Source: a virus. From it: a stretch of 47,979 nt of DNA. The translations under genes and the position numbers were made by a program. The notes under the pieces were generated by a model. The model searched no databases and was not told the DNA's origin. It was given only the letters and a program-made list of their open reading frames with translations. Below, piece by piece: positions 1 through 47,979 of the stretch (position 1 is its first letter; each line of letters opens with the position of its first letter). The stretch spans positions 1 through 47,979 of the IMG/VR virus record IMGVR_UViG_3300040806_003504; one strand, 5' to 3'.

Positions 1-1
1 A

Positions 2-1321
2 GGGTACGCCCTATTTAAATCATATTTTGAACCAGTGTTAAGTAAACCAGACTTTGCTGTTTTAAGAGATATTTTTAGGGATAATGATCTCGGTCCTTCA
101 TATTATACACCAGCATCAAACGGTGCTCCAAGAATGAAGCCGTTTAATTGGTTCTCTCTTACGAATCAATTAGGATTAGGTTCAAACGGTACTTATGATT
201 ATACGACGGTAGGAACCACTAGTGATACTGCTCATGGTTGTCATGTTGCTGGGACAGTCGCAGGTAATACAAAAGGTTGGGCAAGAGATGCAAATATTTA
301 CAACATAGAATTTTATTATGCTGATGCGGTTAACCAAGTTGTTAATAGTTCTCCTCTTACTCCTTCAACACTTTGGGATTATATTCGTGAATGGCATAAT
401 ACAAAGCCAATTAATCCAGTAACAGGAAAAAGAAATCCTACAATATCTAATCACAGTTATGGTGGTACATATACAAAAGATTCATTAATTACAAATGGAA
501 GTTATGATAGTTTAGGAGCAATGAATTTTAGAAGTACTTTATTTAATGCCTATGGAGATTTTGGTCGAGGCTTAACCGATGCTGAATTGGAAGCAAGAGG
601 AGTTAATGTACCAGCAAATGGAAATTGGAAAATAAGTTCATACTCAACAAGTTTACAATCTGATATAGAAGATGCAATTGATGATGGAATTATGGTATGC
701 ATATCATCAGGAAATCATTATCAAAAGAGTACAATAACAGGTGACCAAGATTTTGGTAATATTGCTTATTTAGAAACAGGCGGGACTTTCACGGCAACTT
801 TCTATACTCATCGTGGAGATTCAACTGCTTCAGCTGATAATAGAGCGTTAGTTGTAGGAAACCTTTACGACGAAAGCGATGATAAAAAATCTCCTTCATC
901 TGTTTGTGGAAATATAGTTGATATTCATGCAGCAGGTTCAGGTATTGTAAGTTCAGTATATGGAACAGGTAATGTACAGGATAGCAGAAACAATAGTTTT
1001 TATTTTTCAAAGTATTCAGGAACAAGTATGGCGTCTCCTCAAGTATCAGGAGTACTTGCTTTACTTGCAGAGAGTAATCCTAGTTTAACACAAGCAGATG
1101 CAAATGATTGGTTAAACAAAAATGGAACTGACGATCTTATGCAAGATACAGGAACTGATGATTGTACTGACTTTGAAAGTTTACAAGGAGCAGCAAATAA
1201 AATTTTAAGGTGGATAAACCAAAGACCTGAAACAGGTAATAGTTTTCCAAAAATTAATACAAAGGCACGACCTAACTCAGGAAGATCTTGGCCTAGACCA
1301 AGAATAAGAGTTAGAGGTTAG
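2..1321 (+). CDS. Subtilisin-like (S8 family) serine protease, 5'-truncated by window edge
   Basis: The reading frame is open from base 2, so the true start lies upstream; the GTG at 35 is only the first possible start inside the window. The His motif HGCHVAGTVAG begins with a His codon at 233-235. The oxyanion-hole Asn lies in SSGNHYQ (Asn codon 713-715). The nucleophile lies in SGTSMASPQVSG (Ser codon 1025-1027). These are three of the four hallmark elements of subtilases. The catalytic Asp (usually D-S/T-G) is not in the visible part and is presumably upstream. After the Ser motif come a short helical region and a basic, Arg/Pro-rich tail. It sits 48 bases before a gp8-like baseplate gene, so it may be a virion-associated protease or the C-terminal domain of a larger baseplate or tail protein. 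Its substrate cannot be deduced. Family call is strong; role is inference. Confidence 0.85.
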   Translation, partial: GYALFKSYFEPVLSKPDFAVLRDIFRDNDLGPSYYTPASNGAPRMKPFNWFSLTNQLGLGSNGTYDYTTVGTTSDTAHGCHVAGTVAGNTKGWARDANIYNIEFYYADAVNQVVNSSPLTPSTLWDYIREWHNTKPINPVTGKRNPTISNHSYGGTYTKDSLITNGSYDSLGAMNFRSTLFNAYGDFGRGLTDAELEARGVNVPANGNWKISSYSTSLQSDIEDAIDDGIMVCISSGNHYQKSTITGDQDFGNIAYLETGGTFTATFYTHRGDSTASADNRALVVGNLYDESDDKKSPSSVCGNIVDIHAAGSGIVSSVYGTGNVQDSRNNSFYFSKYSGTSMASPQVSGVLALLAESNPSLTQADANDWLNKNGTDDLMQDTGTDDCTDFESLQGAANKILRWINQRPETGNSFPKINTKARPNSGRSWPRPRIRVRG

Positions 1322-1369
1322 AAACCAGTAATAAATAAACAAATAATATAGAAGAGCGATAGTAACATT

Positions 1370-3334
1370 ATGGCAGAAATCCTAACAAACAATTTTAAAA
1401 GCGATGTAAATAAAATTTTTATCGCTGACGCAAAAGCGAACGACAATTATTATATGTTTGTTTCGAGCATTGGAACATTCAACCCAGTCGACTCTGCCGT
1501 TTCGCAAAATGAGTTCTTAGAGAATACACTTTTCGCAAAACGAATTGATAATGCAGATATCAATTTTATGATAAAGTATTATCCTTGGCAAAGAGGTGTA
1601 GTATATACACAATATGATGATACTGTTGATTTAGCTGGAACAAACTTTTATGCAGTTGTTGGACCTAACGATAATGACACGGGCGATTATCGAGTTTATA
1701 AATGTTTAAATAATGGCTCAGGTGCAACCGCAGAATCTCCACCAACTTTTGATACTGCTAACTTAAATCAAATATATGAAACTGCAGACGGTTATACATG
1801 GAAGTACATGTATCGTTTAACAACATTACAGTTTGAAGGTTATAACGCTTTAGGTTATATTCCAATTGACCCAGCAGCAGTCATTGAACCAAATTCAGTT
1901 TATGGTGGTGGTATTTCTGATATACAAGTTGTGAATCCAATTGCTAACCAAGGTTATCAAATTAAGTTTGGAGTTATGGATTATATCTTCGGTCGAGTAG
2001 GTGGTGTTAATAATCACGGTGAAGTTTCAGTTAGTTTAGATCCTGTAAATAATGATTTTTCTTCAATTGACAACTATTATGTTGGTCAATATCTTTATAT
2101 TACAAACCCAAGCTCAAGTGTTACGAATTTATTTAAAATAGATTATTATAAATTTAATACTTCTTCTGGTAAAGCAGAAATAAGAGTAGGACCTGAACTT
2201 TCAAATCCAAATAGAGGAAATGTTGAAGGTGCAACTCAAGCTGACCCAGTTGTTATTACATCAACAGGTCATAATCTTGTAGCAAGACAACCTATACGTT
2301 TTAGAAACGTTGGCGGTATGGTAGAATTAAATGATGATGACGGTGACGGAAATCCAGTTTATTATGTTGTACCAATCGACGAAGATACGTTTTCTCTTAG
2401 GACAAATACTTCACTATCAGAAAACTTGGACGGTACCGCGTTTACTGCATTTACATCAGGAGGAACTTGGGAAGCTGATAAAGATTTAGTCACTGCAGGA
2501 GTTAAAGTAAATGGTCCTGCTAATATTATTCCTAGAATTGATATTAAAGGAGATGGTCTCGGAGCTGTAGCAATACCTAATTTAAATGACGATACAATAG
2601 AATCAGTCACTGTATTAAATAAAGGTTCAGGATATACAAATGTAACTGCTAGTGTTGTTGACCCTATAGTCGACTTTAATCCTGATGACCCAACAACGAC
2701 AGATGTAAGATGTGTGATAAAACCAGTCATTGAACCTAAAGGTGGACACGGATATAATTTAATTGATGAACTCAAATGTAAACATTTTGGAATGTATGCA
2801 TATATTACTGCAGAAGATAATACAAAGATAGGTGATGTAAATACCTATGGATCTTTAGGTATTGTAAGAACTCCGTCCTTTAGGGATGTTGGTGCAGGTA
2901 CATGGAGAAGCGGACAGGCAAATACAGCAGTTATACCTGATGTGTTTGATAATAGGATAGCGGTCACAACAGATGATTATGGAAGCCTAACAGCAAATAG
3001 TATCGTAACACAAGTTGATGGAAGTAACGAAATTACATTTACTGCCCAAGTACATGAAATTGATGATACATCAAATACTATTTTCTTAGCAGAATATATG
3101 GGTCCTAATCAAAATAATCTCTTAGTTGGGAATGGAGATACATCATTTAACCCTAATCTTCAAATTGTCTCAGATACAGGTCAGAGAATCACAATAAATA
3201 ATCCAGTAGCAGATAATATTGTATACTCAGATTATATACAAAGAACGGGTGAAGTATACTTCATGGAAGATTTCTTCCCATTAGCAAGAACCGACTTATC
3301 AAGAGAAGAATTTAAGTTTGTATTGGAATTTTAA
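1370..3334 (+). CDS. 8: Baseplate wedge protein, T4 gp8-like
   Basis: This 654-residue protein resembles the gp8 baseplate wedge subunits of T4-like marine phages. The N-terminal 150 residues carry the pattern I associate with this family: a start of the type NNFKSDVNKIFIADAKANDN, then W-Q-R-G-V-V-Y-x-Q-Y-D-D, then YRVYKCLNNG, then DGYTWKYMYRL. T4 gp8 is about 334 residues; the extra length here is a central beta-rich insertion from about residue 200 to 560, which includes a segment like PVVITSTGHNLV. The C-terminus (YFMEDFFPLARTDLSREEFK) looks like the family's conserved end. In T4, gp8 is part of each of six wedges around the hub, outside the cell, and links to gp7 and gp10. The gene starts 48 bases after the protease and is followed 15 bases later by the next baseplate gene. 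The ribosome site is weak (GAAGAG, 13 bases upstream). Assignment is by remembered motif, not alignment. Confidence 0.8.
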   Translation: MAEILTNNFKSDVNKIFIADAKANDNYYMFVSSIGTFNPVDSAVSQNEFLENTLFAKRIDNADINFMIKYYPWQRGVVYTQYDDTVDLAGTNFYAVVGPNDNDTGDYRVYKCLNNGSGATAESPPTFDTANLNQIYETADGYTWKYMYRLTTLQFEGYNALGYIPIDPAAVIEPNSVYGGGISDIQVVNPIANQGYQIKFGVMDYIFGRVGGVNNHGEVSVSLDPVNNDFSSIDNYYVGQYLYITNPSSSVTNLFKIDYYKFNTSSGKAEIRVGPELSNPNRGNVEGATQADPVVITSTGHNLVARQPIRFRNVGGMVELNDDDGDGNPVYYVVPIDEDTFSLRTNTSLSENLDGTAFTAFTSGGTWEADKDLVTAGVKVNGPANIIPRIDIKGDGLGAVAIPNLNDDTIESVTVLNKGSGYTNVTASVVDPIVDFNPDDPTTTDVRCVIKPVIEPKGGHGYNLIDELKCKHFGMYAYITAEDNTKIGDVNTYGSLGIVRTPSFRDVGAGTWRSGQANTAVIPDVFDNRIAVTTDDYGSLTANSIVTQVDGSNEITFTAQVHEIDDTSNTIFLAEYMGPNQNNLLVGNGDTSFNPNLQIVSDTGQRITINNPVADNIVYSDYIQRTGEVYFMEDFFPLARTDLSREEFKFVLEF

Positions 3335-3349
3335 GGAACATAAGCAAAG

Positions 3350-6300
3350 ATGCCTATTAATAAAAATTTAAACATTGCTCCATACTTCGATGACTACGAT
3401 GTTGAGAAGCAATTTTACAGAGTCATGTTCAAACCTGGGTATGCTATTCAGGCAAGAGAGCTTACTCAATTACAAACTATTCTCCAGGGTCAGGTCGAGG
3501 CATTTGGCGATAACATATTTAAAGAAGGTTCAATTGTAAAGGGATGTAACTTTACTGAACTCGACGATCTTCAGTTTGTAAAAGTAAATGACGGTCCTAC
3601 AGGATTTAATGCAGAGGCATACATTAGTGGACCTGCAGTAGAAAGTATTCAAGGTCAAGATGTTGAACTTGATTATGTTTATGAAGTTGTTGGACAAACA
3701 ACTGGATTAAGAGCAGAAATTGTTCAGGCTTCAATAGGTTTCCAAACAAGACCACCAGATTTAAATACATTTTATATTAACTACTTAAATACAACTTCAT
3801 TAGCAACTCAATTCCAAGCTGGTGAAAACCTTGTTATTAATCGACACAAATATTTAAGAGGAACAACAACAGGTACTTTAACAAGTGAAGCTGTTATTAC
3901 TTCAGGACTTGCAGTAAGTGCAGGTGTATCAACACCACATGTTGGTAAGTCTTTCGGTATTGAATCTGCTCCTGGTATTATATTCCAAAAAGGTAATTTT
4001 ATATTCGTTTCAGAACAAAGAATCGTTGTTGAGAAATATAATAACTTACCTGATGGAAAGTCTGTTGGTTATCAAGTAGATGAATCTTTAGTTAATGCGT
4101 TACAAGATGCAAGTCTTTATGATAATGCAAACGGTTCTAAAAATGAAAATGCTCCAGGCGCCGACAGATTAAAATTAGTACCAAGATTGGTTGTTATAGA
4201 AACCGCCACAAAAACTTCAGACTTCTTTACGTTAGTTCGTTATCAAAATGGTAATGCAATTACTGTTCGTGACGTTTCACAATACAATGTATTAGGTGAA
4301 GAACTTGCTCGAAGAACATATGAAGAATCAGGAAACTATGTTTTAGAACAATTCCCATTAAGCACGGATGATCGTATTCCAGCAGGTGAAGCAAATACAC
4401 AGGTTCAAGTTGTCATTGGACCAGGAACCGCATATGTAAAAGGTTATCGAGTAGAGAATTCTGCTGACCGAGCATTTACTGTTGACCAAATTACAGGCAC
4501 AGAAGAAATTACAAACCAAAATGTTTCAATGGAATATGGAAACTATTTTGAAGTAACAGGTGGAGATGGTGGTTCAGGGTGGAATGGAAGATTAGATATT
4601 GATATATCAGACCCACCAGCAATTGCACAAACTTCAGCAGCAGCAACAGTAGGTAGTATCACAATACATAATATTACTCCTACTCGAGTATATGCTCATT
4701 CATCTGTATACACGGGTGCTGTAGCAATTACTGATATGGATAGAATTAATGATGGGAATGGTTATGTACAACTTCAACCTACATCAAGCGGTGCACCATT
4801 AATTAAAGAAACAAATAAAAAGGCACTTGTATTTGACACAGGTGTAAATGGTTTATTTGGAACAAACAATACATTAGTTCCTGTAAGGGCTCAAGTGGCT
4901 GCTACGCATACAAACGGAACAATTACTTTAACTGCTAACCCAGGTGAAGATTTTAATTGTCTTAACGATGATATGTTAGTTGTTGATAGTACTTCAGTTC
5001 AGCAACCTATCACAAGTTATTCAACATCACTAAATAATTCTCAGCTTGATATTCAAATTTCTAGTGGATCTGCTACTAACGTAACAGTTTATTATAATAA
5101 GAGATTAATTGGTTCGTCAGACGGAATTGACCCATATAACAAAGTTGTAAGAAGTCCTTATATTAAATTCAATTATGCAGGTGGAACAACCAAGTATAGT
5201 TTAGGATTCCCTGATGTCTTCGATATTATTAGTATCGTTGATTCTACGGGCGAAGATTATTCAAATAGCTTTAGATTAAAACCAAATCAAAAAGATACAT
5301 ATTACGATATATCTTATTTAGAATATATTGAAGGAAGACCTGAACCAACAGGACAAATGACAGTTCAGTTAAAAGTATTTGAAGTAAATACCTCAACTGG
5401 TGAATACTTCTTTACAATTAACAGTTATCCTAATTCATTAGAAGGTTGGGAAATTCCTTCTTATGTATCTTCTTCAGGAACTGTTTATAATTTAAGAGAT
5501 TGCTTTGACTTCAGAGCTTACAACGCAAAAGATACAAATGCAGATTATAATAATGTATCTGCAGGTTCAGCACCTGTTATAACAGCAACAGTTGGAACTT
5601 ATGGAATAGATTTTTCAACTTACGGTGCACCTTTAATTCCCGCAGCTCAACAATCTTTACAAACAGATTTAGAATATTACTTAACAAGAATAGATACGCT
5701 TGCTTGCGATTCATACGGAAATATTAGTTTAATCAAAGGTGAAGAAGATAGAAATGCAGTTCCACCAAGATTAGGAACAGACAAGCTTGCGATTGCACAT
5801 GTTGAAATTCCAACATACCCTGCACTATCTAAGAAACAAGCTGAGGTTCTTCGTAAGTCTGATTACGCAATACGACCAAGAGCAACTGGTATTAAAGCTT
5901 ACACAATGAAAGATATGCACAATCTTGAGAAGAAGATTGATAATATGGCATATTATATTTCATTAAACCAATTGGAATCTGAAACTTCAAATTTAGTTAT
6001 CAGAGACGAACAAGGTTTAAATAGATTTAAGAACGGATTTATTGTTGACCCATTTAATGATTTAACATTATCTGAAATAACGCATCCACAATTTAATGCT
6101 GCAGTACCATTTAATCAAAAGATTTTAACTCCGTCACTAAAAACATTCGCATTAGATTTAGTCTATGATTCTTCAACAGGTTCTTCTATATTCCCGAACT
6201 CTGATGAAGGACAGGCAGCAACAGTTGGAAGAAATTCTAATGTTTCTATTATTTCACAACCTTACGCTTCTAATTTTAGAAACTGTGTTTCTAATTTTTA

Positions 6301-8794
6301 CAAGTATGTCGGTGATGGAATTATATCTCCACCTTATGATGCTGCTTACGACACAACAGTTAACCCTGCTTCTATTGATATTGATTTAACTACTCCTTTC
6401 CAAGAGTTTGTTGATAGTATTCAATCGTTCTTGCCTATGACTGACACATCGGTGTCAACAGTATTTGAAAGAGACCCAGGTCGACGAGGCCGTCGTGGTG
6501 CAGGTACACAAACTCAAACAATCACTACAAGAACAAGTGAAATTGTAATTGATAACAGTACAACAACAGAACAGTTTGTTGGAGAATTTGTTTCTGACTT
6601 TAGATTCCAACCGTTTATGGCGGCAAGAGATATTAAAGTGTATATGTCAGGATTAAGACCTAACCAAAGACATTACTTCTTCTTTGATGGAATTGATGTA
6701 AATGCTCATGTTATGCCAGGTTCAATTACTGCCGATTCTGTAGGAGATGTTCAAAGATTTGGTGAAAAAGGTGCCGCAGTATCAACAGATGCAAATGGTG
6801 TATTGAGAGCGGTCTTTGCCTTACCACCTGAAACATTCTATGTAGGTGATAGAGTATTAGAAATTGTCGACGTGAATCAATATGAAAGTATTGATTCTGG
6901 TTCAACCTCAAAAGGATTCGTTACTTACCGTGCATACAACTTCAGTGTTGAAAAGACAAGTTTAACAACATCTACAAGAGCACCAAACTTTGATGTAAAT
7001 ACAACAACGTCAGTACGAAATGTTGCTCGACGTATTCGAGGTCGTGATCCACTTGCACAAACATTCTTTGTTAAGAAAGGTATGGGACAAGGTTCAAATT
7101 CAGTTTACTTATCTGATGTTGATATTTACTTTAAACGTAAGCCTTCTCAAACTGCAGCAGGTTCAAACGCAAATGCTGCATTGAATGGTGTTAGTGTTCA
7201 AATCCGAGAAGTAGTAAACGGTTATCCAACAAATCAAATTTTACCTTTCGCAAATGTTCATAAGTTACCTGCTTCGGTATTTACTTCTGAAGATGCTTCA
7301 GTAGCAACCAAGTTTACATTTGATGCACCAGTTAGATTAGATATTGAAAAAGAATACGCAATTGTGATTCAGCCTGATGCATCAGATCCAAATTACTTAG
7401 TATATACTTCTAAGGTTGGTGGTACTGATTTAACTCCAGGTGATACACAAGGTTCTGCGATTGTTCAGGATTGGGGTGACGGTGTTCTATTTACTTCAAC
7501 AAATAACTCTGCTTGGAAATCTTATCAAGATGAAGATATTAAGTTTACTGTAAATAGACATAACTTTAATTCTTCGTCAGGTACTGTAAAATTAACAAAT
7601 AACAAAAACGAATTCTTTACAGTAAATAATATCACCGGAAGATTTACAGCAGGTGAAACAATTTATCAAGCAAAAGGAACAAGTGCAACAGTTGGATTAA
7701 CAAATAATAGTAAAACAGTTACAGGTACTGCCTTATCAAGTGTATACAATGAAGGTGACTTCATGATGATTGAAGGTGGTAATCCAGTTGTGAAAGGATT
7801 ATATAAAGTTGTCACAATTGTAAATGCTGATACATTAACTCTTGATAGACCTTGGCCAATTACAACAGGTTCAGCAAATGCAACTCCTGTCGTAACTGGT
7901 GATTTGTGTTTCTATGATTTAAGAAATCCTTTTGAAATGCATTTGGAAAATTCATCTATAAGTTCAGCAAGAGTATTTACGTTAAGTGATCCTGCTGATA
8001 ATACTACAGCAATTTATGGTATTGATAGTGGTTCATCTGCAGATATTGCATCAATTGATAATATCAACTTAAGTTATATTCAACCAATGATTATGCAAGC
8101 ATCCGATGATGTTTCAAAGACTACATTAAGCGGAGAGTTTGTATCTCCTTCTAATGTAAATACATCATACACAATGCCGATGAAGTTTAATGATAATAAT
8201 CACTTCAGTAAAAATGGTGTTGTAATATACAGTATGTCTAATGATCCTTCAAGAACAAAAGTATTTAATATAAATGTCGGTCTTGAAAATGGAAGTAATG
8301 TAACTTCTACACCTTTTGTTGATATTGAAGCATCTAAGCTAATTGCATATCAACACAAGATTACTAACAGTGCTGATACGACGGCAAAATATATTAGTAA
8401 GACGATTGAGTTATCTGAAGATCTTGATGCTGAAGATTTCAATTTAATTCTTACAGCTTATCGACCAACAGGAACAGATATTAAAGTTTATATTAAAGCT
8501 CAGAATGCTTATGATAATGATGAGTTTGATAACTTAGGATGGACTGAGTTAGAATTATTTGAAGGTGTAGGTACTTATTCAACAATTACAAACTTACAAG
8601 ATTACAGAGAACTTAAATTTAGAATTAATAAAACAAATAAAACTGGAGGCCTTGCTGCTAATCCGTTTACTTATACTTCACAGGGTGGTGTATTTGAAGG
8701 ATTTAAGAGATTCCAAATTCGTATAGATTTATTATCTCCTAACATTCATAATGCCCCAACATTAAAGGACTATCGCGGAATTGCGTTGACATAA
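3350..8794 (+). CDS. Large baseplate/fibre-attachment structural protein, DUF4815-like N-terminus
   Basis: This is a 1,814-residue virion protein. Its start (QFYRVMFKPGYAIQARELTQ) matches the N-terminal signature of DUF4815 proteins, which are long structural proteins found near gp8 in marine T4-like phages. A second conserved stretch lies near nt 5780-6070 (AHVEIPTYPALSKK, then AYTMKDMHNLEKKI with a helical look). A third lies near nt 7040-7420: RDPLAQTFFV, then VQIREVVNGYP, then a beta-rich IQPD...YLVYTSKVGG segment. The C-terminus (RFQIRIDLLSPN...KDYRGIAL) also has the look of a conserved end. It probably fills the gp9/gp10 position that connects the baseplate to the fibres; that role is inferred from position. 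AAGGA lies 12 bases before the ATG. The next gene starts one base after the stop codon, so translation is likely coupled. Confidence 0.75.
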   Translation: MPINKNLNIAPYFDDYDVEKQFYRVMFKPGYAIQARELTQLQTILQGQVEAFGDNIFKEGSIVKGCNFTELDDLQFVKVNDGPTGFNAEAYISGPAVESIQGQDVELDYVYEVVGQTTGLRAEIVQASIGFQTRPPDLNTFYINYLNTTSLATQFQAGENLVINRHKYLRGTTTGTLTSEAVITSGLAVSAGVSTPHVGKSFGIESAPGIIFQKGNFIFVSEQRIVVEKYNNLPDGKSVGYQVDESLVNALQDASLYDNANGSKNENAPGADRLKLVPRLVVIETATKTSDFFTLVRYQNGNAITVRDVSQYNVLGEELARRTYEESGNYVLEQFPLSTDDRIPAGEANTQVQVVIGPGTAYVKGYRVENSADRAFTVDQITGTEEITNQNVSMEYGNYFEVTGGDGGSGWNGRLDIDISDPPAIAQTSAAATVGSITIHNITPTRVYAHSSVYTGAVAITDMDRINDGNGYVQLQPTSSGAPLIKETNKKALVFDTGVNGLFGTNNTLVPVRAQVAATHTNGTITLTANPGEDFNCLNDDMLVVDSTSVQQPITSYSTSLNNSQLDIQISSGSATNVTVYYNKRLIGSSDGIDPYNKVVRSPYIKFNYAGGTTKYSLGFPDVFDIISIVDSTGEDYSNSFRLKPNQKDTYYDISYLEYIEGRPEPTGQMTVQLKVFEVNTSTGEYFFTINSYPNSLEGWEIPSYVSSSGTVYNLRDCFDFRAYNAKDTNADYNNVSAGSAPVITATVGTYGIDFSTYGAPLIPAAQQSLQTDLEYYLTRIDTLACDSYGNISLIKGEEDRNAVPPRLGTDKLAIAHVEIPTYPALSKKQAEVLRKSDYAIRPRATGIKAYTMKDMHNLEKKIDNMAYYISLNQLESETSNLVIRDEQGLNRFKNGFIVDPFNDLTLSEITHPQFNAAVPFNQKILTPSLKTFALDLVYDSSTGSSIFPNSDEGQAATVGRNSNVSIISQPYASNFRNCVSNFYKYVGDGIISPPYDAAYDTTVNPASIDIDLTTPFQEFVDSIQSFLPMTDTSVSTVFERDPGRRGRRGAGTQTQTITTRTSEIVIDNSTTTEQFVGEFVSDFRFQPFMAARDIKVYMSGLRPNQRHYFFFDGIDVNAHVMPGSITADSVGDVQRFGEKGAAVSTDANGVLRAVFALPPETFYVGDRVLEIVDVNQYESIDSGSTSKGFVTYRAYNFSVEKTSLTTSTRAPNFDVNTTTSVRNVARRIRGRDPLAQTFFVKKGMGQGSNSVYLSDVDIYFKRKPSQTAAGSNANAALNGVSVQIREVVNGYPTNQILPFANVHKLPASVFTSEDASVATKFTFDAPVRLDIEKEYAIVIQPDASDPNYLVYTSKVGGTDLTPGDTQGSAIVQDWGDGVLFTSTNNSAWKSYQDEDIKFTVNRHNFNSSSGTVKLTNNKNEFFTVNNITGRFTAGETIYQAKGTSATVGLTNNSKTVTGTALSSVYNEGDFMMIEGGNPVVKGLYKVVTIVNADTLTLDRPWPITTGSANATPVVTGDLCFYDLRNPFEMHLENSSISSARVFTLSDPADNTTAIYGIDSGSSADIASIDNINLSYIQPMIMQASDDVSKTTLSGEFVSPSNVNTSYTMPMKFNDNNHFSKNGVVIYSMSNDPSRTKVFNINVGLENGSNVTSTPFVDIEASKLIAYQHKITNSADTTAKYISKTIELSEDLDAEDFNLILTAYRPTGTDIKVYIKAQNAYDNDEFDNLGWTELELFEGVGTYSTITNLQDYRELKFRINKTNKTGGLAANPFTYTSQGGVFEGFKRFQIRIDLLSPNIHNAPTLKDYRGIALT

Positions 8795-8795
8795 T

Positions 8796-8978
8796 ATGGA
8801 TAATTTAAATAGAGATAAGACTGGTGCTGTATTAAATACCGACGCAGCTGCGCTGAATAAATATAAGGTAGAAAGGAATTTGTATCGTAAAGTCGATAGA
8901 ATTCAACAGGACTTATGCGATATCAAAAAAAGCATAGTTGATATTTACGAAAGAATAGAAAAACTGGAAGAAAGATAA
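8796..8978 (+). CDS. Small coiled-coil protein between baseplate and fibre genes
   Basis: A 60-residue protein packed between two structural genes, with one base separating it from each neighbour. The C-terminal 35 residues form a heptad-like amphipathic helix (KVDRIQQDLCDIKKSIVDIY followed by ERIEKLEER), so a coiled-coil oligomer is likely. The N-terminus is DKTGAVLNTD. Small proteins of this type occur in the same position in marine T4-like phages as far as I recall, but I know no assigned function. A linker or assembly role for the flanking structural proteins is possible but only inferred. It is unlikely to be a chance ORF because its start and stop fit the spacing of both neighbours exactly. 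Confidence 0.7.
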   Translation: MDNLNRDKTGAVLNTDAAALNKYKVERNLYRKVDRIQQDLCDIKKSIVDIYERIEKLEER

Positions 8979-8979
8979 G

Positions 8980-10224
8980 ATGGCTCGTAATATAGGCACA
9001 ATTAATACAACACAAACCTTTCAGAATTGGTTTAATAAGACTAATGATCTTGTTGAAGAATTACGAGATAACATTATTACGGCCTCTTCAGGTGGAGATA
9101 CCACAACAGGGGATGCAACTTTAGTCGGTGATTTTACATCTACTAATTTAATCGCAAGTACTTTACTATCATCCGACCAAATAAGTTCTTCTTCGGGTGG
9201 TGTAATTAATTTCCAAGATCCAATACAAATTACAGGTACATCTGCTACAACTGCTACTTTCCTTTTCGCAGGAACTGGTGGTCAGACAAGATATACAGAC
9301 GGAAGTTTATCTTGGGACGTTGGATTAGAAAGTTCAAATCCTGGTCATTTTATTATTGACACAGGAACAGGTCAATCTAAATTTGAATTATCAGTCGCAG
9401 GTACTTTAACAGTTCCTAACTTAATTGTTACTGATGTTATTTCTGCGAATACAATTTCATTAGGTGGTGGCGGTTCAGGTTTAAATTCTGATGACATTGA
9501 AGAAGGAACATTAAACTTATACTATACAGATGCAAGAGCAAGAGCAGCCTTTACAGGTGGAGATGGTATTGCCATTTCTTCAGGTGGAGTAATATCATTT
9601 GACGGAGCTGGTAAACTTACTTCTTATGAAGGTGATTCATATATTTTAGCAGGTTCTGTTGATGTTGGTGATAAGGCATACCTCGCAGGTAAGCAAACTG
9701 CTGGGTCTCCAGTTGGAATATTAAAAACTGAAACAGCAAGTACTGATAAAGAAGTACTACTTTGGAATGCTGGCGGAATTGATGTTAACGGTTATGGTAG
9801 ATTTACCGATGACCTAAGAGTTACAAATGCCAATCTTGTTTTAAGAGATGGGTCAAATGTAATACAGGCATATATCACTTCAGAAGGTGATGCACACTTT
9901 ACAGGTGACGTAACAACATTTGGCTCTGCATCAGACGAAAGATTAAAAGAAAATATTACTCCTTATGCTAAAGGTTTAGCTGAAGTAGAAAATATTAATA
10001 CGTTCACATTTAATTATAAGGACAGACCTGAGGATATACTTCCGGGTGTTATTGCTCAGGAAATAGAACAGATTTTACCAGAAGTGGTTTATGATATTAA
10101 AATGGAGGATGATACTTACAAAGCAGTGAGATATCAGCAGATTGTGCCAGTACTCGTTAACGCAATCAAAGAATTGAGTGAAAAGGTAAAAGATTTAGAA
10201 AACCGTCTAAATAACGACGGATAA
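8980..10224 (+). CDS. Tail fibre protein with C-terminal S74 intramolecular chaperone
   Basis: A 414-residue fibre. The N-terminal 310 residues are a beta-rich, Gly/Ser/Thr-rich shaft, with elements such as LNLYYTDARARAAF that are common in phage fibres. The C-terminal part from SDERLKENI (Ser318, codon 9931-9933) matches the peptidase S74 / endosialidase chaperone domain. This folds the trimer and then cuts itself off at the Ser; the Ser and the Lys five residues later are both present, along with the GVIAQEIEQILPEVV motif and a terminal coiled coil (VLVNAIKELSEKVKDLENRL). Self-cleavage would release about 97 residues. GGAAGAAAG lies just upstream of the ATG. It follows the 60-residue gene by one base and belongs to the baseplate-proximal unit. 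The receptor is unknown. Confidence 0.82.
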   Translation: MARNIGTINTTQTFQNWFNKTNDLVEELRDNIITASSGGDTTTGDATLVGDFTSTNLIASTLLSSDQISSSSGGVINFQDPIQITGTSATTATFLFAGTGGQTRYTDGSLSWDVGLESSNPGHFIIDTGTGQSKFELSVAGTLTVPNLIVTDVISANTISLGGGGSGLNSDDIEEGTLNLYYTDARARAAFTGGDGIAISSGGVISFDGAGKLTSYEGDSYILAGSVDVGDKAYLAGKQTAGSPVGILKTETASTDKEVLLWNAGGIDVNGYGRFTDDLRVTNANLVLRDGSNVIQAYITSEGDAHFTGDVTTFGSASDERLKENITPYAKGLAEVENINTFTFNYKDRPEDILPGVIAQEIEQILPEVVYDIKMEDDTYKAVRYQQIVPVLVNAIKELSEKVKDLENRLNNDG

Positions 10225-10238
10225 TTTGAGTTTGGTCT

Positions 10239-10246
10239 TATAAATA
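10239..10246 (+). promoter_or_regulatory. T4-type late promoter octamer
   Basis: TATAAATA, an exact match to the T4 late -10 element, lies in the 49-base gap 27 bases upstream of the 3,307-residue gene. In T4-like phages this is read by host RNA polymerase with gp55 and the sliding clamp, with no -35 box. The assignment rests on the motif and its intergenic position. Confidence 0.7.
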
Positions 10247-10273
10247 ATAAGTAATACCAAAAGGAAACAGTAA

Positions 10274-13200
10274 ATGGCAAAAATTTCAGAATTACCTCCG
10301 ATTACCGGTGCCAATACCAGGCCTGAAGACCTGTTCGTAATCGTCAACCTTGTTCAAGGAGACGACGGCACAAGTAATATAACTAGGAAGGAATTAGTTG
10401 AAGCAATTCAATACGAAATCTTTTCTAGAATAAACATCACTGGTGGAACAATCTCCGGTGTGGTTATGTCTGACTCACGATTAAATAACGTTGAGATAGA
10501 TAATTCTGAAATTGAAGATACCGATTTTATTCGCGGTTCAATTGATGATACCGTAATCACAAACAGTACTGCCAATAATATTACAATGACTTACAGTAGT
10601 TTCCAATTTGGAACACTACTTGACTCAACTGCCAACAACATTACAATTACACAATCTGACTTTTCTGATGGTACAGGTAATAATAACGTATTCACAAATA
10701 CTACACTACGTGATGGTAGTGCTAATAATTTTGTTATTACAGACTCAACTGCCAACAACATTATTATTACGAATTCAGAACTTAATGACAGTACAGCAAA
10801 TAATGTTGCGATTACAGATTCAACAGTAAATAACACAATCATAACAAGTTCTGAGTTTAATGACGGAACTGCTAACAACGTAGCAATTACTCAATCTGAT
10901 TTTTCTGACGGAACAATTAACGACACAGTTATTGAAACTTCCGAGTTTAATAATGGTACGATGGATACAGTTACTGGTATTAATTTAGATATCAGCAACT
11001 CTGCATATGCTAACGGAACTGTTTCTGATTCTATATTAACAGATAATACTATCCTTAACGGTACAGCAAATAATATTGCGATTACAGATTCAACCGCTAA
11101 TAATACTATTATAACAAATTCTGAATTTAATGATGGCACAGGCAACAATGTCACATTAACTAATTCAACAATTGATGATTCACTATTCAGTGATGGTACT
11201 ATTTCTAATACCTCATTCACAGGTACAATGGATAGTGTTGTCGCAACCAACATGCAAATCAGAAGTTCAACTGCTGATGGTTTAGGTGCAAACAATTCAA
11301 CGTTTGAAAATGGTGGAATATCAGGTTCAACCTTTGACGGTGGCGTAATTAATAAATCCAATCTTGTCGACTTCGACATGGATATTAATACAGAATTTGA
11401 AGCACCAATGGATGATGAATCCTATTTTGCTATTCGTAACGAAAAGACAGGTAATACAGAACAAATTAACTTCGGTCAACTATTCGACGAAGTATCTAAG
11501 AAAACAGCACAGGCATTAAAGGTCCACGTTGATGCAGGTTCAGGTAATGATGATAACCCAGGTACTCAATTACAACCTGTTAGAACATTAGAAAAAGCAT
11601 TTGAACTTTGTTTAGAAAAAGCAGGTGGCGAATTAAATCGTAACGCAATTAATAACTCTGTTCATATTTCAGTTGGACCAGGAACATATTATACAAAAGG
11701 TAATCTGCAGTTACCTGATGACTGTTCAATTACTTCCACATCAGGACAGTATGCGACGGTCATCGAATTAGAAAAAGGTTATGAAAATAATAATGGTATT
11801 CTTGTAGGTTCTGGTTGTTATGCTCAAGGATTTGCATATCAGAATTTCCAAGTTGATAACTTTGATTTCCCAGAAGGCGGATTCGCGGTTGCGTATCGTC
11901 CTGGTGCTAAGTTATTGCGTTCACCGTACTTAAGAGATAGTTCACAGTTATCAAACTTCTTACGTGCTGATGTTGAACCACCTTTGAATCCTTACAACTC
12001 AAAAGGTACTCTTGCTGACTTAGGTAGAGAATTTACTTTAACTAGTATTTCAGATCCTACCAAGTTTGCGATTGATGATGAAATTATATTCTCATCAGGT
12101 GCTATCGGTTATGTATCTTATATTTCTGAAATTGCTTCAGATAGTAAAATTCATGTAAGGAACTTAAAGAATAATCAAGGATTCTCTGTAGGAGATACAA
12201 TTACTGCTGAATCTGGTGGTACTGCTGTTATTCAAGAAATTGGAATTGACGACTTCCCTAACAGAGAGGTTGGTCGAGGCGGTGGTTGTGTACTTGCTGA
12301 CAGACGTGTACTTGATACTGATTCACTATATACATATGTATTATGTTTTGGTTTCACGCCTCGTTCACAGAACGGTATCGGTTATGTAGCAAGAGACGGT
12401 GCTGGTGTTAACGGTATTGGTTCATTGTCCATCTTTGTTCGTTGTGCATTCTATGCTCTGAACGGAGGTCAGATGACGCTGAACAACTCAGGTACTCAGT
12501 TCGGTGATATCTCAATGCGAGCAAAAGGAACTACAAACTTCTTTGCTCCAAAATCAACAACAGCAACAATTATTGGTAATACTGCATTCGCTGATACAAT
12601 TGATTCTAATAAAGATGATATTATTGATGATATGGTTAGTTACTTAACAGCCAATACAGCAAATGGTGGATTAGGATATAAGCAATACGATTCAGAAAAA
12701 TGCTTAAGAGATGCAGGTATTGTTCTTGATGGTACAGGATACGATGTTGCTCTTGATACAAATTATTGGGGTAGATTAGCAGGTATTACTTATAGGTCTC
12801 CAATCAGTTATGTTGTACCAGGTGAACAGCTTGAAGAAACAAAAGGTGCATTAGAATATTTAAGAGATAGAACAAAAGAAGTATTCGTTAATGCGAATTC
12901 AGAAATTAACACAAGAATTGAAACCTCCTTTGCTGAGCTTCTAAATGTCTTAGAATACGGTGAAGAGAATATGAATGGAATTGTATGGCAAGATACTTCA
13001 GTTCCTCGTACTGCTGCTAGAACATTAATACAAGACAACAAATCCTTTATTGCTGATGAGCTTATTGATTGGATTGAAAACAACGATGAGTTCTATGCGT
13101 ACGATTCAGCAAAATGCCGTAGAGATGTACAAGATTATATTTTACCTGCCGTATCTAACGATATGCAATTTGACACAAACTATAATGCTGTCACTGCAGG

Positions 13201-16200
13201 TCGTGCTTATTATATGGCAACAGCAGCTAAAGTTGTTCAACAACAAAATAACGAAACTGTTGCTGCTTACAAGAGATTAAAGGACCAAGTAAATGAATTG
13301 ATTGATGGGGATTCATATCTTGCATCTGAAAAATTGGATGAAGGATTTGAAGAAATTATTACTATCCTAGAAAATTCAGGAACTCAGTTTACACCTACTG
13401 CCGCTACTTATGACCCATCTACCGGTTTATCAGTTATCACACTCGGTACAGGTCATGGACTAACTAAAGGAAGAAAGGTTCTTCTTAAACAAAGTGGTCT
13501 AATCTTTACATGTGACAGAGATAATAATACAACAAGACATGCGTACCCAAGAGCTTCTGACCCAGCCAATGGTTCGCCTATTGAGGTTATCGGAGTTACT
13601 GATACCAAGATTGTAGTTAATGTTGGAAAATCCGATTTAATTGATACTCATACATTTGTTGAAGCATTACCAAATGCAGTATCTATATTAGGTTCAGCAA
13701 TTACATGGAGTGATTCTTCAAGTATTCCTGCTGATAAGAGAAGTGCAAGACAACAATTACAATCCAATAGAGAATTCTTACAAGAACTAGTCTTAGGCTA
13801 TATTGATGAAAATTACTTCAGATATAATTCTGATAAATGTAAGAGAGATATTGAAGATTATATTGTTCCTGCAGTTGAAAGAGATATTCTAACAGGAACA
13901 AACTATAATGCAATTCAAACAGGTATTGCATATCGTGCAGGTACTACACTTACTGATAATGTAATTAATGACCAATTAGTAGAAACAACTGGTGCTATCA
14001 ATAATTTAAAATCTCAAGTATTAGCAACCATTACAGATAATGCATCTGACCATAGAGCGGCAGTTTCATTTGATAAAATGGTTGGAATATTAAACAGTGC
14101 GAATAAAACATATTCTACTACAACTGCTAATTATGACCCAGCAAGTGGTTTAACAACAATCACAATTGGTTCACACGATTTACAACCTGGTGATGAAGTA
14201 ATCATTGCACCTGATAGTATGACATTCACATGTGCTTCTGACGGTAATGCAACACAACATACATACCCAACAACTACAATAACAAGTTTCACACCAACTA
14301 ATGCAACATACGATCCTTCAACAGGAATCTTTACCGCAACTATTGGTACTCATAAATTACAAGCGGGTGACTTCATTGAGATTGCCCAAGATAGTATTGT
14401 ATTTACATGCGACTCCGATAGCAATGTTACTGAACTTTCTGCACCACAACCACATCATCCTTTCTACAAGAAAAAGATTGCTTTAACATCAGTCACAGGT
14501 ACAACTATTACTTGTAATGTAGGAATAGGTTCAGGCGGAGTACATACATTTGTATCAGCAGTCACAGGTGCAATTACAGGAGAAAGACAACATCCTGCAT
14601 ACAAGAAACCAGTTGTAGTTGCTGCAGTAACTCCAACAACATTTACAGTTAATGTTGGTCCATCATCTGATGTATCAGTTCATACATTTGTATCAGCAAC
14701 TGCTAACAATATTAAAACTGCAAAATATATCTCGGCATATACACCAACAAACGCAACCTACGATCCGGCAACTGGAGATTTTGTTGCTACTATCGGACAA
14801 CACAATTTGGTTGCTGGTGATTATGTAGAGATTAAACCAGAATCGGTTGTGTTTACTTGTGCTCAAGACGGAAATGCAACAGAACATGCTTATCCAGAAT
14901 CTCACCATCCTGCATATAAGACACCTGTAAGAATCTTGTCGGTTACCTCTGATACAATATCAATGAATGTTGGAATAGGTGCTGGTGGGGTCCATACATT
15001 CGTTAGAGCAAATGTTGGAGCAATAGATTCTGATGCATTAGTATTTACTGACCCTGCATCACACGTTAAACATTATACACCAACTACTGCTACTTATGAC
15101 CCAGCAACTGGAATATCAGTAGTGACTATTCCTGGGCATGATTTAACAACATCTGATTGGATTCAATTTGCTCCATACAGCTTTACATTTACTTGTTCTT
15201 TAGATAGTGATGCAACTGAACATTCATATCCAAGAAAAGGTGATGGTAATTATAATATGCCAATGGCAATCACAAATGTTGCTGGAGATGATATTACAGT
15301 TAATGTTGGAACAGGTTCTGGTGGAGCCCATACGTTTGTATCGGTGACAACAGATGCAGTAACTAAACTAAGTTATAATTCTCAAGGTCAATACGCAAGA
15401 GAACAATTACAAATTAACAGAGATTTCTTAGCTGCTGAAGTTAATGCATATCTTGATGATAACTACTTCATATTTGATGGAGAAAAATGTTCAAGAGATA
15501 CAGGTTTAATTCTTGATGCAGTACGAAGAGATGTTGCATCAGGTTCAAATTATCATGCAGTATTCAATGGTCTATCATATAGATTAGGTGGAGCTGGTGC
15601 TCAATTGGTAGTTAACGAACAGTTAACAGAAACCGTTGCTGCGATTAATTTCTTAAAAACAAAAGCTGCGGCTCAGGCAGCAGTTACAGGAACTGCGTTA
15701 ACAAGATCTGATGCTGCCTTTGCCGAAATTATTGATATTTTACAAAACACTGAAACCGCTGCTGATATATTAACATTTGGTACTAACTCTGTATCAGCAA
15801 ATCATACAATCGCAAGACAGATATTACAATTAAACAAATCATTCTTACAAGCAGAAGTAACTGCCTATATCGCACAAACATTCCCATCGCTAACATACGA
15901 TGTTGCTAAATGTGAAAGAGATACTGGTTACTTAACTGATGCTATCTCTTGGGATATTCAACACGGTTCAAATGCTGCAGCAGTTAACTTCGCAAGAATG
16001 TATTACGATAATGCAATCGCAGTATTACCTGAAGAACAAATTTTACCAACAGCAAAAACTTGGGAACATATCGCAAATGTTGCTTATGACATTGTAAGAA
16101 ATATTGCAGTTACACCTACAACAGGAAATGCTGTTTCTCAGAATCAAACATTGTCCGATGCAGGAGTTGAAGTTGGGGAATCTGTAAGATCTGGAATTAA

Positions 16201-19200
16201 TATTACAACTCAAGTTATTAGAGATAAGAATAGGGATCATTTACCTGCTTACGTTGAGCCTATCGTCGAAAGCGGAATGGAATCTGCTGTGAATGTACTT
16301 GATGGTATTACAGAAAATCTACAAGAAGCGGTTATTGATTACTTAAGACAAGAACATAACGGATTGCCTTATAGCAAAGCAAAATGTACAAGAGATGTTG
16401 GATTAATTGTTGATGCGGTATCAAGAGATATTGAATACGGCGGAAATGAAAATACTGTTGAAATCTTTGAGTATTACTTCAAGAGATTCCAAGGTGAATC
16501 TGCAGATTATGAACAGTTAAGATCCACTAATGTATTACCGATTGAAGTTAAAGGTCAATTTAAAACATTATCTGATTATAATGATACTGCTAATGTATCA
16601 GGTTTAAGAGAATCAATTAGTATCTTACCTTACGAACAACGCATTCCAACTAAATTGGCATTTGCACATTTAGCAGATGTTGCTGAAAAGATTGTTAAAG
16701 AAGTTGCTCATACACCAACAACAGGTAATTCACTAACCCAAGATACAACAGGTACACCTGCTGATGCTACAACAGGTACTTCTGTTCATGATTTAATTAA
16801 TACTATTGCTGAGTTGGTTGATAATGTTAACATTGAAGATGCTGAAATGCCTACGGTTGTTAAAGCATCGTTTGACCCTAACAGAACATTAGCAAGAAAA
16901 CAATTACAAAGAAACAGACAATTTATCATTGAAGAAGTGGATGGATATATTAAAGATCGTTGGTTTGCATTTGATGGAGATAAATGTAAGAGAGATATTG
17001 GTCTTATCTTAGATGCAGTTGCTAACGATGTATTAACAGGTGCTAACTTCAATGCAGTATTTAACGGACTTGCATATAGAATTGGTACGGTCGGTGCTGA
17101 TGCAGTAGTTAACGAACAATTATCAGAAACAGTTAAAGCGGTTGAGTACGCAAGAGATATTACTGTTGCTGCTGTTACTGATGCAACAATGAAACAAAGA
17201 ACATTGGATTCATTCAATGAAATCATTGATATCATGACGAACGGTTCAGGTAATGCCGATGTAATTGATTACACATCAGTATCACCAAGTTTCAACAGAC
17301 TTAATGCAAGAAACCAATTACAAAATAACAAAGCATTCTTACAAGCTGAAATCACAGCTTGGCTTGCAGTAAATAGACCGTCACTAACATACGATGTTGC
17401 TAAATGTGAAAGAGATTTAGGATATCTAATTGATGCAGTTTCATTTGATGCTCAGTTTGGTGGAAACTTTGCTACAATCAATGATGCAAAACTTTACTTT
17501 GAAAATGCAGTATCAGTATTACCAGTTGACCAAAGACAACCTACAGCAGATGCATTTGCTCATATAGGTGATTGTGCTGAATTAATTTGTTTAGATACAG
17601 ACATCGGCGGATTGAAATCTGTAGGTAATGCCGTAACTCAAGATATCACAGCAGGTTCAGCAGGAGCAGCAACAGCCGCTGAAGTGGAAGGATTATTCGA
17701 TATCGTTGCCGGTTCAATTGAAAATAATACATTACTTATGAATCCTATTCAAGTAGGACCTGATGTAACTGCATACAATGCAACTAATAGCAATGCGGTT
17801 TCTGAAATCCTCGGTGTTAAGAAAACAGTTCAAGGTGGTGTAATAAGTCATCTATCTAAATTCTTTGAAATATTACCATACAATGAAACAAAATGTCGAA
17901 GAGATGTTGGTTATATTGTTGATGCAATTTCACATGACATTCAATACGGTGGAAATGCGGCAACAGTAAATACAGTTAATATGTATTTCACAAACGGCAT
18001 TAATACAGGTTTACCAATTGAGCAAAGACAAAAAACAAAAGATGCATATTTACATATGTCAAAAATTATTGAACATGTTGTTGGTGGTAAATCAATTACA
18101 ACAACTGAATTCCCAAGAACAGGGAAATTCTACACAGGTGATATTTTAACAAAATACGAATATTGGAATGGTATGAATTCATATCAAACATCAGAGTCTC
18201 AGGACTTTGCGGTACATGGTGCAAACCCTGATACTTGTATTGCTGCAAGACAACTTGCTGAAATAATTGCCAACGGTGTTGATGATGCAACAGAAGTTCG
18301 TAACACAATTCCTGAAAGAATTGATATTCAACAAACTTGGATGGGTACTAATTATATCACATCTAAAGAATTGGTTGAAAGACAGGCTGATAACTATTCA
18401 GAAGGTGTAATCAATTACTTATCTACAACATTCAACGGTTTAAGTTTCCCTGAAGCAAAATGTAGAAGGGATGTTGGGTATTTAATTGATGCGGTATCAC
18501 ATGACGTTCAGCATGATACAAACTATGCAACAAGAATTGCTGCCCAGATTTATTTTGAAAATGGACTATCTGTATTACCTGCAGATACAAGAACACAAAC
18601 TGCTGACATTTATCAGTTCTTAGGAGATGCGGTCGAGCAAGTGGTCCAAGAAATTCCTGTAACGAATGCAAGTACATATACATTATTACAACAAGATGTT
18701 TCAGGTACCGCAGCAACAGCCGCTGAAGGAACAACAGTTCACGATTTAATTGGATATGTTGAAACATCAATTCGTGATAACGATCTTGATAAATTACCTG
18801 CTCTATCTTCAACCGCAACATGGCCTGCAGCTGAACTATCGGCCGCAGTGATTACAATTGATGATAATTCTGAAGAACTTGCATCTGATGTAACAGAATT
18901 TATTAATAATAACTTTAACGTATTGGATTATAATAAAGCAAAATGTAGAAGAGATACTGGTTACTTACTTGATGCATTCAGCTTCGACTTAAACTACGGT
19001 GGTAATACTGCTTCAAGATGGAATGCTGATTTCTACTTCTGGAATCAAATTTACAGATTGCCTGAAGACCAACGTATACCAACAGCAAGATCATATCGTC
19101 AGTTAGGTAGAATTTGTAAAGATATCGTAATAGGCGAATATCCAAAACAAAAAATACTTGGTGAGTTAGGAACAGAAATTGAAAGTAAGAAAGTAGAAAA

Positions 19201-20197
19201 ACTTGCTAACATATTCTATAATACACAATTGTATAACGATACTAAATACTTACCAGTTAAGGAAGAACCAGATTACACATACAGTGTAGCAACATTCACT
19301 GATGCTCTAAATGTTATTGAGCAAAGGAAAAAGAATTTACAGAAAGATACCGTAAGATTCGTTAATGCTACTTACGACTTTATTGATATTAATTTAACAA
19401 GACGTGATGCAAGTAACTTATTAACTGCAGTAATGAATGACTTCAAATATGAAGATCTTCAAGTACCTGTTCCAAGTTATACAACAAACGGTAATCAGAA
19501 TGCAGTAAGAACATTTACATCATCGTTATTTAACTATGACGGTACTCATGTATTCCCAGTATTTAATGCACCTATTCAAGGATTGAAATACAAAGGTTCA
19601 GTAAATGATGTTGCTGATTTAGGAAGTCTTACAGGAATGAAACCAAACTGGGCATATATTGTTGCGACTGATTATTCAACAAACTTCTATGCCGGTGATA
19701 TATATTATTGGAATGGTATTCAGTTTGTAAATGCAGGACCAAATAATACTGACTTATTGGATGCATTTACAGGATCATGGGACAGAATGAGAACATATCT
19801 TGTGAATAACTTATCACCTGATGGAGATCACTCTGCAATGATTGAAGGTCTATTTAATGACTGTCTGAAAGACAATGTATTGAGACCTAATACATTAGTA
19901 TTCGGATCATTGGTTGAATCCATTGCTCACCAGTTCAACGGTGCATCAGCAGGTGTTAACAGAAATGCTCTACCTCTGAACTTCAGAAACTTAGGTTCAG
20001 CTATATCAGCGATTGCTTCAGTACTAAATGAAGATGGTGGTAGAATACGATGGTCAGGTGCTGACGAATTGAACAACCAGTACTTCGCAAGAGGACTGAG
20101 AATTAACGGACGAACAGGTCGTATTGAAGGCCGACCATTTACCTCCTCTGTAAGAAAGCTCGCAAGACGTGCTTCGAACAGTAGGGCGGTAGTTTAA
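10274..20197 (+). CDS. Giant multi-repeat virion structural/adhesin protein (3,307 aa)
   Basis: The largest complete single-domain-type puzzle in the window. The N-terminus KISELPPITGANTRPEDLFV matches a start seen in marine T4-like phage fibre proteins and probably anchors the protein to the virion. In order: residues ~75-370, Asn/Thr/Ser repeats of the type DSTANNIxITxSxFxDGT (beta-helix-like); ~415-780, a pectate-lyase-like segment opening with HVDAGSGNDDNPGT; ~800 onward, eleven helical modules with a KC-x-RD core; ~1035-1700, six beta modules with FTC-x-x-D and HTFV motifs, one of them truncated, lying between helical copies; then the C-terminus, with HQFNGASAGVNRNALPLNFR, RWSGADELNNQYFARGL and RKLARRASNSRAVV, which I recall as a conserved end. 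No S74 domain is present. AAGGAAA precedes the ATG, and a late promoter lies upstream. It is probably a long fibre or baseplate spike; its exact position in the virion is unknown. Confidence 0.75.
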   Translation: MAKISELPPITGANTRPEDLFVIVNLVQGDDGTSNITRKELVEAIQYEIFSRINITGGTISGVVMSDSRLNNVEIDNSEIEDTDFIRGSIDDTVITNSTANNITMTYSSFQFGTLLDSTANNITITQSDFSDGTGNNNVFTNTTLRDGSANNFVITDSTANNIIITNSELNDSTANNVAITDSTVNNTIITSSEFNDGTANNVAITQSDFSDGTINDTVIETSEFNNGTMDTVTGINLDISNSAYANGTVSDSILTDNTILNGTANNIAITDSTANNTIITNSEFNDGTGNNVTLTNSTIDDSLFSDGTISNTSFTGTMDSVVATNMQIRSSTADGLGANNSTFENGGISGSTFDGGVINKSNLVDFDMDINTEFEAPMDDESYFAIRNEKTGNTEQINFGQLFDEVSKKTAQALKVHVDAGSGNDDNPGTQLQPVRTLEKAFELCLEKAGGELNRNAINNSVHISVGPGTYYTKGNLQLPDDCSITSTSGQYATVIELEKGYENNNGILVGSGCYAQGFAYQNFQVDNFDFPEGGFAVAYRPGAKLLRSPYLRDSSQLSNFLRADVEPPLNPYNSKGTLADLGREFTLTSISDPTKFAIDDEIIFSSGAIGYVSYISEIASDSKIHVRNLKNNQGFSVGDTITAESGGTAVIQEIGIDDFPNREVGRGGGCVLADRRVLDTDSLYTYVLCFGFTPRSQNGIGYVARDGAGVNGIGSLSIFVRCAFYALNGGQMTLNNSGTQFGDISMRAKGTTNFFAPKSTTATIIGNTAFADTIDSNKDDIIDDMVSYLTANTANGGLGYKQYDSEKCLRDAGIVLDGTGYDVALDTNYWGRLAGITYRSPISYVVPGEQLEETKGALEYLRDRTKEVFVNANSEINTRIETSFAELLNVLEYGEENMNGIVWQDTSVPRTAARTLIQDNKSFIADELIDWIENNDEFYAYDSAKCRRDVQDYILPAVSNDMQFDTNYNAVTAGRAYYMATAAKVVQQQNNETVAAYKRLKDQVNELIDGDSYLASEKLDEGFEEIITILENSGTQFTPTAATYDPSTGLSVITLGTGHGLTKGRKVLLKQSGLIFTCDRDNNTTRHAYPRASDPANGSPIEVIGVTDTKIVVNVGKSDLIDTHTFVEALPNAVSILGSAITWSDSSSIPADKRSARQQLQSNREFLQELVLGYIDENYFRYNSDKCKRDIEDYIVPAVERDILTGTNYNAIQTGIAYRAGTTLTDNVINDQLVETTGAINNLKSQVLATITDNASDHRAAVSFDKMVGILNSANKTYSTTTANYDPASGLTTITIGSHDLQPGDEVIIAPDSMTFTCASDGNATQHTYPTTTITSFTPTNATYDPSTGIFTATIGTHKLQAGDFIEIAQDSIVFTCDSDSNVTELSAPQPHHPFYKKKIALTSVTGTTITCNVGIGSGGVHTFVSAVTGAITGERQHPAYKKPVVVAAVTPTTFTVNVGPSSDVSVHTFVSATANNIKTAKYISAYTPTNATYDPATGDFVATIGQHNLVAGDYVEIKPESVVFTCAQDGNATEHAYPESHHPAYKTPVRILSVTSDTISMNVGIGAGGVHTFVRANVGAIDSDALVFTDPASHVKHYTPTTATYDPATGISVVTIPGHDLTTSDWIQFAPYSFTFTCSLDSDATEHSYPRKGDGNYNMPMAITNVAGDDITVNVGTGSGGAHTFVSVTTDAVTKLSYNSQGQYAREQLQINRDFLAAEVNAYLDDNYFIFDGEKCSRDTGLILDAVRRDVASGSNYHAVFNGLSYRLGGAGAQLVVNEQLTETVAAINFLKTKAAAQAAVTGTALTRSDAAFAEIIDILQNTETAADILTFGTNSVSANHTIARQILQLNKSFLQAEVTAYIAQTFPSLTYDVAKCERDTGYLTDAISWDIQHGSNAAAVNFARMYYDNAIAVLPEEQILPTAKTWEHIANVAYDIVRNIAVTPTTGNAVSQNQTLSDAGVEVGESVRSGINITTQVIRDKNRDHLPAYVEPIVESGMESAVNVLDGITENLQEAVIDYLRQEHNGLPYSKAKCTRDVGLIVDAVSRDIEYGGNENTVEIFEYYFKRFQGESADYEQLRSTNVLPIEVKGQFKTLSDYNDTANVSGLRESISILPYEQRIPTKLAFAHLADVAEKIVKEVAHTPTTGNSLTQDTTGTPADATTGTSVHDLINTIAELVDNVNIEDAEMPTVVKASFDPNRTLARKQLQRNRQFIIEEVDGYIKDRWFAFDGDKCKRDIGLILDAVANDVLTGANFNAVFNGLAYRIGTVGADAVVNEQLSETVKAVEYARDITVAAVTDATMKQRTLDSFNEIIDIMTNGSGNADVIDYTSVSPSFNRLNARNQLQNNKAFLQAEITAWLAVNRPSLTYDVAKCERDLGYLIDAVSFDAQFGGNFATINDAKLYFENAVSVLPVDQRQPTADAFAHIGDCAELICLDTDIGGLKSVGNAVTQDITAGSAGAATAAEVEGLFDIVAGSIENNTLLMNPIQVGPDVTAYNATNSNAVSEILGVKKTVQGGVISHLSKFFEILPYNETKCRRDVGYIVDAISHDIQYGGNAATVNTVNMYFTNGINTGLPIEQRQKTKDAYLHMSKIIEHVVGGKSITTTEFPRTGKFYTGDILTKYEYWNGMNSYQTSESQDFAVHGANPDTCIAARQLAEIIANGVDDATEVRNTIPERIDIQQTWMGTNYITSKELVERQADNYSEGVINYLSTTFNGLSFPEAKCRRDVGYLIDAVSHDVQHDTNYATRIAAQIYFENGLSVLPADTRTQTADIYQFLGDAVEQVVQEIPVTNASTYTLLQQDVSGTAATAAEGTTVHDLIGYVETSIRDNDLDKLPALSSTATWPAAELSAAVITIDDNSEELASDVTEFINNNFNVLDYNKAKCRRDTGYLLDAFSFDLNYGGNTASRWNADFYFWNQIYRLPEDQRIPTARSYRQLGRICKDIVIGEYPKQKILGELGTEIESKKVEKLANIFYNTQLYNDTKYLPVKEEPDYTYSVATFTDALNVIEQRKKNLQKDTVRFVNATYDFIDINLTRRDASNLLTAVMNDFKYEDLQVPVPSYTTNGNQNAVRTFTSSLFNYDGTHVFPVFNAPIQGLKYKGSVNDVADLGSLTGMKPNWAYIVATDYSTNFYAGDIYYWNGIQFVNAGPNNTDLLDAFTGSWDRMRTYLVNNLSPDGDHSAMIEGLFNDCLKDNVLRPNTLVFGSLVESIAHQFNGASAGVNRNALPLNFRNLGSAISAIASVLNEDGGRIRWSGADELNNQYFARGLRINGRTGRIEGRPFTSSVRKLARRASNSRAVV
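10511..11370 (+). repeat. In-gene Asn/Thr/Ser beta-helix-like repeats
   Basis: About 14 imperfect units of roughly 18-20 residues built on STANN-x-x-I-T-x-S and F-x-DGT elements, within the 3,307-residue protein. Regular spacing of hydrophobic I/F residues among Asn/Thr/Ser suggests a right-handed beta-solenoid. The DNA repeats are diverged (different codons), so the repeat is selected at the protein level. Confidence 0.7.
12676..19070 (+). repeat. KC-x-RD helical module array (11 copies plus one degenerate)
   Basis: Eleven copies of K-C-x-R-D followed by a helix of the type G-x-x-x-D-A-V-x-x-D and then G-x-N. The KC codons lie near 12699, 13112, 13836, 15484, 15908, 16381, 16982, 17402, 17890, 18459 and 18941. 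Many copies are preceded by AR-x-QLQ-x-N-R/K-x-F and an E-V-x-A-Y helix. A degenerate copy without KC is near 19390 (NLTRRDASNLLTAV). The conserved Cys is striking in an otherwise Cys-poor protein. Confidence 0.75.
13384..15376 (+). repeat. FTC/HTFV beta-module array inside giant protein
   Basis: Repeated units of roughly 100 residues: a start like YTPTNATYDPATG, then T-I-G-x-H-x-L, then FTC-x-x-D-x-N-A-T-E-H, then a strand ending N-V-G-x-G-x-GG-x-HTFV. Units start near 13384, 14110 (truncated, lacking the HTFV half), 14283 (followed near 14588 by an extra HTFV half without an FTC part), 14733 and 15072. The helical KC module interrupts the run between the first two units. Confidence 0.7.
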
Positions 20198-20219
20198 CAT
20201 AAGATAGGAATAAAATAAA

Positions 20220-20645
20220 ATGCCAATTACAACTATACAAACTTCTCAAGCACCTGACGCAAAACCAGTTGCTAAGAACCTTGTCCTATCGACTAACTGG
20301 CAGGAAATCATAAATGTACCAAATTATGAAGTTCCTGAACTAGTATTCGGTGGGTCTACAACGGTTGAGCCAGGTGTAGGTGAAATTATCTCACCTTTAG
20401 TATTATGTAATACGACATCATCAACAGTAAGGTGTGATGTACAGGTATATCGTTATGATGAAAATGTTACTTATTACATTATTCGTAATTTACCAGTACC
20501 TGCATATGACACAATACCAATTCCTCTGAATGGACAATTTTTAAAGTCAGGTGATATACTTGAGGCGAAAGCTGATGCTGATTTAGCAATACATAGTACA
20601 TTATCATTTACTTTAGGCCAATCAGAAGAAGACGATGTTGTTTAA
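20220..20645 (+). CDS. Small virion structural protein of unknown function (141 aa)
   Basis: A 141-residue protein predicted to be all-beta: WQEIINVPNYEV, VGEIISPLVLCNTTSSTV, DVQVYRYDENVTYYIIRNLP, then IPIPLNGQFLKSGDILEAKA. The layout (alternating strands, a GDIL turn, a D-DVV end) looks like an immunoglobulin-like or jelly-roll fold and resembles small proteins that accompany giant fibres in marine T4-like phages. It lacks a signal peptide, membrane segment and cysteine-rich motif. AGGA is about 10 bases before the ATG. It lies 22 bases after the giant gene with no promoter between, so they are probably co-transcribed, and it may decorate or cap that protein. Function is not known. Confidence 0.65.
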   Translation: MPITTIQTSQAPDAKPVAKNLVLSTNWQEIINVPNYEVPELVFGGSTTVEPGVGEIISPLVLCNTTSSTVRCDVQVYRYDENVTYYIIRNLPVPAYDTIPIPLNGQFLKSGDILEAKADADLAIHSTLSFTLGQSEEDDVV

Positions 20646-20649
20646 TACA

Positions 20650-20657
20650 TATAAATA
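20650..20657 (+). promoter_or_regulatory. T4-type late promoter octamer
   Basis: TATAAATA in the 50-base gap, 38 bases before the collagen-like fibre gene. It is an exact match to the T4 late -10 element, in an intergenic position. Confidence 0.7.
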
Positions 20658-20695
20658 TATTATTAATAAAACTGATTTTTAAGGAAATAAACTAG

Positions 20696-23600
20696 ATGGC
20701 CAGCAGATTTGGAACATTATCAGGAAAAGCACAGGTAGTCGGACACGGCGTACCTCAAACTTTTCCGGTTCAGCTTGACCCAGTACCTTTTGAAGGTGCG
20801 GTAATTTATGCTGATAACGGGGAGTTAAGATACTCCGACGGTACTGCTTGGCTCCCTCTCGGTACAGGACCTCAAGGTACTCAAGGAACAACTGGTATTC
20901 AAGGAACACAAGGTGTTCAAGGTGATTACGGCCCAGGATTTACAATCATTGGTTCTATTGTAGGACCGGGCGACCAATCTAGTTTAAATACAGCATTCCC
21001 ATCAGCAAACATCGGTGAAGGTGTAATTGACCAATCTGATGATACTCTATGGATTTACGATGGAACCAATTGGGTTAATATTGGTGGCTTCCGTGGAGTT
21101 CAAGGTTTCCAAGGCGTTCAAGGTACTCAAGGTGTTCAAGGAACAATAGGTAACGAAGGTATTCAAGGTGAAAGAGGATTCCGTGGTTTCCAAGGTGAAC
21201 GCGGAGTTCAGGGTTTCCAAGGTGTTCAAGGTCTAATAGGTTTCCAAGGTATTCAAGGAAGACGTGGTCCACAGGGTGTTCAGGGTACGACGGGTATTCA
21301 GGGTGACTTAGGTATTCAAGGAACACAAGGACGTGCAGGTCCACAAGGTATTCAAGGCATAACGGGTATTCAAGGCGATGTAGGTTTACAAGGTTTCACA
21401 GGTTCATACGGTGGTGTATCATTTGAGTTTGATTTTGATACTGGAGTTATTGCTCAAAATCCAGGTCCAAACGAATTCGCAATTAATAATGCTGATGCAA
21501 CTTTACCTACAGCTTTATTCATTAATGATGTTGCCAAGAATAGTGCTGACTTATCAGAATTATTTGCTTCTATTGATGCGGTCGTAGGATCTGTTAAAGG
21601 TATCATTCAAATTACAAACATTGCTGACAATCAAAAATTTGTCACATACGAAATTTCAAATATAAACGACAATACTGGTTGGCATACGCTCTTTATTAAT
21701 CATATTGCCTCAACAGTAACTGTTGCCGAATTAACATCAAGCCCAGCTTGTATCATTTCATTTACAAGAGTTGGTGATACAGGTTCTCAAGGTATTCAAG
21801 GTATTAATGGTATCCAAGGTGATACTGGTATTCAAGGCTCAACAGGACCACAAGGTACTCAAGGTATTCAAGGACCACAAGGTACTCAAGGTATTACCGG
21901 AATTCAAGGTATTCAAGGACCACAGGGTGTTCAGGGTGAACAAGGACTCCAAGGTGTTCAAGGTAATGATGGTCTTCAAGGATATATCGGTTTCAGTGGT
22001 GGATTAACATTTGACTGGGATTATAATTCTTCAACGACTGAAGGGTTCCCAGGATTAAATCAATGGTTATTAAATAACGCAGATGTAACATCAGCGGATA
22101 AACTTTATATTGATGATCTTACAAATACAGGAAGAAGAGTAGATGGTTTATTTGACTTCTTGGATGGTTTAACATCTCAACCTAAAGGTCAAATTTTTGT
22201 AAGAACATATAAAGATACAAGTTCAGATGATTACGAATTCTTAATTTATAACTTTACAAACTGGACTTGGTCACCAACAGGTACAGGAGCAGATTGGGGT
22301 CATTTTGATATTACTTTCGTTGCTGCTTCTAATTTAGGTGGAACCGACGCAAGCCCAGGTTCAAGTTGGACGACAGGTGTTGTACCTACTTATGGTAATA
22401 CAACTATCATCAACTTTATTCCTAACGGTCAACAAGGTATTCAAGGTTTACAAGGATCACAAGGTCTTCAAGGTGACTTTGGTCCACAAGGTACTCAAGG
22501 TGTTCAAGGACAGCAGGGTACGACAGGTATTCAAGGTCTTCAAGGTTTGCAGGGTATACAAGGCGAATCTATTCAGGGTACTCAAGGTATTCAAGGACCA
22601 CAAGGACTCCAAGGTTTACAGGGTCTACAAGGATTACAAGGTCCTATAGGGACTACTGGTATTCAGGGTACACAAGGTACAACTGGTTTACAAGGTCTTC
22701 AAGGTTTACAAGGTGAACAAGGTCAATACGGTGGCTTAACGTGGATATGGAACTTCACAAATAATATTGTTGGAGGTACAGACCCAGGTACAAATAATTG
22801 GAAACTTAATAATGCTAACCCAGCAAGTGCTACATTAATTACACTTGATGATATTCCTGCTGACCAATATACACAAGAGATTGATGCTTTCTTAGATTTC
22901 ATCGATGCGCAACCAGGTGCAGTTAAAGGTTATCTAAAAATACAAGAAGGTAATTACGAAGATGGAAATGGTCCTGCTGGTCACCATTGGATGGTTTATG
23001 AAATTACAGATTGGACTTGGGATTCTGGTGCTAAGAATTACGGTTTCTTTGATGTTAACTATGTTGACGGTAATGTATCAAGTTGGCAAACACAAGTTAA
23101 CGCAGTTCACGGTCCTGCTACATTAATTACATTTATTCCAAGAGGTCCTGCTGGTATTCAAGGAGCAACAGGTCTTCAAGGGTTCCAAGGATTACAAGGT
23201 TTAATAGGTGCTGGTGTACAAGGTCCTCAAGGACTACAAGGTACATTAGGTTTACAAGGTGCTGAAGGTTCATTTGGTGGAATTACATTTGATTACACTT
23301 TTGACTCAAGTACTTTAAATAACGATCCTGGTGGTAACGGTTGGATTAAATTAAATAACGGTACTTATTCTTCAGCTACATCAATGTACATTGATGACAG
23401 AGATGATAACTTTATTGATATTCAACCTTTCTTAAGAACGATTGATGACTCTACAAGTCCTCTTAAAGGTCATTTCAAAATTACAAAGAAATCACAACCA
23501 GAGATATTTGTAATTTTCTCAATATCGGCTCTTGCAGAGTTAAGTGGATATTTCAATGTTACTTGTGCTTATGTAAGTGGTAATGGTACATTCGCTGACG

Positions 23601-25816
23601 GCGAAGATATTACAATTACATTCGCAAGAACTGGTGATGCAGGTGCAACAGGTGCAACTGGTCCACAGGGTGTTCAAGGCACAACAGGTATTCAAGGTTT
23701 ACAAGGTTTACAAGGTCAAACTGGCGCGGGTGCTCAGGGTGCTACAGGCGGTCCTGGTATTCAAGGTCCCCAAGGTCCTCAAGGACTACAAGGTAATGAT
23801 GGTAATATAGGGGCTCAGGGACCCCAAGGTGCTGTCGGACTTCAAGGTGACTTAGGTTTCCAAGGACCTGGCGGTTCTGGAGCACAGGGTGTTCAAGGTA
23901 TTCAAGGTAATGACGGTGCTCAAGGTATCGCAGGTGCTGGAGGAATCGGAGGCCAAGGTGTTCAAGGTATTCAAGGACCTCAAGGTACAGACGGTGGAGA
24001 CGGTACTCAAGGTGTTGCCGGTTTAGACGGTCAACCTGGACCTGCTGGTCCACAAGGTTTACAAGGTTCTGACGGTGCTGGGTCACAAGGTACTCAAGGT
24101 CCTGCTGGTCCACAAGGTTCTGACGGATTTGGATTCCAAGGTACTCAAGGCCCACAGGGTATTTCAGGTATTACAGGAGCAGGTACTCAAGGTTTCCAAG
24201 GACCACAAGGACCACAAGGTTTCCAAGGTATTCAAGGATTTGACGGAAATGGTATTCAAGGACCTGCTGGTTTCCAAGGTACTCAAGGTTTCCAAGGTGT
24301 TCCTGGGACAGGCGGTCAAGGAGCCCAGGGTGATACTGGTTTCCAAGGTATTCAAGGTTTAATTGGTATTCAAGGACAATCCGCACCTGGTACTCAAGGC
24401 TTACAAGGTGTTCAAGGTTTCCAAGGTGTTCAAGGACCTCCAGGAACAGGTGCTCCAGGTATTCAAGGACCTCAAGGTATTCAGGGTATTCAAGGTGGCC
24501 CAGGAGATCCGGGTGGAGAAGGTGTTCAGGGTACTCAAGGTGCTTCAGGTTATCAAGGTGTTCAAGGTAATGATGGAGCTGGAGAACAAGGCGCACAGGG
24601 TCCTATTGGCCCACAAGGTTTCCAAGGTCCGTCTGGTGACGGCGGTGGTCAAGGTACTCAAGGTATTATCGGTCCACAAGGTACTCAAGGTGAAGATGGA
24701 ATACAGGGTCCTGTAGGTGCTGGTGCAGATGGTGCTCAAGGTCCTGCTGGTCCACAAGGTGAAGCTGGTCTTTCCGGAAGTGAAGGTGCTCAAGGTTCAA
24801 CTGGTCCTGCTGGTCCACAAGGAATAACTGGTGATGAAGGTGACCAAGGACCTCTTGGTCCACAAGGTCCTGCTGGAGCGGGTGCTCAAGGTACAACAGG
24901 TTCTCCTGGTGCTCAAGGTGCAAATGGTTTCCAAGGTCCTCAAGGTCCGTTTGGTCCACAAGGTATTTCAGGTATTACAGGTTCTGGATTACAAGGTCTT
25001 CAGGGTATTCAAGGACCTATAGGTATATCTATTCAGGGTACACAGGGTCCATCAGGTAGTGCTGCTTCTGTAGATGTTGCTTCAATCCATACAACTGGAT
25101 TACAAGGTACAGCAATGTTTGTCACAATGGTTCAAGGTGGCTCAGGTGCAAGACCTTTATATGGAACTACATCTCCAAACCCAGGCGGTCAACAAAACTT
25201 CTTCTATATCGCGGATGATGATGAATTAACTCTTGAGAACTTGAACATCGACGGTTCAGTAACACTGAACGGTTCAACAATTACAACATGGCCGTCAGGC
25301 GGTGGTGGTTCGTTCGATGGAACAGCTACAAACACAGTTTCATCTGGTAAGCTTGTATTCCAAGACGGCTCAAACGGTGGCGGCGGTTCGGCATACTTTG
25401 GAACAGGAGAAGATGTTCAGTTTTATGATAATGGAACTGCAATGTATATTGACTTTGACGCATCCCATGATTTATATATGCGTGAAGGTACAACCACAAG
25501 GTTTACATTTGATACAGGAACAGGTGATTTTACAGCAACAGGTAATGTCACAACAAACTCTGACGAAAGATTAAAAGAGAATATTAAAACAATAACACAC
25601 GCCCTCGATGTAGTTGATAATTTGAGAGGTGTAACTTATAATAAGATTGACAATGACAGAAAGGAAATTGGTTTAATTGCACAGGAAGTTGAAGAATTCT
25701 TACCTGAGGTAGTAATTGATGGAGAATACAAATCAATCTCATACGGAAATATTACAGCTGTTCTGATTGAAGCAATCAAAGAACTTAAAGCTGAGATTGA
25801 ACAACTGAAGAAATAA
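20696..25816 (+). CDS. Collagen-like tail fibre with four inserted globular modules and C-terminal S74 chaperone
   Basis: A 1,706-residue protein. Residues 1-55 form a short anchor (SRFGTLSGKAQVVGHGVPQ, then ELRYSDGTAWLPLG). Six collagen-like stretches of G-X-Y triplets follow, about 800 residues in total, most with Gln in the third position (GIQGLQG, GPQGTQG). Four homologous globular modules of ~120-145 residues sit between the earlier stretches (near 21407, 21995, 22727 and 23270). A final collagen run of about 475 residues leads into a beta-rich segment and an S74 chaperone: SDERLKENI with Ser1622 (codon 25559-25561) and its Lys partner, then IGLIAQEVEEFLPEVV and a coiled coil. Self-cleavage would release about 85 residues. 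Collagen triplets imply a trimer, which fits the S74 domain. AAGGA precedes the ATG; a terminator follows the gene. It is most likely a long flexible fibre that contacts the host. Confidence 0.85.
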   Translation: MASRFGTLSGKAQVVGHGVPQTFPVQLDPVPFEGAVIYADNGELRYSDGTAWLPLGTGPQGTQGTTGIQGTQGVQGDYGPGFTIIGSIVGPGDQSSLNTAFPSANIGEGVIDQSDDTLWIYDGTNWVNIGGFRGVQGFQGVQGTQGVQGTIGNEGIQGERGFRGFQGERGVQGFQGVQGLIGFQGIQGRRGPQGVQGTTGIQGDLGIQGTQGRAGPQGIQGITGIQGDVGLQGFTGSYGGVSFEFDFDTGVIAQNPGPNEFAINNADATLPTALFINDVAKNSADLSELFASIDAVVGSVKGIIQITNIADNQKFVTYEISNINDNTGWHTLFINHIASTVTVAELTSSPACIISFTRVGDTGSQGIQGINGIQGDTGIQGSTGPQGTQGIQGPQGTQGITGIQGIQGPQGVQGEQGLQGVQGNDGLQGYIGFSGGLTFDWDYNSSTTEGFPGLNQWLLNNADVTSADKLYIDDLTNTGRRVDGLFDFLDGLTSQPKGQIFVRTYKDTSSDDYEFLIYNFTNWTWSPTGTGADWGHFDITFVAASNLGGTDASPGSSWTTGVVPTYGNTTIINFIPNGQQGIQGLQGSQGLQGDFGPQGTQGVQGQQGTTGIQGLQGLQGIQGESIQGTQGIQGPQGLQGLQGLQGLQGPIGTTGIQGTQGTTGLQGLQGLQGEQGQYGGLTWIWNFTNNIVGGTDPGTNNWKLNNANPASATLITLDDIPADQYTQEIDAFLDFIDAQPGAVKGYLKIQEGNYEDGNGPAGHHWMVYEITDWTWDSGAKNYGFFDVNYVDGNVSSWQTQVNAVHGPATLITFIPRGPAGIQGATGLQGFQGLQGLIGAGVQGPQGLQGTLGLQGAEGSFGGITFDYTFDSSTLNNDPGGNGWIKLNNGTYSSATSMYIDDRDDNFIDIQPFLRTIDDSTSPLKGHFKITKKSQPEIFVIFSISALAELSGYFNVTCAYVSGNGTFADGEDITITFARTGDAGATGATGPQGVQGTTGIQGLQGLQGQTGAGAQGATGGPGIQGPQGPQGLQGNDGNIGAQGPQGAVGLQGDLGFQGPGGSGAQGVQGIQGNDGAQGIAGAGGIGGQGVQGIQGPQGTDGGDGTQGVAGLDGQPGPAGPQGLQGSDGAGSQGTQGPAGPQGSDGFGFQGTQGPQGISGITGAGTQGFQGPQGPQGFQGIQGFDGNGIQGPAGFQGTQGFQGVPGTGGQGAQGDTGFQGIQGLIGIQGQSAPGTQGLQGVQGFQGVQGPPGTGAPGIQGPQGIQGIQGGPGDPGGEGVQGTQGASGYQGVQGNDGAGEQGAQGPIGPQGFQGPSGDGGGQGTQGIIGPQGTQGEDGIQGPVGAGADGAQGPAGPQGEAGLSGSEGAQGSTGPAGPQGITGDEGDQGPLGPQGPAGAGAQGTTGSPGAQGANGFQGPQGPFGPQGISGITGSGLQGLQGIQGPIGISIQGTQGPSGSAASVDVASIHTTGLQGTAMFVTMVQGGSGARPLYGTTSPNPGGQQNFFYIADDDELTLENLNIDGSVTLNGSTITTWPSGGGGSFDGTATNTVSSGKLVFQDGSNGGGGSAYFGTGEDVQFYDNGTAMYIDFDASHDLYMREGTTTRFTFDTGTGDFTATGNVTTNSDERLKENIKTITHALDVVDNLRGVTYNKIDNDRKEIGLIAQEVEEFLPEVVIDGEYKSISYGNITAVLIEAIKELKAEIEQLKK
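20866..25065 (+). repeat. Gln-rich collagen-triplet DNA repeats
   Basis: Six blocks of GGT/GGA-x-CAA triplet repeats (near 20866-20935, 21092-21406, 21776-21994, 22431-22726, 23141-23272 and 23635-25065) encode G-X-Q/P-type collagen. Short DNA words such as CAAGGTATTCAAGG recur throughout, so the region could change length by slippage or recombination. Confidence 0.85.
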
Positions 25817-25864
25817 TATATTATGGAGTATAATTTGCTCTAGATCATTTCAAAATTGATTAAC

Positions 25865-25900
25865 AAAAAGGGCATTTTTATACAATGTCCTTTTTCATTT
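25865..25900 (+). terminator. Rho-independent terminator after collagen-like fibre gene
   Basis: The arm AAAAAGGGCAT (25865-25875) pairs with ATGTCCTTTTT (25885-25895) as an 11-bp stem with one G-T pair and a 9-base loop. The right arm itself supplies the T run, followed by CATTTG. It lies 49 bases after the stop codon and before a late promoter, so it probably separates two late transcription units. Confidence 0.75.
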
Positions 25901-25914
25901 GAGTAGCCATATCT

Positions 25915-25922
25915 TATAAATA
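25915..25922 (+). promoter_or_regulatory. T4-type late promoter octamer
   Basis: TATAAATA lies 15 bases after the terminator hairpin and 38 bases before the 112-residue gene. Terminator followed by promoter is a clear boundary between units. Confidence 0.75.
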
Positions 25923-25960
25923 AGGTAATAATAGAAAAATTTAAAAAAGGTTTCATCACC

Positions 25961-26299
25961 ATGGCATCAAGAGCTAACATATACATCGATAAAGGAATGG
26001 ACTTCAGGACCGAGCTGAACCTGTTTAATGACGAGGGTGTCGAATATGATGACGCAACTATTTCTGTTTATAATTTCTATAGCAGCATAAGAAAAGTATA
26101 TTCGTCCACAGCAGCAGTCAACTTTAATATTGAAGTCGCAAACAATGACATCACCTTGGTACTTACTGACCAACAAACTGATTCACTAGCACCTGGGAAA
26201 TATCAATATGATGTTGTAATGGAAAAACAAACAGGAGAACGAACCAAAATAGTTGAAGGTCTAGCAATCGTAGTCGAAACTATTACGGAGGTTTCGTGA
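25961..26299 (+). CDS. Small Ig-like virion protein preceding fibre gene (112 aa)
   Basis: A 112-residue all-beta protein. The start (ASRANIYIDKGMDFRTELNL) and the end (LAPGKYQYDVVMEKQTGERT, then VEGLAIVVETITEV) resemble small proteins that precede fibre genes in marine T4-like phages; the G-x-Y-x-YDV strand followed by an x-x-EG-x-x-x-V strand looks Ig-like. It is the first gene of the unit that starts at the 25915 promoter. Its TGA stop overlaps the GTG start of the next gene (GTGA), so the two are translationally coupled, and it may be an attachment or cap protein for that fibre. Function is inferred from position only. Confidence 0.68.
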   Translation: MASRANIYIDKGMDFRTELNLFNDEGVEYDDATISVYNFYSSIRKVYSSTAAVNFNIEVANNDITLVLTDQQTDSLAPGKYQYDVVMEKQTGERTKIVEGLAIVVETITEVS

Positions 26300-29200
26300 G
26301 CATAAAGGTCAAAATCGGTGGCGGCCGCTCGATTAAGGCTGTACCGAAACAGGGTCAATCCACTCCTATTGTAGCTCCAGCAGAACGAAAACCACAAATC
26401 GTTCCGGATAGTGTTGTCCTTGGAATTGACACTATTGGTGAATACGTTGTTTCCGTCGCGAACACGGTCGGTATTACAGTATCACAAACAGTTTACGACC
26501 AAGGCGCTAATGTTGTCATTGGTCATGCTGATACATCAAACGCAGTCAGCACAACAAATCCAAATTTATCGTATCCTAAAAATATCTCAATTGATACATT
26601 TGGTCATATTACAGATTTTGAAAATGTAAGTTTTAATCCATTAAACTTTACTGCCAATTCCACAATCATATCTTCTGCCGATTTTACTCTCGGTACAACT
26701 TCACTTACTCTAGGTGAAACAACATCAGTTATTGAAGGTCTTACCGACCTTACTATATCAAATCAATTCATTGCACAAAATGGCGCATTCTTAAATGGAA
26801 TTGATGTTACTGGTCAAGCAGAAGTTGGTTCATTAAATGTTGAAGACTTAACGCCCGGTCGTATTGTATATGCAGGAGCTGACGGCGAATTAATTGACAA
26901 CGCAGGACTTACATTTAACGGTACAAGTATCGTTGCTACTGGTGGTGTATTCCTTGATGATTTGGATGTAAGTACAGGTCAAGCAACCTTAGGTAGTGTT
27001 AACATTGCGGATTTGACAGAAGGTCGAATCATGTATGCCGGTGCAAACGGTGAGTTAATTGATTCTGCTAACCTATCTTTTGATGGTGTTTCCATTACAG
27101 CAACGGGTGGTGTATTTTTAGATATACTTTCAGTACCTGGGCAATCAACATTAGGTTCAGTTAATGTTACTGATTTAACATCAGGCAGAGTTGTATTCGC
27201 AGGTGTTGATGGAGAACTTGTTGATAGTGATAAATTAACATTTAACGGAACAACATTTACAGTAGATGGTGACACTGATATTACAGGTAATGTTACTATA
27301 GGTGGTAATTTAACATTAGGTGATAATCAAGTTGATACCATTAATGTTGTTGCTGACTTTACATCTGACTTAATTCCTGATGTATCAGATACATATAGTT
27401 TAGGTACGCCTACTAAAGAATGGCGTAGAATATTTACTCCGACACTTAAGAGTTCTTCAGGTGTCGTAACGATTGATGAAACCGGCGCTCTTACACTACC
27501 TGTGGGTGGAACCGCAGACCGACCAACCGCTGCTATAGGTATGGTTCGTTATAATACTTCAGATAGTAGATTTGAAGGTTATGATGGTACTAATTGGTCT
27601 GAATTAGCAGGTAGTGTAAAGGACGTTGATAAAGATACATTCATCCGAGCTGAAACTGGGCCAGGAGATGATACTGATGATCTTGACTTCTTTACTGCCG
27701 GTGTTCAAAGATTACAAATTGACCAAGATGGTAATTTAAAGTACGGCCCTAACGATGAAATAGTATTTGACTTTTCAACAGGTGGAGCAACATTTGGTTC
27801 AGCTTCTGTTTCTGCGATCGCACCAGGTTCTGTTGTATATACTTCAGCAGGCGGAAGATTAGAAGGACAAGCAAACCTTGCCTGGGACGGAACAAATTTA
27901 ACAATCGTTGGTGGTATTACAGTTGATGGTGACTTTAGTACATCAGGTGGTTTATCAGGTGACAGTTTATCGGTAGGTAACCTTCAAGCGAACACAATGA
28001 TGTTCGTATCAGATACTGGTGCTTTATCATCAAATAATAACATTCAGTTTGATGGATCTCACATGGTTGTTAACGCAACCTCTGAATTCCGAACAGCACC
28101 AACAATTGAAACAGTTACATTAGGTCAAGTATTTGTTGCTGGAGCAAACGGTGCTTTACTCGGTGATGCAGGTTTAACATACGACGTTGATACTAATGAA
28201 TTATCGGTTGGTTCTCTTACAGATAATCGTGTTGTTGTCGCAGGACCAAGTGGCTTATTATCCGACGATGCGAATTTTACTTGGGACGGAACAACATTAG
28301 CAGTTACAGGTTCAGGTACATTTACAGGTGATCTTGATGTTGATGGTGATGTTACTATCGCAGGTAATCTAACATTAGGTGACCAAGTACAAGATACGAT
28401 TAATGTTGTTGCTGACTTTACATCAGACTTATTACCTAAAGACGATGCTACTTATAATCTTGGTACTACAGGTTCAAATTGGAATGCATTATATGTAAGA
28501 ACAATTGATAGTGATACCGAAGTTGTTGTAATTGATACAACAGGTGCAATCACAGTTCCTGTTGGTACTACTGCGGACAGACCATCTACCTTAACAGCAG
28601 GTATGGTTCGTTTCAATACAAGTGATGGAGTATTTGAAGGTTATAGTGGAAATGCTTGGGCATCTCTAGGTGGTGTTAAAGATGTTGACCAAGATACCTT
28701 TATTGAAGCAGAGTCAAGTCCTGGTGCAGATAACGATGAATTAAGATTTGTCACTGCAGGTATTACTGCATTTACGGTTGACAACCAACAACGAATTACA
28801 ACTCCTGCCGCAACTGACCTTGTATTTAATGTCACTGGTAATATCGATGTTAGCAATACAATTATAACAGGTTTAGCGGAGCCTGTCAACAATTCAGATG
28901 CAGTTACTAAGTTTTATGTAGAAAATACTTTTGATAGAGATTTACATATAACGAAAGGTGCTAATACGTATGTATTGGATTTATTTAATACAACGAATAC
29001 GCCAAGTTTTGAAATTGGAACCGCATTAACAATTGAAACATATGATTCTGGAAATAATGTTGTTCAAGTTGGATTAGACCCAGTATGGCAATCATTCGCA
29101 GGATTAAGAGAAGCTGGTGTTGAAGGCACGGTTCCAAACTTTGAGTTTGACGTTTATGGTCGTGTTCGTTCTCTTATTAATATTCCACTCTCTGTATCGT

Positions 29201-30249
29201 CCAACGCGGTTGTTGACTTCGTACCTTCCATCTATGGTGTACTTGAAGACTCTATCAGAAATGGTAATATCGAACGCGGTTTAACTGTTACATCAAACAC
29301 CGCTGCTCAGAAATTAAACTTTGAAACTGATAACTTTGATATTACATTAACAGGTGCAGTTACTGGTACGGATACAGTTGTTCATAACTCAAATGTTTCA
29401 ATCGCAACATCGTTTAACTATGTTGACCTTGATGCAAGATATATTAATGCAGAAGGTGGTGATACATCAAACGGTGATTTGCGAGCAACGAAGTTTGTAA
29501 GTAAAGACGATTTAAATTATTATGCCGACCCAGCGGGTACTTCAAGATTTGCTGATTTATGGGTAGGTTATAATAAACCAAGTACAACGGTTACATTTGG
29601 TACTGGCGTTGGAAATATGTATATGTATGCTCAAGGAACCAAACTTGGTTTCCTAAGTAGTACATTCAATTTCGGTACATACTTTGATACAATAAATAAT
29701 AGTTGGTACGTTGAAGATGGTTCCGTATTTTCAAGGAACTTCATTGATAGTCAGGATACTAATTATAGACTTAACCCTGCGGGTGGAAACTCCAGACTAT
29801 TAGGGTTAAATATAGATACGCAAATGTTGTTAGGAAGTAATTTCCTATTTGCGAATTCTGCTATTTCCACCACTTCAGGTGATATTACAATCAATCCTGC
29901 TTCTGGTGTATTTAGTGTTGATAACTCTATTATAACAAATGTTAGTGATCCTGTCAATAGTTTAGATGCAGTAAATAAACAATTTTTAGATACTGCTATT
30001 GGTAACTTAACAACCGGCGGTATTTCTATCGCAGCAGAGACGGGTACTGTAGATACAGTTGCTCTTGGTGAGATAATCACTTTTGCTGCGGGAGAAGGAA
30101 TTAATACAACAGTCGCAAACAATCAAATAACGATTGCTGGTGAAATAGCAACAGATACCAATATTGGTGTTGCGAAATTCAACGTAGCGAATTTTACAGT
30201 GACAGGCGGAGATGTAACCGTCACAACACTAGATGGAGGAACCTTTTAA
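26296..30249 (+). CDS. Tail fibre protein, modular, without S74 domain (1,317 aa)
   Basis: A 1,317-residue fibre. It starts at GTG 26296 (MSIKVKIGGGRSIKAVPKQG); CGGAGG lies four bases upstream, and the overlap with the previous stop supports this start. After a short anchor come three similar ~45-residue units (GRIVYAGADGELID type, near 26850-27240). A ~145-residue module occurs twice (near 27301 and 28360) with matching GNLTLGD, TADRP, FEGY and KDVDxDTFI elements. The last third contains two YY-x-DP-type units (LNYYADPAGTSRFADL near 29512 and a DTNYRLNPAGGNSR variant) like those in the 3,709-residue fibre. The C-terminus (VTGGDVTVTTLDGG) is a short beta end with no S74 domain. It may therefore pair with a separate tip protein or need another chaperone. 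The role is receptor contact or fibre shaft; receptor unknown. Confidence 0.78.
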   Translation: MSIKVKIGGGRSIKAVPKQGQSTPIVAPAERKPQIVPDSVVLGIDTIGEYVVSVANTVGITVSQTVYDQGANVVIGHADTSNAVSTTNPNLSYPKNISIDTFGHITDFENVSFNPLNFTANSTIISSADFTLGTTSLTLGETTSVIEGLTDLTISNQFIAQNGAFLNGIDVTGQAEVGSLNVEDLTPGRIVYAGADGELIDNAGLTFNGTSIVATGGVFLDDLDVSTGQATLGSVNIADLTEGRIMYAGANGELIDSANLSFDGVSITATGGVFLDILSVPGQSTLGSVNVTDLTSGRVVFAGVDGELVDSDKLTFNGTTFTVDGDTDITGNVTIGGNLTLGDNQVDTINVVADFTSDLIPDVSDTYSLGTPTKEWRRIFTPTLKSSSGVVTIDETGALTLPVGGTADRPTAAIGMVRYNTSDSRFEGYDGTNWSELAGSVKDVDKDTFIRAETGPGDDTDDLDFFTAGVQRLQIDQDGNLKYGPNDEIVFDFSTGGATFGSASVSAIAPGSVVYTSAGGRLEGQANLAWDGTNLTIVGGITVDGDFSTSGGLSGDSLSVGNLQANTMMFVSDTGALSSNNNIQFDGSHMVVNATSEFRTAPTIETVTLGQVFVAGANGALLGDAGLTYDVDTNELSVGSLTDNRVVVAGPSGLLSDDANFTWDGTTLAVTGSGTFTGDLDVDGDVTIAGNLTLGDQVQDTINVVADFTSDLLPKDDATYNLGTTGSNWNALYVRTIDSDTEVVVIDTTGAITVPVGTTADRPSTLTAGMVRFNTSDGVFEGYSGNAWASLGGVKDVDQDTFIEAESSPGADNDELRFVTAGITAFTVDNQQRITTPAATDLVFNVTGNIDVSNTIITGLAEPVNNSDAVTKFYVENTFDRDLHITKGANTYVLDLFNTTNTPSFEIGTALTIETYDSGNNVVQVGLDPVWQSFAGLREAGVEGTVPNFEFDVYGRVRSLINIPLSVSSNAVVDFVPSIYGVLEDSIRNGNIERGLTVTSNTAAQKLNFETDNFDITLTGAVTGTDTVVHNSNVSIATSFNYVDLDARYINAEGGDTSNGDLRATKFVSKDDLNYYADPAGTSRFADLWVGYNKPSTTVTFGTGVGNMYMYAQGTKLGFLSSTFNFGTYFDTINNSWYVEDGSVFSRNFIDSQDTNYRLNPAGGNSRLLGLNIDTQMLLGSNFLFANSAISTTSGDITINPASGVFSVDNSIITNVSDPVNSLDAVNKQFLDTAIGNLTTGGISIAAETGTVDTVALGEIITFAAGEGINTTVANNQITIAGEIATDTNIGVAKFNVANFTVTGGDVTVTTLDGGTF

Positions 30250-30255
30250 TTTTGC

Positions 30256-30262
30256 CTAAATA
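30256..30262 (+). promoter_or_regulatory. Possible variant late promoter
   Basis: CTAAATA in the 39-base gap, 26 bases before the next start, resembles TATAAATA with changes at the 5' end. It could be a weak late promoter or may have no function. Confidence 0.3.
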
Positions 30263-30288
30263 GGTATATGATATAGAAGGACATATAT

Positions 30289-33200
30289 ATGTCAACATTA
30301 ATTAAATTAAGAAGAAGTGCCGTACCTGGTCGCGCGCCAACGACAGCTCAGCTGGAGTTAGGTGAACTTGCGATTAACACAGCTGACGGCAAAATCTACA
30401 TTAAACAAGATGTCAGTGGAGTAGAATCCATTGTTGAGTTTAGTGCCGATCCAAATGACTTACTTACGTTAATTAAAACAGTTGACGGAACAGGCTCAGG
30501 TCTTGATGCCGACTTATTAGACGGTTTAGATTCAACACAATATTTAAGATCTGATGTTGATGATACTTTTGCAGCGAACCTAACAATTACAGGTAACCTT
30601 ACTGTATCAGGAAATACCACATATGTCAATACGGAAACAATTCAGTTATCCGATAATATTATTACTCTTAATGCAAATCATACAGGTCCAGCAACTCAAG
30701 ATGCAGGTCTCGAAGTTGAAAGAGGAGACGACACCAATGTAGTTCTACAATGGAACGAAGCAAATAATTATTGGGAAATTGCTTCAGGTGGAACAATTGG
30801 AAGAATCATTACCACAGGTGATGAAGGCGCAGGGAATGGATTTGACGCCGACTTGTTGGACGGACAAGAAGGTACGTATTACGTAGATTTTACAAATGCG
30901 ACCAATAAACCCGACCCAACAATAGATGTAAACCTAACAGGGAAGACAACAGGGTCAGGGACGACCACTTTAACGGATCTTGGTAATGGAACAATTAACA
31001 TTACTACAGAACTTGCGAATACTGCTGTCACTGCAGGTTCATACGGTTCTGCTTCTCAAATTCCAACATTTACTGTTGATGAAGATGGTCGATTAACTGC
31101 AGCCGCTGATGTAGCTGTCGCAGGTGTATCTGATACTGATTGGTACATCGCAAATAATACATTCCAAATTTCTACTGTTGATGGTAGTGTATTTAATACA
31201 GTCATTGATGAATTTACAGGTTTAACAGTCACAGGTGATATAGTAGTCACAGGTACAGTTGATGGCCGTGATATATTAGCAGACGGACAAAAGCTTGACG
31301 CAATTGAAGCTGGTGCTCAGGTTAACCTTTCAAATACTGAAATCCTTAATATTATATTAACTAATGATGGAGAGAATTCAACATTAGATGCTGATTTGCT
31401 TGATGGAGCAAATAGCGATTTCTATCTCGACTTTACAAATGCAACAAACAAACCTGACCCAACAATTACTCTTTCGGGTGATGTCACAGGTTCAGTTACT
31501 TTAACTGATTTAGCAAGTGGAACAATTACAACAGACATTGCTGCTTCAGGAGTTACTGCTGCTCAATATGGTGGTGCAACAGAAATTCCTATTATTACAA
31601 TCGCAGCTGACGGTCGTATCACAGCAGCTGCTACTGCTGCAGTCGCAGGTATCAGCTCAACAGCTTGGCTAACAGCAAATAATACTTATCAGATTATTAC
31701 AGGTGATGGTTCTCAGTTTGATGCTAATATTTCTCAGTTTGATGCAAATGTTGATTTCGGTGCAGGCATTGATGTCACAGGAGATATCACTGTCACAGGT
31801 ACTGTTGATGGCAGGGACTTAGCAACCGATGGAGCAAAACTTGATGGTATAGTTCAAGGTTCAGGTAATGGATTTGATGCCGATTTACTCGATGGTCAAG
31901 AAGGTACTCATTATTTAGATTTTACAAACTTTACAAATTTACCAGACCCACAAATTGATGTTACATTGTCTGGTAAGGTCACTGGTACAGGTTCTACAAC
32001 ACTTACAGACCTAGGTAATGGTTCTATAAGTATAACAACCGCTCTTGAAGATACAGGAGTTACAGCGGCTCAGTATGGTTCAGCAACAGCAATTCCTGTT
32101 ATAACTGTTGACGATGATGGTCGTATTACTGCCGCAAGTACAGCTGCTATTAAAGGTATTGAATCTCTTACTTGGCACAACGCAAATACAACATTAAATT
32201 TAGAAGCAGGAGATGGTACTCACTTCCTTGCGAATATACATGAATTTGGTGAACTTGATATTACTGGTGATATCACAATCTCAGGAACTGTTGATGGACG
32301 TGATGTTTCAGTAGACGGCGCTAAACTTGACGGTATTGAAGCAGGTGCTACTGCTGACCAAACTGCTTCTGAAATATTATCGGCATTACTTACAGTTGAT
32401 GGTGCAGGAACTGGTCTTGATGCTGATTTGCTTGATGGTCAACACGCTGCTGATATTATTGCTACCGCCCAATCACAAGCAGCCGCAAATGTACATGACG
32501 CAACGATTACTATTAATGCAGGAGATGCAATTGATGGTGGTGGAACATTTACAGTTAACCAACTTGCTAACTCTACAATTACAATACATCACGCAGATAC
32601 AAGTTCACAAGCAAGTGTATTAGGAAGTGGCGGTCAAGTAATTCAAGATGTTGTACTTGATACTTATGGTCACGTTACAGGTCTTGACCAAGTTGATTTT
32701 GATAATCGTTATTATACACAAACATTACTTGATGCAGGTCAACTTGATAACAGATATTATACTGAAGTCGAATTAGATAACGGTCAACTTGATAACAGAT
32801 ATTATACAGAAACAGAATTAGATAACGGTCAACTTGATAACAGATATTATACTGAAGCTGAACTCGACGCAGGTCAATTAGATAATCGTTATTATACAGA
32901 AACCGAAACAGAAACATTATTCCTTAAAGCGGCTGATAGGTCAGTTACTGGTGCAGACGGTGTTACGGGTGGTGGACCATTAACCGCTAACGTTGTTCTT
33001 ACTCACGCTGATACATCAGACGTTGCGAATACAGGCGTTCTTGATTTACCTAATGCTGAAGTTATCGAGAGTATGAACTTTGATAAGTTCGGTCACGTCG
33101 TAGGATACACAACAAATAACCTCGCAGTATTAACAGAAAACATTGCTGATGCAAGATACGTAAATGTTGATGGCGATACAATGACAGGTGATCTTACCAT

Positions 33201-33579
33201 TGAAACAAACTTAATTGTTGATGGTAATATTAATGTTGATGGAAATGTTAATTTAGAACACGGAAGAATAACAAGTAAAGAAGTAACAACAACTTCAACA
33301 AGTGCAACAACTTTAGACCAAAATATTGCTGGATATTTTAAATCAGTAGAATATATAATAACAGCAAAACAAGGTTCTGACGTTGATGTAACAAAGATTT
33401 TAGCAATTGATACCGGCACAAGTATGTTAGGAACAGAGTTTGCACGTATTACGTCAAATAGTGAACTTGCCTCATATGAAGTGGATCACGACGGAATTGG
33501 TTTTACAAGATTAAGATGTACTCCTGCTTCGGCAACAAGTACAGTATTTACAGTAATTGCCACTTACACTGAGTCTTAA
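30289..33579 (+). CDS. Tail fibre protein with Mtd-N-like start and tandem modules (1,096 aa)
   Basis: A 1,096-residue fibre. The N-terminus (LIKLRRSAVPGRAPTTAQLE, then GELAINTADGKIYIK) has the pattern of the small N-terminal domain found on many phage fibres, including the major tropism determinant type. Then comes a module with GNTTYVNTETIQLSDNIITL shared with the downstream 3,709-residue fibre. Three copies of a ~135-165-residue module follow, each with LTDL-x-x-G, DGR-x-TAA and GTVDGRD (the GTVDGRD codons begin at about 31252, 31798 and 32284). A tandem 15-residue repeat (DNRYYTE type) lies at 32701-32925. The ~100-residue end (SVEYIITAKQGSDVDVTKIL, then VFTVIATYTES) looks like a conserved beta C-terminal domain. 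There is no S74 domain. GAAGGA precedes the ATG. Likely a shaft and tip of a receptor-binding fibre. Confidence 0.78.
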   Translation: MSTLIKLRRSAVPGRAPTTAQLELGELAINTADGKIYIKQDVSGVESIVEFSADPNDLLTLIKTVDGTGSGLDADLLDGLDSTQYLRSDVDDTFAANLTITGNLTVSGNTTYVNTETIQLSDNIITLNANHTGPATQDAGLEVERGDDTNVVLQWNEANNYWEIASGGTIGRIITTGDEGAGNGFDADLLDGQEGTYYVDFTNATNKPDPTIDVNLTGKTTGSGTTTLTDLGNGTINITTELANTAVTAGSYGSASQIPTFTVDEDGRLTAAADVAVAGVSDTDWYIANNTFQISTVDGSVFNTVIDEFTGLTVTGDIVVTGTVDGRDILADGQKLDAIEAGAQVNLSNTEILNIILTNDGENSTLDADLLDGANSDFYLDFTNATNKPDPTITLSGDVTGSVTLTDLASGTITTDIAASGVTAAQYGGATEIPIITIAADGRITAAATAAVAGISSTAWLTANNTYQIITGDGSQFDANISQFDANVDFGAGIDVTGDITVTGTVDGRDLATDGAKLDGIVQGSGNGFDADLLDGQEGTHYLDFTNFTNLPDPQIDVTLSGKVTGTGSTTLTDLGNGSISITTALEDTGVTAAQYGSATAIPVITVDDDGRITAASTAAIKGIESLTWHNANTTLNLEAGDGTHFLANIHEFGELDITGDITISGTVDGRDVSVDGAKLDGIEAGATADQTASEILSALLTVDGAGTGLDADLLDGQHAADIIATAQSQAAANVHDATITINAGDAIDGGGTFTVNQLANSTITIHHADTSSQASVLGSGGQVIQDVVLDTYGHVTGLDQVDFDNRYYTQTLLDAGQLDNRYYTEVELDNGQLDNRYYTETELDNGQLDNRYYTEAELDAGQLDNRYYTETETETLFLKAADRSVTGADGVTGGGPLTANVVLTHADTSDVANTGVLDLPNAEVIESMNFDKFGHVVGYTTNNLAVLTENIADARYVNVDGDTMTGDLTIETNLIVDGNINVDGNVNLEHGRITSKEVTTTSTSATTLDQNIAGYFKSVEYIITAKQGSDVDVTKILAIDTGTSMLGTEFARITSNSELASYEVDHDGIGFTRLRCTPASATSTVFTVIATYTES
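32701..32925 (+). repeat. 45-bp tandem repeat (4 full copies plus a partial)
   Basis: Units start at 32701, 32746, 32791, 32836 and 32881. Each encodes DNRYYT-x-x-x-LD-x-GQL (15 residues), and the last diverges after DNRYYTET. Such D-N-R-YYT repeats are common in phage fibre shafts. High DNA similarity between the units suggests recent expansion. Confidence 0.9.
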
Positions 33580-33580
33580 C

Positions 33581-33590
33581 ATAATAAATA
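33581..33590 (+). promoter_or_regulatory. Possible variant late promoter
   Basis: ATAATAAATA lies in the 61-base gap before the 3,709-residue fibre gene. It differs from TATAAATA by one base (AATAAATA) and has suitable spacing, about 50 bases from the start codon. Confidence 0.35.
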
Positions 33591-33640
33591 AAGGTATACA
33601 TTGAACAATTTAAACCGCCTATCTGGGGAGAGTGAACCGA

Positions 33641-36600
33641 ATGGCAAATGATAAGAAATTTATAGTCAAGAATGGTCTCTTGACACCGGAAAATGCTGTC
33701 ATCGGCAGCAATACGGATACTGGTGAAAAACTCCAGGTCACCGGTGACACAGTCCTAACCCAAGGTACGCAAGGTACTCCGACTTTAAAAGTTACTAATT
33801 CAGGTGGAGCTTCCGCTTCTACAATCGTTGCTCAATTTGAAGGTGATTCTGATTCACTCCAGATTCGCAATATTGGGACAGGCGATTATTCAATCACAAA
33901 TCCTCAGCAAGGAAATAGTATTGAATTTTATGACGGTACCGCAGGTATTGTTATTAAATATGCAGGCTCAAATAAATTAGCATTTACAAGTACAGGAACT
34001 GATTTTACAGGTCTTTCTAATACAACGATTGAAGGTAATCGTATTCTTACAACTGCAGATGAAGGTGCAGGTAATGGATTAGATGCTGATACAGTTGATG
34101 GATTACAAGCAAGCCAATTCTTAAGATCCGATGTTGATGATACTGCCGCAGGTAATATAAACTTTTCACAAGACATTGATGTCGCAGGTTCTGCTCAAGT
34201 TGATGTTAACTTAACAGTTGATGGTCAAGCAGTTATTAAAGCTTTACTTGATGCACAAGCAAATGCTCAAGTTGCTGGTAATTTAACGGTTAGTGGAGAT
34301 CTTTTAGTTTCAGGTAATACGACAACTGTTAATACCGAAGAAATTCTACTTGCTGATAATATTATTACTCTTAATAGTAATTACACAGGCTCAACTCCAT
34401 CAGAAGATAGCGGTATTGAAATTGAGCGTGGTACATTAGCAAATCCAAAACTTGTTTGGAATGAATCTCAGGACTATTGGGAACTACAAGTTAATGGTTC
34501 AGTACTTGGTCGAATTATTACAACAGCAGATGAAGGTTCAGGAAATGGATTTGATGCTGATACTGTTGACGGTTTAGAGGCAGCGCAATTCTTACGTAGT
34601 GATGCTGATGATACTGCTACAGGTAATATTACAATTGAAGGTGATCTTACAATTGGAGATGATTCAGGTCCTGCTCAAATTATCTTTGACGGCAATGGAG
34701 TTAACCGTACTTTATATTCAGCAACAGGTGAAATCGGATTTTTAAACAATGCTGCTAACTGGGCGGCAAGATCTAATGCAAATGGTGATTGGATTGTTGA
34801 ACGAGATGTTTCAGCAGGTAGAGATGTAATTGCTACGAATGATGTTACAGCAACAAGTGGTGATGTAACTGCTGGTGATAGTATTACAGCACAAAATAAT
34901 ATTACAGCAACGACAGGTAATATTGCTGCTTCAGCAGGAAGTGTAACAGCACAAACAAATGTCACGGCAACAACAGGAAATGTAACAGCAGGTGATAGTG
35001 TTACTGCTCAAAATAATGTAACCGCTACAACAGGTGATGTAACAGCAGGCGATAGTGTTACTGCTCAAAATAACGTAGCTGCCACAACAGGAGATGTGAC
35101 GGCAGGTAATGATGTTACTGCAGCACAAGATATTACAGCAACTTCTGGTAATATTTCAGCAACGGCTGGTTCAGTAAGTGCAGGAACAACAGTTACCGCA
35201 GGTACTGATGTAATTGGTCAAAGATTTGTAGACGCAGACAACAATACATATCTTGTAAATCCTGGTGCAGATTCAACAATGCACGCAATTGGAATTGATG
35301 ATAATCTTTTCCATAACGGTGATACTGATACAAGATTACAATTTACTGATAATCAAATAAAATTAAGAACAGGCGGCGGTGATAGATTAGACATTAATAA
35401 TTCAAGAGTCTTATCTAACCTTGATACATATGTACCTAACCTTTTTGTTAACGATACAATTGTTCATAATAATGATACTGATACATTAGTAAGATTTACT
35501 ACTGACACTGTAGATATTGACACAGGCGGTTCAACAAGATTAACCGCGAATAACTCAGGAGTCACAATTGAAGGTGATCTTGATGTTAATGGAGATATTA
35601 CAGCAGTTAATGGTACATTCACAGGTGACCTTGCTGCTTCAAGATTTTTAGATGCTGATAACAATAACTATTATGCGGACCCTAACTCAACATCAGTAAT
35701 GAATCGTATCGGCATTGACGATTACATTCAACATAACGGCGATACAAATACTTACTTTGGATTTAATGCTAACGATAATATTCAATTCTTTACTGATGCA
35801 ACACAAAGAGTTGAAATCAATGGCACAAACTTTACAAGTACTGTTGATGGTATATTTCCTAACTTATATGCAGGAAGATTCTACGATTTAAATAATGCAA
35901 CATATTATGTAGACCCAGCAAGTAATTCAAGAATGAATGGTATTGCTCTTGTCGGAACAATTTACCACGACGGTGATACTGATACATATTTAAACTTTAA
36001 CGGTGCAAATAGTTTTGAAGTTGTCACAGGAAACGCTCAAAGATTATTAGTTAACAATACTTATGTGTTAGCAAATAACCAAATGCGTTCACCTATCTAT
36101 TACGATAATAACAATACTGCTTATTATGGTAACTTTGCTTCTACTTCTCAGATGGCACAAATTGATATTGATAGTTATATTCGTCATCGTGGTGATACAA
36201 ATACATATCTTGGCTTTGATGCAAATGATAGTATTACATTCGTAACAGGTGGTGCTGAACGAGTTAATATTACTGACGCGAATACAACATTCTATCAACC
36301 TGTTATTGTTCAAGGTGACGTTACAGCAGACAGATTTGTTGATAGGCAGAGTTCATCTTATTATGTAAACCCAGCGGATACTACAGTCAGTGGTACGTTC
36401 GCCGGTGGTTTAAGAATCGGAAATATTTCTGATTATGCCAACTGGGACGATAACACAGGTAACGGCGGTATAGGAATTGCTGGGCATGGAGCAATTGCGG
36501 CAGGTCAAAATCCAACAATCACAGTATCAGGTAATTATTCTGGTGGATATTCATTATTATATCTAAACAGAATTGACCCAACATCAAACCCAACAAACAA

Positions 36601-39600
36601 CGGTCAAAGATATATTCATTTCTATCATGATGGAACAGACGGTGGTTCTATTCGTGGTGATAGTTCAGGCAATTTATATCAAGTATTAGGGTCAGGAACC
36701 AATTGGGGATTCTGGACTTCTGGTTATTCTGAAGCATTAATTGTTGATGATAGTGGCAATGTAATGGTTGCTACTGGTACTTCACCTACTTATACAGACG
36801 GTGGTGATAACACGGCATTAACAACAACACCAAGTAATCCTAAATTACACGTCGGCGGTTCAATTTATTTAAATGGTAATAACGACGGAATTATATTCGG
36901 TCGTGGTACAGCATCATTCCTCAAAGATGAAGAATTAGCGTTCGGTTGGGGATCTGGTTGGTATATGCAAGATGCTTCTTACTTAAGAGTAAGAAATAAT
37001 ACAACCGTTTATTCTACAGGTAATACTCAGTTTAATAGATATTATGCATATCAGAATACAGCTTATTACCTTGACCCAGATGGTGATTCACAATTAAATA
37101 CAGTTGACATTGATGATTACATTCGTCATCGTGGGGATACAAATACTTTAATTGGTTTCTCAGGTAATGATACATTACTTTTCCAAACAAATGGTGTGAA
37201 TCGTTTACAAATTAATAACGGTGCATTTAGGTCAAGAAACAATACAGTCCAATTCTATTCAAGTGGAATTGAAATACAAAAACAAAGTAACGGCGGTGGT
37301 GTAGGTCTTACAGTATCAGACGAAAACAGCGCAGAGACTCCTGGATTAACTGGATTACAACAAGGTTCTATTTTATTCTATCATGCTGATGGTGCTGTCA
37401 CTACAGGTTCAAACGCTGCTTGGTATTTTAATTCATCAGAAGCAACTGTTCATTATGTCTTTGCTGAAAACAATGGAGCAAATGGTGGTAATTTAGTACC
37501 TATAGTTAATAACACTGGTAATATAGGTTTATCATCTTATCGTTGGAATACTGTTTACGCAGGTACAGGTAATTATAGTGGAAATGTAACTGCAGCCAAT
37601 ATGTATGCAAGCAGATATTATGATGCTGATAATAATACATATTACGCTGACCCAGCAAGTACTTCTTATCAACAGTATATGAACATCAATGTTGGTAATG
37701 AAAATATTGGCGGAGCAAACTCAAGCACTCTCGGATTGATGATGAGAGGTAATTACAATAGTAATACCTGGGCTCATAAATTCCATAAGATGGACCACGG
37801 CGGTGGAGTTCCAATATATCTTTCACAAACAATTGGTACTGCAGCTTGGTCACCATTACAAAGATGGGGTACTTTCTCAGGTTCGTCAGGTGCTTCGAAC
37901 GGTGGTTATACTTCTCAAATATTTGGTACGTTAAGAGTTGATACTGCTACCTATTCACCAATTTATTATGACCTAGATGATTCTTCTTGGTTCGCAAATC
38001 CAAACGGCGAATCTAGACTCAATACAATCAAGCTTGATGGTAATGCAGTTATATTAAGAGAACCTACAGGAACATTTGGTTCACTTGCTGTAAGCGGTGG
38101 TGGAAGAAATGGATACGAAGGATTTAGTATTAATGATCGTTCTGTCTTTATGCACGATGGCGGAAACGTCACAGGTGTTTATAACGATGTAGACAATCAG
38201 TGGTTCTGGTATGGTGAACGTGGTGGAGTAATGAGGTTAATGCATGCGGGTGTTGAGCGTGCAAGAACTGAAAACGGATACTTCCTTGCGAATCAACAAT
38301 TAAGAACTCCAATCTTCTATGATTCAAATAACACAGGCTATTACGTAGATCCTAATAATACATCAAGATTCAACGCAGTTCAAGCATTAAGATATTACTT
38401 TAACCACGCAACCACATATTATGCCGATGCAGCATCAGGTGATTACGGTTCAATGGAAGTTGGCGGTACTAAAGGTGGTTGGGCTGGTTATTCTATTGCT
38501 GGTCAATGGAATTTCATGGCAAGTGGAGTTGATGAAGCAGGTATTTACAACGACACCGATAATAAGTGGGTCATAAGAACAGATCGTAACGCAGGTGTTG
38601 ATTTTTATTATAATGGTGCTAAACAAGCTGAAACAGAAAGTGGTTATTTCCTCGCAACAAATCAAATGCGAGCACCAATCTATTATGATTCAAATGATTC
38701 AACATATTACTTAAACCCAGCAGCAGGTAATACAAACCGGGCATTAATGATTGATGGTAGAATATACCGTCAAGGTTTTGCTTCAGGTGATGGAAATAAT
38801 AACAAACTATTAGAAACTCAAGATCGTTCACATTGGATTTGGAACACTGCTACTGATTGGGGTATTTTCTGGGCAGGTGATGATAATCCATATCGTTCAC
38901 ACTTTAGTACAGCTAATCCAAATGAAATCGTATTCATTGGTAACGGAAACCTAAGAGCAAGTATTGACCTTGATAATGGTAATGCTCACTTTACTGGTAC
39001 TGTATCTGCTGGTAGTTTTGCGCTTAATGGTGGAAATGAAAATATTGAAATTATTAAGTCATACGGTTCAGGTGGAGCTGACTTAGTACTATTTGATGGA
39101 ACAGAATATTTTGATAAGCGTGTCATTAAAGCAATGGCACCAAACGAAAGCCCACTTACTACGGTTACTTCAGAATATGTTAGAACAACAGATGGTCCTT
39201 TCGCAGGTTCTTATGTATTACAAACATCTGCTTATAGAACATTCAATTCAGACTATATTCCTGTTGCTCCTGGTGAAGAATTATACGGTGAAATTTCTGT
39301 TAAGACAATTTCAGGTTCAGGCGGTTTGGTTTATTATGGTATTGAAAGATTTGATAGTCAGAAGAGACCTATTGCTGGAAACACAGGCACAACATACTTT
39401 GTAGTTGGTGGTGCAAACTATACAGGCACTTCTTGGACAACATATAGAAATCATACAACAATTCCAACATCTCATACTCCATATAATGGGTCTGACGGAG
39501 GTGGTTGTTATTATGTAAGAATTCGTATCTTAATGAACTACAACTCTGGTGGTGCTTTAAGACAGTTTGCCGGAATTATGCTCAAGCGTCGTAACGCTGA

Positions 39601-42600
39601 ATCTAATTTATTAGTTGATGATTTACAAGTATTAGATGATGTTCAAATCGGCGGAGACGCAACTATAGTAGGTGATTTGACCGTCGATGATATTACTGCT
39701 GATGTAATTGATGCAAATATATTTAGAGACCGTGGTAATACTGGATATTACTTGGATCCAAACTCAACAGGCACATCACTCAATGTTCGTGGTGAAATAA
39801 GTAACCCATCAGTTTGGATTAACGATGGTGATAACTTTAATTCATATAATGAAAACATTCGTTTATTCAATGCACCGAATGGAGTTTCAGTAATTGCGTT
39901 TAGCGCATCAGGTACATCAGGTACACCCGCTACTTCAATCTTAGGATACTCTGATAGATTAGAAACTCGCAGGTCAAATAACTGGCAACAAAGAACATAT
40001 TCTAATCGTGTAGATTTTGTTGGTGACATTCGTCCTACAATTATGTATGATAGAAATGATACAAACTGGTATGCAGATCCTAACTCAGGTTCAAGATTCA
40101 GAGAATTGGATGTTGAAAACAATGGAAGTCAGGAAGTATTTAGAGCATATAGATATGGCTCTGCTCCAGGAAACTATGCTGCAGCAAGGACAATTAACCA
40201 ATACGGTAATCACTCTTGGGGTATTGTTCACGAGTTTAGAATTGGTGAACCTGGCTCACAAAGTGTACCTAGTGGTACTGACAGACCTTCTATACTATTC
40301 TCAACTGGATATAATACAACAACTTGGTCAGTTGGTTTCGGTTATGTCGATAACGATTTCAGAATTAAACAAGATCACGGTCATATAAATCAAGGTTGGG
40401 GTACTGAAAGATTTAGAATTAATACAAGCGGTGAAGTATTCATTGGAAATAGCTTATATGGTGCTAACGCATACTTCAATCGCTATTACGATAGAGACAA
40501 TACTGGATATTATGCTGACCCAGCAAGTACATCTGTATTTAATGCAATGGTATTTAATGGTGACGTTGATTTCAACGGTGGTGCTAATGCGATTAATATT
40601 ACAAGTTCCGATATTCGTTCAGACGGTAATTCAAGTTGGACAGGAAACCCAGGTGCAGGCGTAGGTAAGATTCAGATGCACAGTAACCGTTGGTACATTG
40701 TATCTAACGGAAACTCAAACAGAATCGTTCAGTTCAGACAAAATGGTTCTGACAGGTCATATATTGCGAACGATGGTAGATTAATCGGTGTCGGTGGTAC
40801 TGCTTCTCAGGATTGGAGAGCTCCAATCTTCTACGATACAGATGATACATCATATTATTCAAACCCAGCAAGTGATTCACGATATAATACATTAACACTT
40901 CGCGGAAACAGATTAGGATTTGTTAATACTGCATTTGATGCAGAGATACGAGTAACTGATGATAACCCAGACGGTACAGGTGCAACATTTGTATTTTGGG
41001 GAGACCAAGTAGAATATAATGCTGAAGTAGCAACTGAAGTATTTAGAGCAACAAGACATATGCGTGCTCCTGTATATTATGATTTAAATAATGCTTCATA
41101 CTACGGTGACTTTGGTGGTGTATCTTACATGAACGATGTAAGAGCTAACATATTCTACGAACGTGAAAATACAGCATACTACTTTGGTTCAAGCCAAGGT
41201 GATGCAAGAATGCGTAACGTTAGATTCAATAACGTTCAGATTGAAGACGGCGCAACAATCACATCTGTAAATAATAGCGGTAGAATTTATCTTGGTGGTA
41301 ATTTACATATTGATGCTCAAAACGGTACAGACATTTTTATGAACTACTACTCAGGTAGAAGGTTCAGGTCATTTACTCCAGGACAATATGAAGCGTTTAG
41401 AGTTGATACTGACCGTATTGTATATGCATATGCTCAATTTAGAACACAATTAATTTACGATACAAATAATACTGGTTACTATCTTGATATGAACAACAAC
41501 TCAAGGTTTAACGACCTTCAGTTGAGAGGTAATTATGTAAGAACATATTATCATTCAGGTTCTGACTTTGTTAATGGTACTCTTGTAAGAACAAGTATTC
41601 CTGCGACCGCAACTAACGGGGCTTCATTCGTACTTGAAGCAACAGGTAAATCTTATTCAGGTGATCCGCCGTTTATGTTTACCGCACAAGGTTACTTATA
41701 TGCTAATACTATTATTAATCATTCTGGTCAACATATTGGTAAGGCCGGATTTAGTACAATGCGTATATTTGAAAACGGTGGAGTATTATGTTTCTGGTGG
41801 CCTCGCGTATCTTATTGGAACTCCTTCTCTGTTCATGTAAGAAATGCAAACGGTGATGATAGAAACTTAGTCACAAGCGTTTCAAACTCATCTTTACCAG
41901 GATACTCGAAAGGTGTGACAACAACAATGCGTACTACCGCAATGTATAATGTTAACATTAATACAGGCGATATGTATGCACAACGTTACTACGATAGTAA
42001 TGATACATTCTATTATGGAGACTTTGCTTCTAGTTCTAGAATGAATGAAGTGAATATGTATGGTAGTGGTCGTTTACAGGGCGGCGCACCTATGTACTTC
42101 TATACAGGTGCTGGAAACCTACGTGGTTATATACGAGCAACTGATTCTAATGATAATCACTTTGAGTTTGCTACATCAGGTGGAGAGGACTTCATCTTCC
42201 GTGATGGTGGATTCGGAGGTTCTTGGAATCAAATCATTCGTGGTAATGGTCATGTATTAGTAGCATCAAGATTTGATACTCCTATTATGTATGATAGGAA
42301 TGATACTGGTTATTATGCAGACCCTAATGGTACTTCGCGTTTCAATACAATGCGAACAAACAGAATTTATCCTGCTTATGATAATGCAGGAGATATGTAT
42401 TTAGATTGGCCTTCAGGTAATTACGGTTCAATCCAAACAAATGGTGGCGGTAAAGGTGGCTGGGAAGGTTATTCAATCAATGGTCGTTATGTATTCATGT
42501 CGGCGGATAACAACGAATGTGGTATTTACAACGACATTGATAATGAATGGATGACAATCTGGCGTCGTAACGGCAGAACTGAAATATACCACAATGGTAC

Positions 42601-44770
42601 ATGGGAAGAATATGCTCAGCCAGGATATATGCAGGCTCGTGGTTCTTATCGTGCTCCAGTTTTCTATGATTCAAATGATACTGGATATTATTACGATCCT
42701 AACTCTACAAGTGCTGCAGCAGGAAGACAAAGAGGTGGTACATTATATGGACCAAATACTTCTTGGGGAAGATATCTTGCAGTTGGTGGAAATGGTCGAT
42801 ATAGTAACGAAGCTTCGGTTGCTGCTACAAATGGTAACTTACACCTTGACGCAAGGTCAGGATTTGGAACATATATTAACTGGTATGTAGGCGGAACAAC
42901 TTACATTAACGGTACACTACAAGTTAACTTTATTTACGATAGAGATAATACTGCTTATTATTGGGATGGCGGTGGCACATCTCATATGAATGACCTTCGA
43001 GTCAATATTCTATATGATCGTAATGATACTGCTTATTACTTTGGTTCAGGCTCAGGTGACGCAAGAGCAAATAATATGCGTGCTTGGGAATTCTATGCTG
43101 ATAACTGGTTCCGAAACTACAACTCAGGTGAAGGTTTATATAACCAAGCAACAGCAATGCATTGGTACTCTGATAGTTCATCAAGATTCAGATTGTATTC
43201 TACATCAAGTACTTCACAAATCTTATTTACAACTGCAGGTAATAACGCTCGTGGTTATGCTTATGCTGATAACAGTAATAATATCGGTTTCCTTAATGCA
43301 GGCGGTGGTTGGGCATTAAGAACAAATTACAGTACGACTGAAATTTACGGTCAAGGATATGCTTCCGATTTCAGAGCTTATATATTCTACGATAGAAATA
43401 ATACAGGTTATTTCTGTGATCCTACTGGAAGAAGTAGATTAGCAGAAATTGATTACGGAAATGGTTCTTATTATCTCAGAAGCGGTTCTTGGGGATGGAG
43501 ACATCAGACTCCTTCTGGATATATTGAATTTGGTCCTGCTAACGGTTCACACGCTCATATCTATACTGATAGGTCTAACTTCTATTTCAATGTAAACGAA
43601 ATGTATATGAATGGAAGATCCATTCTGAAAGAGAACTATTGGAACGGAAGCAAATACTTTGGTAGTGATGGTACAATTTACGCAACAATCTTTAGAGATG
43701 CAAATGATGGTGGTTATTATGTAGATCCTAGAAGTACATCACGAATCAATGATATGGAGACTATTGGTCGAACTGTAATTGGTGGTACATTTGGTAATAA
43801 TGCATATAACTCAACATCATCAACAAGATTACATTTTGGTGGTGGTAATGGTGATGCAAACGCTAACTATTACATAGGTACAAACAGAGAGAACTATAAC
43901 GGTAACTATAATAAACTTGATTTAAGGTGGCATACAGGTATTCGTATGGGTGCCCAACAAGTTTATGGTGGTATTAGGTTCTATGATAGTGAAGACTTAG
44001 GTTCACTCAGAGTTCATATTGAAGCAGGTAGTGGTTATACAAGATTAAATACTTGGACTGAAATCGGTGGTGGCGGTGTAGGTATCTACGATGGTTATAA
44101 TGGTGCACATTTCTATCCGAACAACGCATCAAGCTATGGTTCTTGGAACCTTCTAGGTAGCAGAAGCGGTTGGCATGGATTATCCTTCAGTAGTGGTGGA
44201 TATAGACCTCACTTAATGTGGGAAAATGGTAATGGTGGTTTCTATCATCAGGATCTAGGTCGTTGGTTATTATACCATAACCGTGCTCTAAACTGTACTG
44301 GTATTGCTTCATCAGCTACTGTTTCTGGTTATCGTATGAGAATTAACGGTTCTCTATATTGTGACGGTAACGTGGTTGCTTACTCTGATGTTCGTAAGAA
44401 GAAAAACATCATTACAATTGATAATGCATTAGATAAAGTATTACAATTACGTGGCGTATATTATGAAAGAATAGAATCAAAAGTTGATGAACGTGATGAT
44501 CTTTATAAAGGTCGTCAGTTAGGTATGATTGCTCAGGAAGTTCAAGAGATTATTCCTGAGGTTGTATCATACGCTAAAGAAATTGACCAATACGGTCTTG
44601 ATTATCCGAAGATGGTCGGTTTACTTGTTGAAGGTATTAAAGACCAACATTCAATTGTTAAGACTCAAGAAGAAACAATAAATAATATGCAGAAAGATAT
44701 TGACATGTTGAAAGAAATGGTATATAATATGCAATCAATAATGGAGAATAGTAGCAATGGCACTAATTAA
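33641..44770 (+). CDS. Giant tail fibre with YYDP repeats and C-terminal S74 chaperone (~3,709 aa)
   Basis: I start at ATG 33641 (MANDKKFIVKNGLLTPENAV): GGGGAG at 33625-33630 is ten bases away, and the ANDKKF-V-KNGL start recurs in marine phage fibres. The in-frame GTG at 33632 is too close to that site. After the anchor come a GNTTTVNTEEILLADNIITL module like that of the previous fibre (near 34273-34570), a Val-Thr-Ala-rich tandem repeat (near 34840-35210), and about 25 copies of a unit of type F/YYD-x-N-N-T-x-YY-x-DP-x-x-x-S-R-x-N, spread over nt 35224-43760 with variable domains between. Three copies of a GYSI-x-G...GIYND-x-DN-x-W module occur (near 38095, 38461 and 42442). The C-terminus is an S74 chaperone: SDVRKKKNI with Ser3582 (codon 44384-44386), LGMIAQEVQEIIPEVV and a coiled coil; cleavage would free about 128 residues. 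It is the largest gene here and very likely an extended receptor-binding fibre. Confidence 0.83.
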   Translation: MANDKKFIVKNGLLTPENAVIGSNTDTGEKLQVTGDTVLTQGTQGTPTLKVTNSGGASASTIVAQFEGDSDSLQIRNIGTGDYSITNPQQGNSIEFYDGTAGIVIKYAGSNKLAFTSTGTDFTGLSNTTIEGNRILTTADEGAGNGLDADTVDGLQASQFLRSDVDDTAAGNINFSQDIDVAGSAQVDVNLTVDGQAVIKALLDAQANAQVAGNLTVSGDLLVSGNTTTVNTEEILLADNIITLNSNYTGSTPSEDSGIEIERGTLANPKLVWNESQDYWELQVNGSVLGRIITTADEGSGNGFDADTVDGLEAAQFLRSDADDTATGNITIEGDLTIGDDSGPAQIIFDGNGVNRTLYSATGEIGFLNNAANWAARSNANGDWIVERDVSAGRDVIATNDVTATSGDVTAGDSITAQNNITATTGNIAASAGSVTAQTNVTATTGNVTAGDSVTAQNNVTATTGDVTAGDSVTAQNNVAATTGDVTAGNDVTAAQDITATSGNISATAGSVSAGTTVTAGTDVIGQRFVDADNNTYLVNPGADSTMHAIGIDDNLFHNGDTDTRLQFTDNQIKLRTGGGDRLDINNSRVLSNLDTYVPNLFVNDTIVHNNDTDTLVRFTTDTVDIDTGGSTRLTANNSGVTIEGDLDVNGDITAVNGTFTGDLAASRFLDADNNNYYADPNSTSVMNRIGIDDYIQHNGDTNTYFGFNANDNIQFFTDATQRVEINGTNFTSTVDGIFPNLYAGRFYDLNNATYYVDPASNSRMNGIALVGTIYHDGDTDTYLNFNGANSFEVVTGNAQRLLVNNTYVLANNQMRSPIYYDNNNTAYYGNFASTSQMAQIDIDSYIRHRGDTNTYLGFDANDSITFVTGGAERVNITDANTTFYQPVIVQGDVTADRFVDRQSSSYYVNPADTTVSGTFAGGLRIGNISDYANWDDNTGNGGIGIAGHGAIAAGQNPTITVSGNYSGGYSLLYLNRIDPTSNPTNNGQRYIHFYHDGTDGGSIRGDSSGNLYQVLGSGTNWGFWTSGYSEALIVDDSGNVMVATGTSPTYTDGGDNTALTTTPSNPKLHVGGSIYLNGNNDGIIFGRGTASFLKDEELAFGWGSGWYMQDASYLRVRNNTTVYSTGNTQFNRYYAYQNTAYYLDPDGDSQLNTVDIDDYIRHRGDTNTLIGFSGNDTLLFQTNGVNRLQINNGAFRSRNNTVQFYSSGIEIQKQSNGGGVGLTVSDENSAETPGLTGLQQGSILFYHADGAVTTGSNAAWYFNSSEATVHYVFAENNGANGGNLVPIVNNTGNIGLSSYRWNTVYAGTGNYSGNVTAANMYASRYYDADNNTYYADPASTSYQQYMNINVGNENIGGANSSTLGLMMRGNYNSNTWAHKFHKMDHGGGVPIYLSQTIGTAAWSPLQRWGTFSGSSGASNGGYTSQIFGTLRVDTATYSPIYYDLDDSSWFANPNGESRLNTIKLDGNAVILREPTGTFGSLAVSGGGRNGYEGFSINDRSVFMHDGGNVTGVYNDVDNQWFWYGERGGVMRLMHAGVERARTENGYFLANQQLRTPIFYDSNNTGYYVDPNNTSRFNAVQALRYYFNHATTYYADAASGDYGSMEVGGTKGGWAGYSIAGQWNFMASGVDEAGIYNDTDNKWVIRTDRNAGVDFYYNGAKQAETESGYFLATNQMRAPIYYDSNDSTYYLNPAAGNTNRALMIDGRIYRQGFASGDGNNNKLLETQDRSHWIWNTATDWGIFWAGDDNPYRSHFSTANPNEIVFIGNGNLRASIDLDNGNAHFTGTVSAGSFALNGGNENIEIIKSYGSGGADLVLFDGTEYFDKRVIKAMAPNESPLTTVTSEYVRTTDGPFAGSYVLQTSAYRTFNSDYIPVAPGEELYGEISVKTISGSGGLVYYGIERFDSQKRPIAGNTGTTYFVVGGANYTGTSWTTYRNHTTIPTSHTPYNGSDGGGCYYVRIRILMNYNSGGALRQFAGIMLKRRNAESNLLVDDLQVLDDVQIGGDATIVGDLTVDDITADVIDANIFRDRGNTGYYLDPNSTGTSLNVRGEISNPSVWINDGDNFNSYNENIRLFNAPNGVSVIAFSASGTSGTPATSILGYSDRLETRRSNNWQQRTYSNRVDFVGDIRPTIMYDRNDTNWYADPNSGSRFRELDVENNGSQEVFRAYRYGSAPGNYAAARTINQYGNHSWGIVHEFRIGEPGSQSVPSGTDRPSILFSTGYNTTTWSVGFGYVDNDFRIKQDHGHINQGWGTERFRINTSGEVFIGNSLYGANAYFNRYYDRDNTGYYADPASTSVFNAMVFNGDVDFNGGANAINITSSDIRSDGNSSWTGNPGAGVGKIQMHSNRWYIVSNGNSNRIVQFRQNGSDRSYIANDGRLIGVGGTASQDWRAPIFYDTDDTSYYSNPASDSRYNTLTLRGNRLGFVNTAFDAEIRVTDDNPDGTGATFVFWGDQVEYNAEVATEVFRATRHMRAPVYYDLNNASYYGDFGGVSYMNDVRANIFYERENTAYYFGSSQGDARMRNVRFNNVQIEDGATITSVNNSGRIYLGGNLHIDAQNGTDIFMNYYSGRRFRSFTPGQYEAFRVDTDRIVYAYAQFRTQLIYDTNNTGYYLDMNNNSRFNDLQLRGNYVRTYYHSGSDFVNGTLVRTSIPATATNGASFVLEATGKSYSGDPPFMFTAQGYLYANTIINHSGQHIGKAGFSTMRIFENGGVLCFWWPRVSYWNSFSVHVRNANGDDRNLVTSVSNSSLPGYSKGVTTTMRTTAMYNVNINTGDMYAQRYYDSNDTFYYGDFASSSRMNEVNMYGSGRLQGGAPMYFYTGAGNLRGYIRATDSNDNHFEFATSGGEDFIFRDGGFGGSWNQIIRGNGHVLVASRFDTPIMYDRNDTGYYADPNGTSRFNTMRTNRIYPAYDNAGDMYLDWPSGNYGSIQTNGGGKGGWEGYSINGRYVFMSADNNECGIYNDIDNEWMTIWRRNGRTEIYHNGTWEEYAQPGYMQARGSYRAPVFYDSNDTGYYYDPNSTSAAAGRQRGGTLYGPNTSWGRYLAVGGNGRYSNEASVAATNGNLHLDARSGFGTYINWYVGGTTYINGTLQVNFIYDRDNTAYYWDGGGTSHMNDLRVNILYDRNDTAYYFGSGSGDARANNMRAWEFYADNWFRNYNSGEGLYNQATAMHWYSDSSSRFRLYSTSSTSQILFTTAGNNARGYAYADNSNNIGFLNAGGGWALRTNYSTTEIYGQGYASDFRAYIFYDRNNTGYFCDPTGRSRLAEIDYGNGSYYLRSGSWGWRHQTPSGYIEFGPANGSHAHIYTDRSNFYFNVNEMYMNGRSILKENYWNGSKYFGSDGTIYATIFRDANDGGYYVDPRSTSRINDMETIGRTVIGGTFGNNAYNSTSSTRLHFGGGNGDANANYYIGTNRENYNGNYNKLDLRWHTGIRMGAQQVYGGIRFYDSEDLGSLRVHIEAGSGYTRLNTWTEIGGGGVGIYDGYNGAHFYPNNASSYGSWNLLGSRSGWHGLSFSSGGYRPHLMWENGNGGFYHQDLGRWLLYHNRALNCTGIASSATVSGYRMRINGSLYCDGNVVAYSDVRKKKNIITIDNALDKVLQLRGVYYERIESKVDERDDLYKGRQLGMIAQEVQEIIPEVVSYAKEIDQYGLDYPKMVGLLVEGIKDQHSIVKTQEETINNMQKDIDMLKEMVYNMQSIMENSSNGTN
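34840..35210 (+). repeat. 57-bp-type tandem repeat (VTA-rich)
   Basis: A run of units based on NVTATTGDVTAGDSVTAQN (19 residues, 57 bases). The two central copies are nearly identical in DNA and the flanking copies diverge (ITATTGNIAASAG, VAATTGDVTAGND). It forms a low-complexity Thr/Ala/Val block at the base of the giant fibre. Confidence 0.8.
35224..43760 (+). repeat. YYD-x-NNT-x-YY-x-DP module array
   Basis: About 25 imperfect copies of a ~25-residue unit such as MYDRNDTGYYADPNGTSRFN. The first copy is FVDADNNTYLVNPG and the last FRDANDGGYYVDPRSTSR. Early copies are followed by a GDT-x-T-Y-x-x-F element (six cases between about 35310 and 37160), later copies by other domains. The regular Y-Y-x-D-P core points to a beta turn repeated along a trimeric shaft. 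Confidence 0.75.
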
Positions 44771-45188
44771 AGATTATGAAATCGCGGGTACAGGAGTTAT
44801 TGTCCCTAACGCGTATCATGTTATTACTGACTTAAAAGTTCATAAGAGGGTTAATGATATTAAACCCCCAAGAGATGATACTACTGAGTCAGGATATACA
44901 AACGAATGGTGGGAAGAAGGAACAGAATTATTTTGGAAGAAAGGATATATCTGTAGAGTTTTTGTCACTATTTGGAAAGACAAGCAGGCAAGAGAAGATG
45001 ATGTCAAACCCATAGGTGTAGCAGGTTTAAATACTACAGAGATGGAAGCTGACATTAGAATCGGTACTGAAGGTCTTGATGAAAGATGTGAATTCATATT
45101 AGATATGAATTCTTCAGACAGTGATTTAGTACAAGCATATAATCATCTCAAGTCATTAGATTTTTATGCTGGTTGTACTGAAGATTAA
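44757..45188 (+). CDS. Small conserved phage protein after giant fibre (143 aa)
   Basis: A 143-residue protein beginning ALIKDYEIAGTGVIVPNAYH. Its ATG lies inside the end of the fibre gene (14-base overlap), with GGAG upstream in the fibre coding sequence, so the two are translationally coupled. The sequence is beta-rich with several Trp (EWWEEGTELFWKKGYICRVF) and an acidic C-terminal half. I recall similar ALIK-x-YE starts in marine T4-like phages next to fibre genes. A fibre tip, cap or assembly role is plausible because of the coupling, but there is no sequence proof. It is not an enzyme family I recognise. Confidence 0.62.
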   Translation: MALIKDYEIAGTGVIVPNAYHVITDLKVHKRVNDIKPPRDDTTESGYTNEWWEEGTELFWKKGYICRVFVTIWKDKQAREDDVKPIGVAGLNTTEMEADIRIGTEGLDERCEFILDMNSSDSDLVQAYNHLKSLDFYAGCTED

Positions 45189-45189
45189 T

Positions 45190-45197
45190 TATAAATA
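45190..45197 (+). promoter_or_regulatory. T4-type late promoter octamer
   Basis: TATAAATA begins two bases after the stop of the 143-residue gene and lies 40 bases before the next ATG. It opens the last unit, which includes the two paralogues and probably the glycan genes. Confidence 0.7.
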
Positions 45198-45202
45198 GAA
45201 CT

Positions 45203-45217
45203 ATAACTTAAAGTTAT
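45203..45217. other. Short perfect inverted repeat downstream of late promoter
   Basis: ATAACTT and AAGTTAT flank a single A. It lies between the late promoter and the ribosome site (CGGAGA, 45225-45230). Such a small palindrome may be an operator or may be chance in AT-rich DNA. Confidence 0.3.
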
Positions 45218-45237
45218 TAAATAACGGAGAAAATAAA

Positions 45238-45675
45238 ATGGCACTTAGCACAGATTATACATGGACCTGGGAAGTAACTGGCTTGAAAAAACAAGACCAA
45301 GTTAATTCTGAAGGTGCAAACTTAGCTGGAGCAGTTGTTCAAACATATTGGAAAGTGACTGGTGTAGATAGTAATGGTAATGAAGGAGACTTCGCAGGAG
45401 CAACTCCTTTTAACGCAACCAATGTACCAGCAGGTTCTTTTGTTGCATTTGAATCTTTAACTGAAGAAACAGTTTTAGGATGGATTCAAAATGTTGTGAA
45501 CTCTGACCAAGGTTACGCTGACCACATTTCAGAAAGAGTTGCTCTTCAAATTAACGAAGCAACTGTTGAAGAAGCTTCTATGCCTTGGGCACCTGAAGAG
45601 GAAGTAGTTGACCCATCTGTTGAAGCAGCGGCACCTGAAGAAGGTGAGTCGGATCCAGAACCAGCAGCAGAATAA
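45238..45675 (+). CDS. Small phage structural-region protein, paralogue A (145 aa), acidic tail
   Basis: A 145-residue protein. The first 110 residues contain YTWTWEVTGLKKQDQVNSEG, then AVVQTYWKVTGVDSNGNEGD and SLTEETVLGWIQNVVNS, ending in a MPW motif. It belongs to a small-protein family found in marine T4-like phages (I believe DUF7936, unverified). After MPW a Glu/Pro/Ala-rich acidic tail of about 30 residues is added. It is homologous to the next gene, which lacks this tail. Start: ATG with CGGAGA eight bases upstream, in a unit opened by the 45190 promoter. Role unknown; it may be a small virion or tail accessory protein. Confidence 0.65.
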   Translation: MALSTDYTWTWEVTGLKKQDQVNSEGANLAGAVVQTYWKVTGVDSNGNEGDFAGATPFNATNVPAGSFVAFESLTEETVLGWIQNVVNSDQGYADHISERVALQINEATVEEASMPWAPEEEVVDPSVEAAAPEEGESDPEPAAE

Positions 45676-45689
45676 ATCCGGAGTAATAA

Positions 45690-46022
45690 ATGAATTACTC
45701 ATGGGAAATAATTAAGCTTCATACGAGAGAGCAGACCAACGCAGATGGTGATGCGTTGGCTGATGCTGTTGTGAAAATTAAATGGAGAAGAACTGGAGTT
45801 GATACAGACGGTAACTCTGCAAAGGTTGTTGGTTATACAATCTTATCTGCAGAAGAAGTTTCCGCTACCGACTTTACTTCATTTGCTGACTTAACAGAAG
45901 AAAAGGTTGTAAATTGGTTAAATTCAACAATCTCTTCAGCTGAGATTGAAGCTTACAATTTAAAGATACAAGAGTCGATAAATAAATTAGTAACGACAGA
46001 ACGCGCAGTTCCTTGGTCTTAA
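45690..46022 (+). CDS. Small phage structural-region protein, paralogue B (110 aa)
   Basis: A 110-residue paralogue of the preceding gene. Shared order of elements: YSWEI-x-K-L...NADG, AVVKIKWRRTGVDTDGNSA, then SFADLTEEKVVNWLNSTISS, and a terminal VPWS matching the MPW of paralogue A. It lacks the acidic extension. CGGAG precedes the ATG by a few bases, in the 14-base gap after paralogue A. The pair probably arose by tandem duplication followed by divergence. Function unknown. Confidence 0.65.
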   Translation: MNYSWEIIKLHTREQTNADGDALADAVVKIKWRRTGVDTDGNSAKVVGYTILSAEEVSATDFTSFADLTEEKVVNWLNSTISSAEIEAYNLKIQESINKLVTTERAVPWS

Positions 46023-46054
46023 TATAACAATTTGATTTACATTATGGAGTCTAT

Positions 46055-47089
46055 ATGCATGATTTACGTCATCACGGATTGGTGCACTATGCATTAAAAC
46101 GTGGCGGAAGCATCCACCCAATCACACTACCCAAAGAGTTAACTGGCGAAACCGGAATAATGAATCCTTCTATCTTTATACATGATGGAAGGATTTTATT
46201 AAATGTTCGTCATGTTAATTATACGCTTTATCATTCAGAAGGTAAACGTTTTCCTCATACTTGGGGTCCTCTTCAATATCTACATCCTGAAAACGACATT
46301 AGTTTAACAACATATAATATTATGACAGAGTTAGATAGTGAACTTAATGTTATAAATGCAGGACGTATTAATACATCAGAACTTGATACCGAACCAACAT
46401 GGAATTTTATCGGCCTTGAAGATGGTCGTTTATTTTGTTGGGAAGATCGTCTCTTTCTTTGTGGTGTTCGTCGAGATTGTTATGATGATAAAGGAAAGGG
46501 TAGAATGGAACTTCAAGAAATAGAATTTATTGAAGGAGAATGGAAAGAGGTTGCTCGTTTCCCAATACCAGCTCCAGGTGATGACTCAACTTATTGTGAA
46601 AAGAATTGGATGCCAATTATTGATATGCCTTGGCATTTTGTGAAATGGTGTAATCCTACTGAGGTTGTTAAATTTGATATTGAAAATGGTACAACAGAAA
46701 CAGTACACCACGAAAGAGAAAGTTATGTTCAAATGGTAAGAGACTTAAGAGGTGGTACTCAAGTATATCCTATTGGTGATGGTAAGAGAATTACATTTAC
46801 TCATGAAGTCGATTTAACAAGAGATACATTCTCAAGAAAAGATGGACATTATAATCATAGAATAGTTGTATGGGATGAAGATTGGAATCTTATTCATAAG
46901 ACTCGCGATTTTCATTTTATGGGTACGCAGATTGACCCAACAACAGGATATGAATATAATATTGAGTTTTCGACAGGAATGACATTCTTAGATGGTCATA
47001 TTATTATTGCTTTTGGATATCAAGACAACGGAACGTTTTTATTAAAAATGCCTGAAGATGTATTTTTTGACTTTGTGAGTAGGGGATAG
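46055..47089 (+). CDS. GH130-like beta-propeller glycan-active protein (344 aa)
   Basis: A 344-residue soluble protein with no signal peptide. It has the layout of the five-bladed beta-propeller glycosidase/phosphorylase group (GH130, GH43, GH32 superfamily). NPSIFIHDGRILLNVR is at residues 37-52. GLEDGRLFCWEDRLFLCGVR, at 120-139, recalls the E-D-P/G-R motif of blade 2. EKNWMPI, at 182-188, recalls the EKNW-x-P motif of these enzymes. GTTETVHHERESYVQMVRDL and a conserved FSTGMTFLDGHIIIAFGYQD follow, the latter a typical final blade. GH130 enzymes act on beta-mannosides and related glycans by phosphorolysis or hydrolysis; I cannot confirm the catalytic acid here, so enzyme activity is uncertain and a glycan-binding role is equally possible. 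The ATG at 46055 has GGAG eight bases upstream. The TPR/methyltransferase gene starts three bases after its stop. Confidence 0.68.
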   Translation: MHDLRHHGLVHYALKRGGSIHPITLPKELTGETGIMNPSIFIHDGRILLNVRHVNYTLYHSEGKRFPHTWGPLQYLHPENDISLTTYNIMTELDSELNVINAGRINTSELDTEPTWNFIGLEDGRLFCWEDRLFLCGVRRDCYDDKGKGRMELQEIEFIEGEWKEVARFPIPAPGDDSTYCEKNWMPIIDMPWHFVKWCNPTEVVKFDIENGTTETVHHERESYVQMVRDLRGGTQVYPIGDGKRITFTHEVDLTRDTFSRKDGHYNHRIVVWDEDWNLIHKTRDFHFMGTQIDPTTGYEYNIEFSTGMTFLDGHIIIAFGYQDNGTFLLKMPEDVFFDFVSRG

Positions 47090-47092
47090 ATT

Positions 47093-47979
47093 ATGTTACA
47101 GCAATTATTAGAAGATCATATATTAGACGGAAAGAATCCTCATAAGTGCTATCTTTTAGCAAAAGAGTATGATAAGTTAGAACAAGGAGCTATGGCAGTA
47201 TCCTTATATTTAAAAGCTGCTGATTTAGCTTCATCAGAATTTGTTGATAATAAAGAACTTCAATACAAATGTATGATAGGTATTGGTCGATGTTATGAAA
47301 GACAGAGAGATAGAGGATTTACAGTAGAAGGTGCGTTTCTTGACGCAGTTGCATTATTACCTACAAGACCTGAAGCTCATTATCATTTATGTAAACATTA
47401 CGAAGGTAAATCTTTATGGAAACATTGTTTAAGTCATGCGGAGCTTGCACTTAATCATTATCACATTGAAGAGAATTGCGAACTGGGTTTTCCTGGATAC
47501 GAAAACTTATTATATTATCAAGCATTAGCAAACTGGTATATTTCAGGGCAACAAAATGCCAAGCAATTATTCTTCAGTTTAAAATACAGACATAAATTGA
47601 AACCATCTTTGAGTGAAAGAGTTGAAAGGATCGTAAATAATATTTGGTATCCTGATGTTATTCCATACACCATAGAAGACTTTGAAAGAATTAAGTTCAT
47701 ATTTCCAAATTTAGAAAGAATTATTAGAAATCACTCAAAACATTTTCAAGATATATTTGTTCTATCTGCTTTTAACGGTAAAAGAAACGGTTCTTATTTA
47801 GAAATTGGTTCAGGTGATCCCTTTGTTCATAATAATACTGCATTACTTGAAACTGAATTTAATTGGAAAGGTATTTCTATTGACAATTCTGAAGCTTTAT
47901 GTTATAAGTTTAAAGAGATGAGAAATAATACTGTCATATGTTCAGATGCAACCGCTATTCCTTTTGAAAATATGTTAAA
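47093..47979 (+). CDS. TPR domain plus FkbM-like methyltransferase, 3'-truncated by window edge
   Basis: An ORF open to the window edge (295 full codons visible), starting at ATG 47093 with AGGGGA upstream, three bases after the previous stop. The first ~190 residues are helical and TPR-like: KCYLLAKEYDKLEQGAMAVS, YKCMIGIGRCYERQRD and EAHYHLCKHYEG...CLSHAELAL, the last two unit-like. A C-terminal domain then begins with NGSYLEIGSGDPFVHNNTAL, matching the FkbM/Methyltransf_21 SAM motif I (glycine-rich after E-I-G), and continues with W-K-G-I-S-I-D (second strand and acidic end) and V-I-C-S-D-A (motif with Asp). FkbM-type enzymes methylate sugar or polyketide oxygens. Its direct link to the beta-propeller gene suggests a shared glycan pathway. 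Domain call is good; substrate unknown. Confidence 0.72.
   Translation, partial: MLQQLLEDHILDGKNPHKCYLLAKEYDKLEQGAMAVSLYLKAADLASSEFVDNKELQYKCMIGIGRCYERQRDRGFTVEGAFLDAVALLPTRPEAHYHLCKHYEGKSLWKHCLSHAELALNHYHIEENCELGFPGYENLLYYQALANWYISGQQNAKQLFFSLKYRHKLKPSLSERVERIVNNIWYPDVIPYTIEDFERIKFIFPNLERIIRNHSKHFQDIFVLSAFNGKRNGSYLEIGSGDPFVHNNTALLETEFNWKGISIDNSEALCYKFKEMRNNTVICSDATAIPFENML

Follow-up and report, generated by a model that had tools for sequence, protein, structure and literature searches.

The 47,979 bases of IMG/VR record IMGVR_UViG_3300040806_003504 (positions 1 to 47,979; the whole stretch is hereafter called the window) come from an uncultured marine T4-like myophage, a virus of bacteria, and hold a host recognition cluster of a T4-like phage with a VrlC-type, probably double-layered, baseplate. 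This cluster encodes several parallel virion appendages, a conclusion supported by the evidence below: at least three fibres ending in an S74 domain, two more repeat fibres and an attachment partner. One of its two giants, a protein of 3307 residues (G3307) previously taken for another fibre with shaft repeats, turned out to consist mostly of tandem phycobiliprotein-like globin domains. The explanation that best accounts for the whole, and in which we place good confidence, is a host recognition cluster with parallel fibres in which the globin array of G3307 is a probable bilin-carrying virion component. The features of the window are the following.

2-1321: subtilase (Peptidase S8; match 2.3e-18)
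1370-3334, + strand: gp8-type baseplate wedge subunit (phrog_438, 7.5e-47)
3350-8794, + strand: VrlC/DUF4815 protein, left border of the cluster (PF16075, 3.2e-52; phrog_358, 8e-285)
8796-8978, + strand: 60-aa virion structural protein (phrog_473, 1.1e-5)
8980-10224, + strand: F414, short fibre with a C-terminal S74 self-cleaving chaperone domain at residues 318-371 (PF13884, 7.4e-13)
10274-20197, + strand: G3307, 3307 aa, with conserved ends, a pentapeptide-like part and 11 tandem phycobiliprotein-like globin domains
10418-11353, + strand: G3307 residues 49-360, pentapeptide-like repeats, probable beta-helix (PF13599, 3.5e-11)
12515-12955, + strand: globin-like repeat 1 (Cys810; matched part residues about 765-894; VIA-align; PF00502, 2.6e-4, below cut-off)
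12929-13369, + strand: globin-like repeat 2 (CRRD)
13652-14092, + strand: globin-like repeat 3 (CKRD)
15302-15742, + strand: globin-like repeat 4 (CSRD)
15725-16165, + strand: globin-like repeat 5 (CERD)
16199-16639, + strand: globin-like repeat 6 (CTRD)
16799-17239, + strand: globin-like repeat 7 (CKRD)
17219-17659, + strand: globin-like repeat 8 (CERD)
17708-18148, + strand: globin-like repeat 9 (CRRD)
18275-18715, + strand: globin-like repeat 10 (CRRD)
18758-19198, + strand: globin-like repeat 11 (CRRD)
19451-20194, + strand: C-terminal part of G3307, residues 3060-3307 (97-99% at the extreme C-terminus in a same-species relative)
20220-20645, + strand: p141, small partner invariably flanked by G3307 and C1706 (dN/dS 0.03)
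20696-25816, + strand: C1706, collagen-like fibre with globular inserts and an S74 end (PF01391, 4e-90; PF13884, 1.6e-16)
25961-26299, + strand: p112, LtfC-like or tail-fibre attachment partner (phrog_3304, 1.4e-14)
26296-30249, + strand: F1317, repeat fibre (phrog_6005, 5.9e-48; PF03906, 2.4e-8)
30289-33579, + strand: F1096, "DADLLDG" repeat fibre (phrog_32829, 5e-62)
33632-44770, + strand: G3712, giant all-beta repeat fibre with an S74 end (PF13884, 1.3e-13)
44757-45188, + strand: p143, conserved small protein after G3712
45238-46022, + strand: two DUF7936 paralogues of 145 and 110 aa (PF25590, 1.2e-11 and 1.7e-14)
46055-47977, + strand: p344 and p295, probable cell-surface sugar genes (order kept in the relatives G001-G003)

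VrlC (DUF4815) is a mark of double-layered baseplates. That of the window is related to PDB entry 9euf (1e-32) and matches a Sinorhizobium phage VrlC at 34% across its full length. Queries with VrlC and G3307 against IMG/VR yielded many relatives, among them three long, near-complete ones (G001, 156 kb; G002, 170 kb; G003, 137 kb), in which the interval from VrlC to gp13 spans 46.0, 52.0 and 42.5 kb, respectively, and gp13 is followed by gp14, gp15, gp16, gp17, gp18, gp19, gp20 and gp23; the cluster runs on past the end of the window, which stops before gp13. The host recognition cluster was named for this interval between VrlC and the neck genes, with mean lengths of 44.6 kb in pelagimyophages and 34.2 kb in cyanomyophages (PMC7029224). 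The region studied here shares with these clusters its place (located between VrlC and the neck by way of G001-G003), a similar size, tail fibre genes (S74, collagen and tail-fibre family matches), collagen-repeat proteins and hypervariability, which appears between close relatives; for the surface-sugar genes that are frequent in such clusters, p344 and p295 show weak family matches only. It differs from them in belonging to another uncultured lineage, in its fixed set of six large proteins and in its 11-domain globin-like giant, of which there is no description in the published cluster (PMC7029224).

The initial annotation had regarded such a run of fibre genes as unusual, a view that is not supported, as VrlC-type marine T4-like phages have clusters of 34-45 kb at this place and isolates encode giants of 3,400-6,378 aa. 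A T4-style baseline was dropped as comparator, the proper group being the VrlC-type phages. The fibre cluster is of a known kind, expected in marine T4-like phages, in a new lineage. For gp17 and gp23 of G001, Sinorhizobium phages phiM12 and phiN3 provide the closest match or one of the closest (60-65%); in these phages the matching interval holds one tail fibre gene and one fibre assembly gene. For window bases 1-25,000, no nucleotide relatives were found among phage isolates.

Several neighbouring genes deserve mention in their own right. The subtilase gene immediately precedes gp8 in the baseplate operon; 29 loci as well as G001-G003 contain complete homologues of its product (496-895 aa) with a GTS-type active-site motif. 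The product would be a baseplate-linked protease and possibly a virion enzyme. Beyond the matching end of the window, the cluster continues in the relatives (G001 84247-88586, G002 142777-151158, G003 61445-65279) with a cytidylyltransferase-like gene and several proteins of 125-897 aa, many of which start with MAIKV and are probable further tip or fibre proteins. Tandem DUF7936 paralogues are likewise kept 3' of the last giant fibre in relatives, possibly for fibre assembly. An ORF resembling uroporphyrinogen decarboxylase (hemE), of the heme pathway, was noticed by eye in G001 (reverse complement 111857-112798); also by eye, neighbouring ORFs resembling CsgG lipoprotein, FecR and CHASE2 plus adenylate cyclase (G001 reverse complement 107984-114836; G003 84898-90475) recall curli genes reported in pelagimyophages.

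All the consecutive large ORFs initially listed on the + strand are present, with 414, 3307, 1706, 1317, 1096 and 3712 aa, together with the small partners of 60, 141, 112 and 143 aa. Only the length of the last giant needs correction, from 3709 aa, which corresponds to the next ATG, to 3712 aa counted from the GTG at 33632. The two giants of more than 3,300 residues are confirmed and have full-length homologues in IMG/VR contigs, with 44 complete ones of the 3307-type (median 3619 aa) and 15 of the 3712-type (median 3758 aa). Windowed self-comparison found internal repeats in five large proteins, F414 alone of the six being without; the earlier count of at least six shaft repeat families is reasonable, except that one family is helical and globin-like and forms no shaft. 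The gene order recurs in distinct junctions of IMG/VR contigs, namely F414 to G3307 (44), G3307 to p141 (37), p141 to C1706 (40), C1706 to p112 (27), p112 to F1317 (27), F1317 to F1096 (17) and F1096 to G3712 (14), and dN/dS of the cluster genes is 0.03-0.40. Because this order is identical across dozens of independent contigs, an assembly artefact, or a single known fibre split by assembly errors, is ruled out. The p112 stop and the GTG start of F1317 overlap by 4 bases (window 26296-26299), an arrangement of translational coupling.

The proposal that these genes encode several parallel receptor-binding fibres is supported by the S74 ends, by exchanged segments in four proteins and by mass spectrometry of a related isolate. 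An S74 chaperone domain normally completes a fibre tip. Above the cut-off, such ends were found in F414, C1706 and G3712 (motifs SDER, SDER and SDVR, respectively), and exactly three S74 proteins occur in each of G001-G003. The collar of the T4 short fibre gp12 (PF07484) is absent from the window and from G001-G003 and present in phiN3 and ACG-2014j, while a gp9/gp10-type N-terminal domain lies just upstream in G001-G003. C1706 contains 262 G-X-Y triplets, F1317 is related to cyanophage virion structural proteins, including a 1433-aa protein of ACG-2014j, and the shaft of G3712 came out as all-beta in a weak model (pLDDT 54.5). In virions of the isolate S-CREM2, mass spectrometry detected a 4971-aa long tail fibre with its attachment protein, along with 450 peptides of a VrlC homologue and the majority of the proteins encoded from VrlC to the neck genes (gp13) (PMC10665884). 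Virion proteins of S-CREM2 match F1096 (63% across 86 aa with the long tail fibre gp85), p112 (1e-5 with the "tail fibre attachment" protein gp84), VrlC and the S74 ends of the window. The two phages share a VrlC homologue and a giant long tail fibre accompanied by its attachment protein (PMC10665884); in S-CREM2, unlike in the window, the fibre gene lies elsewhere in the genome, and no C-x-R-D repeat protein was found among the proteins checked.

At least four proteins swap internal modules between otherwise near-identical genomes. In comparison with a relative whose gp8 and VrlC genes show a pS of 0.04-0.06, pS reaches 0.4-0.7 at about residues 150-350 of F414, about 0.5 at residues 800-3100 of G3307 and 0.3-0.6 in an insert at about residues 200-450 of C1706; in another pair, blocks at about residues 1300-1500 and 2000-2200 of G3712 show such a rise over a background of 0-0.2 (0.3-0.7 in the blocks of the four proteins). 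Together with the mass spectrometry of the related isolate, this swapping in four proteins supports several parallel virion fibres. The genes are adjacent and constant in order, as would also befit six proteins forming the successive joints of one composite long fibre, in the manner of T4, where gp34, gp35, gp36 and gp37 make up one fibre; this arrangement is improbable here, since three separate proteins each end in S74 and the exchanged segments are spread across four proteins. As parallel appendages, the fibres would contact different receptors and would diversify through the exchange of internal segments.

G3307 departs from a classic fibre in that its ends are conserved (97-99%) and its middle is variable. 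An AlphaFold model of residues 395-1345 (mean pLDDT 51.5, roughly 60-80 in the matched helical domain) was compared with the PDB by Foldseek, and phycobiliproteins made up most of the hits (E about 0.01-0.08, probability about 1.0). With VIA-align, the best 50 rows for repeat 1 are all phycobiliproteins or their derivatives (Z 12.2-13.4), the best compact alignments having an rmsd of 2.4-2.8 over about 120 residues and smURFP aligning over 125 of 135 residues; because helical models can reach Z values of 13-14 by chance, the uniform family of the matches weighs more than the Z value itself. PF00502 scores the repeats at 16-18 bits and the curated cut-off is 22.2, so that they are termed phycobiliprotein-like rather than members of the phycobiliproteins; these sub-threshold matches lie in the giant repeat proteins of the window, S-RIM2, ACG-2014j and G002. 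Single-sequence PDB searches with G3307, F414 and p112 gave 0 matches, and a search of bacterial genomes with a single repeat found no confirmed relative. Taken together, likeness of the G3307 repeats to the phycobiliprotein-type globin fold is well supported by computation, at moderate model confidence for repeat 1. The giants of S-RIM2 (6378 aa) and ACG-2014j (4063, 3516 and 3474 aa) contain the same repeat domain, but only 2-6 detectable copies with mixed motifs, whereas the window has 11 with C-x-R-D.

Every globin-like domain of G3307 carries K-C-x-R-D-x-G or a near form of it, and a shuffled protein contains 0.08 such motifs on average. When the motif was masked and repeats were located by their remaining sequence, which avoids circularity, the cysteine was present in 670 and the full C-x-R-D in 663 of the 673 repeats found in 89 homologues; 41 of the 46 long homologues have exactly 11 repeats. 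Compared with the first repeat, the others are typically 10-30% identical, and C, R and D are the sole invariant columns. Two repeat profiles searched against the PDB placed phycocyanins at or near the top, with E values (0.13-1.3) that are not significant alone; in the profile alignment, C-x-R-D falls on the bilin-attachment C-x-R-D of phycocyanin, and the G-Y and G-G that follow are in register. This motif attaches and contacts the bilin in phycobiliproteins and in bilin biosynthesis-associated globins (PMC10151467). The repeats of G3307 resemble those proteins in predicted fold, in C-x-R-D and in a core of about 125 residues, and differ from them in forming a tandem array within a giant phage protein and in being very distant in sequence.

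Bilin genes have already been described in cyanophages, with a presumed role in host antennae. Among the relatives of the window, G002 encodes a heme oxygenase (9.1e-20) adjoining a PcyA-like bilin reductase (1.8e-19; NCBIfam 4.5e-27). Relatives of this reductase occur in 80 IMG/VR loci, all of which share neighbour genes with the lineage of the window, and a heme oxygenase lies beside the reductase in 75 of them. A distant phage of 252.6 kb (G024) encodes a 4835-aa protein in which 24 globin-like domains with C-x-R-D follow one another, most of them about 108 aa apart (loci L380/L381, about 110790-125297). G024 also has a bilin reductase gene (2.8e-23) next to one for heme oxygenase (3.9e-13), and in contig G025 (locus L384) the same 4835-aa protein carries C-x-R-D in 24 of 24 domains. 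A repeat giant and bilin genes were found together in two records only, G002 and G024, of which G002 alone has the cluster of the window. The window record ends before any bilin gene, and the contigs of G001, G003 and G004 are interrupted in the corresponding stretch, for which reason the absence of the cassette from these three was dropped as counter-evidence. Cassette contigs G014-G021, which are fragments around replication genes, have no match to G3307, and no repeat ORF was found at the cassette loci. Published work has characterised cassettes of HemO and a bilin reductase in aquatic phages that are believed not to infect cyanobacteria; it left their purpose open and named a bilin-binding globin as one possible partner (PMC11480375). 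The pairs in G002 and G024 resemble these HemO-PcyX/PcyA cassettes in having an adjacent heme oxygenase and PcyA-like reductase, and differ in being accompanied, within one genome, by the gene for a candidate bilin-binding, putative virion protein.

Homology and position suggest that G3307 is part of the virion, and its repeats are candidates for bilin attachment; bilin binding is plausible because G002 and G024 encode adjacent bilin genes and C-x-R-D is widely kept. In the favoured explanation, the conserved N-terminal part and C-terminal end of G3307 would frame the 11 globin domains, and this array would be a virion component that probably bears bilins, attached covalently and produced by the heme oxygenase and bilin reductase of the phage itself. 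Its use may be light-dependent adsorption, photoprotection or rigidity. The fuller proposal, in which G3307 and its 24-domain counterpart are virion-borne biliproteins that take their pigment from the phage's own enzymes and make a light-sensing or light-protecting particle, is tentative, and we give it clearly less than an even chance. Nearly an even chance attaches to G3307 being a mere structural tail or baseplate protein of an ordinary host recognition cluster, in which the helical repeats are a globin-like spacer with no pigment and C-x-R-D serves folding, disulfide bonds or the binding of metal; retention for structure alone could indeed account for the motif. Such a scaffold is in keeping with the conservation of both ends, with the fixed number of repeats and with the similar repeats of giant cyanophage tail or structural proteins, in some of which the motif is altered (CxDD, CxTD, CxQD). 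Against it, C-x-R-D is nearly the sole feature kept among such divergent repeats, the motif binds bilin in known members of the fold (PMC10151467), and the 24-domain phage and a relative with the cluster of the window both encode bilin enzymes.

These enzymes could themselves be host-directed auxiliary metabolic genes, serving phytochrome, the antenna or iron release and unrelated to the tail protein, a possibility that we rate appreciably short of even. It is the published view of phage HemO-FDBR cassettes (PMC11480375), it agrees with the cassette lying among replication genes, a long way from those of the tail, and among G001-G004 only G002 shows the cassette, though the contigs break there. 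The retention of the cassette across most of the related loci and the presence of a bilin-binding-type protein in the same genomes speak against it, and no psbA was found in G001-G004, which makes an antenna role less likely.

The globin array, unlike the fibre cluster, is unexpected in marine T4-like phages. A literature search of titles and abstracts found no report of phycobilisome-type proteins in virions. If the bilin-carrying reading is true, G3307 would be, to our knowledge, the first pigment-carrying structural protein of a phage, and it would explain bilin genes in phages without psbA. The cassette-carrying phages themselves encode a candidate bilin partner, a large protein of the tail region in which the motif occurs 11 to 24 times. 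With pigment bound, the particles could perceive light or gain protection from it, which would bear on the light-dependent adsorption reported for marine cyanophages (PMC2984593).
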